Below are positions 1 through 64,000 of a stretch of 64,000 bases of DNA, piece by piece (position 1 is the first letter of the stretch; each line of letters starts with the position of its first letter). Location of the stretch: positions 1-64,000 of the forward strand of contig NZ_BONE01000033.1 in assembly GCF_016862555.1 (NCBI RefSeq), written 5' to 3'. The notes beneath the pieces were generated by a model that was given only the letters and a program-made list of their open reading frames with translations, ran no database searches and had not been told where the DNA came from. A program made the translations under genes and the position numbers. The stretch is from Asanoa siamensis (GTDB taxonomy: Bacteria; Actinomycetota; Actinomycetes; Mycobacteriales; Micromonosporaceae).

Positions 1-117
1 AAACTCATCTCGATGCAGACGGGCGTCTTCGGCCGGCGGTTCGCGACCCGGTTCTCACCGGCCACGTTCGCCGTCGCGGTCCTCGTCGCCGTCGCGGTAG
101 GAGCGGTGGTCCTGTGA
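1..117 (+). CDS. C-terminal end of a membrane permease (partial)
   Basis: Only the last 38 codons are in the window, in frame from base 1 to the TGA at 115-117. The tail ends in a hydrophobic stretch rich in Ala and Val, as expected for a final membrane helix. The next gene starts inside this stop codon (GTGA) and belongs to TIGR03943, a family normally encoded beside a YraQ/UPF0718-type permease. I infer that this fragment is that permease. The fragment alone is too short to prove the family. Confidence 0.5.
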   Translation, partial: KLISMQTGVFGRRFATRFSPATFAVAVLVAVAVGAVVL

Positions 118-836
118 ACCGGCAAGCACAAGGTGTCGTCCTACTCCTGCTCGGCGGCGCCGTCCTCAAGGCCAGCCTGACCGACGTCTACCTGCGCTAC
201 GTCAAGGAAGGCCTGCGGCCGTTCCTGATCGCCGCGGGGGCCGTCCTCGTCGTCGCCGCCGTCATGACGCTCGTCCATGACCTGCGCCAGCAGTCGCGCG
301 AGCCGGACGACTCGGACGACGGTCACGGGCACGGCCACCACGGCCCGGCGGTCGGCTGGCTGCTCGTCCTGCCCGTCCTCGGCCTGCTGCTGGTCGCGCC
401 GCCGGCGCTCGGCGCGTTCGCCGCCGGACAGGCCGGCACCGCCCTGTCCAGCCAGGCCACCTCCGACTACCCGCCGTTGCCACCGGGCGATCCCGCCAAG
501 ATCAGCGTCCTGGAGTACGCGTCCCGCGCGGTCTACGACAACGGCACCTCCATCGGCGACCGCACGGTCCAGATGTCCGGCTTCGTCATCCCGGGCGAGA
601 ACGGTGAGCTGATGCTGGCCCGCATGGTCATGTCGTGCTGCGCCGCGGACGGCCGGCCCATCAAACTGGGCCTGACCGGAAGTGCGCCAGTCGACGTACC
701 GGCCGACACCTGGATCGAAGTCACCGGGAAATACTCCGAGAAGGCCGGCACCGACCCGGTAAACGGCGAGCAGATCCCCTACGTCGACGTGCAGACCTGG
801 GTGCAGGTCGAGCCGCCCCGCAACCAGTACCAGTGA
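114..836 (+). CDS. TIGR03943-type membrane protein, partner of upstream permease
   Basis: A 240-residue protein with hydrophobic helices at about residues 7-27, 34-54 and 79-106, then an extracytoplasmic C-terminal domain. The loop before the third helix is His/Asp-rich (GHGHGHH), a likely metal-binding stretch. The C-terminal domain carries a conserved MSCCAADG segment. Helix layout and this motif fit the TIGR03943 family, thought to act with a YraQ-like permease. The GTG start overlaps the stop of the preceding gene, so the two are translationally coupled. Position next to a Zur-type zinc locus suggests a role in zinc supply; that role is inference. Confidence 0.72.
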   Translation: MNRQAQGVVLLLLGGAVLKASLTDVYLRYVKEGLRPFLIAAGAVLVVAAVMTLVHDLRQQSREPDDSDDGHGHGHHGPAVGWLLVLPVLGLLLVAPPALGAFAAGQAGTALSSQATSDYPPLPPGDPAKISVLEYASRAVYDNGTSIGDRTVQMSGFVIPGENGELMLARMVMSCCAADGRPIKLGLTGSAPVDVPADTWIEVTGKYSEKAGTDPVNGEQIPYVDVQTWVQVEPPRNQYQ

Positions 837-839
837 CGG

Positions 840-1982
840 TCAGGTCAATGCGCGCAGTTCGAGCGCGGTCCACGAGACGCGGTCCTCGAAGCCGCTGGAC
901 CACCACAGGAAACCACCTGAGTAGCGCACGCTGATCGCGTCGGACGCGACGGTCACGGTCGCGTCGCGGGCAATGTCGTAAATCTGTAGCGGTCGGCCCT
1001 GGGCGGCCCGGGACGCCGGGTCGAGCCCGGTCAGCACCTCGAACCGGTCGAGCACCGCGACGTCCGTGACCGGAAAGCCGACATCGGGCCCGGCGACCCG
1101 GCGGCGCTCGGTGCCGTCGACCCGGACCAGGTCGACCCGGCCCGAACTCCCGTCATCGACGACGATGGACCGGCACCACGTGGCGCCGCACGCCGGGAAG
1201 TCGGCCGGCCCGACGGTGAACTCCCGCGTCGCCCGGTCGAGCCGGTTCATCAGCACGATCCGGCCGCCGCCGACCGCGTCGGTGCTGTCCATCAGCCACG
1301 GCCAGGCGACCGGTGACCACAGCCGCGGTATCGTCGTGGTTCGCGGGTCACCGCCGTCCACGACGACCGATCGCAACTCGGTGGACGCGTCGTCACCCGG
1401 ACCGATCGCCGTCCAGTGCAGGCGGCCGTCCACAATGGCCAGATCATAGGTGGAGTCGGTCTGACGCACGTCACCGGCGTCCGCGACGATCCTGCGCGGC
1501 GCGCCCTTCAGATCGCTGCCGATCACCCACATCGAGGTGGTACGCCGGCCGGACGCGTCCTCCGACGACTCGGCCCAGGCAACCCACCCGGTGCCGGACG
1601 TGAAGCCGAAGAACTGCGGAGCCGACTCCGCCGGCAGCCGCCGCAGTTCGAGGATCGCCCCCGCGTCGGGCACCACGAGGAGTTGCACGAACGCACCGTC
1701 CGCGGTGACCGCCGGGCCGATCGACGTCTTCACATCCACGAAGAAGCCGGGAGTGTAGGTACCGCCGTCTCCCAACGCGCTGGGCATCGAGGCTCGCGGG
1801 GCCGACGGCCACACCGAACCGACGCTGCGGGCAGGCGGTGACGCGCCGTCGCCGGCGGGCTCGGAGGGCTCGGGCGACGACCCCAATAGCCACGCCGCCG
1901 CCACGAGAGCGGCGACCAGCCCTGTCCACCGCACCTCGCGACGGGCGGCCGGCCGGGAGGCGGCGGAGCTGCTGACGACCAC
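840..1982 (-). CDS. Membrane-anchored propeller-like protein (paralogue A)
   Basis: I place the start at GTG 1982, preceded by an AGGAGA ribosome site, giving 380 residues. One N-terminal membrane helix is followed by an extracytoplasmic region with repeated short beta motifs of the kind seen in TolB-like propellers. It is clearly paralogous to the protein at 16281-17387: both share an N-terminal FFVD segment, a WPWL segment, a CGxTWCR segment and a C-terminal GxLWWS motif. It is divergent from the ZnuA-type gene at 2201, with Zur-like boxes between. No function is known to me. The paired Zn-linked arrangement suggests an accessory zinc-homeostasis protein. It is not recognisably AztD, as His clusters are absent. 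Confidence 0.62.
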   Translation of the reverse strand: MVVSSSAASRPAARREVRWTGLVAALVAAAWLLGSSPEPSEPAGDGASPPARSVGSVWPSAPRASMPSALGDGGTYTPGFFVDVKTSIGPAVTADGAFVQLLVVPDAGAILELRRLPAESAPQFFGFTSGTGWVAWAESSEDASGRRTTSMWVIGSDLKGAPRRIVADAGDVRQTDSTYDLAIVDGRLHWTAIGPGDDASTELRSVVVDGGDPRTTTIPRLWSPVAWPWLMDSTDAVGGGRIVLMNRLDRATREFTVGPADFPACGATWCRSIVVDDGSSGRVDLVRVDGTERRRVAGPDVGFPVTDVAVLDRFEVLTGLDPASRAAQGRPLQIYDIARDATVTVASDAISVRYSGGFLWWSSGFEDRVSWTALELRALT

Positions 1983-2063
1983 GGGTGTCTCCTGCCCTCG
2001 ACGAACCGGACCGCAGACTATCCAACGATCCGACCGGGATCCGTCCTCTTGGGAACATGCGGT

Positions 2064-2081
2064 TATCGCGATATCGTGATA
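2064..2081. promoter_or_regulatory. 18-bp palindrome, candidate operator or promoter element
   Basis: TATCGCGATATCGTGATA reads nearly the same on both strands (16 of 18 positions symmetric). It lies 82 bases upstream of the GTG at 1982 and next to, but distinct from, the Zur-like box at 2094. It could bind the ArsR-like regulator encoded at 4860 or be part of the leftward promoter. No direct evidence separates these. Confidence 0.35.
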
Positions 2082-2093
2082 CCGCAATCATAA

Positions 2094-2108
2094 TGAAAAT
2101 CACTTTCA
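2094..2108. promoter_or_regulatory. Zur box (leftward gene, shared intergenic region)
   Basis: TGAAAATCACTTTCA is a 7-1-7 palindrome with 6 of 7 paired positions, close to the actinobacterial Zur consensus TGAAAATGATTTTCA. It lies between the divergent propeller gene (start 1982) and znuA (start 2201). Zur bound to zinc would repress from here. Confidence 0.75.
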
Positions 2109-2152
2109 GGTATCTTGTGGTGCGGGCGCGGTCTCGCCTAACGTCCTGCTGG

Positions 2153-2170
2153 TAATGAACCTCATTGTCA
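2153..2170. promoter_or_regulatory. Second Zur-like box, in front of znuA
   Basis: On the minus strand positions 2156-2170 read TGACAATGAGGTTCA, matching 12 of 15 positions of TGAAAATGATTTTCA. The box ends 30 bases before the preferred GTG start of znuA at 2201. It also argues against the possible upstream TTG start at 2165, which would fall inside the box. Confidence 0.65.
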
Positions 2171-2200
2171 GTAAGCCGGACGTGGAAGGTGGCGATCCCG

Positions 2201-3133
2201 GTGCGCCATAAACGCGCGGGTCTAGTTGGTGCTGTGCTGGTGTCGATGGCCATGCTGGCGACGGCGTGCGGGTCCGGCGGAGACGAGGACGCGGCCGCGA
2301 CGCCTTCTGCTGCCTCGCCTGCGGCCGGCGACGTGTCGGTTGTCGCGTCCACCAACGTGTACGGCGACATCGCCCGGCAGATCGCCGGCGACAAGGTGGC
2401 GGTCACGTCGATCATCAGCGACCCGTCCGCCGACCCCCACTCCTACGAGGCGAACACCCGCACGCAGCTCGCGCTTTCCAAAGCCGACGTGGTGATCGAG
2501 AACGGTGGCGGCTACGACGACTTCGTCGACACCATGCTCAAGTCGGCGAACAGCGACGCCAAGGTACTCAACGCCGTCCAGATCTCCGGTCATGTCGCGG
2601 CCGGTGGCGAGGAGCTCAACGAGCACGTCTGGTACGACCTGCCCTCGATGGGCAAGCTCGCGGACCAGATCGCCGGCGCCCTGTCGGCGGCCGACGCCGG
2701 CAACACCGCCACGTTCACCGCCAACGCGACCGCTTTCAAGCAGAAGCTCCAAGAGCTGGAATCCGTCGCCGCGCAGATCAGGACGGCGCACACCGGAGCG
2801 GGTGTGGCGATCACCGAGCCGGTGCCGGTCTACCTCCTGGAGGCGTGCGGGCTGACCAACAAGACGCCCGACGAGTTCAGCGAGGCGGTCGAGGAGGGCA
2901 CTGACGTGCCCGCGAGCGTGCTCCAGGAAACCCTCGGCCTGTTCACCGGCAAGCAGGTCAAGCTCCTCGCCTACAACGAGCAGACCGCCGGCCCGGAAAC
3001 CGAGAAGGTCCTCCAGGCCGCCAAGGACAACAAGGTCGGCGTGGTCCCGGTGACCGAGACGCTGCCCGCCGGCAAGGACTACCTGGCCTGGATGGCCGGG
3101 AACCTCGAGGCCGTCAAGACGGCGCTGGGCTGA
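2201..3133 (+). CDS. znuA: Zinc/manganese ABC transporter substrate-binding lipoprotein
   Basis: GTG 2201 is chosen because GGAAGGTGG lies at suitable spacing and because a Zur box covers the earlier possible start. The 310-residue product has a lipoprotein signal ending at Cys23 (LATAC). Likely metal ligands of the ZnuA/TroA fold are His80 (DPHSYE), His142 (NEHVWYD), Glu206 (ITEPVPVYL) and an acidic residue near 260 (AYNEQ). The third ligand is Glu, not the His usual in zinc-type ZnuA. It lacks a long His-rich loop. It heads an operon with the ATPase (1-base overlap), the permease and an ArsR-like gene. It should deliver metal to the permease from outside the membrane. Confidence 0.86.
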   Translation: MRHKRAGLVGAVLVSMAMLATACGSGGDEDAAATPSAASPAAGDVSVVASTNVYGDIARQIAGDKVAVTSIISDPSADPHSYEANTRTQLALSKADVVIENGGGYDDFVDTMLKSANSDAKVLNAVQISGHVAAGGEELNEHVWYDLPSMGKLADQIAGALSAADAGNTATFTANATAFKQKLQELESVAAQIRTAHTGAGVAITEPVPVYLLEACGLTNKTPDEFSEAVEEGTDVPASVLQETLGLFTGKQVKLLAYNEQTAGPETEKVLQAAKDNKVGVVPVTETLPAGKDYLAWMAGNLEAVKTALG

Positions 3134-3951
3134 TGTCCGCTCCGGTGCTGGAGTTCGAGGACGCCGGGCTGAGCTTCGGGCCGCGGCGGCTCTGGTCCGG
3201 CCTGTCGCTGCGGGTCGAGCCGGGCGAGTTCGTCGCGGTGCTCGGCGCCAACGGCTCGGGCAAGACGAGCCTCGTGCGTGCCATCCTTGGACTCCAGCGC
3301 CTCAGCTCCGGCCGGATCCGACTGGTGGGCAGCCCGCCGCGGCGCGGCTCGGACGACATCGGCTATGTGCCACAGCAGCGGCGGATCGATCCCCTCACGC
3401 CCATGCGCGCCCGCGACATCGTCGGCCAGGGCCTCGACGGACACCGTTGGGGCCTCGGCCGGCAGGCCGGCCGCGCCGCACGGGTCAGGGCGGCGCTCGA
3501 GTCCGTCGACGCGGCCGCCTTCGCGGACCTGCCGATCGGGCTGCTCTCCGGCGGCGAGCAGCAGCGGGTACGCATCGCGCAGGCGCTCGTCGCCGACCCG
3601 GGCCTGCTGCTCTGCGACGAGCCGCTGCTCTCGCTCGACCTGCGCAGCCAACGGACCATCACCGCGCTGGTCGACCGGCGCCGCCGGGAGAAGGGCACCG
3701 CCGTCGTGTTCGTCACCCACGAGATCAACCCCGTGTTGCCCTATGTGGACCGTGTGCTGTACCTGGCTGACGGCCGGTTCCGGGTCGGCTCCGTCGAGGA
3801 GGTCTTCACCTCGACGACCATGTCCGAGCTGTACGGCGTACCGGTCGAGGTGGTACGGATCAACGGCCGCATCCTGGTCGCCGGCATACCGCAGGCCGAC
3901 GAAGCGCACCATCACGAGAACGGCGCCGTCTCCGGAGCACGGCGTGGCTGA
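3133..3951 (+). CDS. znuC: Zinc ABC transporter ATP-binding protein
   Basis: The 272-residue ATPase has Walker A GANGSGKTS near residue 37, the signature LLSGGEQQRVR near 137, Walker B LLLCDEPLLSLD near 157, and an H-loop FVTHE near 194. This set and the position between a ZnuA-like lipoprotein and a ZnuB-like permease identify it as the energising subunit of zinc import. The ATG overlaps the znuA stop by one base and its own stop overlaps the permease start, so the three are coupled. The C-terminal tail has a short HHHEN stretch. Confidence 0.9.
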   Translation: MSAPVLEFEDAGLSFGPRRLWSGLSLRVEPGEFVAVLGANGSGKTSLVRAILGLQRLSSGRIRLVGSPPRRGSDDIGYVPQQRRIDPLTPMRARDIVGQGLDGHRWGLGRQAGRAARVRAALESVDAAAFADLPIGLLSGGEQQRVRIAQALVADPGLLLCDEPLLSLDLRSQRTITALVDRRRREKGTAVVFVTHEINPVLPYVDRVLYLADGRFRVGSVEEVFTSTTMSELYGVPVEVVRINGRILVAGIPQADEAHHHENGAVSGARRG

Positions 3952-4840
3952 CCCCGGGATCTGGTCGCAGGTTTTCAACTTCGCCGACTATGGCCAGTTG
4001 TTAGGTCTGGTCCACAACTCCTTGATCGCCGGCGCGGTTCTCGGGGTCGTCGGCGGCCTGATCGGCACGTTCGTAATGATGCGCGACCTGCCCTTCGCTG
4101 TGCACAGCATCAGCGAGCTGTCCTTCGCCGGCGCCTCGGGCGCTCTGCTGATGGGCGCCAACGTCGTGCTGGGCTCACTGTCCGGCTCGATCCTCGCCGC
4201 CCTGGTCATCGGCCTGTTGGGCAGCCGCGCCCGCGACCGCAATTCCATCATCGGCGTCCTGATGCCGTTCGGTCTAGGGCTCGGTGTGCTGTTCCTGGCC
4301 CTCTACAAAGGGCGAGCGGCGAACAAGTTCGGCCTGCTCACCGGGCAGATCGTCGCCGTGGACACGCCGCAGCTCTCGTGGCTGCTGGCCACGTCGGCGG
4401 TGGTCGTGGTCGGGCTGCTGGTGATCTGGCGACCGCTCGCCTTCGCCAGCACCGACCCTGAACTGGCCGCCGGCCGTGGTGTGCCGGTGGCCGCGCTGTC
4501 GACCATTTTCATGGTGCTGCTCGGGCTGACGGTCGCGATGTCGGTGCAGATCGTCGGCGCACTGCTCGTGCTCAGTGTCGTGTGCACCCCGGCTGCCGCC
4601 GCGATGCGGGTAACCGCCTCGCCGCTGCTGGTCACCGTCCTGAGCGTGCTGTTCGCCGTCGGCTCCGTCGTGGGCGGCATCCTGCTCGCCCTGGGTAGCA
4701 CCATCCCGATCAGCCCGTACGTCACGACGATCTCGTTCCTGATCTACATCGTGTGCCGGATCGTGGGAGCGCGCCGGCAGCGACGGGGCTGGCAGGTCAT
4801 CCCCCGTCCCCGAGCCCCGCTGCCCGCCGCGGTTCGCTGA
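3944..4840 (+). CDS. znuB: Zinc ABC transporter permease
   Basis: The start is GTG 3944, overlapping the end of the ATPase gene; a longer reading frame upstream is a shadow of that gene. The 298-residue product is a polytopic ZnuB-family permease with about eight hydrophobic segments and the family's SISELSFAGASGALLMG region near residue 55. A basic, proline-rich cytoplasmic tail follows the last helix. It forms the channel for metal bound by the lipoprotein at 2201. It is probably under the Zur boxes upstream of that gene. Confidence 0.88.
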   Translation: MADPGIWSQVFNFADYGQLLGLVHNSLIAGAVLGVVGGLIGTFVMMRDLPFAVHSISELSFAGASGALLMGANVVLGSLSGSILAALVIGLLGSRARDRNSIIGVLMPFGLGLGVLFLALYKGRAANKFGLLTGQIVAVDTPQLSWLLATSAVVVVGLLVIWRPLAFASTDPELAAGRGVPVAALSTIFMVLLGLTVAMSVQIVGALLVLSVVCTPAAAAMRVTASPLLVTVLSVLFAVGSVVGGILLALGSTIPISPYVTTISFLIYIVCRIVGARRQRRGWQVIPRPRAPLPAAVR

Positions 4841-4859
4841 GACTTTCGAAGGGGGCTTG

Positions 4860-5204
4860 GTGGCCGAGCCGGAGGGAGTCTTCACGAGCGAGGCGGTCGA
4901 CGCCGTGACGGCCGTCCTGCAAGCGCTCGCCCTTCCGCTGCGCCTGCGGATCGTCCTGGACATCCTGGATCGCGAGGCGACGGCCGCGGACCTGGCCGAT
5001 CGCCTCGATGTGGGCTACGGGACGCTGGCGCAGCACCTGCGGCACCTACGGCTGGCCGGACTCGTGCACCGGCGCCGGGCCGGCAGCCACGTCCGGTACG
5101 TCGCGGCCCCGTCCACGGCTGTCCTGGTCCGGGCGATACTCACGCAGGTCGCCCCCGAGGCAGGCTCGGGGGCGCCCATCAGCGGTGCACGCCCGCGACA
5201 CTGA
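4860..5204 (+). CDS. ArsR-like winged-helix regulator, last gene of znuACB operon
   Basis: GTG 4860 is preferred to TTG 4857 because the AAGGGGG ribosome site then has workable spacing. The 114-residue protein has a winged-helix core: PLRLRIVLDIL, then AADLADRLDVGYGTLAQHLRHLRLAGLV as the helix-turn-helix, then a wing ending HVRYVAA. The alpha3 ELCVCDL-type metal site of SmtB/ArsR sensors is absent, so metal sensing cannot be claimed. It lies 19 bases after znuB and is probably cotranscribed, suggesting a second layer of control in the locus. The gene ends 2 bases before a convergent gene. Confidence 0.7.
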   Translation: MAEPEGVFTSEAVDAVTAVLQALALPLRLRIVLDILDREATAADLADRLDVGYGTLAQHLRHLRLAGLVHRRRAGSHVRYVAAPSTAVLVRAILTQVAPEAGSGAPISGARPRH

Positions 5205-5206
5205 GC

Positions 5207-5878
5207 TCAGTTCGGGACGCCTTCCGGCTCACCATCGGCGGTGAAGGCCCCGCTGCCCTGCTCCGTCCGCAGATAGACGTGCTGATGGCCGAGCCCGGCA
5301 TCGATGTTGAGCTGGTCCAGCTGAGCCGCCGCGACCGACCAGCCCACGGACGCGGTGCGCTGGGCCCGTTCGACCGATCGCAACAGCGCCGGCCGGTTCG
5401 CCGCCGGCACCTCCAGCGACATCGCGTAGAGGTCGACGGCCAGGGCGAAACCGTCCACCGCGGCCCGCAGGCCACCGCGCGCCACGTTCGTCGCGGTCGT
5501 TCCAGAGGGGCTGTCGGCGTGTGCGTGGACGAGACCGTCGACGGTCGCCTTCCAGGCGCCGACCTGCGCCGCCGACGCCGGGCGGGTGCCGGCGGCGGCC
5601 GTGTCCAGCTCCGTGAGCAGCTTTCCGAGCGCTTCCTGCGACGCGCGCGCCACGGTCGTCAGCTCCTTGATCTGGGCGAGGTCGCGTACCGCTTCCTGCT
5701 TTCTGATCTCCTCGACGGCCCGGCTCGTCGCGTCCGGCCGGCCGGCCAGGAAGCCGCTCCCACCGCCGACGATCAGGAGGGCCGCCGCGGCCACGATGGC
5801 CGCAATCAGCGGGACGCGGCGCCGACGCTGCTGTTCGTCGCGCCGGACGTAGGAAGGCTTGCCGGTCTTGCGCGACAT
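5207..5878 (-). CDS. Single-pass membrane protein of unknown function
   Basis: I choose ATG 5878 (GGGAGA upstream), giving 223 residues: a basic cytoplasmic start (RRDEQQRRRR), a membrane helix at about residues 23-45, and an extracytoplasmic region predicted helical, with a likely coiled segment (SRAVEEIRKQEAVRDLAQIKEL). Two His residues (GHQHVY) lie near the end. I do not recognise a family. It is convergent with the znu operon and follows the terminator of the surface-protein pair. A weak TGATTATCA half-palindrome at 5965 lies upstream, which is too degenerate to call a Zur box. Confidence 0.6.
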   Translation of the reverse strand: MSRKTGKPSYVRRDEQQRRRRVPLIAAIVAAAALLIVGGGSGFLAGRPDATSRAVEEIRKQEAVRDLAQIKELTTVARASQEALGKLLTELDTAAAGTRPASAAQVGAWKATVDGLVHAHADSPSGTTATNVARGGLRAAVDGFALAVDLYAMSLEVPAANRPALLRSVERAQRTASVGWSVAAAQLDQLNIDAGLGHQHVYLRTEQGSGAFTADGEPEGVPN

Positions 5879-5984
5879 CCGGTCTCCCGTCGTGGGGCGA
5901 CGAGGGCCGGCCGCCGCTGCCGGCACGGTAACGCGTACCGGCGGCCGCCATCAAGAGACGCACATGATTATCAGAAGCTTTTGC

Positions 5985-6011
5985 GGGGCCGGGCTCGGTG
6001 AGCCCGGCCCC
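5985..6011 (-). terminator. Intrinsic-type hairpin after the surface-protein pair
   Basis: GGGGCCGGGCTC (5985-5996) and GAGCCCGGCCCC (6000-6011) form a perfect 12-bp stem with a 3-base loop. It starts 13 bases beyond the stop of the leftward gene at 6024. There is no U-run, which is common for actinobacterial terminators. Confidence 0.75.
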
Positions 6012-6023
6012 TCCGTTCGGCGA

Positions 6024-6665
6024 TCAGCCGGCGAGCACCTGGAACGTGAAGGCTCTGGAACCGGAGGTGACGGTCGCACCGGTGGACGCGAGCACGCCGG
6101 TGACGCTGAAGGTGACGGTGTACGTGCCCGCGGCGTCGAAGGCCCAGTTCACGTGCGAGTGGGTCAACCGGGGCAGCGCGAGGGTGTCGGGTAGGCCGTT
6201 GCCGCTGTCGAACAGCACCGTGGGCGTTCCGCCGGACGCGGTGTAGATGCTGAAGCCGGCCGGTCCGCCGACCGCGGTGAGACGGAACGTCACCTTGTCG
6301 TCGACGAACACGCCGGCGGGGATCTCGGTGGTGTTCCAACCGGCCCAGAGCAGGCCGGGCACGCTGTTCTGCGGCAGGACCCAGGCCGTGCCACCGGTAC
6401 CGAGGAAGGACCAGGCGGGCGTGCCCGGGATGCTGGTGAGTCTGGCGGCGACCGGCACGCGGAACGTGACGTCGGACGGGTTCCGTTCGACCGCGGTCGT
6501 GCCGGTCTCGTCGAGGACCCGCAGGACGAGCGCGCCACCGCTGTAGTCGACGTCGAGGATGTCGACGTGACCGCTGGTCAGTGTCACGGGCGCGGCGTGC
6601 GCCGGAGTCGCGACGGACCCGACGATCAGCGCGGCGAGCAGCAGCGGCGCCAGTACCCGCCTCAT
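6024..6665 (-). CDS. Secreted choice-of-anchor M domain protein
   Basis: The 213-residue protein has a signal peptide (residues 1-24, ending AHA) and one choice-of-anchor M (TIGR03769-type) domain filling the rest. Key motifs are GHVD at 32-35, a FLG-x-VLPQ strand near 88-99, LLWAGWNT near 106, and THSHVNWAF near 168. The GHxD and HxH motifs recur in the other surface proteins here and may bind zinc (inference). No C-terminal anchor is visible, so it may be soluble in the wall. Its ATG overlaps the stop of the gene at 6662 (ATGA), so the two are coupled. Confidence 0.8.
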   Translation of the reverse strand: MRRVLAPLLLAALIVGSVATPAHAAPVTLTSGHVDILDVDYSGGALVLRVLDETGTTAVERNPSDVTFRVPVAARLTSIPGTPAWSFLGTGGTAWVLPQNSVPGLLWAGWNTTEIPAGVFVDDKVTFRLTAVGGPAGFSIYTASGGTPTVLFDSGNGLPDTLALPRLTHSHVNWAFDAAGTYTVTFSVTGVLASTGATVTSGSRAFTFQVLAG

Positions 6666-7333
6666 GCCTTGACCTCGAAGCGGTAGAGACCCGCGTCGGC
6701 GACCGTCCGACCCGTCGCGGCGAGCTTGCCGGTGACCGCGACGGCGATCCGGTAGGTGCCAGGCTTCTCGAAGGCCCAGTTCGCGTGCAGGTGGTCGCCG
6801 GTGGACAGGGCGAAGGTGTCGGGCTGGCCGTCGCCGGTGTCGACCAGGATGTCGGCCGGCAGACCGAACGCGTTCTCGGTGTAGACGGCGACGTCACCCG
6901 GGCCCAGCACGGCGAACGTCACGTTGACCGTGTCGGCGCGCAGGACGCCGGCGTCGATCTCCTCGGTGCCGAGCCCGGCCCAGATCAGGTCCGGATTCTG
7001 GGTCTGCGGCAGGATCCAGACCGGATCACCGGCGTCGCCCAGGAACGCGTACGCGGTATCGGTCGGCACGCTGGTGCGCGCGGACGGACGGACGCGGAGC
7101 GTGACGTCCTCGGGCGCCCGCTCCTCGCCCGGCTCGACGCTCTCGTCATGGACGTGCAGGTGCAGATCGCCGTCCTCGACGGCCACGCCGACCACGTCGA
7201 CGTGGCCGTGGTCGATCACGATCAGGCCGCCGGCCTGTGCCGGTGCGGCGGTGGTGGCCACCACGGCGGCCGCGAGCATGCTCGACGCGACGAGCACCCG
7301 GATGGAGCTTCGCACAGTCGCTCTCCTCCCCAT
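6662..7333 (-). CDS. Secreted choice-of-anchor M domain protein
   Basis: The 223-residue protein has a signal peptide ending near AQA (residue 34), then one choice-of-anchor M domain: GHVD at 43-46, the His-rich strand LHLHVHDES near 57-65, AYAFLGDAGDPVWILPQ near 94-110, LIWAGLGT near 116, and HLHANWAF at 181-188. The extra HLHVH stretch adds candidate metal ligands. No wall-sorting signal is seen. It is first in a two-gene operon directly behind a near-perfect Zur palindrome at 7354-7376. Expression should therefore rise in zinc starvation. Confidence 0.8.
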   Translation of the reverse strand: MGRRATVRSSIRVLVASSMLAAAVVATTAAPAQAGGLIVIDHGHVDVVGVAVEDGDLHLHVHDESVEPGEERAPEDVTLRVRPSARTSVPTDTAYAFLGDAGDPVWILPQTQNPDLIWAGLGTEEIDAGVLRADTVNVTFAVLGPGDVAVYTENAFGLPADILVDTGDGQPDTFALSTGDHLHANWAFEKPGTYRIAVAVTGKLAATGRTVADAGLYRFEVKA

Positions 7334-7353
7334 GGTCCCCAGTGGACCAGAAT

Positions 7354-7376
7354 ATGAACACGATAATCGTTTTCAT
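7354..7376. promoter_or_regulatory. Extended Zur box, 10-1-10 palindrome
   Basis: Left arm TGAACACGAT and right arm ATCGTTTTCA flank a central A (7355-7375), with 9 of 10 positions paired, plus outer A and T. It lies 21 bases upstream of the leftward surface-protein gene (start 7333). It is the longest Zur-type palindrome in the window. Confidence 0.8.
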
Positions 7377-7445
7377 TTAGGAGCGATAGGTGTGCCAGGG
7401 AGGAGAGTTCGTGATGTCAGGCGTCGCCTTCTGACCGGGAGACGG

Positions 7446-7850
7446 TCAGCGCGCGCAGGCCGAGCAGGTGCCGAAGATCTCGAGCGTGTGCGCGATGTCG
7501 GTGTAGCCGTGCTGGTCGGCGACCTTCTCCGTCCAGCGTTCCATGGCCGGGCCTTCGATCTCGACCGTCCGGCCACACATGCGGCACACGAGGTGATGGT
7601 GGTGCCGGGATCGCGAGCACTGCCGGAACAGCTGCTCGCCGTCAGGCGTCCGCGTCGCGTCGACCTCGCCGGTCTCGACCATGCGCTGGAGGGTGCGGTA
7701 AACGGTGGTCAGGCCCACCTTGGCGCCACGCTCGCGAAGGAGCCCGTGCAACTGCTGCGCGGTGAGGAAGTCGTTGACCTCCTGGAGCAGAGCGGTCACT
7801 TCGGTGCGCTGCCGCGTGGTGCGGGCGGGGGTTGGCGTCGAGCCGTTCAC
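7446..7850 (-). CDS. zur: Zinc uptake regulator Zur (Fur family)
   Basis: The GTG start at 7850 follows AGGAGGA at good spacing; the product is 134 residues. The Fur-family winged helix includes VGLTTVYRTLQRM (45-57). The regulatory site HHHHLVCRMC (83-92) and the paired GTCSAC (128-132) supply the structural zinc cysteines of actinobacterial Zur/FurB. HTLEIFG (121-127) is also typical. It sits alone between two surface-protein operons whose promoters carry Zur boxes. A TAGGGT -10-like element lies at 7879-7884. With zinc it should repress the znu, anchored-repeat and surface-protein units. Confidence 0.92.
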   Translation of the reverse strand: MNGSTPTPARTTRQRTEVTALLQEVNDFLTAQQLHGLLRERGAKVGLTTVYRTLQRMVETGEVDATRTPDGEQLFRQCSRSRHHHHLVCRMCGRTVEIEGPAMERWTEKVADQHGYTDIAHTLEIFGTCSACAR

Positions 7851-7910
7851 CAGGGAGTTCCTCCTGTTCCGACGCGCGACCCTATCACATATGCGCAAAC
7901 CGCTATCATT

Positions 7911-7944
7911 CCGCCGGCGACCGCGTGATCGCGGTCGCCGGCGG
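7911..7944 (-). terminator. Strong hairpin between surface-protein operon and zur
   Basis: CCGCCGGCGACCGCG (7911-7925) pairs perfectly with CGCGGTCGCCGGCGG (7930-7944) around a TGAT loop. It lies 20 bases past the stop of the leftward gene at 7964 and just upstream of the zur promoter, so it should end the three-gene surface-protein transcript. Confidence 0.75.
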
Positions 7945-7963
7945 ATCTCGTGGCTCCGGCGCC

Positions 7964-9490
7964 TCAGCCCTCGACCCCCCGGCGCCGCCGGGCCCCGACC
8001 ACGAGCACTCCCCCGCCGACGACCAGTCCGCTCCCGAGCAGGGCGGCGGCGATCGTCCACGATGCTCCGGTCTGGGCGAGGCGTCCTCCTTCGCCGCCGC
8101 TGCCGGGATCGCCGCCCGGCGCGCCGAACGCGCCATCGGGGTCGACGTCGCCGACCGCGATATTGAGCGTCCTGCGGTCGACCAACGCCTTGCCGTCCTT
8201 GGCTGTGCCCGCCATCTCGACGCCGAGGTGGTAGATCCCGGGCCTGGTGAAGGCCCAACTGCCGTGCGCGTGCGTGTTGGGCGGGATCGCGAGCTGCTGT
8301 GGCAGCTTCCTCCCGCTGTCGAAGAGCACCTCGGGCCGGCCGAAGGAGCCCGTCAGGAACAGCTTGAACTGGCCAGGGCCGGTGACGCTGGTGAGCCGCC
8401 AGGTGACCGCTCCCCTGGTCCCGTTGACGACCGACGGGTCCTGCGTGTTCCAGCCTGGCCAGACGATGCCGGCCTGCTGCGCCTGCGGCAGCATCCACAC
8501 GTCGGAGCCGGCCCGGCCGAGGAAGGCGTACTCGGAACCGGCCGGCACCTTGATCTTCGCCTTGTCGACGACGTGCAGGACGACGTCGGACAGGTTCCGC
8601 CAGGCGGCCGGACTCGTGGTGTCGTCGCGGAGCCGGATCGTCCAGCTGCTGCCGTTCAACGAAGGGCCCATGTCGACGTGGCCGTCGGCGATCACCTTTC
8701 GCCCGCTCGCGGGCGCGCCCTTCGGCGGCGGCGCGGGCGCTACGACCCGAGGCGGCGGCGCGGGCGCCGCGACCCCCGGCGCGTTCTTCGCCTCCGCGGC
8801 CCGTCGCGGCGCGGCGGGTGACGGCTTCGCCTCCGGTGGGGCGGCGGTCTCCGAAACGCTGATCGGTGGGACCTCCACCCGGAAGGTGGCCTCGTCGCGC
8901 AGCTCTCGACCGCCCCGCTCACGACCCGTGACGGCGAGCGCGACCTGGTACGAGCCAGGTGTGTCGAACGCCCAGAGCACGCCTCCGCGACGGTGGCCGG
9001 CACGCAGCACGGTCGTCGTTGGTTCGCTCGCCGCGCTGCCCAGGAGCAGGTCGACGGCGCCCAGGCCGCTCTGCGCGTACGCGTGGAACTGGCCGGGACC
9101 GTCGACACCCACGAGCTCGACGGTGAGGGTGTCGTCGGCCAACCGTCCTGTGGGGACGCCGGTGGCATCGAACGCGGGAAAGTCCCCGTCCGCGGCCAGC
9201 ACCCATACCGGCGTGCCCGGTGGCCCGAGGAACGACAAGCGGTCAGGTGCTGTCCCGGTGAAGCCGTCGCCGGCGTCGAGCGTGACGTGCGACGGGTCGG
9301 TCCCCGGGTGGCCGGCACGGACCTGACCGGCGTCCCGCGTGTTGAGCACCAGCCCGTCGGACTCGACGCGGACGGACACGAGGTCAGCGCCGGCGACGGA
9401 CAGTGTTCGCGGCTCGGCCCTGGCCGGAAGGGGGCCGGACAGCGCGGTGACGCCGGCCACGCAGATGATCGCGGCCGCGGTTCGCTTCAT
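7964..9490 (-). CDS. Wall-anchored protein with two choice-of-anchor M domains and LAxTG signal
   Basis: The start is ATG 9490 (MKRT), giving 508 residues and a signal peptide ending near ARA (24). Domain 1 (about 27-205) is degenerate: GADL replaces GHxD and GHRRGG replaces HxHxxW. A Pro/Ala-rich linker follows (206-262). Domain 2 (264-445) is canonical, with GHVD at 270 and THAHGSWAF at 406. The C-terminus is a sorting signal: LAQTG at 471-475, a hydrophobic helix and RRRR, as used by class E sortases. The arrangement fits the TIGR03773 transporter-associated family. It is last in an operon with DUF916 and WxL-like proteins. Confidence 0.85.
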   Translation of the reverse strand: MKRTAAAIICVAGVTALSGPLPARAEPRTLSVAGADLVSVRVESDGLVLNTRDAGQVRAGHPGTDPSHVTLDAGDGFTGTAPDRLSFLGPPGTPVWVLAADGDFPAFDATGVPTGRLADDTLTVELVGVDGPGQFHAYAQSGLGAVDLLLGSAASEPTTTVLRAGHRRGGVLWAFDTPGSYQVALAVTGRERGGRELRDEATFRVEVPPISVSETAAPPEAKPSPAAPRRAAEAKNAPGVAAPAPPPRVVAPAPPPKGAPASGRKVIADGHVDMGPSLNGSSWTIRLRDDTTSPAAWRNLSDVVLHVVDKAKIKVPAGSEYAFLGRAGSDVWMLPQAQQAGIVWPGWNTQDPSVVNGTRGAVTWRLTSVTGPGQFKLFLTGSFGRPEVLFDSGRKLPQQLAIPPNTHAHGSWAFTRPGIYHLGVEMAGTAKDGKALVDRRTLNIAVGDVDPDGAFGAPGGDPGSGGEGGRLAQTGASWTIAAALLGSGLVVGGGVLVVGARRRRGVEG

Positions 9491-10524
9491 GATTTCGTTC
9501 CTCCCATGGACGTGGCGGACAGTGCCTCGGCGCGACCGGCGTCCCGGGCCGCGGCGAGCGCGCGCCTTCTGACACGCCGGCGCCACCACACGAACCAGCC
9601 CATGCCGGCCACGAGCAGCAGCACGGCGATCTGCGGCCAGGGCGGCGCCCACAGGGACGTCGTGGTCGTCGCCGTCGGCGCGGCCGTGCCCGGTGGGTCC
9701 ACGATCGCCGGCGCGGGGTCGAACTCCACCGTCAGTCGGATCAGGGGCAGGACCCCGTCCGCGCGTACGGTGGTGAGCACCTCACCGCCGGGCAGGATCT
9801 CCGGCACCGGATCCGTGCGGGCGACCCGACGGCCGACACCGAACGGGCCGGCGATCGTCGTCACTGGCTGCCCGGTGAGCCGGACGTTGCCGGTGTTGCG
9901 GATCCGGTAGGTGGCGGTGACGACGCCGCCGCCGATCGGGTCGACGGTGCCGGTCCAGCGCGCCGCGACGCGCTCGACCTCGAGCGCCGGCCGCACCTCA
10001 CCCGTGACGCGCAGGTAGACGCGCGTGCCGACGCGCCGGTCCACCTTCACCTGGCCGCCTTCGGCGGTGGCCGCGGTGGTCGCCACGGCCGCGACGATGC
10101 CGCCGGCGTGGTCGCCCGGTGTGGCGTTCTTCGGCACGGACAGACGGAAAGGCACGTCCATGCGGGACTTCGAGGGGATCGTGAGCCGGGCGAACCTGCT
10201 GTCGAACGACACCCAGCTGCCGACGCCGGTCGGCTCGCGCGCCGCCGGGAGCAGGTCGAAGCCGCCCTGCTCGGTGGTGAACGCGTCGCTGGCGTACAGG
10301 TCGAGGGTGATCGGCGCGGCCGAGTAGTTGGAGACGGCCGCGTAGTCGGTCAGGGTCGCACCGGGGTCGAGCTTGTAGGTGAAGGCGGGGCGGCCGTCCG
10401 GCCCGCTCCTGGTCGACGGCGCGATGCCCCATGTCTGTGGGGTCGTGGGTTCGGCCTGCGCCGCCGCCCCGACCGGCAGTGAACCGGCCAGGGCGGCGAC
10501 GACCGCTGTCGCGAGCAGGCGCAT
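9487..10524 (-). CDS. DUF916 (WxL-associated) surface protein with C-terminal membrane anchor
   Basis: The 345-residue protein has a signal peptide (about 1-24), then a DUF916-type peptidoglycan-binding domain (FTYKLDPGATLTDYAAVSNY near 48-67, SRMDVPFRLSVPKNATPGDH near 120) and a second Ig-like domain. A membrane helix sits near 295-315, followed by a basic tail. In Firmicutes, DUF916 proteins hold WxL-domain proteins at the cell wall. Here the neighbour encoded just upstream ends in a WxL-like domain, so the same partnership is likely. It overlaps the next gene by ATGA and follows the previous stop by 2 bases. Confidence 0.78.
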   Translation of the reverse strand: MRLLATAVVAALAGSLPVGAAAQAEPTTPQTWGIAPSTRSGPDGRPAFTYKLDPGATLTDYAAVSNYSAAPITLDLYASDAFTTEQGGFDLLPAAREPTGVGSWVSFDSRFARLTIPSKSRMDVPFRLSVPKNATPGDHAGGIVAAVATTAATAEGGQVKVDRRVGTRVYLRVTGEVRPALEVERVAARWTGTVDPIGGGVVTATYRIRNTGNVRLTGQPVTTIAGPFGVGRRVARTDPVPEILPGGEVLTTVRADGVLPLIRLTVEFDPAPAIVDPPGTAAPTATTTTSLWAPPWPQIAVLLLVAGMGWFVWWRRRVRRRALAAARDAGRAEALSATSMGGTKS

Positions 10525-10526
10525 GG

Positions 10527-11993
10527 TCAGATAGCGGTCAGCGTCAGCGTCGCGGCGTACTGTCCCGCGGCGGTCTCGCTGGGCAGCTCGAGCCGCAACT
10601 CCGCGCCGAGCTGCGCGGTGCCGCGGCCACTGCCGGCCGGCGCCGCACCCAGCACCGCCCCGCGGCTGAGTCCGTTGCCGGTCGTGAAGCCCGGTGCGGC
10701 CACCGGACCGGCGACGACGCCCTGTCCCTGCGCCTGGCCGAGGACCTGTGGGGTCCAGCCCAGGTATCTGCCGGCGAAACCACCGCCGGCGTTGGCGGCG
10801 AAGTCGGACACCGAGCCGGAGGCGTTCCAGCCCGGTCGGGTCGCCCTCGTGTCGGTCACCGTCACCGGCCGCAGCGCGCCCGAGGTCTCCAACCGGTCAC
10901 CGCTGGCACCGACGGTGGCCGGCGGCAGGTTCACCGTGCGGTCGTCCGGATCCACACTGAGCACCAGGGCGCCGTCGGTCTCCCGGATCGTCGCGGTGAT
11001 CGACTGGCTGGAGCCCGGGTCGCCGGGGTTGCCCTCCTCCTCGACCACGAGCGTGACCGGGTCGGCTTCGGCCACCGCCCGGTGGTCGTCGTCGTAGAGA
11101 ACAGCCTTGTACTGGCAGCCGTCCAGGTCCGCTGTCGCGGTGAACTGGTACGAGAAGGTCAGCTCACCGGACACGACCGCGAAGTCCGCCGCTCCGGGGC
11201 ACTTGCTGAACCAGTGGAAGTGGTCCAGGTCGGTCTCCACGTCGGTCATCGCCACCAGGTTGACCTGCTGCCCCGGCCGGTAGCTGTCCGCCAGGCCGTA
11301 GACGTCGAGCTGGAGGTCCGGATCGGTCCCGTCTCCGACGAGGAACGTGTAGTCGACCGGGCCGGTCGACAGCTTCGTCCCGTCGGTGAGCGTCGCGTCG
11401 GCCTGGAACCTCAGGGTGTAGGTGCCGGTGGCGCTGAACGCCCAGTTCGCGTGGGCGTGGGTGTGCACCGGCACGTCCAACGCGTCGGGCAGGCCGTCGT
11501 CGGTGCGGAACTTGTGCAGCGGCATGCCGATGGCGTCGGACATGAACACCCAGACGTCGCCGGGCCCGTCGACGTCGACGAGGCTCAGCTTGACCGAGTC
11601 ACCGGCGAACACCCCACCGGGCAGCGTCGTGGTGTTCCAGCCCGGCCAGAGCAGGTTGGGGTCCTGCACCTGGGGCAGGAGCCAGACGGTGGCACCGGGC
11701 TCCCCCAGAAAGCTGTACTGGGGGATGTCGGGCACCTGCACGGCGGAGGCCGGCAGGGCGTGGAACGTGACGTCCGCCGGGTCGCGCATGACCGAAGGCT
11801 CGACGGTGTCGTCGTGCACCTCGAGGCTCAGTGCCCCGTTCTCGTAGTGGACGTCCACCGCGTCGGTGTGGCCCTGCGACAGGACCACCTTCTCCGCGGC
11901 GGCGGCCGGAGCCGCACCGATCGCCATGCCGGCCAGCAGGGCGGCGGCGGTCGCGGCGACCGTCAACGATCGCCCGCGCGCTCGTACTCTCAT
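10527..11993 (-). CDS. Secreted protein: choice-of-anchor M domain plus WxL-like C-terminal domain
   Basis: The start is ATG 11993 behind GGAAGG, giving 488 residues. The signal peptide ends near residue 33. The choice-of-anchor M domain has GHTD at 41, WLLPQ near 104, LLWPGWNT near 114 and HTHAHANWAF at 177-186. A beta domain with two Cys (265, 293) follows. Residues about 335-488 resemble a WxL domain: PGWNASGSVSDF near 387, LGWTPQ near 411, and a terminal ATLTLTAI strand. The WxL assignment comes from these motifs only. It leads an operon with the DUF916 partner and sits directly behind a Zur box. Confidence 0.78.
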   Translation of the reverse strand: MRVRARGRSLTVAATAAALLAGMAIGAAPAAAAEKVVLSQGHTDAVDVHYENGALSLEVHDDTVEPSVMRDPADVTFHALPASAVQVPDIPQYSFLGEPGATVWLLPQVQDPNLLWPGWNTTTLPGGVFAGDSVKLSLVDVDGPGDVWVFMSDAIGMPLHKFRTDDGLPDALDVPVHTHAHANWAFSATGTYTLRFQADATLTDGTKLSTGPVDYTFLVGDGTDPDLQLDVYGLADSYRPGQQVNLVAMTDVETDLDHFHWFSKCPGAADFAVVSGELTFSYQFTATADLDGCQYKAVLYDDDHRAVAEADPVTLVVEEEGNPGDPGSSQSITATIRETDGALVLSVDPDDRTVNLPPATVGASGDRLETSGALRPVTVTDTRATRPGWNASGSVSDFAANAGGGFAGRYLGWTPQVLGQAQGQGVVAGPVAAPGFTTGNGLSRGAVLGAAPAGSGRGTAQLGAELRLELPSETAAGQYAATLTLTAI

Positions 11994-12013
11994 CCCTCCC
12001 CTTCCTAATTGGA

Positions 12014-12032
12014 AATGAGAACCATTTTCATT
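12014..12032. promoter_or_regulatory. Zur box upstream of the WxL/DUF916/LAxTG operon
   Basis: The core TGAGAACCATTTTCA (12016-12030) lies inside an AATGA...TCATT frame and pairs 7 of 9 positions around a central C. It ends 21 bases upstream of the leftward start at 11993. Confidence 0.72.
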
Positions 12033-12045
12033 ACGGGCGGACGGT

Positions 12046-12064
12046 AGCACGCGTCATGCGTGCT
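12046..12064 (-). terminator. Hairpin after the anchored-repeat permease gene
   Basis: AGCACGC and GCGTGCT form a 7-bp stem around GTCAT, 12 bases beyond the stop at 12076. No U-run follows. It would separate the ABC operon from the next Zur-controlled unit. Confidence 0.45.
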
Positions 12065-12075
12065 GTCGAGAACGA

Positions 12076-12930
12076 TCAGGTGGCCGACAGGCGTGCGGCG
12101 ATCAGGCCGTGCCGGGGCGCGAAAACCCAGGCGACCAGGAACGCCGCGGTGAGGACGAGGACGATCGTCCCGCCCACCGGCAGGTCCCACGACCACGAGA
12201 CGTAGAGTCCGACCAGCGCCGACAGGCCACCCAGCGCGGGCGCGAGCACCATCATCACGCCGAGGCGGTCGGTCAGGAGCCTGGCGGTCGCGGCCGGTGT
12301 GACCAGCAGCGCGAGCACCAGGATGTTGCCGATGGTCTGCACCGAGATCACCACCGCCAGCGTGACCAGCACGTACAGGGCGATGTCGAGCCAGAACGTC
12401 CGCAGGCCGGTCGCCCGGGCCATCTCGCGGTCGAGGGTGACCGCCACGAACTCCTTGTGCAGCAACAGGATGGCCAGTATGACGCCCAGACCGGTGAGCA
12501 CCACCACGTAGACGTCGCGATCCGGGATGCCGGTGATCGAGCCGAACAGGAACTGCTGCAGGGAGCCGGCGTAGCCGGGCGCGCGCGAGATGACGACGAT
12601 GCCCAGCGCGAACGCCGAGACGAAGAACACGCCGATGACGGAGTCCTCCTTGAGCCGGCGATTCTGTGCGAAGACCGCGACCAGGACCGCGGTGACCACG
12701 CCGGCGACCGTGCCGCCCAGCACGAGGTTGCCGGACACGACGAACGCCACCGCCAGCCCCGGGAACACGGCGTGTGCGACCGCGTCACCGATGAACGCCA
12801 TGCCTCGCAGGACGACGTAGGTGCCCACGACACCGCAGACGATCGCCGCCACGACCGCGATCACCAACGCCTTCGGCAGGAAGGCCAGGTCAGGGTTGAA
12901 CAGGTCGCGAAGGAAGTCGACCGGAGACAT
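12076..12930 (-). CDS. Anchored-repeat-type metal ABC transporter permease
   Basis: The 284-residue protein is a ZnuB/TroC-family permease with about eight membrane segments. Family motifs include VVLRGMAFIGDAVAHAVFPGLA near 40-60 and LVTPAATARLL near 212. Its place behind an ATPase, a choice-of-anchor M protein and a domain-inserted binding protein matches the TIGR03770 'anchored repeat' group. It is distinct from the permease at 3944, so the locus encodes two complete metal importers. The start ATG at 12930 follows the ATPase stop by one base. Confidence 0.87.
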   Translation of the reverse strand: MSPVDFLRDLFNPDLAFLPKALVIAVVAAIVCGVVGTYVVLRGMAFIGDAVAHAVFPGLAVAFVVSGNLVLGGTVAGVVTAVLVAVFAQNRRLKEDSVIGVFFVSAFALGIVVISRAPGYAGSLQQFLFGSITGIPDRDVYVVVLTGLGVILAILLLHKEFVAVTLDREMARATGLRTFWLDIALYVLVTLAVVISVQTIGNILVLALLVTPAATARLLTDRLGVMMVLAPALGGLSALVGLYVSWSWDLPVGGTIVLVLTAAFLVAWVFAPRHGLIAARLSAT

Positions 12931-12931
12931 C

Positions 12932-13702
12932 TCACGCTCCCCGCTCGGCGGGCACGCCGCCGTCGATCCCGATGCTCGCCAGCAGCGGGCTGCGCTCGCT
13001 CACGCCGAACGCCTCCATCCACACGCGACGATCACGCAGGTCGCCGGGCCGGCCGAACGCGACCACCGTGCGGTTGAGCAGAGCCAGACGGTCGCAGGTG
13101 TGCACCGCGGACGCGAGGTCGTGCGTGGCCATGACGACGGCGTTCTCGCGCGCCAGGGCGGTGAACAGCTCGCCGAGCACCTCCTGCGTGGGCATGTCGA
13201 GACCGGTGAACGGTTCGTCGAGCAGCAACACCCGCGGGCGCAGCACCAGGGCCCGGGCTACCAGGACCCGCTGCCGTTGGCCGCCGGACAGCTCGGCGAC
13301 CGGCCGTCGGCGCAGGTCGGTCATCCGTACCCGCTCGAGGGCGTCGCCGACCGCACGCCAGTGCTCCACTCCTGGGCGCCGGAACAGGCCGATGCGCCGC
13401 GCCAGGCCGGTCATCACCGCGTCCTGGACAGAGACCGGGAAATCCCAGGTGAACGCGTGGCGCTGCGGCACGTAACCGATCGGTGAGCGGCCAGGGCGGA
13501 CCGGCCGGTCCGCCACCATGATGCGCCCCTGCCTCGTGCGTACGAGCCCCAGCACCGCCCGCAACAGGGTGGTCTTCCCCGCGCCGTTCGGTCCGACGAG
13601 GCCGACCAGTTGGCGGTCTTCGACGTGGAGGTCGACGTCGCGCAGGACAGGCCGTCGGCCGAGATCGACGTCGACGTGTTCGAGAGACAGGACGGCGGTC
13701 AC
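12932..13702 (-). CDS. Anchored-repeat-type metal ABC transporter ATP-binding protein
   Basis: The start is GTG 13702, overlapping the upstream stop (GTGA); product 256 residues. Walker A is GPNGAGKTT near 38, the signature is ELSGGQRQRVLVARAL near 137, Walker B is VLLLDEPFTGLD near 160, and the H-loop is MATHD near 193. It pairs with the permease at 12076 and the binding protein at 14600 (TIGR03771-type). It powers metal import and is part of a four-gene operon behind the Zur box at 16212. Confidence 0.9.
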   Translation of the reverse strand: MTAVLSLEHVDVDLGRRPVLRDVDLHVEDRQLVGLVGPNGAGKTTLLRAVLGLVRTRQGRIMVADRPVRPGRSPIGYVPQRHAFTWDFPVSVQDAVMTGLARRIGLFRRPGVEHWRAVGDALERVRMTDLRRRPVAELSGGQRQRVLVARALVLRPRVLLLDEPFTGLDMPTQEVLGELFTALARENAVVMATHDLASAVHTCDRLALLNRTVVAFGRPGDLRDRRVWMEAFGVSERSPLLASIGIDGGVPAERGA

Positions 13703-14583
13703 GGCTGCTCTTCCTGCTCCGCGCGGCGCCGGACGCGCCTGCTCCGCCAAGCGACCCAGACGAGTCCCGCCGCGACGACGGCGCCCGCCACGGCCACGCC
13801 GGAGGTCAGCAGGTGCGACCCACGCTCCGGTGGGTCGGCTTTCCTGTCCGGGGCAACGGCGGACGGCAACGGGTTCGTGAACGTCGCGGCGAAGGCGGCG
13901 TCGGCGGTGGTCCCGTCGCCGACTGCGAATCTGAGCACCTCGCGTGCCGTGACCGTGACCCCGCCCGCCAACTCCGCGGTGAACTCGACCGTCGCCAGAT
14001 AGACGCCGGGACGGGCGAACACCCAGTTCGCATGCGTGTGTGTGTTGGTCTCGACCCAGACCGGCTGCGGGTACGGCTGCCGGCTGCTCCACAGCACGTC
14101 CGGGGCGTCGAGACTGCCGGACTGCAGGAACACCGTCAGGGCCCCGGGGCCCTGGACGCCGAGCAGGCTCATCGTCACACCCCGGGCGACAGCGTCCATG
14201 ACTCCGGGATCCTGCGTGTTCCAGCCCACCCAGACGACGTCCGGATCCTGCGTCTGCGGGATCACGTGCACCGGCGTACCCGGCTCCTGGTCGAGGAACG
14301 CGTACGCGGGATCGTCGGGCACGTCCTGGACCGCGGCGTCCGGCACGCGGATCACCGCGTCGCGCGGCGAGCGCCACACCGCTGGCACGACCGTGTCGTC
14401 GTGCACCAGGACCGTCCACTCACCGTCGTGATAGCGCGGTCCGATGTCGACGTGGCCCGCGCCCAACTCCGCCCGCCCCGCCGTCACCGTCTGGTCGGCC
14501 GCGACCCGCTGGTCGAGATCGTCGGGGGACGGCGACGGCGCGAGGGCGAGAGCGAGCACGGCCAGGACGCCGAGTGTTCTCAT
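13699..14583 (-). CDS. Membrane-anchored choice-of-anchor M protein of the ABC operon
   Basis: The 294-residue protein has an N-terminal signal, a choice-of-anchor M domain (GHVD at 43-46, LVHDDTV near 59, PVHVIPQ near 104, VVWVGWNT near 116, THTHANWVF at 181-189) and a C-terminal membrane helix at about 250-272 followed by RRxRRR. There is no LAxTG signal, so it stays in the membrane. It resembles TIGR03773-type proteins found beside anchored-repeat transporters. It lies between the binding protein (16 bases upstream) and the ATPase (4-base overlap), suggesting a structural partner of the importer. Confidence 0.82.
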   Translation of the reverse strand: MRTLGVLAVLALALAPSPSPDDLDQRVAADQTVTAGRAELGAGHVDIGPRYHDGEWTVLVHDDTVVPAVWRSPRDAVIRVPDAAVQDVPDDPAYAFLDQEPGTPVHVIPQTQDPDVVWVGWNTQDPGVMDAVARGVTMSLLGVQGPGALTVFLQSGSLDAPDVLWSSRQPYPQPVWVETNTHTHANWVFARPGVYLATVEFTAELAGGVTVTAREVLRFAVGDGTTADAAFAATFTNPLPSAVAPDRKADPPERGSHLLTSGVAVAGAVVAAGLVWVAWRSRRVRRRAEQEEQP

Positions 14584-14599
14584 GTGCTGGGTCTCCCAA

Positions 14600-16177
14600 T
14601 CAGGTCAGGCATCGCTTGAGCGAGTCGGCGTTGAACCGCATCATCCGCACGTACGTGGTCACCGTGTCGTCGAAGGCGTCGCCGTAGATGGCGCACACCT
14701 GTCGTCGTTGCTCCTTGGCCACCTCGGCCAATGTGGACGATCGCGCGGCGAGGTTCGGTTCGAGGAACACCGCGCGTACGTGCAGGTTGCGGATCGTCTC
14801 GGTCAGCTTCCGCCGGTCCGCCAGGCTCGGCTCGACGGCCGGGTTCGGCGTGACGAAACCGGCGACGGGAATCTGGTACGCGTGCGCGAGATAGCCGAAC
14901 GCATCGTGGGTGGTGACCAGATAGCGCTGGGATGGCGGGATCGACGCGATCGTCTCCGCGACATAGGCGTCCAGCGCGCTCAACTCGGCCAGGTAGGTCT
15001 CCGTGTTGCGGCGGTAGGTGCTCGCCCCGGCCGGGTCGGCGGCGGTCAGCGTGTCCCGGATGAGCTCCACGTACGCCTGCGCGTTGCCGACGTCCTGCCA
15101 CAGGTGCGGGTCGATCTCGCCGTGCACGTGCCGGCCGAGCACCGCCTGCGGGAGTTGATAGACCTGCTGCCCCGGACGGCCGAGGAACCGGTAACCGCGC
15201 CCGGCCGGCACCTCCTTCAGCGCCTTGGCCGGCACCTCGATCACCGTGGTCGCGGGGTCGTACACCTCCTGGTTGACCTCGCCGCCGCCGTGCGGGTCCG
15301 CGTAGAGGTGCAACCGCCCGCTGTCGAGGTCGACCGCGATGTCCGCGTGGCCGGCCGCGAGCACGGTCGGCGCCGGGATGCCGGTTGCCGAATGCGGGTC
15401 GACACCGACGGCGAAGGTGAAGGTTTGCGTCCCGATGTCGACCGGTCTGGCGTCGTGGGCGACCCGCAGCTTCGCCGACATCGTGAGCCGGTAGACACCG
15501 GGCGCCGTGAAGGCCCAGCTCATGTGGGTGTGCGCGGCGGGCGGAAGGGTCGCCGTGTCGTCCCGGTAGCCGTCGGACGCGTCGAAGCCGTCCGCGGAGT
15601 TGACGTAGAAGACCGGGTCACCGAACGACTCCGTCAGGTACGCGACCAGGGCGCCAGGGCCGGACACGTCAGTCGCCGAGATCAGCACGTCGGATGCCCG
15701 GTTCGCGCCGTGCTGCGCGCCGGTGCCCCGTACCCGCAGACCCAGCCAGATGGTGTCCAGGGAGACGTCCTCGACCAGCGGGATGATCTCGGCCGCGTAC
15801 TTCGACGCACCTTCGGCCAGCGAGATGTTCGGGATGCCGTCGCGGAGGTTGGCGTCCAGCGCCTTGATGACGTTCTGGGCCTCCAGCAGCAGGTAGTTGC
15901 TGAACGCGACGTCGGCGTACACGATGTTGCGCACGTCGCGCAGGCTCGGCTCGTAGACGTGCGAATCGGCCTTGTCCGGCACCACCGAGTCCACGACCAC
16001 CCGGTCGCCGCCCACGTTGCGCACCAGGTCAGCCAGGATCCCTGTCGTCGTGACCACCTGGAGCCGGTCGGTGGAAGGGCTGAACGCCACGGGCGCTGTG
16101 CAGGCCCCGAGTAACACGGCCGACCCCGCGGCGATCGCCGATACCGCCGCGCGCCGCCACTGCCTGGACGTTGCCAT
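14600..16177 (-). CDS. Zinc-binding lipoprotein with a permuted choice-of-anchor M domain inserted between its lobes
   Basis: The start is ATG 16177 behind GGAGGAG; product 525 residues with lipobox LLGAC (Cys26). Residues 39-138 match the ZnuA N-lobe (SHVYEPS, His73), and 350-522 match the C-lobe (HVHGEIDPHLW 350-360, THDAFGYLAHAY 423-434). Between them, 141-238 match the C-half of the surface domain (DVSGPGALVAY, AHTHMSWAF) and 270-347 its N-half (AGHADIAV, YRFLGRPGQQVYQLPQ), so the halves are in reverse order. This is the TIGR03772 'anchored repeat' binding-protein type. The third ligand is His (THDAF), unlike the Glu in the protein at 2201. Confidence 0.88.
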   Translation of the reverse strand: MATSRQWRRAAVSAIAAGSAVLLGACTAPVAFSPSTDRLQVVTTTGILADLVRNVGGDRVVVDSVVPDKADSHVYEPSLRDVRNIVYADVAFSNYLLLEAQNVIKALDANLRDGIPNISLAEGASKYAAEIIPLVEDVSLDTIWLGLRVRGTGAQHGANRASDVLISATDVSGPGALVAYLTESFGDPVFYVNSADGFDASDGYRDDTATLPPAAHTHMSWAFTAPGVYRLTMSAKLRVAHDARPVDIGTQTFTFAVGVDPHSATGIPAPTVLAAGHADIAVDLDSGRLHLYADPHGGGEVNQEVYDPATTVIEVPAKALKEVPAGRGYRFLGRPGQQVYQLPQAVLGRHVHGEIDPHLWQDVGNAQAYVELIRDTLTAADPAGASTYRRNTETYLAELSALDAYVAETIASIPPSQRYLVTTHDAFGYLAHAYQIPVAGFVTPNPAVEPSLADRRKLTETIRNLHVRAVFLEPNLAARSSTLAEVAKEQRRQVCAIYGDAFDDTVTTYVRMMRFNADSLKRCLT

Positions 16178-16211
16178 CCGGACGCACTCCTCCCGCCTCT
16201 CCGAGCGAAAA

Positions 16212-16226
16212 TGAAAACCGTTTTCG
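16212..16226. promoter_or_regulatory. Zur box between divergent binding-protein and propeller genes
   Basis: TGAAAACCGTTTTCG pairs 6 of 7 positions around a central C, within a longer GCGAAAA...TTTTCGC context (16206-16227). It is 35 bases upstream of the leftward start at 16177 and 55 upstream of the rightward start at 16281. It could control both. Confidence 0.75.
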
Positions 16227-16280
16227 CATCGTACGGCCCGGTGCGCGTGTTGCAAAGCGGGGGCGGCTACGGTTGCCCGC

Positions 16281-17387
16281 GTGAACGAACCGGCGCCGGA
16301 GTCGCCGCCGCGCCGGCCGCGGCCGCCGGCGCGCAGCGTCCTCGCGTTGGTCGCGGCACTGGCGGCGACAGGGGCGCTGGTGGCGCAGACACCCGAAGGG
16401 CCCCGCGCCCCGCAACCGCCACCGCCGGCGGTCGGAACCGTGTGGCCGCAGGCTCAGCGCGCGGACGTTCCCGGTGTGCTGGCCGACGGTGACTCGTACA
16501 ACCCCACCTTCTTCGTCGACGCCCGGACCTCCGCGGGCACCGCCGTCGACGCCGGCGGCAAGGCGGTGCGTCTCGTGCTGCGCGCGGCCGACGGCACCGT
16601 GCGGGTGCTCCGCCAAGTCCCGGCTGCGACTGGCCCGCAGTTCGCGGCGTTCGCCCGCCTGGGCAACCAGTTGGTCTGGGCGGAGACGGACGGGACGGCC
16701 CGGACCGCGCTATGGCGCGCCGACCTGTCCGGCGGCAGACCGCGCAAGATCACCGACGACACCGGCTGGGCGACCTTCGCCGGCTCGGACTACGACATCG
16801 TCTGGCATGCCGGCCGACTGTTCTGGACAGCGACCGCGCCGGGCGACCAACGGGCGACCGAAGTGCGGTCCGTCCCCGTCGACGGCGGGCCGGTCGAGGT
16901 TCGCACGGAGCAGGGCGAGTGGACCCTGTCCCGCTGGCCGTGGCTGGTCAACGCGAGCAGCGGCCAGGTTCGGTTACGCAACCTCGACACCGCTCGGGTC
17001 ATCGACGTCGACGCGGGCCAAGACCGCCTAGGTCAATGTGGACCGACCTGGTGTCGTGTGTACGTACTGTCCGGCGACGACCCGGCCCGCACGGAGCTGA
17101 TACGTCCTGACGGATCCGAGCGGCTGCGAATAGCCGACGACGGCGCGACCGCCTCGATCGTCGACGTGGCACCACTCGACCGCTTCGAGATCCTCTCAAA
17201 GGACTCGAGCACGCTGGGCGCCGCGATCGGCGGACAGGAGCTGCTCGTGTACGACCTCAAGAACAGGCGGACGATCCTGGTCGCCACAGCGGCGACAAGT
17301 GTGTCCTATCGAGCCGGTGTGCTGTGGTGGTCCACCAACTCTCTCGGACTCCTCTCCTGGCACACGCTCGACCTGCGCACGGTCTGA
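16281..17387 (+). CDS. Membrane-anchored propeller-like protein (paralogue B)
   Basis: The 368-residue product starts at GTG 16281. A Pro/Arg-rich N-terminus precedes a membrane helix at about 19-36. The rest is extracytoplasmic with repeating beta motifs (LWRADLSGGRPRKITDD near 147; LIRPDGSERLRI near 273), typical of TolB/WD-like propellers. It is paralogous to the protein at 840-1982 and shares FFVDA, WPWL, CGPTWCR and VLWWSTN landmarks. It is divergent from a zinc-binding-protein gene with a Zur box between, the same layout as paralogue A. Function unknown. Confidence 0.62.
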   Translation: MNEPAPESPPRRPRPPARSVLALVAALAATGALVAQTPEGPRAPQPPPPAVGTVWPQAQRADVPGVLADGDSYNPTFFVDARTSAGTAVDAGGKAVRLVLRAADGTVRVLRQVPAATGPQFAAFARLGNQLVWAETDGTARTALWRADLSGGRPRKITDDTGWATFAGSDYDIVWHAGRLFWTATAPGDQRATEVRSVPVDGGPVEVRTEQGEWTLSRWPWLVNASSGQVRLRNLDTARVIDVDAGQDRLGQCGPTWCRVYVLSGDDPARTELIRPDGSERLRIADDGATASIVDVAPLDRFEILSKDSSTLGAAIGGQELLVYDLKNRRTILVATAATSVSYRAGVLWWSTNSLGLLSWHTLDLRTV

Positions 17388-17862
17388 CATCGACGGCGCA
17401 GGTCCGCCCACGTCGGGCGCCGCGGCCGCCCGGGCTCTCACGAATTACCCAATCGTCAGTGGGACCTTCGTCTGCCGGGTCTGCGCCATCGAACACCTTC
17501 GACACGTATCGCGAGGGTTACAAGTGGCCCGACAGACGTACAACCAGCCTGATCTCGCGCCTCGCGCGAGGTCACTTGAACCCGGATGTTCGTAGGCGGG
17601 CAGCCGTCGTCTCTCGGTGCTACCTAGATGACAACACGACGCGCTGTTCGATCACGATCTTGCCCAGTTGCTGATCATCGGTTTAAGATGTTCTGCGGGT
17701 TCCCGGCGGCGCACCAAAAGCATCCAAACTAGTGGGGCGGGAACCGGAACGTGAGTTTCGGTGCCTGCCCTTTCTGGTTTCTCGGTCCCTGACCGACCGC
17801 GGCCGCCGCGCGATCCGCCTCGACGACTGGCGCCTCGCCGATCTGCCCGTTGACGTCGGCCC
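17388..17862. other. 475-base stretch without a supported gene
   Basis: No reading frame here has convincing codon bias or recognisable product. It contains a 12-bp palindrome (CCTCGCGCGAGG, near 17560) and an 8-bp inverted repeat, GGTTCCCG at 17698-17705 with CGGGAACC at 17738-17745. The last 100 bases regain coding-like GC bias on the plus strand and may be the worn end of a lost gene, but I cannot name it. Confidence 0.5.
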
Positions 17863-18444
17863 TCAGCGGTAGCCGCGCTTGAGCAGGTATTTGGCTCCTG
17901 CCGCAAAGCCCTCGGGGCTGAGCACGTCGAAGCCGAACGCGTCGGCGAGCTTTGCGGTGGTGGTAAAGGCCGCACAGACGGCCAGGGCGTCCTTGATCTG
18001 TTGCGGTGAGGCGCCCGCTGCCAGCACCTGGCGCATGTCGTCGGCGCTGACGCCGCCGTCGCGGGTGAGCGTGCCGAGCATCCGCAGCGTCGCCCGCAGT
18101 GGCTCCTCGATCGGCGCCGACTCCAGGTCGGTGAGGACGGCGGTGACTCGTGGCGCGTCCTGGTACGCGAGGCGGGCGGTCGCCGTGTGTGCGCCGATGC
18201 AGAACGCGCTCTCGTTCACCTTGGCCACGTAGGCCGCCATCAGTTCACGGTCGCCGACCGACCAGTCGGACGGACCGCGCATCGCCTCGTGGGTGAACGC
18301 TTTCGCCTTCTCGCCGTAGAAGTCCGGGCGGTAGAAGACGAGCTTGGCCGCGTCTGGCACCGGCTGCCGGGAGAACAGGCGGATGACGCCGAAGAGCAGC
18401 TTGGTGCCAGGGCTGTAGCCGCTATTGAGGATCTCGAGCCGCAT
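17863..18444 (-). CDS. Carboxymuconolactone decarboxylase/AhpD-like protein
   Basis: The start is ATG 18444, giving 193 residues. The AhpD-like core carries NESAFCIGAHTATA near 105-118, the Cys/His active-site helix of this fold, with only one of the usual two Cys. A second conserved part, AGASPQQIKDALAVCAAF, follows near 152. Such proteins act in peroxide defence or ring-lactone decarboxylation. The substrate cannot be read from sequence. It overlaps the next gene upstream by 23 bases, and both encode related folds, suggesting a two-subunit enzyme. Confidence 0.7.
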   Translation of the reverse strand: MRLEILNSGYSPGTKLLFGVIRLFSRQPVPDAAKLVFYRPDFYGEKAKAFTHEAMRGPSDWSVGDRELMAAYVAKVNESAFCIGAHTATARLAYQDAPRVTAVLTDLESAPIEEPLRATLRMLGTLTRDGGVSADDMRQVLAAGASPQQIKDALAVCAAFTTTAKLADAFGFDVLSPEGFAAGAKYLLKRGYR

Positions 18445-18769
18445 TGCCCGCACCTCCATCCGCGGTCGCCTCGGCCAGCGCCGCGAGGCCGGCTTCGTAC
18501 AGCCGGTTCGACTGACCGACCGCCGCACACACCACCAACTCGAAGATCTGGTCCTCGCTGAGCCCGGACGCCTTCGCGGCGGCGATGTCGGCATCGGTAA
18601 GCCGCACCGGGCTCCGTACGACGTTGTGGACCAACGCGTCCATGGGTGGTGAGGTGCCGTCGTTGTGGAAGGCCTGTGCACGCAGCTCCGCGGACGCGGT
18701 GCCAGCTCCGTTCAAGACGCGATCAACCAACGCTTGCTGCGCGGCTCGCTTGTCGTCCCCATCCGGCAT
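18422..18769 (-). CDS. Small carboxymuconolactone decarboxylase-like subunit
   Basis: ATG 18769 is preferred (GAGGAG about 11 bases upstream), giving 115 residues. The core ALVHNVVRSPVRLTDADIAAAK and LSEDQIFELVVCAAVGQSNRLYEAG resembles the AhpD/CMD helical fold but the CxxC site is missing. Overlap with the larger gene at 17863 suggests cotranslation and a paired complex. It may be a non-catalytic partner; that is inference. Confidence 0.62.
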   Translation of the reverse strand: MPDGDDKRAAQQALVDRVLNGAGTASAELRAQAFHNDGTSPPMDALVHNVVRSPVRLTDADIAAAKASGLSEDQIFELVVCAAVGQSNRLYEAGLAALAEATADGGAGNAARDPQ

Positions 18770-18969
18770 GACGTATCCGGCTCCTCTGGTGTCGCCTTCA
18801 CGCTCTGTATACACCTACCCCTGATCAGGCTCGGCTCGGTGCCCACGGAGTGGTCGCGCTTTGCTGACATGCCGCGGAGTTCGTCCGGACCAGGAGCACG
18901 TTTTCGGCCGTCAGCGTAGGGCCATTCGATGGGCGCTCCCGGCTACCGTGCTGACGGTGTCGCCGAGTA

Positions 18970-19644
18970 TTGGTATCCGGATCAAGACACACCGTCGCTG
19001 TCCTTGGAATGTGCGGAGTCGGCGGCTACCTGCCGGACTCGATGATCCAGCAACAGATCGCCGTGCTGAACGACTCGTACGACGGCGGCACGGTCGGCGG
19101 CGCGGCCACCCCGTTCGCCTTCCGACTCCAGTCGATCACCCGCAACGTGCGGCCGGAGTGGTACCCCATCGTCTACGGATCCTCCGCCGAGCGGGCGATG
19201 AAGGCCGCGCTGCGGGTCGGCGGCAAGGACACCCTCAACATCTACACCGGCGAGCTCAGCGACGACCTGCTCGGCTGGGCGACCTTCCCGCAACGCAAGC
19301 TGCACAGCTCCGACGGCGTCGTGATCCTCGGCGAGTCCATGCCCGGTGGCAGCGCCGGGATCTACAGCCTCGGCGACACGGCGACGCACGAGGTGGGCCA
19401 CTGGCTGAACCTCTACCACACCTTCCAGGGTGGGTGCGGCAAGAGCGGCGACCAGATCGCCGACACGCCCGCCGAGGCCGAGCCCGCGTTCAACTGCCCG
19501 ACCGGCCGCGACACCTGCACGGCCGCGGGCCTCGACCCGATCACCAACTTCATGGACTACAGCCAGGACTCCTGCATGTACCAGTTCACCGCGGGCCAGT
19601 CCGCACGCATGACCGATGCCTGGGCCGCGTACCGCGCACCCTGA
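18970..19644 (+). CDS. M43-family zinc metalloprotease, N-terminally short
   Basis: The protein (about 212-224 residues from TTG 18970 or ATG 19009) contains the pappalysin/cytophagalysin zinc site HEVGHWLNLYH near residue 140 and the Met-turn NFMDYSQDSCMYQFT near 195. DSMIQQQIAVLNDSY near 27 is the usual early M43 segment. Family members are normally secreted and begin with a signal peptide and a strand before this point. Here no signal peptide or ribosome site is visible. It is either truncated or a pseudogene with an intact catalytic core. Confidence 0.65.
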   Translation: MVSGSRHTVAVLGMCGVGGYLPDSMIQQQIAVLNDSYDGGTVGGAATPFAFRLQSITRNVRPEWYPIVYGSSAERAMKAALRVGGKDTLNIYTGELSDDLLGWATFPQRKLHSSDGVVILGESMPGGSAGIYSLGDTATHEVGHWLNLYHTFQGGCGKSGDQIADTPAEAEPAFNCPTGRDTCTAAGLDPITNFMDYSQDSCMYQFTAGQSARMTDAWAAYRAP

Positions 19645-19751
19645 GCCGCTGGACCCGTGCCCGGGCCGGGCGACTGGCCCGGTCCGACCGGCCCGGGCAC
19701 GGTCACCACGCGTCGGTTCGTCCTGGGTCCGCGCTGGGTACATCACCGGTC

Positions 19752-20525
19752 GTGGATGCCCTCATCTTCGGTGCCATCGCCTCGAGCGCGTTGGTGATCG
19801 GTGCTGTCGTGGGCGCCAAGGTGCGGATGCCGAAGCGGGTGCTGGCCGCGATGCTGGCGTTCGCCGCCGGGGCGCTGATCACCGCGCTGGCCTTCGAGCT
19901 TTTCGAGGACGCGTACGAGCACGGCGGGATCTGGCGGGCGGCCCTCGGCCTGGTCGCCGGTGCGGTCATCTTCACCATGCTGAGCGCCTGGTTGGACCGG
20001 CTCGCCGAAGGGCCGCACGAGCAGCGGCACGGCAGCGAAAAGCTGGATCCGGACGCGGCCGCCACCGACCGCGCCCCGACCACCGCCTCGACGTCCGGTG
20101 CGGCCGGCTTCGCCCTGCTCGCGGCGGTCACCCTCGACGGCGTCCCGGAGAACGTGGCCCTCGGGGTGTCGCTGGGTGAAGGAACCAGCGGCCTGGCCCT
20201 GCTGGCCGCCATCTTCGTGTCGAACTTCCCCGAGGCACTGGTCGGCAGCGCGTCCATGCGGGAACAGGGTCGGAGCCCGGCCTTCATCCTCGGCACCTGG
20301 TGCGCGTGCGCCGCCCTGCTCACCGCGGCCGTGGTCCTCGGCGCGGGCCCGCTGTCCGCGTCGTCGCCCGAGACGATCTCGCTGCCCCTCGCCTTCGCGG
20401 CCGGTGCGGTGCTGGCCTCGCTGGCCGACACGCTGATGCCCGAGGCGTACGAGAAGGGCGGACCGCTCGTCGCACTGAGCACGACCGCTGGGTTCGTCCT
20501 CTCCTTCGTCCTCGCGACACTCTGA
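19752..20525 (+). CDS. ZIP-family metal transporter
   Basis: The start is GTG 19752, giving 257 residues with about eight membrane helices. The metal-site helices read TLDGVPENVALGVSL near 127 and VSNFPEALVGS near 158, the ZIP HxxPE pattern with Asp and Asn in place of the first His. A cytoplasmic loop (about 88-115) is charged. ZIP proteins move zinc or other divalent cations toward the cytoplasm. No Zur box is seen in front. It follows the metalloprotease gene by 107 bases. The cation is not determined. Confidence 0.8.
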   Translation: MDALIFGAIASSALVIGAVVGAKVRMPKRVLAAMLAFAAGALITALAFELFEDAYEHGGIWRAALGLVAGAVIFTMLSAWLDRLAEGPHEQRHGSEKLDPDAAATDRAPTTASTSGAAGFALLAAVTLDGVPENVALGVSLGEGTSGLALLAAIFVSNFPEALVGSASMREQGRSPAFILGTWCACAALLTAAVVLGAGPLSASSPETISLPLAFAAGAVLASLADTLMPEAYEKGGPLVALSTTAGFVLSFVLATL

Positions 20526-20595
20526 CCGCGGGAGCCTGTCCCCACACACTTTCCGCTCGCCAGTCGGCGCAACTCCTGCGATCCGACGAGCAAGC

Positions 20596-21006
20596 TCACC
20601 GGGCTTCGTTGGCCTTCTGGTAGTGCTCGTCGTTCAGGCGCTCGAGCCACGTCGTCGGGTCCGCACCGTCCGGCAGCGATTCGAGCATGGCCAGGTGGCT
20701 CATGAACGTCTCCGCCGCCGCCCCGTGCCAGTGCTCCTCGCCCGGTGGGCAGACGACGGTGTCGCCGGCGCGGACGCGGACCACGTTGCCGTCGCGGGTG
20801 CCGACCAGGCCGACGCCGTCGGTGACGTGGAGTGTCTGGCCGACGGCGTGGGAGTGCCAGTTCGTGTGGGCGCCGGGCGTGAACCGCACGAGCGCGACCG
20901 TCATCCGCGACGGACCGGTTCCGGCGTAGATCGGGGTCAGGTAGACGTCGCCGGTGAAGTTCTGGGCGGGCGTCTTCACGGTGGGGTCAACAGGCCGCAG
21001 TTCCAT
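20596..21006 (-). CDS. Cupin-domain protein
   Basis: The 136-residue protein is a single cupin. The first motif is GAHTNWHSHAVGQTLHVTDG near 45-64, with His ligands. The second is AGDTVVCPPGEEHWHGA near 80-97. Proteins of this type act as small dioxygenases, isomerases or of unknown use. Together with the adjacent alcohol dehydrogenase (17 bases upstream) and the divergent MmyB-like regulator it forms a common actinobacterial oxidoreductase cassette. It is probably cotranscribed with the dehydrogenase. Confidence 0.8.
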   Translation of the reverse strand: MELRPVDPTVKTPAQNFTGDVYLTPIYAGTGPSRMTVALVRFTPGAHTNWHSHAVGQTLHVTDGVGLVGTRDGNVVRVRAGDTVVCPPGEEHWHGAAAETFMSHLAMLESLPDGADPTTWLERLNDEHYQKANEAR

Positions 21007-21022
21007 GTGCTCTCCTAAACGA

Positions 21023-22033
21023 TCAGGGCCGCAGCAGGGTCTTGATGGCGCGGCGCTGGTCCATCGCCCGGTAGCCCTCGGCCGCCTGGTCCAACGGCAG
21101 GGTCAGGTCGAAGACGCGGCCCGGGTCGATCGCGCGGGCGTGGATCAGGTCGATCAGCTCGGGCAGGAACCGCCGCACCGGGGCAGGACCGCCGTGCAGG
21201 TGTACGTGGGAGAAGAAGAGCTCCTCGCCCGGCAGTTCGACGCCGTGGGCGACACCGACGTAGCCGACGTGTCCACCGGGGCGGGTGGCGCGGATGGCCT
21301 GCATCATCGACTCGGGGGTGCCGACCGCCTCGATCACCGAATGCGCACCCAGCCCACCGGTCAGCTCCTTGATCGCGGCAACGCCGTCGTCGCCACGCTC
21401 GGCGACGATGTCCGTCGCCCCGTACTCGAGCGCCAGCTTCTGTCGGTTCTCGTGGCGGCTCATCGCGATGATCCGCTCGGCGCCCAGCTGCCTGGCGGCC
21501 AGGACGCCGAGCAGCCCGACCGCTCCGTCGCCCACGACGGCGACCGTCCTGCCCGGGCCGGCCTTCGCCGCGACGGCGCCGAACCAGCCCGTGCCGAGCA
21601 CGTCGGAGGCGGCGAGCAGGCTCGGCACGAGATCGTCGGACGGTGCCTCCGGGGTCGCGACCAGCGTGCCGTCGGCCAGGGGCACCCGCAGCCGTTCGGC
21701 CTGCGCGCCCAGCGCACCCACCGGCTCCCGCCGCACGCAGGAGGACTGGTAGCCCGCCCGACAGATCTCGCAGGTGTTGTCGGACGCGAAGAACGAGCCG
21801 ACGACGAACTGCCCGGGGCGCACGAGGCGGACGTCGCTGCCGACCTCCTCCACGACGCCGACATACTCGTGTCCCATCGGCGACGGACCGTTGACCGCTT
21901 CGATGCCACGGTACGGCCAGAGGTCGGAGCCACAGACGCAGGCCGCGACCGTACGGATGACCGCGTCGGTGGGTTTCTCGATCGTCGGATCCGGTCGCTG
22001 CTCGACGCGGACATCGCCGGGGGCGTACAACAT
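21023..22033 (-). CDS. Zinc-dependent alcohol dehydrogenase family protein
   Basis: The start is ATG 22033 (AGG six bases upstream), giving 336 residues. The GroES-like half has CVCGSDLWPYRG near 32, HEYVGVVEEVG near 56 and a structural-zinc Cys set near 86-97 (CEICRAGYQSSC). The Rossmann half has VAVVGDGAVGLLG near 160. Substrate is not apparent. It is divergent from the MmyB-like regulator at 22189, which probably controls it. Confidence 0.83.
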   Translation of the reverse strand: MLYAPGDVRVEQRPDPTIEKPTDAVIRTVAACVCGSDLWPYRGIEAVNGPSPMGHEYVGVVEEVGSDVRLVRPGQFVVGSFFASDNTCEICRAGYQSSCVRREPVGALGAQAERLRVPLADGTLVATPEAPSDDLVPSLLAASDVLGTGWFGAVAAKAGPGRTVAVVGDGAVGLLGVLAARQLGAERIIAMSRHENRQKLALEYGATDIVAERGDDGVAAIKELTGGLGAHSVIEAVGTPESMMQAIRATRPGGHVGYVGVAHGVELPGEELFFSHVHLHGGPAPVRRFLPELIDLIHARAIDPGRVFDLTLPLDQAAEGYRAMDQRRAIKTLLRP

Positions 22034-22188
22034 CGCACCTAACACGGGGGGTGTTCCTCTCACTGCACAGGCCGGAGTGCTCAGTCGCGATCCATGGAAC
22101 CCGCTGCGCCGCCCGGGTGGGAGTGGCTGTCGAAGCAGGTAACGGCAGAACCCCCCTCGTTGCCTCCCAGGGTCGTAGCGTGGCTGTC

Positions 22189-23070
22189 ATGGACAGCCGG
22201 GACGAGGTGCGCGAGTTCCTGGCCTCGCGCCGGGGCAGGATCAGCCCGGAGCAGGCCGGACTGCCGTCGTTCGGCGGCACCCGCCGCGTCGCCGGGCTGC
22301 GGCGGGCCGAGGTCGCCCTGCTGGCCGGCATCAGCCCCGACTACTACACCCGGCTCGAACGCGGCAATCTCTCCGGCGTCTCGGACAGCGTCCTCAACGC
22401 GATCGCCCGCGCGCTGCGACTCGACGAAGCCGAACGTTCCCACCTGTACGACCTCGCCCGGACCGCCAACACCAGCCCGCGCACCCGGCGGCGGCCCGTC
22501 CGTGCGCAGGTCCGGCCCGGCGTCCGATCACTGCTGGACGCGATGACCGACGCCCCCGCGTTCGTCCGCAACGGACGCCTCGACGTCCTGGCCGTCAACC
22601 GGCTGGGGCAGGCGCTCTACGCGCCGGCCTTCGACGGCCCCGAACGGCCGGTCAACCTCGCCCGGTTCTGCTTCCTCGATCCGCGGTCCGAGGACTTCTA
22701 TCCGGACTGGGACGGCGCGGCGGACACGACCGTCGCGCTGCTGCGCACCGAAGCCGGCCGCGACCCCTACGACAAGGAACTGACCGACCTGGTCGGCGAG
22801 CTCGCCACCCGCAGCGACGAGTTCCGGGTCCGCTGGGCCGCCCACAACGTCCGGCTGCACCACACCGGCGTCAAGCATTTCCAGCACCCCGTCGTCGGCC
22901 GCCTCGATCTCGCCTTCGAGGCGATGCCCCTGCCGGCGGATCCAGGCCTCACACTGACCGCCTACAGCGCCGAGGCCGGCAGCCGCGCCGCCGACAACCT
23001 GCGGCTGTTGGCGAGCTGGGCCGCGGCACCGCAGCCGGTGAGCGACGATCGGCAGCCACCGTCGACGTAG
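22189..23070 (+). CDS. MmyB-like helix-turn-helix regulator (copy 1)
   Basis: ATG 22189 is chosen because homology begins there; product 293 residues. The N-terminal XRE helix-turn-helix (EQAGLPSFGGTRRVAGLRRAEVALLAG region, ending YYTRLERG near 57) is followed by the MmyB ligand-binding PAS-like domain (NRLGQALYAPAF near 137; FYPDWDGAADTTVALLR near 165). Related copies are at 31309 and 47601. It is divergent from the alcohol dehydrogenase/cupin pair and likely regulates them in response to a small, perhaps fatty, ligand. Confidence 0.85.
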   Translation: MDSRDEVREFLASRRGRISPEQAGLPSFGGTRRVAGLRRAEVALLAGISPDYYTRLERGNLSGVSDSVLNAIARALRLDEAERSHLYDLARTANTSPRTRRRPVRAQVRPGVRSLLDAMTDAPAFVRNGRLDVLAVNRLGQALYAPAFDGPERPVNLARFCFLDPRSEDFYPDWDGAADTTVALLRTEAGRDPYDKELTDLVGELATRSDEFRVRWAAHNVRLHHTGVKHFQHPVVGRLDLAFEAMPLPADPGLTLTAYSAEAGSRAADNLRLLASWAAAPQPVSDDRQPPST

Positions 23071-23081
23071 ACCGGCACCGG

Positions 23082-23309
23082 TCAGCCGATTCCGCCGCGG
23101 GCGGAGGTGAGCTTGCCGAGCAGCTCATGGCATGTCTGGGCGCGTTGGGCGTCCTCGTCGCGGACCTTTTCGATGAACTGCCGTACGTCGTCATGGCCCT
23201 CGGCGTCATCGAGGTACCTGGCGTACGACGTCGCCGCTTTCAGCGCGTGGTACTGGATGCTGACCAGGTCGTAGACGATGTCGTCGGCAGGCGAATGGGA
23301 CTCGGCCAT
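23082..23309 (-). CDS. Small ferritin-like/helical protein
   Basis: The start is ATG 23309 with AGGAAGGAG upstream; product 75 residues. It is almost entirely helical and acidic (YDLVSIQYHALKAATSYARY near 13-32; GHDDVRQFIEKVRDEDAQRA near 38), as in rubrerythrin-like four-helix fragments. It is too short for a full diiron site. It ends convergent with the regulator at 22189 and sits downstream of the Rrf2 gene. Confidence 0.6.
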   Translation of the reverse strand: MAESHSPADDIVYDLVSIQYHALKAATSYARYLDDAEGHDDVRQFIEKVRDEDAQRAQTCHELLGKLTSARGGIG

Positions 23310-23391
23310 GACGTCACTCCTTCCTGGGGGTCTCCCGTCCGCGTACCCGCAGGACCCGTGGAAAAACACGTGGCGGCGGCCGACCGGATGG

Positions 23392-23883
23392 TCAGTGGGC
23401 CCGCGGGCGATCCGTCGTCGACGCGAGCCGGGATCGGGTGCGGGCCGGCGCGGTCGAGGGAAGCGTGGCGATGATGTCGGCGAGCGAAACGCCGGCGAGG
23501 CTGCGCCGCCACGCCTCGTGGGCCTCGGCCATCTTCTGGGCCAGCACGCAGGTGTCCTGGCACTGCTCCGGCGGCAGCGCTCCGCGTCCCTGTTGGCGGA
23601 TCTCGCGGCACTCGTACGGCGCGGAGGTGCCGTCGACCGCCTCCACGATCCGCAGCAGCGTGATCTCGGACGCCGGCCGGGCGAGCCGGAAACCGCCGCG
23701 CGGGCCGGTCGTCGCCGCCAGCACACCGGCCTTGACGAGCTCTTGCAACTGCTTGGCCAGATAGGCCGCCGGAAGGTCGAAGTATCGGGACAGCTGCGCC
23801 GCCGACGCGCTGGCTCCCGGCTCGAGTTGCGCCAGTGTCGCGGCGCAGTGGAGGAGCCACTCGGTGCTCGCAGGCAGCTTCAC
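23392..23883 (-). CDS. Rrf2-family transcriptional regulator
   Basis: The start is GTG 23883, giving 163 residues. The Rrf2 winged helix is visible (AAQLSRYFDLPAAYLAKQLQ near 27-46, GPRGGFRLARP near 60-70). Three Cys (CREIRQQGRGALPPEQCQDTC, about 91-111) match the iron-sulphur site spacing of redox-sensing Rrf2 proteins such as NsrR/IscR. The transcript looks leaderless. It is divergent from an NmrA-like oxidoreductase, a frequent pairing, and probably senses redox stress. Confidence 0.82.
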   Translation of the reverse strand: MKLPASTEWLLHCAATLAQLEPGASASAAQLSRYFDLPAAYLAKQLQELVKAGVLAATTGPRGGFRLARPASEITLLRIVEAVDGTSAPYECREIRQQGRGALPPEQCQDTCVLAQKMAEAHEAWRRSLAGVSLADIIATLPSTAPARTRSRLASTTDRPRAH

Positions 23884-23889
23884 CGCGTC

Positions 23890-23919
23890 ATCATAACGCC
23901 GACATTGCGGATCCGGTAA
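23890..23919 (-). promoter_or_regulatory. Promoter of the Rrf2 gene, apparently leaderless
   Basis: On the minus strand TTACCG (23914-23919) and TATGAT (23890-23895) are separated by 18 bases. Only 6 bases lie between TATGAT and the GTG at 23883, so transcription should begin at or next to the start codon. No ribosome site is present. Confidence 0.6.
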
Positions 23920-23960
23920 GTCCGAGATAGCGTGAGCCCGCAACGAACGAGAGGAAGACC

Positions 23961-24725
23961 ATGCGGATAGCAGTCGCCGGCGCGACCGGGAACATCGGCG
24001 CCCTCACCGTCACCGCCCTCGAACGGGACGGGCACGATGTCGTACGCATCAGCCGTTCCCTGGGCCTGGACCTGTCGACGGGTGACGGACTCGACGAGGC
24101 CCTCATCGGCGTCGACGCGGTCATCGACGCCACCAGCATGCCGGCCGCCGGCCGCGCGGCGACGGTGGCGTACCTGGGCACCACCACCCGGAACCTGCTC
24201 GGCGCCGGGAAACGGGCCGGCGTCCGGCACCACGTGCTGCTCTCGATCGTCGGGACCGACCGGATCGAAGGCAACGCGCACTACGCCGGCAAACGCGAGC
24301 AGGAGCGCCTCGTGGCCGCGGGTCCGGTGCCGTGGACGATCGTCCCGGCCACGCATTTCCACGACTTCGCCGCCATGGTCGCCGGTTGGGCCGAACGCGA
24401 CGGCGTCGCCACCATCGCGCCCCTGCTCGTCCAGCCGATCGCCCCCGCGGACGTCGCCGACATTCTCGCCGAGATCGCGGTGGGCGAGCCGCGCGGCCGC
24501 TACGCCGACGTCGCGGGCCCGCAGACGCAGGATCTCGTCGACATGGCCCGGCGCACCAACGACGCGCGCGGCCACGCGATCGAACTCGTGCCGACGTGGT
24601 CGGGCATCTTCGGCCCGGAGATGGCCGGCACCGTCCTGCTGCCCAGCGAGCCGACCCGTATCGCACCGACCACCTTCGACGAGTGGCTCACCGGACAGCA
24701 GCAGGACCGCACCCACGTCGGATAG
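23961..24725 (+). CDS. NmrA-like SDR family NAD(P)-binding protein
   Basis: The 254-residue protein starts at ATG 23961 behind GAGAGGAAG. The N-terminal GATGNIG motif (residues 7-13) is the NAD(P)-binding loop. The rest matches atypical SDR/NmrA proteins (LLGAGKRAGVRHHVLLSIVG near 78-97, HYAGKREQERLV near 105). Such proteins sense NADPH or act as quinone/flavin reductases. Divergent from an Rrf2 regulator, so a redox-stress role is likely. Confidence 0.8.
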   Translation: MRIAVAGATGNIGALTVTALERDGHDVVRISRSLGLDLSTGDGLDEALIGVDAVIDATSMPAAGRAATVAYLGTTTRNLLGAGKRAGVRHHVLLSIVGTDRIEGNAHYAGKREQERLVAAGPVPWTIVPATHFHDFAAMVAGWAERDGVATIAPLLVQPIAPADVADILAEIAVGEPRGRYADVAGPQTQDLVDMARRTNDARGHAIELVPTWSGIFGPEMAGTVLLPSEPTRIAPTTFDEWLTGQQQDRTHVG

Positions 24726-24755
24726 ATCGACCAAAGGGCTAGCGTGCCCGTGGGT

Positions 24756-24791
24756 GTGGCGGGAAGTCTGGTCGGCGAGAAACCAGTCCAC
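24756..24791 (+). ncRNA. Candidate riboswitch/leader element upstream of the CBS-transporter operon
   Basis: The element CGGGAAGTCTGGTCGGC (24760-24776) recurs with one change at 27046. Here CTGGT (24768-24772) can pair with ACCAG (24782-24786), and GTGG (24756-24759) with CCAC (24788-24791), leaving GGGAAG in an asymmetric internal loop. A TAGCGT -10-like sequence about 20 bases upstream would start the RNA just before the element. The ribosome site GGAGG follows at 24796. Cation-responsive nhaA-associated riboswitch classes are known; I cannot confirm membership. Confidence 0.5.
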
Positions 24792-24806
24792 GTCCGGAGG
24801 CCGGCG

Positions 24807-25253
24807 ATGCGCGCACGTGACCTTGCTGCACCGTTCCCGATCGTCGAGTTCGCCACGCCGGCGGTCGAGGCGGCCCGGCTGTTGGCCGGGCAGGATCTGC
24901 CGGGCCTGATCGTGGTGGACGGGGCTGGTCGTCCGTCGACGATCCTGCCGGGGACCCAGGTGCTGCGGATGGCGATCCCCACCTACTGCCAGGACGACCC
25001 GGCGCTCGCGCGCGTCATCGACGAGGCGGCGGCCGACCTGTTCCTGCGCGAGCTCGGCGACCGCACGGTGCGCGACTGCCTGCCGGAGCGGGAGCGGGAA
25101 CTGCCGGTAGTCGACCCGGACGCGACGGTCCTGGAGATCGCGGCGCTGATGGCCCGCTCCCGAAGTCCGCTGGTCGCGGTGGTGGACCGGAAGGAGGGCA
25201 TGCTGGGCGCGGTGACGCTGGACGCGCTCCTCGACCGGCTGGTCGCCGAGTGA
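24807..25253 (+). CDS. CBS-domain pair protein fused operonically to a cation/anion permease
   Basis: ATG 24807 is preferred (GGAGG seven bases upstream), giving 148 residues: two CBS domains (about 1-60 and 88-148, the second with VVDPDATVLEIAALMARSRS). CBS pairs usually bind adenosyl nucleotides and gate transporters or enzymes. Its stop overlaps the permease start (GTGA), so it is probably a regulatory subunit of that transporter. The candidate leader RNA precedes it. Confidence 0.8.
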   Translation: MRARDLAAPFPIVEFATPAVEAARLLAGQDLPGLIVVDGAGRPSTILPGTQVLRMAIPTYCQDDPALARVIDEAAADLFLRELGDRTVRDCLPERERELPVVDPDATVLEIAALMARSRSPLVAVVDRKEGMLGAVTLDALLDRLVAE

Positions 25254-26548
25254 CCGTCACCGCCTGGCTCGCCGTCGGCGTCTTCGCCGCGGCGTACACG
25301 TTGATCGCGACCGAGAAGGTGCACCGGGTCGCCGCGGCGCTCGGTGGTGCGGCGCTGATGCTGGTGATCGGCGCGACGGACGCCGAGCACGCGTTCTTCT
25401 CCGAGGACGCGGGCGTCGACTGGAACGTCATCTTCCTGCTGCTCGGGATGATGCTGATCGTCGCGGTCCTGCGACGCACCGGTGTGTTCGAGTTCGTGGC
25501 GATCTGGGCGGCCAAGAAGGCGCGCGGCCGCCCGTACCGGCTGATGGTGATCCTGGTCCTGGTGACCGCGGTCGCGTCGGCGTTCCTCGACAACGTGACG
25601 ACCGTGCTGCTGGTCGCGCCGGTGACGTTCCTGGTCTGCGATCGGCTGGCCGTGCCGGTGGCACCGTTCCTGATCGCGGAGGCGTTGGCGTCGAACATCG
25701 GTGGCACGTCCACTCTGGTCGGTGACCCGCCGAACATCATCATCGGCAGCCGCGCCGGCCTGTCCTACAACGACTTCATCGTCCATCTCGCGCCGATCGT
25801 GGTGCTGCTGCTGGTCGCGTTCCTCGCGCTGTGCCGGTGGCTGTTCCGGGACGCCTTCCGGTACGACCCGGAGCGCGCGGCGTCGGTGCTGGCGCTGCGG
25901 GAACGGGACGCGATCCGGGACGTCCGGCTGCTGGTCGTCTCGCTGGTCGTCCTCGTGCTGGTGACGGCGGCGTTCGTCCTGCACACCGTGCTGCACCTCG
26001 AGCCGTCGGTGGTGGCGCTCGTCGGTGGGCTCGTGCTGCTGGCCGCGTCGCGGCTCGACGCCGGGGAGGTGGCCCGCGACGTCGAGTGGCCGACGCTGGT
26101 GTTCTTCGCCGGCCTCTTCGTCATGGTCGGCGCGCTCGTCTCCACGGGCGTCGTCGACCGGGTCGCGCAGGCAGCGTCGGACGCGGTGGAAGGTCGGCTG
26201 CTGACCGCGTCGATGGTGTTGCTGTGGGGTTCCGCGGCGCTGTCGGCGATCGTCGACAACATCCCGTACGTGGCGACGATGAGCCCCGTCGTCGCTGAGT
26301 TGGTCCGCGCCGACTACGGCGGCCAGGACCCGCAGGTCCTCTGGTGGTCGCTGGCCCTCGGCGCCGACCTGGGCGGCAACGCCACCGCCATCGGCGCCTC
26401 CGCGAACGTGGTCGTCCTCGGCATGGCCGAGCGCGCCGGCCGCCCGATCTCGTTCTGGCAGTTCACGAAGTACGGGCTCGTCGTGACCGTGGTGACGGTC
26501 GCGCTCTGCGTGCCCTACCTCTGGCTGCGGTACTTCGTGTTCGCGTGA
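25250..26548 (+). CDS. NhaD/ArsB/P-protein-type ion transporter
   Basis: The 432-residue protein has 10-12 membrane helices and the ion-transporter superfamily landmarks [15 protein letters not shown] near 104, the [16 protein letters not shown] segment near 151, and a second re-entrant motif [13 protein letters not shown] near 336. This pattern is shared by NhaD sodium/proton antiporters, ArsB and P-proteins, so the ion is uncertain. Coupling to a CBS protein and a shared leader motif with nhaA favour a sodium/lithium or related cation. Confidence 0.82.
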
Positions 26549-26670
26549 GCGTTGTTCACCGCACAGCACAAAGACGGCCGTATCGGTTCCGTCAAGACCC
26601 TGGCGGATCCGGCCCGAACGCGCTGACATGGATGTGGCGCCCCGACCTCCACACCCCCTGGAACGGTCCC

Positions 26671-27027
26671 ATGCAACGTCTGCCGGTCATCCCGGTCACC
26701 CTCGGCGGCTGCCTCGTGGTGGCCGTCGTCGGGCTGGCCGCCGCCACCACCGAGACCAGTACGGTCGGGGTGCTCCTGGCGGTGGCCGTGGCGGTCGGCG
26801 TGCTCTCCGCGGTCGTCGCGGATCGTCGGGCGTGGCTGGCGGTGACGGTGTCCGGCGCGCTGACGTTCCTGGTCGCCGTCGACGACGGCGAGAACGGCTG
26901 GCCGTATCTGGTGTTCCTCGTCCTCGCCGCGGTGCTCGGTCGGGGGCAGCGGTGGATGCGCCCGCACTCCAAGCCATTGCCGATCATCGATCGACATGTG
27001 CGGGGGTCGTCCCGTCCCATGCCGTAG
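26671..27027 (+). CDS. Small three-helix membrane protein
   Basis: ATG 26671 gives 118 residues; ATG 26632 is also possible. Hydrophobic helices lie at about 4-25, 28-48, 53-70 and 77-94, followed by a basic tail. I do not recognise a family. It sits between two cation-transporter genes. Its end overlaps the -10-like region of the nhaA leader, so it is probably part of the upstream transcript. Confidence 0.5.
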
Positions 27028-27038
27028 ACTGGGCGGCA

Positions 27039-27092
27039 GGAGCGCCGGGAAGCCTGGTCGGCACCGTGTTGTCGACCCCGAAAGGGCCCTCC
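27039..27092 (+). ncRNA. Candidate riboswitch/leader element upstream of nhaA
   Basis: CGGGAAGCCTGGTCGGC (27046-27062) matches 16 of 17 positions of the element at 24760. GGTCG (27056-27060) can pair with CGACC (27073-27077), and GGAG (27039-27042) with CTCC (27089-27092), again putting GGGAAG in an internal loop. A TAGACT -10-like sequence lies about 15 bases before it. The ribosome site AAAGGG (27081-27086) is inside the fold, so ligand-dependent masking is possible. Confidence 0.5.
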
Positions 27093-27095
27093 CAC

Positions 27096-28397
27096 ATGGC
27101 GAAAAGCGCCCAGAGTCGGCTATTTGGCCGCGGCAGTTGGGTCGAGACCCGGCGCATCACCGACATCCTCCGCACCGAGACCGCGGGTGGCCTGCTGTTG
27201 CTGGCTGCCGCCGTCGTGGCCCTCATCTGGGCCAACTCACCGTGGTCCGGCGGTTACCTCTCCCTGTCGGCGATCGAGGTCGGCCCCGCGTCGTGGCATC
27301 TGGACCTGACCCTGGCCGAATGGGCCGCCGACGGGCTGCTGGCCATCTTCTTCTTCGTCGCCGGGCTTGAGCTCAAACGGGAGTTCGTGGCCGGCGACCT
27401 GCGCGACCGCAGGCGGGCCGCGCTGCCGGTCGCGGCCGCACTCGGTGGCGTCGCCGTACCCGCGATCGTCTATGTCGCCGTCAACCGGCTCAGCACGGGG
27501 GGCGCGCCCGTCGGGTGGGCGGTGCCGACCGCGACCGACATCGCCTTCGCGCTCGCCGTGCTCGGCCTGATCAGCACCCATCTTCCGGCCGCCCTGCGGA
27601 CCTTCCTGCTGACCCTGGCCGTGGTCGACGACCTGCTGGCGATCATGATCATCGCGATCTTCTACACGAGTTCGCTGGCCTGGGCGCCGCTGCTGCTCGC
27701 GCTGATCCCGCTCGCCGCCTTCGCCGTGCTCGTGCAGCGCCGCGTCCGCTCGTGGTGGTTGCTGCTCCCGCTCGCGGCCGCGACCTGGATCCTGGTGCAC
27801 GCGTCCGGGGTGCACGCCACCGTCGCCGGCGTCCTGCTCGCGTTCGCGGTTCCCGTCATCCGCCGCGCGCCGGGCGACGGTCCGGGCCTCGCCGAACACT
27901 TCGAGCACCGGTGGCGCCCGTTGTCCGCGGGCGTCGCCGTGCCGCTGTTCGCCTTCTTCGCCGCCGGCGTCTCGGTGACCGGCGCGGGTGGGCTCGGGGA
28001 AAGTCTGCGCGATCCGGTGACCATCGGGATCGTGCTCGGCCTCGTGGTCGGCAAGACCGTCGGCATCACCGGGTCGACCTGGCTCGTCCAACGGTTCACC
28101 CGCGCCCAACTGGCCGACGGCCTGTCCTGGTGGGACGTGACGGGCCTCGCCATGCTCGGCGGTGTGGGCTTCACCGTCTCCCTGCTGATCAGCGATCTCG
28201 CGTTCGGCAGCGGAACGCCGCGCGACGACCACGCCAAGGTGGGCATCCTCCTCGGGTCGATTGTCGCGGCCCTGATCGCCGCCGTCGTCCTGCGCGCCCG
28301 CAACCGCCACTACCGCCGGCTGTGCGCCGACGAGGAACGCGACTGGGACGAAGACGGCGTGCCGGACGTCTACCAGGGGGACGCGGTTCGGCCTTGA
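27096..28397 (+). CDS. nhaA: Na+/H+ antiporter NhaA
   Basis: The 433-residue protein starts at ATG 27096. It has 12 predicted helices and the NhaA hallmarks [18 protein letters not shown] near 86-103, [15 protein letters not shown] near 142, and [16 protein letters not shown] near 172, containing the paired aspartates of the sodium/proton site. An acidic C-terminal tail follows. It exchanges sodium or lithium for protons and supports alkaline and salt tolerance. A structured leader precedes it. Confidence 0.92.
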
Positions 28398-28421
28398 ACG
28401 ACGCCGGCATCGCACGGCTGC

Positions 28422-29999
28422 TCAGTAGCCCACGTCCCGACGGCGCAGGCCGGCATAGCCGCTGATCGCGACCACCACCGCGACGAGCGCGATCAGGACC
28501 AGCGGGGTCGCCGTGAGGGCCTCCAGGGGAGCCTGCGGTGTGTGGGCGAACGGCGACGCCCGCCGCAGCCACCCGGGGAGGTCGAACGACTCCGCGAACA
28601 GGGCGATCACCGCGCAGTACGCGACCGCGACCCAGGCGACGACCGCGGCGGCGCGGGGCAACCACCCGATCGCGAGTACGGCGACCGCGGCCACCACGAG
28701 GACGGCGGGCAGGTAGCCGAGCGCGACACCGAGCAGGCGCGGGACCTGGTTGGCGTCGCCGACGGTGAGCCCGTACGCGAGACCCTGCCCGGCGCCCGCC
28801 GCGGCCAGGACCAGGGCGCTCCCGCCGACCGCCACGCTGAGGTGACTGGCCAGCCAGGTTGCGCGGCTGGTCCCGGTGGCCAGCACCGGCTCGGCCCGAC
28901 CGGAGGTCTCCTCCGCGCGGGCGCGCAACGCGGCGGTCACCCCGAAGGCCGCCGTCATCAGGGCGAGAGTCGTCATCGTCAACGCCAGGTACGCGTTGAT
29001 CATGTCCGCGGCGCCGCCGGGGAGGAACTGGGCCACCTCGGGGTTGTCCGCGACGTACTGCTCGATGCTCTCGCCGATCGACCCGTACGCGGCGCCGAGC
29101 AGGAACAGACCGACCGCCCAGCCGACGACGGGCCCGCGCTGCAGCCGCCACGCCAAGCCCCAGGGCGAGCCCAACGCCGGCGACGCGGACGGGCGTCCCG
29201 GTCGCGGCCGCACCAGCCCCGCACCGAAGTCGCGCCGCCCGAGCAGCGCCAGCGCCGCGGTGACCAGCAGCGCACCGAGCGCGACCGGGACGAGCAGCGG
29301 CCACCACCGGTTGTCCACGAACGGGAACGTGCGCTGGGCCCAACCGATGGGCGACACCCAGGACAGCGCGCCACTGCCGACGTCGCCCGCGGCCCGCAGG
29401 ACGAACGCGGCGCCGAGGACGAGCGCGACAGCCCCGTACGCGGCGCGGGTGCTCTCGAACACCTGCACCGCCACGGCGGTGAGCGCGGCGAAGGTCATCC
29501 CGACCGCGGCGACGGACACTCCGAACAGGACGGACCCGGCCGGCGGAAGCCCTGTCCCGGCGGTCACGGCGAACAGCAGCACCGCCACAGCCAGGTTGGC
29601 CAGGAGGGCCAGGCCGAGGACGGCGGCGAGCGTGGCGGCACGACCCACCCGGGCCGAGCGGACGAGCTCGGCGCGGCCGGACTCCTCGTCGGCGCGGGTG
29701 TGCCGGCCGACGAGGAACATGTTCATCAGCGCGACGAGGATCGAGACGAACGCGAGGATCTCGAACGCGACCTCACCGCCGATCGTCTCCAGCAGCCGGA
29801 CCGGCCCGCTCATCGCGATCACGGCGGTGTTGCCGCCCAGGGTCCGGCGCAGGTTCGCGAGATCCTCCGGTGTGTCGTAGAGGTTCTGGCTCTGCGTCGA
29901 CTGGACGAGCACCAGCAGCGTGGCGCCCGCCAGCCACCACGGCAACGCGAACCGCTCGCGGCGCAGCATGAACCGCAGCAGGCCACCCGCGCCGGTCAC
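28422..29999 (-). CDS. ABC-2-type exporter permease (drug/antibiotic type)
   Basis: The 525-residue protein (GTG start overlapping the ATPase stop) has about 12 helices in two similar halves. Each half has a segment with an acidic [13 protein letters not shown] or [13 protein letters not shown] motif (near 104 and 360). This duplicated architecture is that of actinobacterial exporters related to tetronasin resistance permeases. With the ATPase at 29996 it forms a two-gene exporter. Substrate unknown. Confidence 0.82.
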
Positions 30000-30937
30000 C
30001 GGGCCACCGCCGCCGCGGTCGGGGTCTCCTCGTCGCCGTAGTGCCGCAGGAACATCTCCTCCAGCGTCGGCGGCGTGCTCGTCAGGCTCCGCACACCCAG
30101 CGGGGCGAGCCGGCGGACCACGGCGTCGAGCTGCGCGGTGTCCACGTCGAAGCGGGCATGGTGGTCGTCGACGACCAGGTCATGGACGCCGGGCAGTGCG
30201 TCGATGCCGGACAGCGGCTGGGCCGTCTCCACCGCTATCGAGGTGCGGGTCAGGTGGCGCAGCTCGCGCAGCGTGCCGGTCTCGACCGTGCGCCCGAGCC
30301 GGATGATGCTCACCCGGTCGCAGAGCGCCTCCACCTCGGCGAGGATGTGGCTGGAGAGCAGGACCGTGCGGCCTTCTTCCTTGGCCTGGTGGACGCAGTG
30401 CTGGAACTGCGCCTCCATCAACGGGTCCAGGCCCGACGTGGGCTCGTCGAGCAGCAGCAGCTCGGCGTCCGAGGCGAGCGCGGCGACGAGGGCCACCTTC
30501 TGCCGGTTGCCCTTGGAGTAGGTGCGGGCCTTCTTGCGCGGGTCGAGGTCGAACCGCTCGAGCAGCTCGTCCCGGCGTGCGCGGTGCAGGCCGCCGCGCA
30601 TCCGGCCGAGCAGGTCGATCACCTCACCGCCGGTGATGGTGGGCCAGAGCGTGACATCGCCCGGCACGTACGCGATCCGGCGGTGCAGGGCGACGGCGTC
30701 CCGCCACGGGTCCTGCCCGAGCATCCGCGCGGTGCCGGCGTCCGGGCGCAGCAGGCCGAGCAGGACACGGATCGTCGTGGTCTTGCCGCTTCCGTTGGGG
30801 CCGAGGAAGCCGTGCACCTCGCCGGACCCGACCGTCAGGTCGAGCCCGTCGAGCGCGACGGACCGGCCGAAAGACTTGGTGAGGCCGGCGATCTCGATCG
30901 CCGGACCGTTCGCAGCGTTCACGTCGATGCTCCTCAT
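29996..30937 (-). CDS. ABC exporter ATP-binding protein
   Basis: The 313-residue ATPase has Walker [17 protein letters not shown] near 48, the variant signature [15 protein letters not shown] near 148, Walker [15 protein letters not shown] near 170, and an H-loop SSHILAEVE near 203. The C-terminal extension is typical of drug exporters of the DrrA type. It pairs with the permease by a 4-base overlap. A regulator gene for it is not evident nearby. Confidence 0.87.
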
Positions 30938-31005
30938 AGGACGAGGCGAGGAAGAGGGCGCGCGTTCATGCGCGCGAAGAGAAGCCCGGTGTCGCGGGCG
31001 GGTGG

Positions 31006-31191
31006 CTACTGGGCCGCGTCAGCGGCGACGTCGTCCGGGGGCGGCGGGTCCGGGACGTACATCAGGTAGTCGTCGAGCATCGAGCGGTCGACGAGTAGGC
31101 CTTGCGCGAGCAGCTCCAACTCGGGCGCCGTGATCTCGCGCACGCACCGCCGAAAGGCCGGAGCGGCGACATCCACATCGACGGATGCCAT
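31006..31191 (-). CDS. Possible small gene upstream of the ABC exporter
   Basis: An ATG frame of 61 residues with an acidic, Pro-rich end (PDPPPPDD). No domain is recognisable and no ribosome site precedes the start. An imperfect palindrome at 31201 suggests a regulated promoter just upstream. It may be a genuine short protein, a remnant of a regulator, or chance. Confidence 0.3.
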
Positions 31192-31200
31192 GAGATGAGG

Positions 31201-31216
31201 TTAAACACTCGTTCAA
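31201..31216. promoter_or_regulatory. Palindrome resembling a TetR-type operator
   Basis: TTAAACACTCGTTCAA pairs 5 of 7 positions in TTGAACG/TGTTTAA form and lies 10 bases upstream of the small frame at 31191. It is placed to control the leftward exporter operon. The cognate regulator is not in the immediate vicinity. Confidence 0.35.
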
Positions 31217-31308
31217 TCGCTGCATAGCCCGCGGCAGGACCCGCCGCGTCAAGAACTCGTCAAGATCGGCATCAGCCGCCCGCCAACCACCGGGAGACCT
31301 GGGCGTGT

Positions 31309-32142
31309 TCAGCTCCGTGGATCAGGAGCGCTGTGCTGGTACGCGGTGAGGTAGGCGAGTGCCTCGGCGCTGCGGCTGCCTGGCCCCGGCGTGCCGACGA
31401 GCAGTTGCTGGCCGGGCGCGTCGCGTACCTCGAAGGTCTGATATGTCAGCTCTATCCGTCCGACGCCCGGGATCTGGAAGACCTTGGACAACCGGGTCAG
31501 GCCGCGCACCGTCTGGTCCTCCCACAAGGCCCGGAACTCCGGCGAAGCCTCTCGCAGGTCGGCGACAAGCGCCTGGATCTCCGGGTCGTCGGGGAACAGC
31601 CCGGCGTTGAGACGCAGGGCGTGCACGGTGTTCTCCGTCAGGATGGGCCAGTCGAGGAAGACGGACCGTGCCTGGGGATGCTGGAACAGCACCCGCAGCA
31701 TGTTGGTCGTGCCCGCGAACGGCGCGAGCAGCGCGGCGGCTACCCGGTTGGTGGCGAGCACGTCGAATGCGGGGTTCAGCACGTACGCGGCCGAGGTCGG
31801 GAAGCTCTCCAACAGTCGCAGCAGTTCGGGGTGGACCAGGTCGCGGGAGGCGTTCGGGCCGATCCGGGGATTCAGTCCGGCGAGCCGGAACAGGTGGCCG
31901 CGCGCGTCCCTGTCGAGCCGTAGCGCCCGGCCGATCGCGTCGAGGAGCTGTGCGGACGGGTTGCGTTCACGGCCCTGTTCGAGGCGGGCGTAGTAGTCGA
32001 CGCTCACCCCGGCCAGCACGGCGATCTCCTCGCGGCGCAGCCCGGCCACCCGGCGGTCGCCTCCCCCGCGCAGTCCGACGTCGGCGGGGTCGACCCGGGC
32101 ACGCTGGGCCCGGAGGAACTCGCCCAGATCATTGCCGCGCAC
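31309..32142 (-). CDS. MmyB-like helix-turn-helix regulator (copy 2)
   Basis: The start is GTG 32142, giving 277 residues. The XRE domain (VAGLRREEIAVLAGVSVDYY near 34-53, ARLEQG) is followed by an MmyB-type ligand domain (VLNPAFDVLATNRVAAALLAPF near 122; FLDWPILTENTVHALRL near 158). It is more distant from copies 1 and 3 than those are from each other. It is divergent from an aldehyde dehydrogenase/quinone reductase pair and probably controls it. Confidence 0.85.
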   Translation of the reverse strand: MRGNDLGEFLRAQRARVDPADVGLRGGGDRRVAGLRREEIAVLAGVSVDYYARLEQGRERNPSAQLLDAIGRALRLDRDARGHLFRLAGLNPRIGPNASRDLVHPELLRLLESFPTSAAYVLNPAFDVLATNRVAAALLAPFAGTTNMLRVLFQHPQARSVFLDWPILTENTVHALRLNAGLFPDDPEIQALVADLREASPEFRALWEDQTVRGLTRLSKVFQIPGVGRIELTYQTFEVRDAPGQQLLVGTPGPGSRSAEALAYLTAYQHSAPDPRS

Positions 32143-32289
32143 GTCAATCAGCCTAGATCCGCTGGTCGGAGGCCTGCCAGGGTGCCGTACTCCCTGGAAG
32201 ACGCGGCCTTCTCCGGTCGGGCGAGGAGCGCGACGGTGGACGCCGGACGCGAAGCCGTCGCCATCCTCACCGTTCACAGGAGCTCTCCC

Positions 32290-33720
32290 ATGTCGCACTC
32301 GCCGACAGTTGCCACGAACCTGACCATGACGATCGGCGGTGCCGCGGTGTCGGGCAGGTCGTCGTTCGAGGTGGTCAACCCCACCGACGAAGCCCTCATC
32401 GCGTACGCGCCGGAATGCACCCGGGAGCAACTCGACCACGCGGTGCTCGCCGCCCGCACCGCCGCGCGCACCTGGGCCGCCGTGCCGTTCGCGCAGCGGC
32501 GGCGGCTGTTGCACGAGATGGCCGACGTGATCGACGCCCACGTCGACGAGCTCGGCCGGCTCGTCACCGCCGAGCAGGGCAAGCCGTCGGCGGTGGCCGC
32601 GGCCGAAGTGGCCGGACTGGCCTACTGGCTGCGCGAGACCGCGGCCCTGACACTGCCGGAGACGGTGAACGAGGACAGCGGCGAGCGCCTCTCGGTGACC
32701 CGCCGGGTGCCGCTGGGCGTGGTCGCCGCGATCACCCCGTGGAACTACCCGATGGGGCAGCTCTCCTTCAAGCTCGGACCGGCACTCCTGGCCGGCAACA
32801 CCGTGGTGGTGAAGCCCTCGGCGTTCACCCCGCTGTCCACCCTGCGGCTCGGCGAGCTGCTGCGCGACGTCCTGCCGGCCGGCGTGCTCACCGTCGTCTC
32901 GGGGAGCGGGGACCTGGGCGCCTGGCTCAGCGGACACCCCGGCATCGACAAGGTCAGCTTCACCGGTTCCACCGCGACAGGTCGCGCGGTCATGGCGGGC
33001 GCCGCGCCGACCCTGACCCGGATCACGCTTGAGCTCGGCGGCAACGATCCGGCGATCGTCCTGCCCGACGTGGACGTGCCGAGCATGGCGGAGAAGTTGT
33101 TCTGGGCGGCGTTCAGCAACACCGGGCAGATCTGCCTCGCCGTCAAGCGGGTCTACATCCATGCCGACATCTACGACGAACTGACGCGGAGCCTCGCCGA
33201 CTACGCCGCCACGATCCGGATGGGTGACCCGACCCAGGAGGGAACTCAGCTCGGCCCGATCTCCAACCGTCGCCAGTACGAGACGGTGCTCGACCTGATC
33301 GAGGACTGCCGGCGACAGGGGCACACGTTCCTGACCGGCGGGACGCCCGCGCCGCGGCCGGGATTCTTCGTACCCGTGACGCTGGTCGACAACCCGCCGG
33401 AAGAGTCGCGGATCGTACGCGAGGAGCAGTTCGGCCCCGTCCTGCCGCTGCTGCGCTTCGACGACGTCGACGACGTCGTGGCCCGCGCCAACGCCGGCGA
33501 GTACGCCCTCGGCGCCTCGGTCTGGTCGGCCGACCCCGACGCCGCGCTCGCCATCGCCCGCCGGCTCGACGCCGGCACCGTCTGGGTCAACGAGATCATG
33601 CACCTGACACCGCAGGTCGCCTTCGGCGGCCGCAAGCAGTCGGGCATCGGCGTGGAGAGCGGCCACGAAGGGCTGCTCGAGTTCACCGAGGCACAGACCA
33701 TCACCGTCCGGCGGGGCTGA
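32290..33720 (+). CDS. Aldehyde dehydrogenase family protein
   Basis: ATG 32290 with AGGAG seven bases upstream gives 476 residues. Motifs are complete: NPWxY-like AITPWNYPMGQLSFKLGPAL near 152-171, GSTATGRAVM near 231, catalytic Glu in LELGGNDP near 254, catalytic Cys in SNTGQICLAVKR near 288, and GVESGHEGLLEFTEAQTIT near the C-terminus. It oxidises an aldehyde to an acid with NAD(P); the substrate is unknown. It is followed after 1 base by a quinone oxidoreductase gene and is divergent from an MmyB-like regulator. Confidence 0.88.
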   Translation: MSHSPTVATNLTMTIGGAAVSGRSSFEVVNPTDEALIAYAPECTREQLDHAVLAARTAARTWAAVPFAQRRRLLHEMADVIDAHVDELGRLVTAEQGKPSAVAAAEVAGLAYWLRETAALTLPETVNEDSGERLSVTRRVPLGVVAAITPWNYPMGQLSFKLGPALLAGNTVVVKPSAFTPLSTLRLGELLRDVLPAGVLTVVSGSGDLGAWLSGHPGIDKVSFTGSTATGRAVMAGAAPTLTRITLELGGNDPAIVLPDVDVPSMAEKLFWAAFSNTGQICLAVKRVYIHADIYDELTRSLADYAATIRMGDPTQEGTQLGPISNRRQYETVLDLIEDCRRQGHTFLTGGTPAPRPGFFVPVTLVDNPPEESRIVREEQFGPVLPLLRFDDVDDVVARANAGEYALGASVWSADPDAALAIARRLDAGTVWVNEIMHLTPQVAFGGRKQSGIGVESGHEGLLEFTEAQTITVRRG

Positions 33721-33721
33721 C

Positions 33722-34702
33722 ATGCGTGCGTCGGTGCTCAGGGAGTTCGGTGGTCCGCTGGCCCTCGCGGAGATCGCGCGGCCGGTGGCCGGTCCCGGAC
33801 AGGTGCTGGTCCGGGTGACGGCCAGCGGTGTCAACCCGTTGGACACCAAGATCCGGGCGGGCAGGGCCGCCCATGCCCGGGTCCATCCGCCGGCGGTGCT
33901 CGGCATGGACCTGGCCGGCGTCGTGGCCGAGGTCGGTGCGGGCGTCACCGGGTTCGCTCCCGGCGACGAGGTGTACGGCCTGACCGGCGGCGTGGGCGAT
34001 CTGCAGGGGTCGCTGGCCGAGTACGCCGCCGTGGATGCCCGCCTGCTCGCCCGCAAGCCGGAGTCGTTGACACCGCGCGAGGCCGGCGCCCTACCCCTGG
34101 CCGTCGTCACCTCGTGGGAGGCGCTGGTGGACCGGGCGCGGGTGACCGCCGGCCAGCGGGTGCTGATCCACGGGGGCGCGGGCGGCGTGGGGCACGTGGC
34201 CATCCAGATCGCGCGCGCCCGCGGCGCCCAGGTGTTCGCCACCGGATCGCCGCGAAGCCTGCGCACGATCGCCCGTCTCGGGGCGACGCCGATCGATTAC
34301 ACCACCACGCCCGTCGAGGACTACGTCGCGGAACACACGGCCGGCGAGGGCTTCGACATCGTCTTCGACACCATCGGCGGCGCGACCCTCGACCTGTCCT
34401 TCCATGCCGTCCGCCGCTACACCGGACACGTCGTCAGCGCGCTCGGCTGGGGTACGCACAGCCTCGCGCCACTGTCGTTCCGCGGCGCCACGTACTCCGG
34501 CGTCTTCACCCTGATGCCGATGCTGACCGGTCATGGACGCGAGCACCACGGAGAGATCCTGCGCGCGGCCGGCGCGCTGGCCGACACGGGAGCGCTACGG
34601 CCGCTGCTCGATCCACGACCGTTCACACTGGCCACCGTCGGCGACGCCCACGCCTTGGTGGAGAACGGCACCAACAACGGCAAGGTCGTCGTCTCGCTAT
34701 GA
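33722..34702 (+). CDS. Zinc-independent NADP-dependent quinone oxidoreductase-like protein
   Basis: The 326-residue medium-chain reductase has the GroES-like N-half ([11 protein letters not shown] near 36, [15 protein letters not shown] near 61) and nucleotide loop [17 protein letters not shown] near 148. Zinc ligands are absent, as in quinone oxidoreductases. It follows the aldehyde dehydrogenase by 1 base. Its end overlaps the convergent gene at 34697 by 6 bases, a paralogous enzyme. Confidence 0.85.
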
Positions 34703-35692
34703 GATCCGCGGGGGAAGCGCGACCGTTTCGCCGGCGACATCGATCGCGACCTTGCCGTGGAGTGCGTACGATCGCCTGTTCTCCAGGAGTTCGTGGGCCT
34801 CGCCCATGCGGGCGAGCGGAAGGGTCGCGCCGATGATCGGCTTCACGAGGCCGCGTTCGACCAGTGTGGTGAGCCCGTCCAGCTTTCCTCGGTTCTGCCG
34901 GGCGAAGACGAAGTGGTAGGCGGTGTTCCGGCCCCACGCCTCGATGAGGTTCTGCGGCTGCGGGATGTCCACAATGCTGACTACACGGCCGAAGTCGGTG
35001 AGTGTCAGCGGGCTTCGGGTGAGCGTGTCGCCGCCGATGGTGTCGAAGACGACCTCGACCCCCTTGCCCCGCGTCATCTCGGACACGGCGTCGACGTAGT
35101 CCGTCGACGTGAAGTCGATCGCTTCATCCGCTCCGAGAGCGCGCACGAACTCGTGGTCGCCGGCCTTCGCGGTGGTGATGACTCGTGCGCCGATCGCCTT
35201 CGCGATCTGGATCGCGATCGTGCCGACACCGCCCGCCCCGCCGTGGATGAGGATCGTCTCCCCCACGGTGAGCGCGGCCCGCGTGACCAGGGACTCCCAG
35301 ACCGTCGCGCCGACGAGGGTCAGGCTCGCCGCCTCCAGGTGACTGAGGTTCTCCGGCTTCCGGCCGACGAGGTCGACATCGGCGACGTGCTGCTCGGCGT
35401 AGGAGCCGGGGCCACCGAAGATCCGGGGCGTGTAGTACACCGCATCGCCGGCGTCGAACTCGGTCACGTGGGATCCGACTTCCTCGACCACGCCGGAGAT
35501 GTCGTGCCCGATGATCGCCGGAAGCGGCACCTGGTCCGCGTAGTCTCCGCGACGGATCTGATAGTCGAGCGGGTTGACGGCGGTCGCATGGACGCGCACC
35601 CGCACCTGGCGGGGTTCGACCCGCAGCACGGAGACGTCGCGCAACTCGAAAGCATCGACCCCTCCGAAACGGGCGAGCACGACAGCCTTCAT
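34697..35692 (-). CDS. NADP-dependent quinone oxidoreductase-like protein
   Basis: The start is ATG 35692 ([11 protein letters not shown]), giving 331 residues. [13 protein letters not shown] near 38, [12 protein letters not shown] near 61 and [17 protein letters not shown] near 147 place it in the zinc-free medium-chain reductase family. It is related to its convergent neighbour at 33722, but in opposite orientation, so the two are not simple tandem copies. The substrate is unknown. Confidence 0.85.
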
Positions 35693-35803
35693 CGGATCAG
35701 TGTCGCGCGCTCGCCGACCAGACAGGCATCCTTGGCCCGACCACGCGCGCACCACCGCCCCACACTGGTCGGCAGCTCACGACACGACCACCACAGGCAC
35801 CAC

Positions 35804-36232
35804 CTATTCGCCTCGAGAGTCCAGGACGCGCCGGATGATCTCGGTCGTCGAAACAGCCGCGGTGTACGGCACGTAGCGGAAGATGCCCGCGGCCGCGGCG
35901 TCGCCGTAGATGTCGTGCACCACCTCCATCGGCAGGTCATCGCCGTGCGCGACCAGGGAGATGTCGTGACAACTGATGAAGTCGGCGGTGACTCGGAAGG
36001 GCGCCGGAGCGATGACCTCGTCGACGAACCGGCACGCACTAATGACCGCCACGCGCTCGTCCAACGACATGATCGGCCTGCGCTTGTAACGCGCGATCGT
36101 CTCGTCGTCCAGGACGCCGACAACGAGCGAATCGCCGAGTGCGCGGGCCGCTTTGAAGAGATTCACATGGCCGCGGTGGAACAGATCTCCGGGCCACGTC
36201 CACATAGACCCTCGAATCGCGACTCGTCCCAC
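35804..36232 (-). CDS. Cytidylyltransferase-like nucleotidyltransferase
   Basis: GTG 36232 gives 142 residues; ATG 36205, with GAGGG four bases before it, is an alternative. The HxGH signature lies in GDLFHRGHVNLFKAAR near 15-30, and VGVLDDETIARYKRRPIMSLDERV near 38-61 matches glycerol-3-phosphate/RfaE-like cytidylyltransferases. TAAVSTTEIIRRVL near the end is the usual STT motif. It would activate a polyol or sugar phosphate. It is isolated, so the pathway is not evident. Confidence 0.8.
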   Translation of the reverse strand: MGRVAIRGSMWTWPGDLFHRGHVNLFKAARALGDSLVVGVLDDETIARYKRRPIMSLDERVAVISACRFVDEVIAPAPFRVTADFISCHDISLVAHGDDLPMEVVHDIYGDAAAAGIFRYVPYTAAVSTTEIIRRVLDSRGE

Positions 36233-36269
36233 CGCGTCGGCTGCTGACCTGCTCCATCAGGTGATCATG

Positions 36270-37355
36270 TCAGCCGGCCGGCCATCCTGCCGCGTCCGCG
36301 GGATAGGCGCGGGTTTCCGTCGCCTTGACCGCGGCCCAGACGTGGCGGCCGAGGGTGAGGTCGAGCTGCGCGGCGGCGGCGGGGGTGATGTCGGCGGCCG
36401 CGGCGATCGGGCCGTCGAGTTGGAGTCGAAGGTTGTCGCCGTGGCGCTGGATGGCCGCGATCGTGGCCGGCCAGGTGTTGCGCGGGCTGCCGGTCGGCCG
36501 TTCAATGTGGACGGCCACGGCGACCGGGGGGAACGCGACGAACGCCTCGCCGTCGACGGAGTCGGTGGTCATCAGCGTCAGGTCACCCGCGATGTCGACC
36601 CTGCCGCCCACGGCCCGGCCCCGGTAGAGGTTGAGTCCGACGAGGCGGGCGACGTAGTCCGTACGCGGTTGGGCGGTGATCTCGGCGGCGTCGCCCTCCT
36701 GGACGACCCGGCCGCCTTCGAGGATGACGAGCCGGTCGGCGAGGACCAGCGCGTCGAGCGGGTCGTGCGTGACCAGCAGTGTCGCGCCTGGATGCGCGGC
36801 GAGGTGGCGGTGCAGTTCGGCGCGGGTGTCCAGGCGGGTACGGGCGTCGAGCGCCGCGAGTGGCTCGTCGAGGAGCAGCAGTTCGGGCTCGACGGCGAGG
36901 GCACGGGCGAGTGCGACGCGCTGTGCCTGGCCGCCGGATAGCTGCCGCGGCTTGCGGCGCGCGTGGTCACCGAGCCCCACCCGGTCCAGCCACGCCGCGG
37001 CGACCGTATGCGCTTCCTTGCGGCCTGTGCCGTGACTGCGCGGGCCGAAGGCCACGTTCTCGAGCGCGGTCAGGTGCGGGAACAGCAGATAGTCCTGGAA
37101 GACCACGCCGATCGGCCGGTGCTCGGCGGGCACCCAGCGCCGGGCCCGGGCGTCGTCGAGTTCGCGGTCGCGCAGCCGGATGTGCCCGTCGGTCAACGGT
37201 ACGAGACCCGCCAGCGCGCGCAGCGCCGTGGTCTTCCCGGCGCCGTTGGGACCGAGCAGCGCGACGACTTCGCCGGGGTCGATGCGCAGGTCGATGTCGA
37301 GGCGGAAGGCGCCGCGGTCGACGACGATGCGGCTGTCGACGAGTGGGCCGGTCAT
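36270..37355 (-). CDS. modC: Molybdate ABC transporter ATP-binding protein
   Basis: The start is ATG 37355, overlapping the permease stop. The 361-residue protein has Walker A GPNGAGKTTALRAL near 34, signature QLSGGQAQRVALARALA near 138, Walker B LLLLDEPLAALD near 160, and a C-terminal TOBE-like oxyanion domain (about 295-355). It powers molybdate uptake with ModA and ModB encoded just upstream in the same operon. Confidence 0.9.
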   Translation of the reverse strand: MTGPLVDSRIVVDRGAFRLDIDLRIDPGEVVALLGPNGAGKTTALRALAGLVPLTDGHIRLRDRELDDARARRWVPAEHRPIGVVFQDYLLFPHLTALENVAFGPRSHGTGRKEAHTVAAAWLDRVGLGDHARRKPRQLSGGQAQRVALARALAVEPELLLLDEPLAALDARTRLDTRAELHRHLAAHPGATLLVTHDPLDALVLADRLVILEGGRVVQEGDAAEITAQPRTDYVARLVGLNLYRGRAVGGRVDIAGDLTLMTTDSVDGEAFVAFPPVAVAVHIERPTGSPRNTWPATIAAIQRHGDNLRLQLDGPIAAAADITPAAAAQLDLTLGRHVWAAVKATETRAYPADAAGWPAG

Positions 37356-38182
37356 GGAGCCGTGATCCAGCGATCGCGCAGGCCGGCGAGGATGACCACC
37401 GACACCACCAGCAGGATGAGGCTCAGCACGATCGCGCCGTCGAGGTCCTGTTCGAGGGTGAGGTAGACGGCCAGCGGCATCGTCTGCGTCCTGCCCGGGA
37501 AGTTGCCCGCGAAGGTGATGGTCGCGCCGAACTCGCCGAGCGCGCGGGCCCAGCACAGCACGGCGCCGGCAGCGATCCCGGGCGCGACGAGCGGGAGGGT
37601 GACACGCCGGAAGGTGGTCCACCGCCCGGCGCCGAGCGTCGCGGCCGCCTCCTCGAAGCGGGTGTCGGCGCCCCGCAACGCGCCTTCGACGGCGATGACG
37701 AGGAACGGCATGGCGACGAACGCCTCGGCCAGGACGACGCCCTTGGTGGTGAACGCGAACGTCAGCCCGAACGCCTGGTCGAGCCATTCGCCGAGCAGCC
37801 CGCGGCGGCCGAACACCAGCAGCAGCGCGAGACCGCCGACGACGGGCGGCAGCACCAGCGGCACGGTCACCAGCGCACGGACCAGGCGGCGGCCGGGAAA
37901 CTCGACGCGCGCCAGCAACCAGGCCAGTGGGACGCCCAGCACGAGGCAGAGGATCGTCGCGAGCGTCGACGTCTCCAGCGACAGCCGCAGCGCGGTGAGG
38001 ACCTGCGGGTCGGTCAGGCGCTGCGGCAGCGTCGCCCACGGCGCCCGGATCAGCAGCCCCGCCAGCGGAAGCACGAGGAAGGCCAGGGCGAGGATCGCCG
38101 GGAGGACCAGGACCACGGGGGTACGGCCGACGCGCCGCCGGAACCGGGGTTTCCTGGCGCCGGCGGCGTCTGTGGTGGTCAC
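37352..38182 (-). CDS. modB: Molybdate ABC transporter permease
   Basis: The start is GTG 38182, sharing one base with the ModA stop. The 276-residue protein has five to six helices and the ABC-permease EAA loop EEAAATLGAGRWTTFRRVTLP near 183. A basic cytoplasmic N-terminus precedes the first helix. Gene order modA-modB-modC with minimal overlaps confirms the assignment. Confidence 0.9.
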   Translation of the reverse strand: MTTTDAAGARKPRFRRRVGRTPVVLVLPAILALAFLVLPLAGLLIRAPWATLPQRLTDPQVLTALRLSLETSTLATILCLVLGVPLAWLLARVEFPGRRLVRALVTVPLVLPPVVGGLALLLVFGRRGLLGEWLDQAFGLTFAFTTKGVVLAEAFVAMPFLVIAVEGALRGADTRFEEAAATLGAGRWTTFRRVTLPLVAPGIAAGAVLCWARALGEFGATITFAGNFPGRTQTMPLAVYLTLEQDLDGAIVLSLILLVVSVVILAGLRDRWITAP

Positions 38183-38982
38183 TACGGGGCCTGGAAGCCG
38201 GCGTCCGTCAGGACCTTCTCCCCGGGGTCGGAGGTCACGTAGTCGACGAACGCCTGGCCGCCCGCCTTGTTGGGGGCGTCCTTCAGCACGACGATCGGGT
38301 AGTCGTTGACGGCCTGGGCCGACTCGGGGAAGTCGACCGCGTCGACGCTGCTCGCGGCGGCCTTGGCGTCGGTGCGGTAGACCAGGGCGGCGTCGACCTC
38401 GCCGAGGGTCACCTTGGACAGGGCGGCCTTGACGTCCTGCTCCTGGGTCACCGGCGTGACGTTCGCGCCGGAGGCGGCCAGCGCCTTCTTGGCCGCGGCG
38501 CCGCACGGCACCTGCGCGGCGCAGAGCGCCACCTTGACGTCGGACTTGCTCAGGTCGGGCAGCCCCTGGATGCCCTTCGGGTTGCCCTTGGCGACGGCGA
38601 TGACCAACTGGTTCTTGGCGAAGATCGTCGGCTGCCCCTCCGCGTTGCCGGCGTCGGTGACGGTCTTCATGTTGGCCGGCGCCGCCGAGGCGAAGACGTC
38701 AGCCGGGGCGCCCTGGTTGATCTGCGTCGCGAGCGCCGACGATCCGGCGAAGTTGACGATCACCTTGGTGCCGGGGTTGGCGGCCTCGAAGTCCTTGCCG
38801 ATCTGGGTGAACGCCTCCGTCAGCGACGCCGCGGCGAAGACGGTGATGTCGCCGGTGCCCGCCGGTGCGCCGACGGTGCCGCTCGACTCGTCGCCGCTGC
38901 CGCAGGCGCCAAGGGCCAGCAGGGCGGTCGCCGCCAGGCCGGCCACCACCCCGCGTATCGAACGTGTGATCACGCTTGTCAC
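38182..38982 (-). CDS. modA: Molybdate-binding lipoprotein
   Basis: The 266-residue protein has a lipoprotein signal ending LLALGAC (Cys27) and the ModA motifs ITVFAAASLTEAF near 45-58, FAGSSALATQINQGAPADVFASA near 78-100 and an oxyanion site with ALVYRTDAKAA near 198. It captures molybdate outside the membrane. GTG 38982 lies only 6 bases after a TAGCGT -10-like element, so the mRNA looks leaderless. Confidence 0.9.
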   Translation of the reverse strand: MTSVITRSIRGVVAGLAATALLALGACGSGDESSGTVGAPAGTGDITVFAAASLTEAFTQIGKDFEAANPGTKVIVNFAGSSALATQINQGAPADVFASAAPANMKTVTDAGNAEGQPTIFAKNQLVIAVAKGNPKGIQGLPDLSKSDVKVALCAAQVPCGAAAKKALAASGANVTPVTQEQDVKAALSKVTLGEVDAALVYRTDAKAAASSVDAVDFPESAQAVNDYPIVVLKDAPNKAGGQAFVDYVTSDPGEKVLTDAGFQAP

Positions 38983-38988
38983 AGCACA

Positions 38989-38994
38989 ACGCTA
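38989..38994 (-). promoter_or_regulatory. -10 element of a leaderless modABC transcript
   Basis: TAGCGT on the minus strand ends 6 bases before the modA GTG, and no ribosome site is visible, so transcription probably starts at the start codon. The -35 region is weak (TTTCGC, 17 bases upstream). Confidence 0.5.
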
Positions 38995-39206
38995 GCAGTC
39001 GCATCTGCCGCGCGAAACGGCTATCGGGGCTCGCTTTCGCGGCGAACGTAGCCTTCGATAGTTCGCAGTTGCGCGCGTAACAGCGACCAACGAGGCCCGC
39101 GCGACCGGCGAATCAAACGAGTAGATCTTGACGTTTTCTTGACGGGTGTGGCCGGGTCGGGCCGGCAGGATGGACGCCGGTGGCGCGACGTCGAGAGGGC
39201 CGATCG

Positions 39207-41135
39207 GTGCACATGGAGTCTTCGCCGGCGGCAGCGCCCGGTGGTCGCGACGTCGTGCGGGCGGCCGTGGTGGTCGGCGCGCTCGGTGTCGTGTTCGGTG
39301 ACATCGGGACCAGCCCGATCTACACGATCCAGACCGTCTTCAACCCCGCCGACCCGCACCCGGTGCCGGTCAGCAGCGGCAACGTGTACGGCGTCGTGTC
39401 GCTGGTGTTCTGGTCCGTGATGCTCATCGTCACCTTGACCTATGTCTCGCTCGTGATGCGGGTCAGCAACCAGGGGCAGGGCGGCATCATGGCCCTGATC
39501 ACCCTGCTGCGCCGGGTGACCGGCCGGCGGCGGGGCAGTGCGCTGGTGCTGGCCGGGCTCGGGGTGTTCGGCGCCGCCCTGTTCTTCGGCGACAGCATGA
39601 TCACGCCGGCGATCTCGGTGCTGTCCTCGATCGAGGGCCTCAAGGTGGTGCAGCCCAGCCTCGCGGACGCCGTCGTGCCGATCACCGCCGTGATCATCGT
39701 GCTGCTCTTCCTCGTCCAGCGGCTGGGCACGGCCGCGGTCGGCCGGTTCTTCGGCCCGGTGATGATCGCCTGGTTCCTGGCGATCGGCGCCTGCGGTGTC
39801 GGCGGGATCGTCGAGAACCCGGGCATTCTTCGCGCGCTGTCCCCGTCGTACGCGATCACGTTTCTGACCGGGCATTTCCACATCGCGTTCTACGCCCTCG
39901 CGGCGATCGTGCTCGCGGTCACCGGCGCCGAGGCGCTGTATGCCGACATGGGGCACTTCGGCCGGCGGGCGATCACCCGCGGCTGGCTGCTGCTGGTGCT
40001 GCCGTCCTGCACGCTCAGCTACTTCGGCCAAGGCGCGTTGATCCTTAAGGACCAGAGCAACATCAGCAGCCCGTTCTTCCTGCTGACTCCCGACTGGGCC
40101 CGGTTGCCGATGGTCGTGCTCGCGACCGCCGCGACCGTCATCGCCTCGCAGGCCGTCATCACCGGCGCCTTCTCGGTGGCGAGCCAGGCGGCCCAGCTGG
40201 GCTACCTGCCCCGGGTCCGGATCGCGCACACGTCGGCGTCGACGATCGGCCAGATCTACGTGCCGTGGATCAACTGGTTGCTGATGGTCGCGGTGCTGAC
40301 GCTCGTCTTCGCGTTCCGCAGCTCCGCCGCTCTGGCGTACGCCTTCGGCATGGCGGTCGTCGCGACCATCACGATCACGACCCTGGTCTTCTTCTATCTC
40401 GCCCACGTCCGCTTCAGGACTCCACTATGGATCACGATCGTCGGCGCGGGCTTCCTGTTGGCGATGGACCTGTTGTTCCTCGGGGCCAACCTGACCAAGC
40501 TGTTGCACGGCGCGTGGCTGCCGTTGCTGATCGCCGTGGTCGCGTTCGCGGTGATGACGACCTGGCAGCGCGGGCGGCAGGTGGTCACGCGCGAACGCGC
40601 CGAGGCCGAGGGCCCGCTGCGGGAGTTCGTCGCCGACCTGCACGACCACGCCGGCACGTTCACGCGGGTGCCCGGCACGGCGGTGTTCCTCAATCGCGGC
40701 AAGGAGACGGCACCCTTGGCGTTGCGGGCCAACGTCGAGCACAACCACGTGCTGCACGAGCACGTGCTGATCCTGTCGATCGAGACGGAGACCGTGCCGT
40801 ACGTGCCGGACAGCGCGCGGATCGAGGTCGACGACCTCGGCTACGCGGAGGACGGGATCGTGCACGTCATCGCCCGGTACGGCTACATCGAGACGCCGAA
40901 CGTCCTCGCCGCCCTGGCGCTGCTGCGACCGGACCGCACCGAGGGCACGGCCGCCCTCGAGGGTGCCTCGTACTTCCTGTCGAAGATCGAGCTGACCCGC
41001 GGCGACGCGCCCACGATGGCGGGCTGGCGGAAGCGGCTGTTCATCGCGACGTCGTACGTCACGGCCGACGCCGCCGAGTACTTCGGCCTGCCGCGCGAAC
41101 GTACCGTCATCATGGGCTCCCGCATCGCGGTCTGA
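39207..41135 (+). CDS. kup: Potassium transporter Kup
   Basis: GTG 39207 is preferred, with GAGAGGG seven bases upstream, giving 642 residues. The Kup hallmark GVVFGDIGTSPIYTIQTVF lies near 26-44. About twelve helices follow, with FFGDSMITPAISVLSS near 130 and GAEALYADMGHFGRR near 240, then a cytoplasmic C-terminal domain of about 180 residues. It imports potassium with protons. It is divergent from modABC. Confidence 0.9.
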   Translation: MHMESSPAAAPGGRDVVRAAVVVGALGVVFGDIGTSPIYTIQTVFNPADPHPVPVSSGNVYGVVSLVFWSVMLIVTLTYVSLVMRVSNQGQGGIMALITLLRRVTGRRRGSALVLAGLGVFGAALFFGDSMITPAISVLSSIEGLKVVQPSLADAVVPITAVIIVLLFLVQRLGTAAVGRFFGPVMIAWFLAIGACGVGGIVENPGILRALSPSYAITFLTGHFHIAFYALAAIVLAVTGAEALYADMGHFGRRAITRGWLLLVLPSCTLSYFGQGALILKDQSNISSPFFLLTPDWARLPMVVLATAATVIASQAVITGAFSVASQAAQLGYLPRVRIAHTSASTIGQIYVPWINWLLMVAVLTLVFAFRSSAALAYAFGMAVVATITITTLVFFYLAHVRFRTPLWITIVGAGFLLAMDLLFLGANLTKLLHGAWLPLLIAVVAFAVMTTWQRGRQVVTRERAEAEGPLREFVADLHDHAGTFTRVPGTAVFLNRGKETAPLALRANVEHNHVLHEHVLILSIETETVPYVPDSARIEVDDLGYAEDGIVHVIARYGYIETPNVLAALALLRPDRTEGTAALEGASYFLSKIELTRGDAPTMAGWRKRLFIATSYVTADAAEYFGLPRERTVIMGSRIAV

Positions 41136-41197
41136 GCACGGCTGGCCATCATCGAAAACTGGTTGCCCGTCGATCTCGCCTCGCTGATCCTGGCTCG

Positions 41198-42100
41198 GTG
41201 GACGTCAAAGACGCGGTGCGGGCCTGGCAGAGCGATGGCTTCGTGATCCTTCCCGGGTTTCTGCCCGCGGCCGAGTTGACCGCCGCCACCAAGGAACTGG
41301 ACCTGCTGTTTCCCTCCGCCGACGGGTTCCATGACGGCACCGATCCGCGGCGGGGGCGTTTCGTCGGCGACGAGTTCGCCGGGATCGACACCTTTCCGTT
41401 CGCCAGCACGGAGATCAGCCTCCTGGCCGTGAACGATCGCATCCTGGGGTTGGCCGCAGCCCTGCTGCAGGACGACGACGTTCACCTCTACGGGGCGGAG
41501 GCCTGGGCGAAATACACCGGCGCCTGCGACTACGACCAGGACCTCCACCGCGACTACCTCGGCCACACCATTCTCGTGCCCAGCACCACACCCGGGTGCC
41601 AGCAGGTCGAGATGTTCGTGTTCCTCAACGACGTGTTCGAGGATCTCGGGCCGCCGCATCTTGTCTCCCGCGCGCACACCGCCCACCTGCCCGCCGTGCC
41701 CAACTGGTTGCTCCGCCCCGGGCACGAGGGCGCCGGCCGCTTCGTGGGGCGCGCCGACCCGGCGCTCTACGACGCCGAAGTGTCCGGAGCCGGGCCCGCG
41801 GGCACCGTCATCGCCTTCGAGGCCGGGACCTTCCATCGCGGCACGCAGTTGCGCGCACCGGGCGGCGCCCGCTACAGCATGCATCTGAGCTTCCGGCCAT
41901 CGAGCCTCCACTGGGGACACCGGGTCGGGTGGGCGATGAAGAGCTACTCCGACGAGTGGGCCGAGTTCGTCCACCGCGCCACCCCGCGTCAGCTCCAGTC
42001 GCTCGGCTTCCCGCCGCCCGGACATCCTTACTGGACGCCCGAAACCCTGGCGGGCATGGCCCTGCGCTATCCGAAACTCGACCTCGAGCCCTGGCGCTGA
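41198..42100 (+). CDS. Phytanoyl-CoA dioxygenase-family protein
   Basis: The start is GTG 41198, giving 300 residues. The iron-binding HxD is in LHRDYLGH near 113, the distal His in FHRGTQLRAPGGARYSMHLSF near 210, and the 2-oxoglutarate Arg just after. These are the marks of the PhyH 2-oxoglutarate/iron(II) oxygenases. It is a stand-alone gene, 62 bases after kup and convergent with the MFS gene. The substrate is unknown. Confidence 0.82.
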   Translation: MDVKDAVRAWQSDGFVILPGFLPAAELTAATKELDLLFPSADGFHDGTDPRRGRFVGDEFAGIDTFPFASTEISLLAVNDRILGLAAALLQDDDVHLYGAEAWAKYTGACDYDQDLHRDYLGHTILVPSTTPGCQQVEMFVFLNDVFEDLGPPHLVSRAHTAHLPAVPNWLLRPGHEGAGRFVGRADPALYDAEVSGAGPAGTVIAFEAGTFHRGTQLRAPGGARYSMHLSFRPSSLHWGHRVGWAMKSYSDEWAEFVHRATPRQLQSLGFPPPGHPYWTPETLAGMALRYPKLDLEPWR

Positions 42101-42103
42101 GAC

Positions 42104-43567
42104 TCAGTCCCCGAGCGCCGGTTCGAGGTTCGTCACCGGCACCTCCTCCCGCCGCGGCGCCGGGGCGTGCCGCCCGTCGGTTCGGCGCAGGCCGAACAGC
42201 GCTACGGCGGCCGCGCCCAGCATGACGAACGTACCGATCAGATAGCCCCGGTCGAAGCCCTTGACCAAGGCTTCGTTCGCGCCGGCGCCCCGGCCGACGA
42301 GATCACTGGTGTACGCCGCGGCGATCGAGCTGATGATCGCGACCCCGATGGCGCTGCCGAGTTGCTGCGACGTGTTGATGAGGCCGGACGCGAGGCCGCT
42401 CTCCCCCGGCTGCACGCCGACCGACGCGGTCAGGAACATGGCCGCCCAGGCCAGGCCGGCGCCGATCGCGGTCAGGAGCATGCCCGGCAGGACACCGGCC
42501 GCGTACGAGCTGTTCGCGTCACTGAAGCTCAGCGCGAACAGGCCGCCGGCCAGGATGACCAGGCCGGGCAGCAGGGTCGCCTTCGGACCCGCCTTGGCGA
42601 TGATGCGCTGCGCGAACCTGCTGGCCACGAACATCGCGACCGGCCATGGCACGTACGCCAGGCCGTTCTGGATGGGGCTGAAGCCCTTGACGTCGGCCAG
42701 ATACAGGGTCGGGAAGAACATCATGACGAACATCCCCGCCCGCATCAGGAACATCGTGGTGTTCGTGACCGCCAGCGCCCGGTGGCGGAAGATGCCCAGC
42801 CGGACGAGCGGGTGCCGGGACCGGGCCTCGATCACGAAGAACAGCGCGATGAGCGCGGCGGCTCCGGCGATGATCCACCACACCTTCGCGGAACCCCAGC
42901 CCCAGTCGGCGGCATTCACGATGCCGTACACGAGAAGCAGTAGCCCGGCGGTGATGGTGACCGCACCCGGCAGGTCGATCCGGTTCCTCTCCCCCGCGAC
43001 CCGGTGGCGGCTGTTCGGGATGACGCGCAGGGCGCCGATGACGGCGATCGCCGCGATCGGCACGTTGACCAGGAAGATGGCCCGCCAGCTCAGCCACTCG
43101 GTGAGGACGCCGCCGGCCAGCATGCCGGACGCGCTGCCGGACGCCGTGACCGCGCTGAAGACGCCGAGCGCCTTGGCCCGGTCGGCGACGCCCTCGAAGG
43201 TGACGATGATGATCGACAGGACGGCCGGCGAGGTGAGCGCGCCGCCCAGGCCCTGCACCGCGCGACCGACGATCAGCGTCTCCGGGTTCTGCGCCAGCCC
43301 GTTGACCAACGACGACACACCGAACAGCGCCAGGCCGATGACGAACATGCGCTGCCGGCCGATCAGGTCACCGGCCCGACCGCCGAACAGCAGGAAGCCG
43401 CCGAACAACAGGACGTAGACGTTGATGACCCACTGCAGTTGGCCCTGACTCTCGAAGCCCAGGCTCGTGGAGATGGACGGCAGGGACACCGTCACGATGG
43501 TCGCGTCGAGCACGACCATGAACTGTCCGATCAGGACGATCCAGAGGATCGCCTTGGAGTTCTTCAC
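42104..43567 (-). CDS. DHA2-type MFS multidrug exporter
   Basis: The 487-residue protein has 14 predicted helices. Motif A is GGRAGDLIGRQRMF near 62-75, motif C-like GSASGMLAGGVL near 143, and the N-terminus VVLDATIVTVSLPSIS near 18 matches the EmrB/QacA group. It lies 18 bases after the interrupted DsbA-like gene and downstream of an HxlR regulator's divergent promoter, suggesting a redox- or drug-induced efflux unit. Confidence 0.86.
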   Translation of the reverse strand: MKNSKAILWIVLIGQFMVVLDATIVTVSLPSISTSLGFESQGQLQWVINVYVLLFGGFLLFGGRAGDLIGRQRMFVIGLALFGVSSLVNGLAQNPETLIVGRAVQGLGGALTSPAVLSIIIVTFEGVADRAKALGVFSAVTASGSASGMLAGGVLTEWLSWRAIFLVNVPIAAIAVIGALRVIPNSRHRVAGERNRIDLPGAVTITAGLLLLVYGIVNAADWGWGSAKVWWIIAGAAALIALFFVIEARSRHPLVRLGIFRHRALAVTNTTMFLMRAGMFVMMFFPTLYLADVKGFSPIQNGLAYVPWPVAMFVASRFAQRIIAKAGPKATLLPGLVILAGGLFALSFSDANSSYAAGVLPGMLLTAIGAGLAWAAMFLTASVGVQPGESGLASGLINTSQQLGSAIGVAIISSIAAAYTSDLVGRGAGANEALVKGFDRGYLIGTFVMLGAAAVALFGLRRTDGRHAPAPRREEVPVTNLEPALGD

Positions 43568-43585
43568 TGTTCCCCCGTGCAGGAG

Positions 43586-44308
43586 CTACGGCCGCGGGGC
43601 GCGGCGGTCGGTGGTGCAGGTCTCGGCGCAGACGTCCGCGTCGGGCGCGCCGGCGAGCGTGACCCGCGGGGACTCGTCCCAGGCCTGGGTGATGACGCGC
43701 AGGTAGGTGTCGATCTCCTGGGCGCCGGACAGGCCGTAGCGTTCGTCGACGACGGTGAACGGGACGCCGCGCGCCCCGAGCCGCAGCGCCGTCTGATGGT
43801 CCGCCCGCACCCGGTCGCGGTAGCGCCGGTCGGTGAGCGCCACACGCACCTCGCCGGCGTCGAAGCCGAGATCCGTGGCGAACGCGACGACGGCGTCGAG
43901 GCTGAACAGCGTCCGGCCCTTTCCGAAGTGGTCGCGGTACGCGCGGCGCCAGGCCTCGGTGTTGCCCCCGTGCTCGGCGGCGAAGGCGAGGAACTCGTGG
44001 ATCAGCTCGGTGTTGCCCATGTCACGGTCCATGACCTCGTAGGGCTGCAGGCCGTCGCGCCAGGCCAGCCGCTCGATCGGCCGGATGTAGTCCTCGGCGG
44101 CTTGGCCGACCTTTCCCACCCGGCGCAGCACCTCGCGCTGGGAGATGCCGTCGCCGGTGGGCAGGTCCGGTGCCATCACGAACGACCGGTGCACCACCTC
44201 GACCCGGTCCCGGTGGTCGAACCGCGCCAACGCCTCGTCGAGCCGGTAGTTCGCGAGCCCGCACTAGGGGCACACGATGTCCGACCAGATCTCGATCCTC
44301 ATTCGCAT
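43586..44308 (-). pseudogene. DsbA/FrnE-family oxidoreductase interrupted by an amber codon in CPWC
   Basis: From ATG 44308 the frame reads MRMRIEIWSDIVCP, then TAG (44264-44266), then CGLANYRLDEALARFDHRD and continues intact to 43586. The stop replaces the Trp of the thioredoxin-like CPWC active site, a single G-to-A change from TGG. The rest matches FrnE-like 2-hydroxychromene/DsbA proteins (GVPFTVVDERYGLSGAQ near residue 178). A restart downstream would lack the active site. It lies in an operon with the MFS exporter, divergent from HxlR. A sequencing error is possible. Confidence 0.8.
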
Positions 44309-44317
44309 CTCCAACAC

Positions 44318-44334
44318 TTACGACTTGTGCGTAA
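44318..44334. promoter_or_regulatory. Candidate HxlR operator 1
   Basis: TTACGACTTGTGCGTAA pairs TTACG with CGTAA around a 7-base centre. It lies 10 bases upstream of the leftward DsbA-like start and 64 bases before the HxlR start, in the divergent promoter region. Confidence 0.45.
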
Positions 44335-44363
44335 CCACATCGTGCGTCAGGATCAAAGGGCTT

Positions 44364-44380
44364 ACAAAAGGCACTTTTGT
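44364..44380. promoter_or_regulatory. Candidate HxlR operator 2
   Basis: ACAAAAG and CTTTTGT form a perfect 7-3-7 palindrome around GCA, ending 17 bases before the HxlR start at 44398. It could serve autoregulation. Confidence 0.45.
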
Positions 44381-44397
44381 GTTCGTACGAGGAAGAG

Positions 44398-44817
44398 GTG
44401 GCGCCCGTGCCAACCGCGGCGGACTTTCGTGCGGCCGGACTCCGGCTTCCCGGGCCCTGCGAGGAATGGGCCGACGACGCGGGGTTCATCCGGGGGGTCG
44501 TCGATCGCGTCGGCGACAAGTGGACCGTTCTCGTGATCGGCACGCTCGGCGACGGGCCGCGCCGCTACACCGACCTCCAGCAGGCGATCCCCGGCATCTC
44601 CCAGCGCATGCTCACCCTGACGCTCAAACACCTCACCCGCGACGGCCTCGTCGAGCGCACGGCCTATCCGGAGGTCCCACCCCGGGTCGAATACGCGCTG
44701 ACCGGCCTCGGCCAGTCGCTACTGAGCTCGGTCCTGGCGCTGGCCCGGTGGGCCTACGACCACCGCGACGACATCCGCACCCACCGCGCGACGTTCGACC
44801 GGACGAACACCGCCTGA
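44398..44817 (+). CDS. HxlR-family transcriptional regulator
   Basis: GTG 44398 with AGGA five bases upstream gives 139 residues. The winged helix reads VDRVGDKWTVLVIGTLGDGP near 34-53, then RYTDLQQAIPGISQRMLTLT and LKHLTRDGLVERTAYPEVPP, typical of HxlR/YodB. The Cys in PGPCEEWADD near 20 is at the position of the redox-sensing Cys of this family. It is divergent from the DsbA-like/MFS operon and close to a formaldehyde-dehydrogenase-like gene, fitting an electrophile or aldehyde sensor. Confidence 0.85.
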   Translation: MAPVPTAADFRAAGLRLPGPCEEWADDAGFIRGVVDRVGDKWTVLVIGTLGDGPRRYTDLQQAIPGISQRMLTLTLKHLTRDGLVERTAYPEVPPRVEYALTGLGQSLLSSVLALARWAYDHRDDIRTHRATFDRTNTA

Positions 44818-44938
44818 AGCCCCGCTCCACGGTCGTCCGCATCGGAGGGCGACAGAACAGCTCCGTCGTACGCGGGCGGTTGTGTAGGCGTCGCTCGTGC
44901 GGGTAGCCCGTCCTGGGAGCGACGTGAGGAGCATGGAC

Positions 44939-46083
44939 ATGAAGGCTGTCGTCTACAGGGCCCCGTACAAGGTATCCGTCGAGAATGTCGATGATCCAAG
45001 ATCGAACAACCTGGTGACGCCGTCATCCGGGTGACCACCGCCAACATCTGCGGATCGGACCTGCATCCCTACGAGGGCCGCGCGTCGATGGACCCGGGCA
45101 TGGTCTTCGGCCACGAGAACATGGGCGTCGTGGAGGAGGTCGGCCCCGGCGTCGACCGGATCAAGGTCGGCGACCGGGTGTCGGTGCCGTTCAACCTCGC
45201 CTGCGGTACGTGCCGCAACTGCAACGACGGATTCACCTCCGCCTGCCTGCGGGCGAACCCCTCCGGTCAGCCCGGCGCCGGCTACGGCTACCCGATGATG
45301 GGCCCCTACTGGGGCGGGCAGGCCGAGTTCCTGCGCGTGCCGTGGGCCGACTTCAACCTGCTCGAACTGCCGGCCGGCACGGAGCACGAGAACGACTTCA
45401 CGATGCTGTCCGACATCTTCCCCACGGGCTACCACGGCACCGAACTGGCCGGCGTCGCCCCGGGCAAGACGGTGGCGATCTACGGCGCGGGGCCGGTGGG
45501 GCTGATGGCCGCACACAGCGCGGTGCTGCGCGGCGCCTCTCAGGTCTTCGTCGTCGACAAGGAGGCCGACCGGCTGGCGCTGGCCACCGAGTACGGCGCC
45601 ACCGCCGTCGACTTCTCGCAGGTCGACCCGACCGAGACCATCATGGACGCCACCGACGGCTTCGGCGTCGACTGCGGCGTCGAGGCGGTCGGCTACCAGG
45701 CGCACGACCAGACCGGCGAGGAACACCCGGAGCTGGCCCTGGACCAGCTCGTCGGCGTCGTCCGCGCCACCGGCGGCTTGGGCGTCGTCGGCGTCTACGT
45801 GCCCGAGGACCCGCAGGCGGCCACGGAGCAGGCGAAGCAGGGACGGGTCGCGTTCGACTTCGGCGCCGCCTGGACCAAGGGACTGCGGATCGGCACGGGC
45901 CAGTGCCCGGTCAAGGCGTACAACCGCCACCTCCGCGACCTGATCATCCGCGGCGAGGCGCATCCGTCGAAGATCGTCTCGCACGAGCTGCCGCTCGACC
46001 AGGCGGTCGAGGCCTACGACCACTTCGACAAGCGCGAGGACGGCTGGACGAAGGTCCTCCTAGGCCCAGGCCGGTCCGCCTGA
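44939..46083 (+). pseudogene. Formaldehyde-dehydrogenase-like zinc alcohol dehydrogenase with a frameshift
   Basis: ATG 44939 (GAGGAG eight bases upstream) begins MKAVVYRAPYKVSVENVDDP, then the frame breaks near 44997. Adding one C at the CC before AAGATC restores KIEQPGDAVIRVTTANIC and the intact remainder (catalytic CGSDLHPYEG, structural Cys set CGTCRNCNDGFTSAC, GxGxxG in IYGAGPVGLMAA). The 5' part is out of frame and ends at an early TGA near 45031. Full length matches glutathione-independent formaldehyde dehydrogenases. It is a pseudogene, or a single-base sequencing error. Confidence 0.8.
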
Positions 46084-46090
46084 CGCCCAG

Positions 46091-46127
46091 GCACCGGCGC
46101 TCCTGCTCACGGGCGGGGCGCCGGTGC
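46091..46127. terminator. Bidirectional hairpin between convergent genes
   Basis: GCACCGGCGC (46091-46100) pairs perfectly with GCGCCGGTGC (46118-46127) around a 17-base loop. It starts 8 bases after the rightward stop and overlaps the last codons of the leftward gene at 46107. Confidence 0.45.
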
Positions 46128-46664
46128 GAGGGTGGCCGCGCCGAAGGAGACCGAGAAGCGCTTGCACCAGATCGCGGCGCTCGTCAGTTGGTCCAGGTTC
46201 GTGCCCGCCGGGATCGCGTACGCCTGATCGCCCTTGTTGCCCTTGAGCTCTCCGAGCTCGACCCAGGCGCCGTCGTCGAAGACGCGCCACCCGCCCGCGC
46301 CGGACCGCACCGGCTGGTCGGAGAGCCATACGCGCAGGTCCGGGCCGTTGGAGGTGTCGAGGCCGACCAGCTCGAGCACGTGCGATCCGTCGACGTTCAG
46401 CACGATCCGCGCCAGGCCGCTGGTGTCGTGCTCGTGGCTGACGAACTGTCCCTGCCGCACGACCGACGGTCGAGAAGCCGCGGCGGGGGCCGGCGACGCC
46501 GGGCTCGGGCTCGGCGACGCCGGGACCGCGGCCAACGACTCGTTGACCTCACGGTCGGTGACGAGTTTCCACGGCTGGAACCAGTAGAGGCCGACCCCCG
46601 CGCCGAAGACGAGGAGCACCACCGCGACCCACACCAACGGCCGGCGAAGCAGACGCGCGATCAC
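46107..46664 (-). CDS. Membrane-anchored DM13-domain protein
   Basis: The 185-residue protein has an N-terminal membrane helix (about 11-27), a Ser/Pro/Ala-rich linker (45-66) and a DM13 domain: GQFVSHEHDTSGLARIVL near 71, NGPDLRVWLSD near 104, LGELKGNKGDQAYAIP near 135, and IWCKRFSVSFGAA near 163 with the conserved Cys. DM13 domains are proposed to take part in electron transfer or hydroxylation on the cell surface. Confidence 0.82.
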   Translation of the reverse strand: MIARLLRRPLVWVAVVLLVFGAGVGLYWFQPWKLVTDREVNESLAAVPASPSPSPASPAPAAASRPSVVRQGQFVSHEHDTSGLARIVLNVDGSHVLELVGLDTSNGPDLRVWLSDQPVRSGAGGWRVFDDGAWVELGELKGNKGDQAYAIPAGTNLDQLTSAAIWCKRFSVSFGAATLAPAPRP

Positions 46665-46756
46665 GCTTTGAGTAGACCGCGAATCGGTCGGGAAAGTCCT
46701 TACCGAACGGTGACGACTCGCGGTGAATAACGGGCCGGGCGGGGTATTCGGACGTC

Positions 46757-47023
46757 ATGGCTACGACGAAGCAGACGAAGGCCGCAAGGTCCAACGTGCG
46801 TAAAGCCCAGGCCGGGGCCAAGGCGAACAAGTCGATCTCGAAGATGCCCGCCAAGACCCGCACCGCGTTGGGGAAGCAGGGCGCGGCGGTCGCGCAGCGG
46901 AAGCGGACCGGGTCGAGCGAGCCGAAGACCCGGGCGGAGTCGTACGAGATGGCGAAGAAGCGGAACCTGCCCGGCCGGTCGAAGATGGGCCGCGACGAGT
47001 TGGCCAAGGCGTTGGGTCAGTGA
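46757..47023 (+). CDS. Small basic protein with Rho-N-like C-terminus
   Basis: The 88-residue protein is strongly basic in its first 60 residues. The end, KKRNLPGRSKMGRDELAKAL (near 68-87), resembles the Rho N-terminal/SAP-like helical motif. Such small proteins are common in actinobacteria with unknown function and probably bind nucleic acid. It overlaps the convergent gene at 47017 by 7 bases. Confidence 0.65.
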   Translation: MATTKQTKAARSNVRKAQAGAKANKSISKMPAKTRTALGKQGAAVAQRKRTGSSEPKTRAESYEMAKKRNLPGRSKMGRDELAKALGQ

Positions 47024-47499
47024 GGCGGCTGCCGTTCGATCCGGACCGTGACCTGGCGGCCCGCCCCGGCTAGCTGGTCCAGGCCCGCGTTCACGACGCC
47101 CAGGCGGACCAGGCCCGGGGCGGGCACCGTCTGACCGAGATCGGCGTAGTAGATGGCCAGCACCTCGGTCGAGGGCCAGAAGTAGATCTCTCCCGGGGTC
47201 GGGTCGTGGATCGGTGCCGCACCCTCGACCGCCAACGTGTGCGGCAGCCGCCCGGACTTCGCCTGCCCCCACACGTCCCGCAGCCGCACGGTCAACGGCA
47301 GCATGGCGGTGAACTCCTGCGCCGCGGGAGTGTCGGCCAGGGCCGCGGTGACCGTCTGGCCGTCGAACCGCAGCACCACGCCGGCGCCCGACGGCGCGGC
47401 CGGCAACGTCGAGTCGGGCGCCGGTCCGGCCAAGGTCGAACAGCCCGACAGCACGGCGGTCGCTGTCACGACAACCACAAGGCGCGTCCACGAGGTCAC
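47017..47499 (-). CDS. Cyclophilin-like-fold lipoprotein
   Basis: The 160-residue protein has a lipoprotein signal ending VLSGC (Cys20). Residues 40-150 match small cyclophilin-like-fold proteins: FTAMLPLTVRLRDVWGQAKSGRLP near 63, GEIYFWPSTEVLAIYYADLG near 103, and a final AGLDQLAG. It lacks the active-site residues of true prolyl isomerases, so a binding role is more likely. Confidence 0.72.
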   Translation of the reverse strand: MTSWTRLVVVVTATAVLSGCSTLAGPAPDSTLPAAPSGAGVVLRFDGQTVTAALADTPAAQEFTAMLPLTVRLRDVWGQAKSGRLPHTLAVEGAAPIHDPTPGEIYFWPSTEVLAIYYADLGQTVPAPGLVRLGVVNAGLDQLAGAGRQVTVRIERQPPH

Positions 47500-47600
47500 G
47501 CACCCAGCACACCCGCGCCGGGCGGCGCCAGGAAGTCACTGGCGATGGGTGTACTGCCAGTACGTTCCCCGCGCCGGGCGCGCGCCGTACCGTCGGTGTC

Positions 47601-48479
47601 GTGGACAACCGGGTCGAGGTGCGTGAGTTCCTGACCTCGCGCCGTGCGAAGGTCAGCCCCGCGCAGGCCGGCCTTCCCGTCAGCGGGCACCGCCGGGTCC
47701 CGGGGCTGCGGCGCAGCGAGGTGGCGGCGCTGGCCGGGATGAGCGTGGAGTACTACGCGAAACTCGAACGCGGCTCCCTGGCCGGCGTCTCCGCCGGTGT
47801 CCTCGAGGCGATCGCCGGCGCCCTGCGACTCGACGACGCCGAACGGGCGCACCTGCTCCGCCTGGCCCAGGCGGCCGACGGCAGCCTCCGCAGCCCCCGC
47901 CGCCGCAGCCGGCAGACCGTGCGCCCGAGCCTGCAGTGGTCGCTCGACGCCATCACCACGCCGGCCGGCGTCGGCAACGACCGGCTGGACCTGCTGGCCA
48001 CCAACCACCTCGGCCGCGCCATGTTCAGCGACCTCTACGCGGGCGCGAGCACCACGCCGAACTTCGCCCGGTACATCTTCCTCGACAGCGCCGCCCGCCG
48101 GTTCTATCCCGACTGGGACCTGGCCGCCGAGACAGCCGTCGCGAACCTGCGCACCGCGGCCGGCAAGAATCCCCACGACAAGGGCCTGCAGGACCTCGTC
48201 GGCGAGTTGTCGACCCGCGGCGACGAGTTCCGCCGCCTCTGGGGCGCCCACAACGTGCGTACGCATGGGGCCGGGGTCAAACACTTCCACCACCACGTCG
48301 TCGGCGACCTCACCCTCGCCTACGAAAGCCTCGACCTGCGCGCCGAACCGGGCCTCGCCATGACCATCTACGCCGCCGAGCCCGGCTCACCGACCGCCCA
48401 CGCGCTCACCCTCCTCGCGTCCTGGGCCGCCACCACCGGGCTCGAGGTCCGTGGCAAGCTCATGTCCCGTGACCGATGA
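47601..48479 (+). CDS. MmyB-like helix-turn-helix regulator (copy 3)
   Basis: GTG 47601 gives 292 residues. The XRE domain (VPGLRRSEVAALAGMSVEYYAKLERG near 33-58) and the MmyB ligand domain (FYPDWDLAAETAVANLRTAA near 170; ELSTRGDEFRRLWGAHNVRTHGAGVKHF near 202) are close to copy 1 at 22189. No divergent oxidoreductase is present here; the next gene downstream is mraY. Confidence 0.84.
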   Translation: MDNRVEVREFLTSRRAKVSPAQAGLPVSGHRRVPGLRRSEVAALAGMSVEYYAKLERGSLAGVSAGVLEAIAGALRLDDAERAHLLRLAQAADGSLRSPRRRSRQTVRPSLQWSLDAITTPAGVGNDRLDLLATNHLGRAMFSDLYAGASTTPNFARYIFLDSAARRFYPDWDLAAETAVANLRTAAGKNPHDKGLQDLVGELSTRGDEFRRLWGAHNVRTHGAGVKHFHHHVVGDLTLAYESLDLRAEPGLAMTIYAAEPGSPTAHALTLLASWAATTGLEVRGKLMSRDR

Positions 48480-48540
48480 TCTCGCGAACGACCACCCGCA
48501 CGGCCCGCTGATCGCACAGGCCATCGAGGCTCGTCCGTGA
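48469..48540 (+). CDS. Possible 23-residue leader peptide overlapping mraY
   Basis: A GTG frame (48469) overlaps the end of the regulator gene and stops at TGA 48538-48540, inside the mraY GTG start (GTGA). It may couple mraY translation to an upstream ribosome. No clear ribosome site precedes it. The coding case rests on position only. Confidence 0.25.
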
Positions 48541-49640
48541 GGGCCGTCATCGGCACGACGGCGGTCGCGTTCATCATCTCGCTGTTCGGCACGCCGGTGG
48601 CCATCCGGGTCTTCACGGCGCTCAAGGCGGGCCAGCCGATCCGATCCATCGGGCCGGCCACCCACCTGAGCAAGAAGGGCACGCCCACGATGGGCGGCGT
48701 CGCCTTCATCGTGGCGACCGTGCTGGCCTACGTCGCCGGGCACCTCGCCCTGACCACGCTGCCCGAGCGGCAGATCGCGCAGGAGGGGCCGACCATGACG
48801 GCCCTCGTCCTGCTCGGGCTGCTGGTCTTCTGCGGCGTGGTCGGGTTCTTCGACGACATCCTCAAGGTGCGGCGGCGCAACTCCGACGGCCTGTCCGCCA
48901 AGGGCAAGCTGCTCGGCCAGGCGCTGGTCGGCGGCGGGTTCGGCGTCGCCGCGCTCTACGTGGCCAGCACCAACGGCCAGACCGTGGCCAGCGAGCACAT
49001 CTCGCTCTTCCGCGACATCAGTTGGCTGGACGTCGGCAAGATCGGCTCGGTGCTCGTGTTCGTCTTCGTCATCACGGCGATGTCGAACGGCGTGAACCTG
49101 ACCGACGGTCTCGACGGCCTGGCCACCGGCGCCTCGGTCCTGGTCCTCGGCGCGTACGCGGTGATCGGTTACTGGCAGTATCGGCACTGGTGCGCCGACA
49201 TCCCGTACGCCCGCGCGAACGAGTACTGCTACCAGGTCCGCGATCCGCTGGAGATCGCCATGATCGCCGCGGCGGCGGCCGCCGCCTGCCTGGGCTTCCT
49301 CTGGTGGAACACGTCCCCGGCCAGGATCTTCATGGGCGACGTGGGCTCGCTGGGGCTCGGCGGCCTGATCGGCGGGCTCGCGGTGGCCACCCGCACCACG
49401 CTGCTCTCCATCCTGATCGGCGGCCTCTTCGTCATCGTCACCACGACCTGGGTGATCCAGATCGTCTCGTTCCGCACGACCGGCAGGCGCGTCTTCCGGA
49501 TGGTGCCGCTGCACCACCACTTCGAGCTCGGCGGCTGGAGCGAGGTCAACATCGTGGTCCGCTTCTGGATCGTCGCGGGCGTCTGCGTGGCGGTCGGGCT
49601 GGGCCTGTTCTACTCGGACTACCTGGCGGCCGTCGGGTAA
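48537..49640 (+). CDS. mraY: Phospho-N-acetylmuramoyl-pentapeptide transferase, outside a dcw cluster
   Basis: The 367-residue protein has about ten helices and complete MraY motifs: [20 protein letters not shown] near 104, [15 protein letters not shown] near 183, [12 protein letters not shown] near 264, and [20 protein letters not shown] near 323. It would transfer phospho-MurNAc-pentapeptide to undecaprenyl phosphate (lipid I). The gene normally lies between murF and murD; here its neighbours are a regulator and an acetyltransferase, so it is probably a second copy. Its end overlaps the convergent gene by 22 bases. Confidence 0.9.
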
Positions 49641-50245
49641 CCGTCGCGGATCCGGGCGTGCAGGTGCTGGTCGTGCCAGCCGTCCTCATGCAGCAGGGCG
49701 CTGCGCATCGTGCCTTCGACGGCGAAGCCGGCCTTGGTCGCCACCCGGCACGACGCCTCGTTGGCCGTCGCGTGGCACAGCCGGAGCCGGTGCAGGCCCA
49801 GGTCGTCGAACGCCCACCGGCTCAGGCGCCGCGTGGCCTCGACCGCGGCACCACGGCCGCGGCCCGCGGGCAGGAGCCAGTAGAGGATCTCGGCGCTGCC
49901 GCCGGCGAGATCGAGGCCGTCCAGGCCGATCAGGCCCACCGCCGGGCCGCCGCCGGAACGGGCGATGGCCCAGATCGCGCCCTGCTCGTGCCGCCAGCGC
50001 GCGCCCATGCGCGCGATGCGCTCCCGCGCCTCCGCGGCAGAAGCCACGACCAGCAGGTTCCACCGCCGGATCGCCGGGTCCTGGCCGGCCGCGACCAGGG
50101 CGTCGGCGTCGCTGACCCGCCAGGGCCGCAGTTCCACGTCGCCGGCGAGGGCGAGCACGGGTTGGGCCAGCGTGGCCAGGCTGCCCGGGGGGACGACGGG
50201 TGGGACGGCCGAAGTGATCAACGACCGGCCGATGGTTTCGCCCAC
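49619..50245 (-). CDS. GNAT-family N-acetyltransferase (RimJ-like)
   Basis: GTG 50245 gives 208 residues. The core starts [19 protein letters not shown] near 39 and has the acetyl-CoA loop [21 protein letters not shown] near 127, then [21 protein letters not shown] near 152, as in ribosomal-protein or small-molecule acetyltransferases. It is convergent with mraY. The acceptor is unknown. Confidence 0.82.
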
Positions 50246-50274
50246 GTGCGGGAGTATCGCCCCACAGCCGATCG

Positions 50275-50808
50275 TCAGGCGATCCAGGCCGGGAGGTCGT
50301 CGGAATCCACGAGTGTCACGCGGGCCTGTGTCGCCGCGGCGCGGACGGGTGGCGGCACCGGGCCGGACGTGACGAGGACCGTGACGTCGCCGCGGCCCAG
50401 GTAGCGGGCCGCTTCCGCGAAGCGGGACACGTCCGCCGCCGTGAGGCTCGCGGGGTCGCGCGGACAGCGCAGCAGCCAGCGGCGCCCGTCCCGGGCCACG
50501 CCGACGACGTCGGTGCCCAGGTGGCCGAGGGTGCTGGTGACCGTCACCCGGCGCCAACCGCCGGCCCGCAGCACGGTCGCGACGCGGGCGGCGAGGTCGC
50601 CCTCGGTCATTCGGCGGCGTCTGGCGGCGAGCCGGGCTCCGACGATCGCCACCACGACCAGACCGGCCACGATCAACTCGGTCGGCACCCGCAGGAGTTG
50701 CGCGGCGGCGACGAGGGCGCCGACGCAGGTCCCGGCGATGACGAAGAGCGGTGTGTCCCTGGTCCGGCGCGCCGGAGGCGGGGCGAGGCGCAGGGGTGGG
50801 CGGGCCAA
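50275..50808 (-). CDS. Membrane protein with a degenerate Mrr-like (PD-D/ExK) domain
   Basis: The 177-residue protein has two hydrophobic segments (about 23-39, 44-61), then a domain like the Mrr_cat restriction fold: DLAARVATVLRAGGWRRVTVT near 71, LGTDVVGVARDGRRWLLRCP near 96. The usual QxK catalytic motif is replaced by RCP, so nuclease activity is doubtful. It may bind DNA or act in another way. Confidence 0.6.
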   Translation of the reverse strand: MARPPLRLAPPPARRTRDTPLFVIAGTCVGALVAAAQLLRVPTELIVAGLVVVAIVGARLAARRRRMTEGDLAARVATVLRAGGWRRVTVTSTLGHLGTDVVGVARDGRRWLLRCPRDPASLTAADVSRFAEAARYLGRGDVTVLVTSGPVPPPVRAAATQARVTLVDSDDLPAWIA

Positions 50809-50972
50809 TGGAACCTCCGAGGGATGTCGCGTCCCGTCCGTGGGGTGTCTCGTCGACGGCGCCGGGTCTGACTTCCGAACCGCGGCGACGCCGCGAACTC
50901 GGTCACAGTGGCGCGACCGTGCCGGGTTTGCACCGGCTTCCAGATGCCGTCCTGATCTCGCTCGCCCGCAGC

Positions 50973-51710
50973 TTACGGAACGGCCGGTGTCGTCCCGAGC
51001 CCGGACCGGCGTACCTGTTCGAAGTGGAACGCGCGGATGAAGCAGTCCCGCGGTTGACCCACCGCGAAGAGCACGCAGTCCACGACCGACCGCGCCGTGA
51101 GGTCACCGTCCGCGCGCCGCGGCCCGTCCTGCACGAAGTCCGGTGGAAACAGCGAGATCACGCGGATGCCTTCGGGCCGGAGCCGGTACGAGAGGATCTC
51201 GGCGAAGCCGGCGTGCGCGTGTTTGGCCGCGTAGAACGCCGGATGCGCACCCGAGCGGTGGTGCCCCACCTCGCCGCAGGCCGAGATCATGTTGACGACG
51301 TCGGGCCGCGACGACGTGCGCAGGAGCGGCAGCAGATGCTTCGTCAGGAGCACCGTGCCGGTCCCGCCGCCGGCCAGCACGCTTTCGATCGCGTCGTCCG
51401 AGGCGTCGGCCAGGTCCTCACCCTCGACGTACGCGGCGCCGTTGTTCACCAGCACATCGAGGTGACTGCTGCGGTCGGCGACGGCCGCGGCGAACGCGCG
51501 CACCGAATCCGGCGCGGCGAGGTCACAGTGGAACGCCTCCGCCCGGCCCGCGCCGCGCTCGTTGATCGCATCCGCGACCGCGCGGGCCGCCGGCAGGTCA
51601 CGCGCCGAGAGGAAGACCCGCGCACCGCGTTCGGCGAACGCCTCGGCGAGCAGCCGCCCGGTGTCACGCGCCGCCCCGGTGACCGCGACGTGCAACCCGT
51701 CAAGATCCAT
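50973..51710 (-). CDS. SDR family NAD(P)-dependent oxidoreductase
   Basis: The 245-residue protein has the cofactor loop TGAARDTGRLLAEAF near 11, NNGAA near 90, the catalytic Ser region MISACGEVGHHRSG near 135, and YAAKHAHAGFAEIL near 157 with Tyr/Lys. It is a classical short-chain dehydrogenase with an unknown substrate. It is isolated from obvious pathway genes. Confidence 0.8.
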   Translation of the reverse strand: MDLDGLHVAVTGAARDTGRLLAEAFAERGARVFLSARDLPAARAVADAINERGAGRAEAFHCDLAAPDSVRAFAAAVADRSSHLDVLVNNGAAYVEGEDLADASDDAIESVLAGGGTGTVLLTKHLLPLLRTSSRPDVVNMISACGEVGHHRSGAHPAFYAAKHAHAGFAEILSYRLRPEGIRVISLFPPDFVQDGPRRADGDLTARSVVDCVLFAVGQPRDCFIRAFHFEQVRRSGLGTTPAVP

Positions 51711-51807
51711 AGCCGCCAGTCAAGCAGCTGAACCGAGGTTGAGGTCAACAAACGCTTCCCGTGCGTTCATCGTCCACCCGTACCCTGAGCGCGATCTTGG
51801 GGGTCCG

Positions 51808-52242
51808 ATGGCTGTCGAGCAGCGTCCGCCGCGACCGCGCGGAGTGCGGTCGCATCCTTTGTTCGACAGCCGCACGATGGTGCTGCGCCTGACCCACGGG
51901 GTCGGCGGCGGCGACGAAGGCTCGGAGATCGGCGGGCGCGCGAAGGTCTGTGGCGCCGACCACGACGTGACGTACGCGATCTCCGGCGACGCGCTCGACT
52001 ACCGCGGCACCCGCTTCGGGCTGAACGCCGAACGGACCGATGCCGGCGAGGGCCTCTATCACCGTCGGCTCGAAGGCACGTGGGACGGCCAGGACGACCT
52101 GACCGTCTCCACGTCTCTCCTTCGGATCGAGATGGACGCCGCCGGAACGGCGACGGCCGGCGTCGACCCGCGCAACCCGGCGGTCACCCTTACCCTGCGC
52201 CGCGCCACCGAGTCCGACTTCGCCGCGGCCTGCGGCGCCTAA
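51808..52242 (+). CDS. Hypothetical protein
   Basis: ATG 51808 gives 144 residues. The sequence is beta-rich with no signal peptide or membrane helix, and I do not recognise a family. Codon bias is like the neighbours, which supports it being real. Its stop shares 4 bases with the convergent M20 gene. Confidence 0.55.
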   Translation: MAVEQRPPRPRGVRSHPLFDSRTMVLRLTHGVGGGDEGSEIGGRAKVCGADHDVTYAISGDALDYRGTRFGLNAERTDAGEGLYHRRLEGTWDGQDDLTVSTSLLRIEMDAAGTATAGVDPRNPAVTLTLRRATESDFAAACGA

Positions 52243-53426
52243 CCGTGTTCGGCGAGCGAGCGGCACGCGAGCTCCGCCAGCAGGACCGCGCCGTCCGCGA
52301 GGATCGCGTCGTCGAACACCGCGCGGGGGCTGTGGTTGACCGGTGCGTGCTCCGGGTCGTCGGCGGCCGACGCACCGAGGATCAGATAGCAGCCGGGGAC
52401 CTCGTCGAGCACCCGGGAGAAGTCCTCGGCGCTGGCGACCGGATGCGGCATCGGCTGGAAGCGCTCCGGGCCGAACACGTCCGCGACCACCCCGCGGGCG
52501 AACGCGTACCGGTCGTCGTCGTTGACGGTGAGCGGGTACCGCTGCGCGTACTCGACCTCGGCCGTCAGGCCGTGTGCCTCCGCGATGCGCTCGCACAGCC
52601 GCCGGCTCTCGGTCCGGATGGCGGTGCGGCTGGCCGCGGAGAACGTCCGTACGGTCGCGCCGAACGAGGCGGTGTCGGGAATCGTGCTGGGACTCGTCCC
52701 GGCGTGGAAGGTCCCCACCGTGACGACGACCGGGTCGAACACGTCGAAGCGTCGGGTGACGAGGGTCTGCAGCGCGGTCACCACCTCCGCCGCCACGCTC
52801 ACCGGGTCCCGTCCCCGGTGCGGCAGGGAGCCGTGCCCGCCCCGGCCGTGGATTGTCACGCGGAGTTCGTCGAAGGCGGCCATCACGGTGCCGGGCCGGC
52901 TGGTGAACTGCCCGCGCGGCGTGCCGTAGGACCGGACGTGCAGCGCGTACGCGGCGCTGACCCGCCGGCCGGCGGCGTCCAGGACGCCTTCCGCGATCAT
53001 CCGGCCGGCGCCGTCCCAGCCCTCCTCGCCCGGCTGGAACATGAACACCACGTCCCCGGGCAGCTCGTGGCGGCGGCCCGCCAGCAGCCGGGCCGCGCCG
53101 ACCAGGATGGCGGTGTGCAGGTCGTGCCCGCAGGCGTGCATGGCGCCGTCGACCACGCTCGCGTAGTCCAGGCCGGTCGCCTCGTGGATCGGCAACGCGT
53201 CCAGGTCGGCGCGGAGCAGCACGGCCGGGCCCGGCCGGCCGCCGCGGAGCACCGCGGTCACCGAGCTGAGGCCGGTGCCGCGGGTGATCTCCAGCCTCAG
53301 GCCGTCGAGCGCGTCGAGCACGGCCCGCTGGGTGCGCGGCAGCTCGAGGCCGATCTCGGGGTGCCGGTGCAGGTCACGGCGCAGCCGCACCAGGTCGTCC
53401 TGGAGCGCCGCGGCGTCGTCGCTCAT
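52239..53426 (-). CDS. M20-family amidohydrolase
   Basis: The start is ATG 53426, giving 395 residues. The metal-binding motifs are HACGHDLHTAILVGAARLL near 98-116, GEEGWDGAGRMI near 133, HGRGGHGSLPHRGRDPVSVA near 193 and the C-terminal NHSPRAVFDD near 368. This matches M20D amidohydrolases (hippurate/indole-acetyl-amino-acid hydrolase type). The gene overlaps the hydrolase at 53423 by 4 bases, so they are cotranscribed. Confidence 0.87.
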   Translation of the reverse strand: MSDDAAALQDDLVRLRRDLHRHPEIGLELPRTQRAVLDALDGLRLEITRGTGLSSVTAVLRGGRPGPAVLLRADLDALPIHEATGLDYASVVDGAMHACGHDLHTAILVGAARLLAGRRHELPGDVVFMFQPGEEGWDGAGRMIAEGVLDAAGRRVSAAYALHVRSYGTPRGQFTSRPGTVMAAFDELRVTIHGRGGHGSLPHRGRDPVSVAAEVVTALQTLVTRRFDVFDPVVVTVGTFHAGTSPSTIPDTASFGATVRTFSAASRTAIRTESRRLCERIAEAHGLTAEVEYAQRYPLTVNDDDRYAFARGVVADVFGPERFQPMPHPVASAEDFSRVLDEVPGCYLILGASAADDPEHAPVNHSPRAVFDDAILADGAVLLAELACRSLAEHG

Positions 53427-54211
53427 CGGCCCGCCGCCAGCAGGTGGGCGAGGTCGACCGGGCGGACCAGGTGCGGGAAGTGGCCGCCGCCGGCCAGCAG
53501 GGTCACCTCGACCTCGGGCAGGGCGGAGACCAACCATCGCTGGTACGCCGGATCCGGCTCCTCGCCGACCACGTACTGATAGGTGACGCCCCGGGCCCCG
53601 ATCGCGGCCAGCTCCCGCTCGCGGAGCGCGGTGTGCTCGGCGGCGGGCCGCACCAGCAGCTCGTCCCAGTAGCCGAGCAGGAGGTCCTGTCGCGGTGTGG
53701 TGGCGGTGTCGACGAGGTGCCGCGCGGCGTCGGGCAGCCGGTCGACGCCCATCCGCGCCCGCATGCCCGCCCAGACATCGAGGAAGTCCGGCCCGCGCAA
53801 CGTCGCCTCGGACCGGCGCAGCAGCTCCGCGAACCCGCCGGCCAGCAGCGGCTGGTCGAGGTTCACGACGCCGCGGGCGGCGTACGTCGCGCCGTAGTGC
53901 GTGGCCAGCACACCCCCGATCGAGTGGCCCACGACCACCGGCGCGTCCAGGCCGGCGGCGGTCACGGCCGCGTGGACGACCTGGCACACCTCGTCGAGGT
54001 GGTACGACGTGCGTCGCGGCGACTCCCCGTGGCCCGGCAGGTCGAACGCGACGATCCGGCGGCCCGGATCCAGCGCCGCCAGCGCCGACAACAGCGGTGC
54101 CCAGTGGCGCCGGTCATAGGTCAGCCCGTGCAGCAGCACCAGCGGCGGTCGGTCGTCGGCCACGCCGTAGCTGTCGGCGGCCAGCTCACCGAAGGTCGGC
54201 TTGTCGGTCAT
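53423..54211 (-). CDS. Alpha/beta hydrolase
   Basis: The 262-residue protein has LVLLHGLTYDRRHWAPLL near 24-41, the nucleophile elbow GHSIGG near 94, and a His near 247 (GGGHFPHLV). It is a typical small esterase/lyase fold. It is cotranscribed with the M20 amidohydrolase, suggesting a joint degradative step on an unknown compound. Confidence 0.83.
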   Translation of the reverse strand: MTDKPTFGELAADSYGVADDRPPLVLLHGLTYDRRHWAPLLSALAALDPGRRIVAFDLPGHGESPRRTSYHLDEVCQVVHAAVTAAGLDAPVVVGHSIGGVLATHYGATYAARGVVNLDQPLLAGGFAELLRRSEATLRGPDFLDVWAGMRARMGVDRLPDAARHLVDTATTPRQDLLLGYWDELLVRPAAEHTALRERELAAIGARGVTYQYVVGEEPDPAYQRWLVSALPEVEVTLLAGGGHFPHLVRPVDLAHLLAAGR

Positions 54212-54283
54212 GTGTGCTCCCCGTTCTCGGTCTACGCCGGGACAGGCGTAACAACGGGGTGTACGAACCGTTCGTGGCCGCGC

Positions 54284-56620
54284 TCACACGTGCCAGCGGG
54301 CCGGGCCACCGGGCGCCGGCTGGTAGCGGAAGAGCCGGCCGGTGTGCAGCGAGGCCCGCAGGTGCGCGCCGGCCAGCGGCGCGCCGGCCGCCACCCGCTC
54401 GACGGTGGCCCGCAGCGCCCGGGTGGCGTTGACCCGGGCCCGCTCGGCCTCGCCGGACTGGGTGCGGGGCCGGCCGCCCAGCCCGGTGGCCCGCCGCAAC
54501 TCCGCCAGCAGGGCGGTCCGTTCCGCCTCGACGAGCGCCGCCCGTTCGGCGTCGCCGGCCCGGTCGGCCGCGTCGAGGTGCTCGCCGAGCGTCGCGAGCC
54601 GGCGCTGGTAGGCCGCCCGGGCCGCGTCGTCGAGCACGGGTTCGGCCGGCGGCACCCGCAGCCCCGCACCACCGGCGACGAGATCGAGCGCGGGGATCTC
54701 CTGCCCGGGTGCGGCCAGCAGGGCGCGCAGGTACCGCACGCCCCGCCCGTCGCGGAGGCGGACCGTCTCGGACCCCGCGTCGAGCCGCCAGTCGTCGCCG
54801 TCGCGGCGTAGCCGCCACTCGCCGGCGGCGGGCGTCAGCGTGGCGAGCAGCCCGCCGAGGCCGAGCTGTTCGGCGATCGCGCGGGCCCGGGCCGCGTCGT
54901 CCGGCGCGCCCGTGACCTCGGCCCGCGCGGCCAGCGTGTAGGCGAGCCACGGCAGCGTGCCCGTGCGCTCCGCGAGGTCGACCGCGCGGCTCAGGTGGTC
55001 CACCGCGTCGTCGGGCCGGCCGAGGCGGGCGGCCAGCCTGCCCAGGTAGTCGTCGACCGGTCCGGTGATCATGTTGGCCCGGCCCCAGACGACCAGGCGT
55101 CCGCGGTACGGCGACAGCGCGTCGTACAACGTCCGCGCCGCCGTCGGGTCGCCGCCGCGGGCCGCGACGAACGCGAGGTCGGCCACCGCTCCGAGCCAGC
55201 GCGGACCCGACCCGGCCAGCACGGCCGGCAGCACGCGGGCCAGTTCGAGCGCCGCCTCGCCGTCCTGGCCGGACTCGGCCAGCGTGCGGGCGGCGGTCGC
55301 CTCGAAGAAGCTGCCGGGCAACCGCCGGGCCAGCTCACGCAACGGCTCGACCTCACCCGCCGCGTCGCCACGCAGCAGCGCGAGCCGGCCACGAAACGAC
55401 GCGACCAGGCGTTCGGTGTCGGCCAGACCGATCCGCCGGCCCTCCTCCGCCGTCCGGGCGGCCAGCCGCTCGGCCACGTCGAACCGGCCGCGGATGGTCG
55501 CCAGCAGCGCCTGCCGGGACAGCACCACGACCGCCACCTCGGCGTCGCCGGCCAGCTCGCCGGTGCGGGCGTACACCCGCAGCGCCTCCTCGGCCGCGTC
55601 GAGGTCGCCGAGCTCGGCGCGGGCGGTGAAGGTCCAGAACAGCCCGCGCAGCTCCAGCCGGGCGGAGCCGGCGGCCCGGGCCAGCGCCACGATCTCCGCC
55701 GCGCCGGCCAGCCGATCCTGGGCGGCGGTCGGGTCCCACAGCGCGTGCAGGCGGGAGTCGAGGACCTCGGCGATCGTCTCCGGGTCACCGGTCGCCCGGG
55801 CCAGCCGGGTGGCCTCGTCGATCAGCTGCCGCCGCCGGTCACCGGCCGAGCGGTCCCCCAGCAGCTCGCGGGCGAGCCGGGCCAGCACCCGGGCGCGGGT
55901 GCCGGGCGGCAGGTCACGCTGGGCCGCCGTCTCCAGCAGCCGGACCAGACCCACGTCGAGGTCCAGGAACTCCGCCCGCGACGGGGTCGCCAACGCCAGG
56001 CGCAGCACCGCGTCGGCGGGGTCAGGCAGGTCGGCGAGCTGCGCGGCCATGTTGATCGCCGGGCCCGGTCGGCCACCGGTGGCGAGCCACACCGCGTGGA
56101 CCGCCTCGGCCGGCAGGTCGGCGAACAGGCGGGCGAGGTCGGGCTCGGGCAGGCCACCCAGGTGCAGCTCGGGCGCCAGGCCCAGCGACCGGCCGGCGGT
56201 CGCCAGGACCGAGGTCGCGCCGGATGCGAGCCGGGTGAGGAACGGCATGCCTCCGGCCCGGTCGGCGTCGTCCACGACGAGCAGCCGTGGACCACCGGCG
56301 GCGACGTCACGCGCGGCCCGGTCGAGGTCGGCCGTTGTGGGTGCGGCGGGCAGCTCCGCCACGCCGAGGTCGCGCAGCAGCTGGTTCCAGACCAGCGGAC
56401 CCGAGGCGGCGGCGGAGGCGCGGAACACGGCGATCCCCCGCCGGCGGGCCAGCGCCGCGGCGGCGTCGGCAAGCGTGGTCTTGCCCGCTCCCGCCGGCCC
56501 CGTCACCACCAGGTGCCCGCCGCTGCCGCGCTCGGCCCGGTCGAGCAGCTCTGCCACCGCCGCGAGCTCCCGGCGACGTCCGACCAGCGCCACCACCCCA
56601 GCGTAGTTTCCGCCGGTCAC
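54284..56620 (-). CDS. Large AAA ATPase with TPR-like region (LuxR/MalT-type without HTH)
   Basis: The 778-residue protein begins near GTG 56620 (GTG 56596 is possible). Walker A is VTGPAGAGKTTLADAAAAL near 38, and Walker B is LLVVDDADRAGG near 110. A long helical repeat region (about 240-600) and a domain near 605-690 (LRDGRGVRYLRALLAAPGQE) resemble signalling ATPases of the LuxR/MalT kind, but no C-terminal helix-turn-helix is seen. It may be a signalling scaffold or a regulator that binds DNA in another way. Confidence 0.75.
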   Translation of the reverse strand: MTGGNYAGVVALVGRRRELAAVAELLDRAERGSGGHLVVTGPAGAGKTTLADAAAALARRRGIAVFRASAAASGPLVWNQLLRDLGVAELPAAPTTADLDRAARDVAAGGPRLLVVDDADRAGGMPFLTRLASGATSVLATAGRSLGLAPELHLGGLPEPDLARLFADLPAEAVHAVWLATGGRPGPAINMAAQLADLPDPADAVLRLALATPSRAEFLDLDVGLVRLLETAAQRDLPPGTRARVLARLARELLGDRSAGDRRRQLIDEATRLARATGDPETIAEVLDSRLHALWDPTAAQDRLAGAAEIVALARAAGSARLELRGLFWTFTARAELGDLDAAEEALRVYARTGELAGDAEVAVVVLSRQALLATIRGRFDVAERLAARTAEEGRRIGLADTERLVASFRGRLALLRGDAAGEVEPLRELARRLPGSFFEATAARTLAESGQDGEAALELARVLPAVLAGSGPRWLGAVADLAFVAARGGDPTAARTLYDALSPYRGRLVVWGRANMITGPVDDYLGRLAARLGRPDDAVDHLSRAVDLAERTGTLPWLAYTLAARAEVTGAPDDAARARAIAEQLGLGGLLATLTPAAGEWRLRRDGDDWRLDAGSETVRLRDGRGVRYLRALLAAPGQEIPALDLVAGGAGLRVPPAEPVLDDAARAAYQRRLATLGEHLDAADRAGDAERAALVEAERTALLAELRRATGLGGRPRTQSGEAERARVNATRALRATVERVAAGAPLAGAHLRASLHTGRLFRYQPAPGGPARWHV

Positions 56621-56629
56621 CGTCCCGCG

Positions 56630-57275
56630 TCAGGCCACGGCGTGGGTCTGCTCGGGGTCCCGCGTACGCAGGCCCCGCGCCCGCCGGCTCGTGGCCAGCG
56701 TCAGCGACACCACCAGCATCGGCACCGCCGCGGCGGCGAACGCCCAGCGGACGTCGCGCGACGCGAGCAGGCCCATCATCGCCATCGAGACGGGTTCGAG
56801 CACCACGCGGGGTAGTTCGAGCACGCTGCTGACCCGGCCGAGCAGCTCCGGCGGCGTGCTGGTCTGGACGAACGTCGGAAGGGCGACGTCGGTCGAGTAG
56901 GCCACCCCGAAGCCCAGCACCGCGAGGAGCACCACGGCCACCAGAACGTCGGGCACGAAGCCCAGCACGGCGAAGGAGACGCCCTCGAGGAAGGCCATCC
57001 CGATGATGAGCAGGCCCCAGCGCTCCGGGAGGCCGGTGAACGAGGCCGACAGCGTCCCCACGAGCTGGCCCAGACCCCAGGCGGAGAGCATGGGGCCGAG
57101 TGCGAACGCGCCCGAGTCGAAGCTCCGCGCCAGCGCGGGGAGGCCGACCGCGAACAGCCCGCTGTAGGAGAGCGTCGCGGCGGCGATCAGCGCGACCACG
57201 ATGCGGGTCTCCACACTGCGCGCCGCGTAGCCGAGGCCCGACCGGATCTCGCGCAGCACACCGCGTACGGACAGG
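56630..57275 (-). pseudogene. 3' half of an MFS exporter gene
   Basis: Reading leftward from about 57275, SVRGVLREIRSGLGYAA and the next six hydrophobic segments match the second half of a 12-helix MFS exporter of the macrolide-efflux kind. The preceding residues are unrelated Ser/Arg-rich sequence, and the start and first six helices are missing. At the same point a protease gene on the other strand also loses its 5' end. A GTG inside VRGVLRE could allow translation of the fragment, but half-transporters of this kind are not expected to work. Confidence 0.7.
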
Positions 57276-58001
57276 ATCCACCACGAGGACGCGTTGCCCG
57301 ACGGGCACGGCGACGACGAGACCGACCTCGCGACGATGACCGCCTGGGCCGATCGCACGGGCGGGGGCGTCTCCGCCGTGCGCCGGCTCGACGGGGGCAT
57401 CGCGCACCTCGACCTCAACCCGGTGCTGTTCCCGACCGTCGTCGCCGGCGACACGGTCACCGCCGCCATGACCCTGGTGGCGACGGCCGACGCGCTGGTC
57501 CTCGACCTGCGCCGGTGCCTCGGCGGCGAACCCTCGATGGTCACCTTCATCTGCAGCTACCTGTTCGGGGGCGAGCCGGTCGAGCTCAGCGGTCTCTTCG
57601 AACGCACCACGGGGCGGGTGGCACAGGCCTGGACGCTGCCGTACGTGCCGGGCCGCCGGTTCGGGCCTGACAAGCCGGTCGCCGTGCTGGTCAGCGGCAC
57701 CACGTTCTCCGGCGGCGAGCAACTCGCCTACGACCTCCAGCAGACTGGTCGGGCCACTTTGGTCGGGCAGCGCAGCCGCGGCGGCGCCCACCCCCGGCGG
57801 GCCTTCCGGATCGACGACCACCTCGAGTTGACCGTGCCGGTCGCCCGCTCGGTCTCGCCGGTCACGGGCGGCAACTGGGAAGGCACGGGCGTGCTGCCCG
57901 ACGTCGAGGCGACGCCGGACGACACGTTGCCGGCGGCCCTGCACCTGCTGCGGGAACGCCTCGCGGGTGAGACTCAGCCGGCCGGGAACGGCTTGCGGTA
58001 G
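57276..58001 (+). pseudogene. 5'-truncated S41-family protease/retinoid-binding-like gene
   Basis: From about 57276 the frame reads IHHEDALPDGHGDDE and continues through VLDLRRCLGGEPSMVTFICSYLF, SGTTFSGGEQLAYDLQQTG and RSRGGAHPRRAF, the C-terminal two-thirds of S41 (IRBP-like) proteases with the Ser in SGTTFSGGE. The first ~100 residues are missing and no ribosome site precedes the possible TTG 57294. It abuts the truncated MFS gene. It overlaps the convergent acetyltransferase gene by 28 bases. Confidence 0.72.
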
Positions 58002-58837
58002 CGGGGTTGCCGGTCGGTGACGGTGTAGCCGGCGCGTTCGTACAGGCCGACGCTGTGGTGAGGGTTCTCCTCGATCGTGCGGAGGCGGGCCTGTCGCACG
58101 CCCCGGTCGGCCAGGGTGGCCAGCGTCCGGCGCATCAGGGCCAGTCCGACGCCGTGGCGGCGCCAGGGCGGGCGGACCGCCACCCACGGGGTCGTCGCGG
58201 TGCCGTCGGGCTCGAGTTCGGTGACGACGACACCGGCGACCTCGCCGCCGGCCCAGGCCACGCACCACAGGTCGACGTCCCGCACGTCGCGCAGGTATTC
58301 GTCGTGCGTGCGGGACCGGTAGCCGTCCCTGGACCCGGCGAAGCACTCCTCGATCGCGGCGTGGATCCGGGCGTGCTGCGGTGCGGCGACCGGTCGGAGC
58401 ACGAGCCCCGCGGGCAGCCCGTCGCCGGGGTCGTCGCGCGGCTCGCACGCCATCTCCACGACCGTGAACGCGACCCGGTAGCCCTGCGCCGTGACCAGCG
58501 CAAGGTTGCCCACCTGGTCCGGCGCGACGTTGACGCCGAAGCACCGGACCTCGGCCGGGTCGGGCTGGTCCCGGTCGTACGCGATGGCGTGCTCCTCCTG
58601 CCAGCGCAGGATGGCGGTGCCCACTCCCCGCCGCCGCCAGGCCGGGTCGACGCGGCCGGAGAGCAGGTAGAGCCGGGTGCCGTCGGCCTCGTCCCACCAG
58701 GTCATCCCGCCATGGCCGACGATCCGGCCGTCGTCGACCGCGCCGGCCACCACGCGACCGTGGTCGAGCAACGGCCCGTCGAGCCGCCGCACACCCTCGT
58801 CGTCGCCGTCCCGACAGGCCCGCACCGTCACGCTCAT
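57974..58837 (-). CDS. Two-domain GNAT acetyltransferase
   Basis: The start is ATG 58837, giving 287 residues with two GNAT folds. Domain 1 has the acetyl-CoA loop PAWRRRGVGTAILRW near 66, and domain 2 has PPWRRHGVGLALMRRTLATL near 225 and NPHHSVGLYERAGYT near 261. Such tandem GNATs are common in actinomycetes. The acceptor is unknown. Confidence 0.82.
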   Translation of the reverse strand: MSVTVRACRDGDDEGVRRLDGPLLDHGRVVAGAVDDGRIVGHGGMTWWDEADGTRLYLLSGRVDPAWRRRGVGTAILRWQEEHAIAYDRDQPDPAEVRCFGVNVAPDQVGNLALVTAQGYRVAFTVVEMACEPRDDPGDGLPAGLVLRPVAAPQHARIHAAIEECFAGSRDGYRSRTHDEYLRDVRDVDLWCVAWAGGEVAGVVVTELEPDGTATTPWVAVRPPWRRHGVGLALMRRTLATLADRGVRQARLRTIEENPHHSVGLYERAGYTVTDRQPRYRKPFPAG

Positions 58838-58903
58838 CGCTCCACCGTGGACCGCGCCGGCGCGCACCGCAACGAATTTCGGCGGCCCGCCGCGGGCCAC
58901 GCG

Positions 58904-59668
58904 CTAGCGGCGGTAGCGGATCCGGGGTCGGCCGTCCGGTCCCGCGTCGATGTCGACCGGCACGTCGTACACCTCGAGGATCCGCTCCGCCGTCAGCACC
59001 GCGGCCGGCGTGCCCGCCGCGACCACCCGGCCGCCGCACAGCAGCACGAGCCGGTCGCACCAGTCCGCCGCCAGGTTGAGGTCGTGCAGCGTGACCACCA
59101 CGGTCGTCGGGGACGCGGCGAGGGTGCGCAGCAGGTCGAGTTGGTGGCGGATGTCCAGGTGGTTCGTCGGCTCGTCGAGCAACAGCAGGTCCGGCTCCTG
59201 CACGAACGCCCGGGCCAGGTCCACCCGCTGCCGCTCCCCGCCGGACAGGGTCGACCAGCGGCGGTCCGCGAAGCCGTCCAGGCCGGCGGAGGCGAGCGCC
59301 CGCCGCGCCATCGACAGGTCGGTCGCGGCGACACCCGCGAGCCGCGGCCGGTACGGGATGCGGCCCAGCAGCACCACCTCCAGCGCGGTCATCTCCACGT
59401 CCGTGGCCGTCTGCTGGGTGACGACCGCGATCCGCCGCGCCAGCGCCCGCCGCGGCAGCGCCGACAGCGCGACGGAATCCAGGGACACCTGCCCGGCGGA
59501 CGGCCGGGCCAGCCCGCCGAGCAGGCGCAGCAGGCTCGACTTCCCGGACCCGTTCGGCCCGAGCAGTCCGACCGTCTCCCCCGGCGCGGCCGCGAACGCG
59601 ACCGACGCGAGGATCCGCGCGCCCGCCACGTCCCAGCCGACGCCGGCCGCGTCGAGGCGGGCGCTCAC
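58904..59668 (-). CDS. FecE-type ABC transporter ATP-binding protein
   Basis: The 254-residue ATPase has Walker A GPNGSGKSSLLRLLG near 39, signature TLSGGERQRVDLARAF near 139, Walker [13 protein letters not shown] near 161, and an H-loop TLHDL near 192. It is the last gene of a four-gene uptake operon (binding protein, methyltransferase, permease, ATPase) with 4-base overlaps throughout. Cobalamin/siderophore-type chemistry is expected; the cargo is unclear. Confidence 0.88.
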   Translation of the reverse strand: MSARLDAAGVGWDVAGARILASVAFAAAPGETVGLLGPNGSGKSSLLRLLGGLARPSAGQVSLDSVALSALPRRALARRIAVVTQQTATDVEMTALEVVLLGRIPYRPRLAGVAATDLSMARRALASAGLDGFADRRWSTLSGGERQRVDLARAFVQEPDLLLLDEPTNHLDIRHQLDLLRTLAASPTTVVVTLHDLNLAADWCDRLVLLCGGRVVAAGTPAAVLTAERILEVYDVPVDIDAGPDGRPRIRYRR

Positions 59669-60666
59669 GGCGTCCCCGACCGGCGGCGCATGACGACCGC
59701 GAACACCGGCACCCCGAGCAGCGCCGTGAGCACGCCGACGGGCAGTTCCTGCGGGGCGAACACCGTACGCGCGGCGGTGTCGGCCCAGATCAGGAAGATC
59801 GCGCCGGCCAGCGCGCTCGCGGGCAGCAGCACCCGGTGCCCGGCGCCGGTCAGGAAGCGCACCGCGTGCGGCACCGTCAGGCCGACGAAGCCGATCGCCC
59901 CGCTCGCCGCGGCCAGCGTGGCCGCCACCAACGCGGTCAGGGCGAACAACACCAGTCGGGTACGCGCGGCCGAGAACCCGAGCGACCGCGCGACGTCGGT
60001 GCCGAACGCGAACGCGTCCAGCGCCGTGGCCGCCGCCCAGCAGAGGACCAGACCGGCACCGGCGACCACGGCACAGAGCGCCACCGCCGGCCAGGACGCC
60101 GCGGTCAGCGAGCCGAGCAGCCAGAAGGTCACGCTACGGGTGTCCCGCGAGGCCGCGTCGGAGATCACGATCAGGCTGGTCAGGGCGCTGAACAACTGGG
60201 AGACGGCGACGCCGGCGAGCACGATCCGGGTCGGCTCGGCCGCCCGGCGGCCGGCCAGCAGCAGGACCGCGCCGAACGCGAGCGCACTGCCCAGGAACGC
60301 GCCGGTGGCGAGGCTGATCCCGCCCCCGATGCCCAGCACCAGCACCGCGACCGCGCCCGTCGACGCGCCCGCGGACACGCCGAGGAGGTACGGGTCGGCC
60401 AGCGGGTTGCGGGTCAGCGCCTGCAGCACCGCCCCGCACACCGCCAGGCCGGCGCCGACGAGCGCCGCCAGCAGGACCCGGGGCAGCCGCAGGTCCCAGA
60501 CGATGCTGTCGGCCAGCGGCGGCAGCGGCCGCACCGGCAGGCCGAGGTGCGTGCCGACGGCCCGCAGCACGTCGCCGATCGACAGGTCGGCCGAGCCCAC
60601 GGTGACCGCGGCCGCGACGCTCACGAGCAGGAGGCCCGCGGCCACCGGGAGGACGGGGCGGTTCAT
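59665..60666 (-). CDS. FecCD-type ABC transporter permease
   Basis: The start is ATG 60666, overlapping the methyltransferase stop; product 333 residues with about ten helices. VWDLRLPRVLLAALVGAGLAV near 56, LQALTRNPLADPYLLGVSAGAS near 81 and FVGLTVPHAVRFLTG near 258 are FecCD hallmarks. It pairs with the ATPase at 58904 and the binding protein at 61409. Confidence 0.9.
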   Translation of the reverse strand: MNRPVLPVAAGLLLVSVAAAVTVGSADLSIGDVLRAVGTHLGLPVRPLPPLADSIVWDLRLPRVLLAALVGAGLAVCGAVLQALTRNPLADPYLLGVSAGASTGAVAVLVLGIGGGISLATGAFLGSALAFGAVLLLAGRRAAEPTRIVLAGVAVSQLFSALTSLIVISDAASRDTRSVTFWLLGSLTAASWPAVALCAVVAGAGLVLCWAAATALDAFAFGTDVARSLGFSAARTRLVLFALTALVAATLAAASGAIGFVGLTVPHAVRFLTGAGHRVLLPASALAGAIFLIWADTAARTVFAPQELPVGVLTALLGVPVFAVVMRRRSGTP

Positions 60667-61412
60667 CGGCGGGCGAACACCACGTAGTCGTCGAGGTACT
60701 GCCACACCGTGCCGACCTCGGTGAAGCCGGCCGTACGCAGGGCGGCCAGGTGGAACTCGAGCGGTGCCAGCGGCTGCGGCGGCCGGTCGGCGAACCGCCG
60801 TTCCCGCTCCGCGGCCAGGTCGGCCAGTTCGGGCTGCCGGGCCGCCTCGGCGTACCAGCCGCTGTAGTCGAGCGCGCCCGCGGCGAACCGCTGCCGCTGC
60901 ACCAGCGCGTCGTGCCGCTCGGCGAGGTCGCGCAGCACCGGCGTGCCGTACCGCAGGTGGTCGGCGTTGAGCAGCACCCCGCCGGCGGGCAGCAACCGGG
61001 CCGCGGCGGTGTAGACGCGCAGGAGTTGCTCCGGCGACAGCCAGTGCAGCGCCGTGGAGCTGAGGATCGCGTCGAAGCCGCGCCCGCCGAGGGTCTCGGC
61101 CCAGTCACCGGCCACCAGGTCCAGGTCGCGCACCTCGGCCCGGGGTCCGTAGCCGTCGAGCGCGCCGCGGGCGATCCGCAGCAGGATCGGGTCGTAGTCG
61201 ACCGCGACCACGGCGGACCGCGGGAAGCCGGCCAGCACCCGGTCGGCGATGGCCCCGGGGCCGCAGGCCAGGTCGAGCACCATCAGGTCCTCGGTGCAGT
61301 GCAGGCGCAGCACGTCGAACATGGCCTCGAACCGCGACTCGCGGTGGGCCACGTACGCGGACTGCTGGTCGTCCCAGAGCCGCAGCAGACGCCGGGCGGC
61401 GGACGGGTTCAT
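60663..61412 (-). CDS. SAM-dependent methyltransferase in the ABC uptake operon
   Basis: The 249-residue protein has the SAM loop VLDLACGPGAIADRVLAGFP near 40-59, an acidic VAVDYDPILL near 65, and SSTALHWLSPEQLLR near 116. It lies between the binding-protein and permease genes with 4-base overlaps at both ends. This order is typical of actinobacterial ABC clusters annotated as putative F420-0 transporters. It may modify the imported compound or be a passenger. Confidence 0.85.
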   Translation of the reverse strand: MNPSAARRLLRLWDDQQSAYVAHRESRFEAMFDVLRLHCTEDLMVLDLACGPGAIADRVLAGFPRSAVVAVDYDPILLRIARGALDGYGPRAEVRDLDLVAGDWAETLGGRGFDAILSSTALHWLSPEQLLRVYTAAARLLPAGGVLLNADHLRYGTPVLRDLAERHDALVQRQRFAAGALDYSGWYAEAARQPELADLAAERERRFADRPPQPLAPLEFHLAALRTAGFTEVGTVWQYLDDYVVFARR

Positions 61413-62371
61413 CGGTCGAGCCCGGCGGCGACGATCTCGGCTGCCTCGACGCTACGCACGGACGGGTCCATCGAGGACCCTGGCACGGTGACGAACCGGT
61501 CGTGCATCACCGCGTCCAGTTTGGACGTGACCGGGTTCTGCTTGAGGAACTCGATCTTCGACCGGGCGCTGTCGCCGTCGCCGCCGCGCGTCAGGTCGGC
61601 GAGCACGATGACGTCGGGGTCGCGCTCCGCGATCTCCTCCCAGTTGCCGGCGGGCCACCTCTGGGTGGCGTCGGTGAACGCGTTGCGAGCGCCGAGCAGG
61701 GTGCTGACCGCGTCGGGGACGCCGCCGTGGCCGGCCACGTAGGGCGTGCTCGTGCCGGAGTAGTACCAGAGCAGGCTGCGCGCCGGCGCGGCGTTCCGGG
61801 CCGCGTCGAGGCGGCCGCGCTGCTCACCGACGAGCCGCTCCCCCTGCTCGGCCACGTCGAAGACCGAGGCGATGTCGCGGATCTCCCCGAACAGCCCGTC
61901 GAAGCTGAACACCGGCTCCGCGTCCTGCTCACACGCGAACCGGGAGAGGTACGCGGGCACGCCGAGCGCGGCCAGGTCTTTCCGCGGCCCGGCGGCGTCC
62001 GGCGCGTACGCGGAGGTGTAGGTCGAGTAGACGAAGTCGGGGTTGGCCGCCCGCACCGCTTCGCGCGAGGGGTAGAGCTTGGCGAGCACGGGCACCTTCG
62101 CGTACGCGGGGCGCAGCGCCGGCAGGACGGGGTCGGTCTGGTAGCTGGTGCCGACCATCCGGTCGCCGAGCCCGAGGCTGAGCATGATCTCGGTGGCGTT
62201 CTGCTCCATGGTGATCGCCCGCTTGGGCGGCGTGCCGATGGTGAGCGGGAGCCCACAGTTGGTCAGCCGCACGGGATCCGCGGCGGCGGTCGGGGTGGCG
62301 TCGGCGGCGCCGCTGGAACAACCGGCGACCACCAGGCCGGCCATCAAGATGGAAACGGTTTTCAGTTTCAT
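61409..62371 (-). CDS. FecB/BtuF-type ABC substrate-binding lipoprotein
   Basis: ATG 62371 gives 320 residues with lipobox VVAGC (Cys18). The periplasmic-binding fold has NCGLPLTIGTPPKRAITMEQ near 38, ATEIMLSLGLGDRMVGTSYQ near 60, and NWEEIAERDPDVIVLADL near 239. This matches binding proteins of putative F420-0 ABC transporters (TIGR03868-like). A Zur-box-like sequence falls over codons 3-7. The cargo could be F420-0, a corrinoid or a metallophore. Confidence 0.84.
   Translation of the reverse strand: MKLKTVSILMAGLVVAGCSSGAADATPTAAADPVRLTNCGLPLTIGTPPKRAITMEQNATEIMLSLGLGDRMVGTSYQTDPVLPALRPAYAKVPVLAKLYPSREAVRAANPDFVYSTYTSAYAPDAAGPRKDLAALGVPAYLSRFACEQDAEPVFSFDGLFGEIRDIASVFDVAEQGERLVGEQRGRLDAARNAAPARSLLWYYSGTSTPYVAGHGGVPDAVSTLLGARNAFTDATQRWPAGNWEEIAERDPDVIVLADLTRGGDGDSARSKIEFLKQNPVTSKLDAVMHDRFVTVPGSSMDPSVRSVEAAEIVAAGLDR
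62350..62364. promoter_or_regulatory. Zur-box-like sequence inside the 5' end of the binding-protein gene
   Basis: On the minus strand the bases read TGAAAACCGTTTCCA, matching 13 of 15 positions of the Zur box at 16212. It lies within codons 2-7 of the leftward gene (start 62371). It may be chance imposed by coding. Confidence 0.3.
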
Positions 62372-62489
62372 GTTGGCGGACACTAGCAGCGGCCGGCGAC
62401 CGTGTCATCCGTGAGTGAGATGCCCGACCTCCCACCCGACCAGCACCTCTTCGACGCGGGGGCGCACGGGCGGCGCCGGCACCAGAGGT

Positions 62490-63329
62490 CTAGAACAGGG
62501 TCAACGGCTCCACCGGTACGGGTTCCGGCAGCGGTCGCAAACCCGGCAGCTTGGCGCGGACCTCGTCGTGGAAGCGGCGCGCCAGCGCCGGGGCGTCGGC
62601 GTTGTCGGGGGTGTGGACGAAGATCGTGGGCGAGCGGCCCTCGCGCAGCCAGCCGGCGGTGATCTCCACCCAGCGCTGCCAGCCGTCGACCGTCTCGGTC
62701 GTGGCGTCGCGGCCCAGGTAGCGGACGATCGGGAACTCCGTCAGCGCCCGCGTGCGCAGCGGCATCCGCGGCTTCTTCGTCCACGCCTCGCGTTCGGCCG
62801 CGCTCGTCGGCGGTCGCGCGAAGAACGCCGTCGTGTCGAACGGGACCCACTCCGCGCCGCCGAGCGCCGTCTCGAGCGCGGCGGCGGCCCGGCGGTCGGT
62901 GAAGAAGGCCGGGTGGCGCACCTCCACCGCGTACCGGTAGGTGGCCGGCATCGTCCGCAGGAAGTCCGCGAGCGCGCCCAGGTCGGCGGGCGTGAACGAC
63001 CCCGGAAGCTGGATCCAGAGCGCGTGCGCGCGCGAGCCGAGCGGCTCGATCGCGTGCAGGAACCGGCGCAGCGGCTCGTCGGTGCCCACGAGGCGCCGCT
63101 CGTGTGTGATCTCCCTCGGCAGCTTCACCACGAACCGGAAGTCGGGCGCGGTCTGCGCCGCCCACGTCGCCACGGTCTCGCGCGCCGGCGTCGCGTAGAA
63201 GGTCGTGTTGCCCTCGACCGCGTCGCACCACCCGGCGTAGTGCCGCAGCCGCTCGGGCGACCGGTCCGGCAGGAAGCGTCCGTACCAGGACTTGAGCGTC
63301 CACATCGCGCAACCCACCTGAAGCCGCAT
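62490..63329 (-). CDS. DUF72 family protein
   Basis: The 279-residue protein has the DUF72 TIM-barrel landmarks: VGCAMWTLKSWYGRFLP near 5, YAGWCDAVEGNTTFYATP near 31, FRFVVKLPREITHERRLV near 59, and LWIQLPGSFTPADLGALADFL near 99. DUF72 proteins are related to YecE; a phosphate- or metal-linked role is proposed for some relatives. It follows the GntR gene by 13 bases. Confidence 0.83.
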   Translation of the reverse strand: MRLQVGCAMWTLKSWYGRFLPDRSPERLRHYAGWCDAVEGNTTFYATPARETVATWAAQTAPDFRFVVKLPREITHERRLVGTDEPLRRFLHAIEPLGSRAHALWIQLPGSFTPADLGALADFLRTMPATYRYAVEVRHPAFFTDRRAAAALETALGGAEWVPFDTTAFFARPPTSAAEREAWTKKPRMPLRTRALTEFPIVRYLGRDATTETVDGWQRWVEITAGWLREGRSPTIFVHTPDNADAPALARRFHDEVRAKLPGLRPLPEPVPVEPLTLF

Positions 63330-63342
63330 GGCCCCACGGTAG

Positions 63343-63591
63343 TCATCCGCCGACGGCCGGCAGGTGGCGCTTCGGGTCGGCGGTGACGTAGACCGCGCGG
63401 CCCTGCTGGCCGACGACCAGCCCCTGCGTGCGCAGCACGATCATCGCGCTGCCGATGGTCTGGCGGCTGACCTGGTAGCTCTCGCACAGCTCGCGGCTGG
63501 TGGGCAGCGCGGCACCGGGAGCTAGGCGACCCGTGGAGATCTGCCGGCGGATGTCGTCGACGATGTCCAGGTAGCTCGGCCGGTTGCCCAT
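63343..63591 (-). CDS. GntR-family regulator, DNA-binding domain only
   Basis: The 82-residue protein is a single GntR winged helix: YLDIVDDIRRQISTGRLAPG near 7-26, ALPTSRELCESYQVSRQTIG near 28-47, and VLRTQGLVVGQQGRAVYVT. There is no effector domain, as in short GntR regulators of actinobacteria. A 20-bp imperfect palindrome lies 20 bases upstream. Confidence 0.83.
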   Translation of the reverse strand: MGNRPSYLDIVDDIRRQISTGRLAPGAALPTSRELCESYQVSRQTIGSAMIVLRTQGLVVGQQGRAVYVTADPKRHLPAVGG

Positions 63592-63610
63592 CGCAGCCCT
63601 CCCATCACGG

Positions 63611-63630
63611 GTTACAATGGCTACTATTAC
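63611..63630. promoter_or_regulatory. Candidate GntR operator
   Basis: GTTACAATGGCTACTATTAC has 14 of 20 positions symmetric and the outer GT...AC frame of GntR operators. It lies 20 bases upstream of the leftward GntR start. Confidence 0.45.
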
Positions 63631-63667
63631 GGCAAGGGTACGCGGACGTCAAGGCCACGTTCGCGGC

Positions 63668-63976
63668 CTAGGTGACGGGCAGGTTCACCCGGCGGCCGAC
63701 GCCCAACTCGGGCGCCTCGTCGTGGGAGATGACCGCGAACGCTCCCCGTGGCACGCGGGGCAGGGCGACCGCGCGGGCCGCGACCTCCAGCAGCACCTCC
63801 TCGGTGCCGCCGGTGGCGAAGAAGACGTAGACGTCGCCGACCTGCTCGCCGTCATCGTACTCGTGGTCCTCCTCCGCCAGGAAGTCCTCGATGTCGTTGA
63901 TCCACGGGTACGGATAATCGCGCTCGCTGACGCCCGGTGCCGGCAGCATCGGCACGTGTATCTCCACCACGATCAT
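63668..63976 (-). CDS. Hypothetical protein
   Basis: ATG 63976 with GGGGAG about nine bases upstream gives 102 residues. The protein is acidic (WINDIEDFLAEEDHEYDDGE near 25-44) with alternating strands and no signal or membrane helix. I do not recognise it. Codon bias supports a real gene. It is in the same direction as the GntR gene, 76 bases away. Confidence 0.6.
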   Translation of the reverse strand: MIVVEIHVPMLPAPGVSERDYPYPWINDIEDFLAEEDHEYDDGEQVGDVYVFFATGGTEEVLLEVAARAVALPRVPRGAFAVISHDEAPELGVGRRVNLPVT

Positions 63977-64000
63977 GTGTCGTACTCCCCGCTGTCCCAT

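Follow-up and report, generated by a model that had tools for sequence, protein, structure and literature searches.

A 14-kilobase actinobacterial gene cluster with Zur boxes, probably a zinc-starvation scavenging island with surface capture and import

The present study concerns a 64-kb stretch of Asanoa siamensis DNA (the window), in which two flanking genes, both labelled "propeller" genes in an earlier note, enclose a segment (2024 to 16256) that is missing at the equivalent place in two sister genomes. When the window was aligned by blastn with the loci L181 and L182, the flanks had 49 and 112 bp between them, not 14.2 kb; the left flank alignment with L182 reaches 1943 only. The forward strand carries a zinc/manganese-type substrate-binding protein (SBP) of the ZnuA family without an inserted domain (2165 to 3133; PF01297, 175.8 bits), an importer ATPase (3133 to 3951; metal ABC ATPase matches under the equivalog cut-offs), an AztB/SloB/ZnuB-like permease (3950 to 4840; also under the cut-offs), and an ArsR/SmtB metalloregulator (4857 to 5204; NF033788, 55 bits at a cut-off of 55). 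The remaining island genes lie on the reverse strand. The first of them (5207 to 5926) encodes a protein with an N-terminal hydrophobic stretch and no family match; phmmer found its homologues in some cluster loci, adjoining zur in three (L179, L233, and L250). It is followed by a pair of exported, single-domain choice-of-anchor-M proteins with HxD and HxH motifs confirmed by a motif check (6024 to 6665 and 6662 to 7333; NF038134, 163 and 166 bits) and by a zur gene (7446 to 7850).

Next come a two-domain LAQTG wall protein of the TIGR03773 family (7964 to 9499; 322 bits, cut-off 190.3), a WxL-interacting, peptidoglycan-binding protein (WxLIP_PGBD; 9487 to 10524; PF06030, 36.4 bits, cut-off 27.3), and a protein combining a choice-of-anchor-M domain (NF038134, 187 bits) with a C-terminal WxL-like domain (E 0.049; 10527 to 11993). 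The second importer comprises an anchored-repeat permease (12076 to 12930; TIGR03770, 453 bits, cut-off 296.8), its ATPase (12932 to 13702; TIGR03771, 339 bits, cut-off 268.8), a membrane-anchored single-domain protein in the ZnuE position (13699 to 14583; NF038134, 195 bits), and an SBP lipoprotein (14600 to 16183; TIGR03772, 771 bits, cut-off 350). Within this SBP, a domain of about residues 139 to 349 (15137 to 15769) matches NF038134 with its halves in swapped order. TIGR03769 to TIGR03773 and NF038134 all exceed their cut-offs in the window, among them the SBP, permease, ATPase, and wall protein of the anchored-repeat ABC system (TIGR03770 to TIGR03773). The HxD/HxH domain protein between SBP and ATPase and the Zur-type boxes at the promoters also mark the set as such a system. 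The two ABC importers and the zinc theme of the earlier note are supported, as are several surface proteins with differing attachments.

Zur-like palindromes had been placed at five promoters, and all five were present within a few bases of the positions given. We searched with the pattern TGAAAATNATTTTCA, the actinobacterial Zur consensus, allowing up to 3 mismatches. The window gave 6 matches (2094, 2156, 7361, 12016, 16212, and 62350), against a mean of 0.02 and a largest count of 1 in 100 dinucleotide shuffles. On the forward strand, box 1 (2094 to 2108, TGAAAATCACTTTCA, 1 mismatch) and, 62 bp past it, box 2 (2156 to 2170, 3 mismatches) precede znuA, box 1 being also upstream of the first propeller gene. 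The box at 7361 to 7375 (+, 3 mismatches) lies ~28 bp ahead of the two-gene surface pair. The box of the WxL-like/WxLIP/wall operon (12016 to 12030, +, 2 mismatches) stands directly ahead of the choice-of-anchor-M/WxL-like gene, whose ATG is probably at about 11993, and that of the anchored-repeat importer operon (16212 to 16226, +, 3 mismatches) lies between the starts of its SBP gene and the second propeller gene. Three of the five island boxes carry 3 mismatches. The match at 62350 was dropped as a promoter box because it lies in the opening codons of an SBP gene of the siderophore type. Elsewhere in the same genome, Zur boxes precede a CobW-type zinc-GTPase and type-B L31 operon and also znuABC, with zur near glyS; the 62-bp spacing was seen again before a znuABC-like set (C20:76657/76719).

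Boxes were also counted in 78 other genomes (80 loci). The sequence upstream of their leading cluster genes, 99 kb in all, contained 51 boxes and the remaining 1475 kb contained 57, whereas the upstream mean for 60 scrambled palindromes was 1.2 and their maximum 35. This maximum came from the scramble AAATGAT, and 83 of its 91 hits are displaced by 3 bp from a Zur-type box; it therefore represents the same site in a shifted register. Among all 16384 palindromic half-sites, the consensus Zur half-site ranks second, the first being its variant TGATAAC. A second set of 80 loci, which shares some genomes with the other set, was reduced by three that were too short to 35 Micromonosporaceae loci and 42 others. 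Here the upstream excess was less marked: the Micromonosporaceae loci had 16 upstream boxes against 38 elsewhere (null mean 0.4, maximum 14), and the others 19 against 27 (null mean 0.9, with a maximum of 19 that matches the real count). Only 40 of the first 80 loci, with 3 mismatches allowed, have a box ahead of a leading gene; in the second set the figures are 12 of the 35 and 15 of the 42 loci, so some clusters may be under other control or carry divergent boxes.

The regulator in the middle of the cluster is indeed Zur, as the earlier note had it, though it is the genome's second copy; the other, 60% identical, accompanies znuABC elsewhere (C10). The protein matches 3mwm, which we take to be Streptomyces coelicolor Zur (181 bits, E 9.6e-53), and the zinc uptake regulator FurB (2o03; 150 bits, E 2.9e-43), against 67 bits for the next chain, 7ne9. 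It is thus nearer to structurally known Zur than to Fur or PerR. NCBIfam gave only Fur-family matches below cut-off, Zur among them.

The NF038134 domain occurs in five island proteins and, permuted, in the SBP. Of the 1062 matches to the domain, 710 are close to full length, and in these H44 (99.4%), D46 (99.5%), H182 (93.2%), and H184 (93.4%) are strongly conserved. The domain common to the surface proteins is probably zinc-binding. The first of the two domains in the 7964 to 9499 wall protein carries neither HxD nor HxH. A search for a solved structure of the domain yielded only three chance-level sequence matches (best E 0.025), and none of the Foldseek matches reached E ≤ 1e-3, the best being a peptidylarginine deiminase (2.2e-3).

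The proteins differ in their mode of attachment. LAxTG sorting and attachment by a membrane helix, both proposed earlier, are borne out by LAQTG followed by a hydrophobic stretch and an Arg tail in the 7964 to 9499 protein, and by a C-terminal helix (258 to 292) in the AlphaFold2 model of the 13699 to 14583 protein (mean pLDDT 90.3). The proposed WxL/DUF916 pairing holds for the WxLIP partner, whose family PF06030 is presumably the former DUF916 and which has a hydrophobic stretch and an Arg-rich segment near its C-terminus, but the WxL domain itself scores 14.1 bits, below the Pfam cut-off of 25. A WxL match at E ≤ 1 was obtained in 24 of 37 homologues (best 8.8e-6), and the WxLIP/WxL-like pair accompanies about half or more of the clusters. 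A literature search on WxL together with Zur, judged by title, returned nothing on such a link. The proteins of the two-gene pair end with the domain, and a C-terminal helix was found in 0 of 61 and 0 of 59 homologues. LAxTG-like letters counted in this pair fall inside the domain in the window proteins.

The insert in the anchored-repeat SBP is an HxD/HxH surface domain, circularly permuted, and located by alignment at the position of the ZnuA His-rich loop. Its C-terminal half comes first (NF038134 77 to 184), followed by the N-terminal half (1 to 73), which alone is below the family cut-off. Native order gave a median of 51.8 bits over 108 model positions and swapped halves 96.4 bits over 186, the swapped order scoring higher in 66 of 66 receptors. 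H75, H218, H220, H279, D281, H360, and H426 are invariant across the same 66 receptors. Once the insert is removed, the insertion point coincides with the His-rich loop of Escherichia coli ZnuA, and three His residues of ZnuA line up with H75, H360, and H426. With the insert kept in, automatic alignment misplaced the N-terminal half of ZnuA. The SBP fold itself has 97 PDB matches at E ≤ 1e-3, with AztC, PsaA, and MntC among the best; its model is of low confidence at the junctions (pLDDT <50 at 118 to 132, 140 to 142, and 347 to 357). Ten sampled inserts formed one group among 104 domains (FastTree support 1.0).

The cluster is widespread in Actinomycetota. The operon order SBP, membrane-anchored domain protein, ATPase, permease recurs in 71 of 80 loci of the second set and 56 of 81 of the other set. 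A receptor relative is encoded in 416 of 444 pattern-matching stretches (stretches, not genomes) of the GTDB collection, and within the window's family the surface domain is present in 58 of 200 genomes.

Taken as a whole, the cluster is probably a Zur-repressed zinc-starvation scavenging island with surface capture and import, in which surface zinc capture under Zur control is the well-supported part. At low cytoplasmic zinc, Zur would leave the five boxes, allowing synthesis of two cluster A-I importers and five exported choice-of-anchor-M proteins: two without evident anchor, one LAQTG sortase-anchored, one WxL-like beside WxLIP, and one membrane-anchored. Each intact domain would probably hold one zinc ion, a beta-rich fold bringing H-x-D and H-x-H together. 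The TIGR03770 to TIGR03772 importer has a receptor with its own copy of the domain, permuted so as to fit into the His-rich-loop site of ZnuA, where AztC has the D-loop to which its chaperone passes zinc. Zinc could reach this on-board domain from solution or be given up to it by the ZnuE-like and wall proteins, and the domain could then deliver it to the receptor's own H75/H360/H426 site. We infer the metal-site geometry, the hand-off between domains, and the roles of the WxL-like and anchor-less proteins; wall zinc may in turn be handed to importers and lipoproteins.

A different reading takes the surface proteins as zinc stores or sinks that buffer wall zinc without passing it to the importers, the SBP domain being a recognition or spacer element only. 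It accords with Corynebacterium diphtheriae, in which, according to one report, ZnuF and ZnuG restrain growth in the absence of the importer, znuF/znuG deletion rescues the importer-less mutant, and over-expression restrains growth (PMC12445094). However, HxH and HxD ligand-type residues are invariant in the insert of the 66 receptors, and a mere spacer would not need those residues. Furthermore, the same source describes poorer growth of a znuE mutant in low zinc (PMC12445094). We regard such a storage function as rather unlikely.

The propeller genes had been counted as part of the system, which would imply zinc chaperones like AztD, a Zur-controlled beta-propeller that loads AztC (PMC6689063). 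The nearby boxes (2094, 16212) are real, and both putative propellers face zinc genes across a box, as does one in the sister genome G396. Of 55 family cluster loci, 3 (L126, L146, and L153) also have a propeller homologue in the retrieved sequence, two of them in other genera. Among the 33 family genomes named in the results of both searches, such a homologue occurs in 13 of 13 with the cluster against 14 of 20 without (Fisher P 0.06). In contrast, the two genes are side by side in G394 and G397, with no box or other island gene in the 20-kb stretch, and a box of ≤3 mismatches within about 1.5 kb was found at only 2 of 30 propeller homologue loci (44 matches found), the window's own and that of the sister genome G398. 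Neither gene matched AztD or any NCBIfam, Pfam, or PDB entry above threshold. Since 14.2 kb are absent between them in two sister genomes, the propellers are probably outside the island; their membership is unlikely, and an AztD-like role for both is improbable. An apparatus for manganese or iron is very improbable, for while the SBPs also match manganese families and cluster A-I receptors are hard to separate by sequence, the boxes are common to the zinc-GTPase/type-B L31 operon and znuABC, and the homologues in C. diphtheriae are zinc- and Zur-responsive (PMC6711530).

The scavenging island bears on how Gram-positive bacteria carry scarce metal across a thick wall to the membrane, and the insert at the ZnuA loop position suggests how zinc could make this passage. 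If true, an importer receptor class with a built-in capture domain would be a mechanism for which our literature searches found no description; for a permuted zinc receptor they gave only unrelated papers, judged by title. Tentatively, a zinc domain of wall proteins may have undergone permutation and a single insertion, at an early stage of Actinomycetota, into a zinc receptor's docking loop. Two-protein transfer would thereby have become one-molecule transfer, with the free wall and membrane copies as a chain of like sites leading there.

Of known systems, TIGR03769 to TIGR03773 and NF038134 are name-giving models that state no zinc mechanism. In AdcA, the helper sits at the C-terminus. Streptococcal AdcA, a ZnuA-like domain fused to ZinT, and AztC/AztD likewise couple a zinc-binding helper to a cluster A-I receptor (PMC6689063), and the D-loop of AztC and its His are needed for zinc transfer (PMC7463823). 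AztD is a separate propeller, whereas the helper domain of the island receptor is permuted and itself takes up the docking-loop position. Pneumococcal Pht proteins are also surface zinc binders proposed to load a receptor, with His-triad motifs instead of HxD/HxH and distinct sequences (PMC12445094).

In C. diphtheriae, the main cluster has its equivalent in the Zur-regulated znuAECB-znuF-znuG cluster (troA-dip0445, with CmrA/CmrA2), published in 2019 and 2025; the core idea is therefore not new. Both clusters have an anchored-repeat-type SBP and a ZnuE-like membrane protein between SBP and ATPase/permease, and that of C. diphtheriae has zinc/Zur-repressed promoters and HxD/HxH wall proteins, one of them sortase-anchored (PMC6711530, PMC12445094). 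The same reports describe zinc- and Zur-dependent expression, wall or membrane location, zinc response of the surface proteins in thermal shift, and growth phenotypes (PMC6711530, PMC12445094), a weak phenotype of the znuA mutant, and a ZnuE 3xAla mutant that is still zinc-responsive (PMC12445094). These last two observations, like the growth restraint by ZnuF and ZnuG, speak against the scheme proposed here. The Asanoa island differs in that it also holds its own Zur and an ArsR gene, a second importer, the WxLIP/WxL-like pair, and two single-domain proteins that lack an anchor. The C. diphtheriae SBP likewise has HxH before HxD, a likeness that follows the published description; reversed motif order with 45 residues between is reported, and no word starting with "permut" appears there (PMC6711530, PMC12445094). 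The permuted insert would account for this reverse-order motif; the description of the permuted domain and of its loop position comes from the present analysis.

The receptor (solute-binding protein, SBP; 14600 to 16183, minus strand) of the anchored-repeat importer carries an insert that is a circularly permuted copy of the NF038134 (choice-of-anchor-M) surface domain, in which model positions 77-184 come first and 1-73 follow. In native order, the halves of the window's receptor gave two partial NF038134 matches (46.7 and 40.0 bits); swapped, they gave one full-length match of 95.7 bits over positions 3-187. The best NF038134 score likewise rose after the swap in 66/66 receptors, that is, the window's own and those from 65 of the 80 loci in the named sample, the others having been dropped because their length was unusual or they were redundant. 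The 10 inserts sampled for a tree of 104 domains, drawn from 21 loci, fell into a single group (support 1.0), which speaks for one origin of the insert.

When the insert was kept in, the alignment program misplaced the N-terminal half of E. coli ZnuA. After its removal, the His-rich loop of ZnuA lay at the insertion point, and the ZnuA ligands H60, H143, and H207 stood opposite H75, H360, and H426 of the SBP. In AztC, the flexible D-loop and the three histidines therein are required for zinc receipt from AztD, and the crystal model has a gap between 116 and 134, a short way ahead of ligand H138 (PMC7463823). Considering the insert at the ZnuA loop position and the role of the D-loop in AztC, we propose that a zinc hand-off may take place in the SBP.

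The importer (12079-16183) matches TIGR03770, TIGR03771, and TIGR03772, and the LAQTG wall protein (7967-9499) matches TIGR03773, all over their cut-offs. NF038134 domains occur in five exported proteins of the cluster. A search of the genome returned 8 matches, every one in the cluster (six domains and the two SBP-insert halves, one of the latter below cut-off), and none was found in 14 control genomes. All six proteins (the five exported ones and the SBP) have HxD and HxH; the first of the two domains in the LAQTG protein (residues about 30-190) is without them. Conservation of the four ligand-type residues is 93-99.5% across 710 domains of nearly full length. The last 60 residues of 95 distinct wall-protein homologues hold LPxTG in 57, LAxTG in 18, and neither in 20. 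AlphaFold2 predicted a confident, beta-rich surface domain for the protein at 13699..14583 (pLDDT 90.3 on average, with block means of 90-99 for residues 31-240), and Foldseek returned no match to this model at E<=1e-3.

TIGR03772 is over cut-off in 27/394 genomes of the class and NF038134 in 58/200 genomes of the family, Micromonosporaceae, own genome included in both; the latter have 1 to 15 matches each, most commonly 8. In a GTDB scan, 416 of the 444 pattern stretches encoded a relative of the receptor, and the best 80 were kept. WxLIP lies near the cluster in 57/81 loci of the unnamed sample and 43/80 of the named one, two samples with some genomes in common, and adjoins a WxL-like gene in 46/81 and 38/80, respectively.

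Boxes were searched with TGAAAATNATTTTCA, the actinobacterial Zur consensus, allowing at most 3 mismatches, with shuffles as control. The window holds 6 matches versus 0.02 in shuffles; the five palindromes marked in the earlier note are thus real. Across the whole 8.78-Mb genome, the pattern occurs at 22 sites and its reverse at 4. Zinc genes lie downstream of 4 of the 12 sites inspected among the 16 outside the window. The box at C5:43029 precedes genes for two classic Zur targets: a GTPase of CobW type, whose top NCBIfam hit, the MRF family, stays below cut-off, and a ribosomal protein L31 of type B, which scores over its cut-off. That at C10:130886 is upstream of znuABC with zur, near glyS, and the pair at C20:76657 and 76719 precedes a znuABC-like set with the same 62-bp spacing as 2094/2156 in the window. 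The remaining eight fall within predicted genes (4) or are intergenic without an evident zinc link (4). Judged by these neighbors, the palindrome is a Zur box, and some of the matches with 3 mismatches are due to chance. A Zur-like palindrome with 3 mismatches (62350-62364) falls on the opening codons of a gene for a siderophore-type SBP (PF01497), which is grouped with genes for a FecCD permease, an ATPase, and a methyltransferase; the palindrome may be either a chance match or the mark of a Zur-linked metallophore importer.

Comparison with relatives supports Zur control. It covered 80 loci of 78 other genomes, which remained of 86 fetched after exclusion of sister locus L126 and of five loci representing propellers or flanks. 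The density of boxes was 0.51 per kb upstream of leading cluster genes versus 0.039 elsewhere, with 51 such upstream boxes against a scrambled mean of 1.2, and 40/80 loci had at least one. When all 16384 palindromic half-sites were ranked, TGATAAC came first and TGAAAAT second. The upstream signal was weaker in the named sample. The island's own regulator (7449-7850) is closest to S. coelicolor Zur (3mwm, E 9.6e-53) and the zinc uptake regulator FurB (2o03, E 2.9e-43); the next chain is far weaker (E 1.5e-17). A 60% identical protein adjoins znuABC at C10:127590; by sequence, the regulator at 7449-7850 is hence a second Zur copy in the genome. Zur of at least 150 bits was present inside the fetched stretch in 13/55 family loci. 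An ArsR/SmtB regulator gene (4857-5204) follows the Zur-boxed znuABC genes and is likely a second metal sensor within the island.

The island (about 2024..16256) lies between two genes that the earlier note read as propellers. In sister genome G394, 49 bp separate the segments that align with window 1-2023 and 16257-17387; in G397, 112 bp separate those matching 1-1943 and 16259-17387. G398 has the whole cluster between the propellers. G396 has znuABC and zur there without the surface cluster, and a box with 2 mismatches stands between one of the propellers and znuA. In its locus (L183, 6559-12364), open frames of 501 and 1129 codons, called by a simple gene finder, stand with zur and znuABC in place of the surface cluster. 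From this replacement, the site seems to take different cargo in different species. A TIGR03943/DUF1980 membrane protein is encoded at the contig edge (114-833), and the stretch holding it (1-2023) adjoins propeller 1 also in the island-free sisters.

The propellers are probably mere flanking genes of the island. The outer boxes, at 2094 and 16212, are both inside its bounds, and boxes of at most 3 mismatches occur at only 2/30 fetched propeller loci, the window's own and that of G398. Propeller homologues are found in 30/61 relatives, all 30 among the 37 of the same family. However, homologues near zinc clusters of other genera (L146, 1-1971; L153, 213-1346) are unexplained if the genes are flanks only, and among genomes reported by both searches a propeller was present in 13/13 with the cluster versus 14/20 without it.

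The idea of the earlier note, a Zur-controlled relay passing zinc from the cell wall to lipoproteins and permeases, is largely anticipated by the work on Corynebacterium diphtheriae. Expression of the homologous cluster there depends on zinc and Zur, the troA and dip0442 promoters are repressed by zinc, and predicted Zur sites were tested by gel shifts (PMC6711530). Zinc effects, location, and growth phenotypes have been described for ZnuE/F/G, as has a reversed motif order in the C. diphtheriae SBP (PMC12445094). Set against the open-access literature, what the present analysis adds is the permuted insert and its position at the loop, together with the island and the link to WxLIP.
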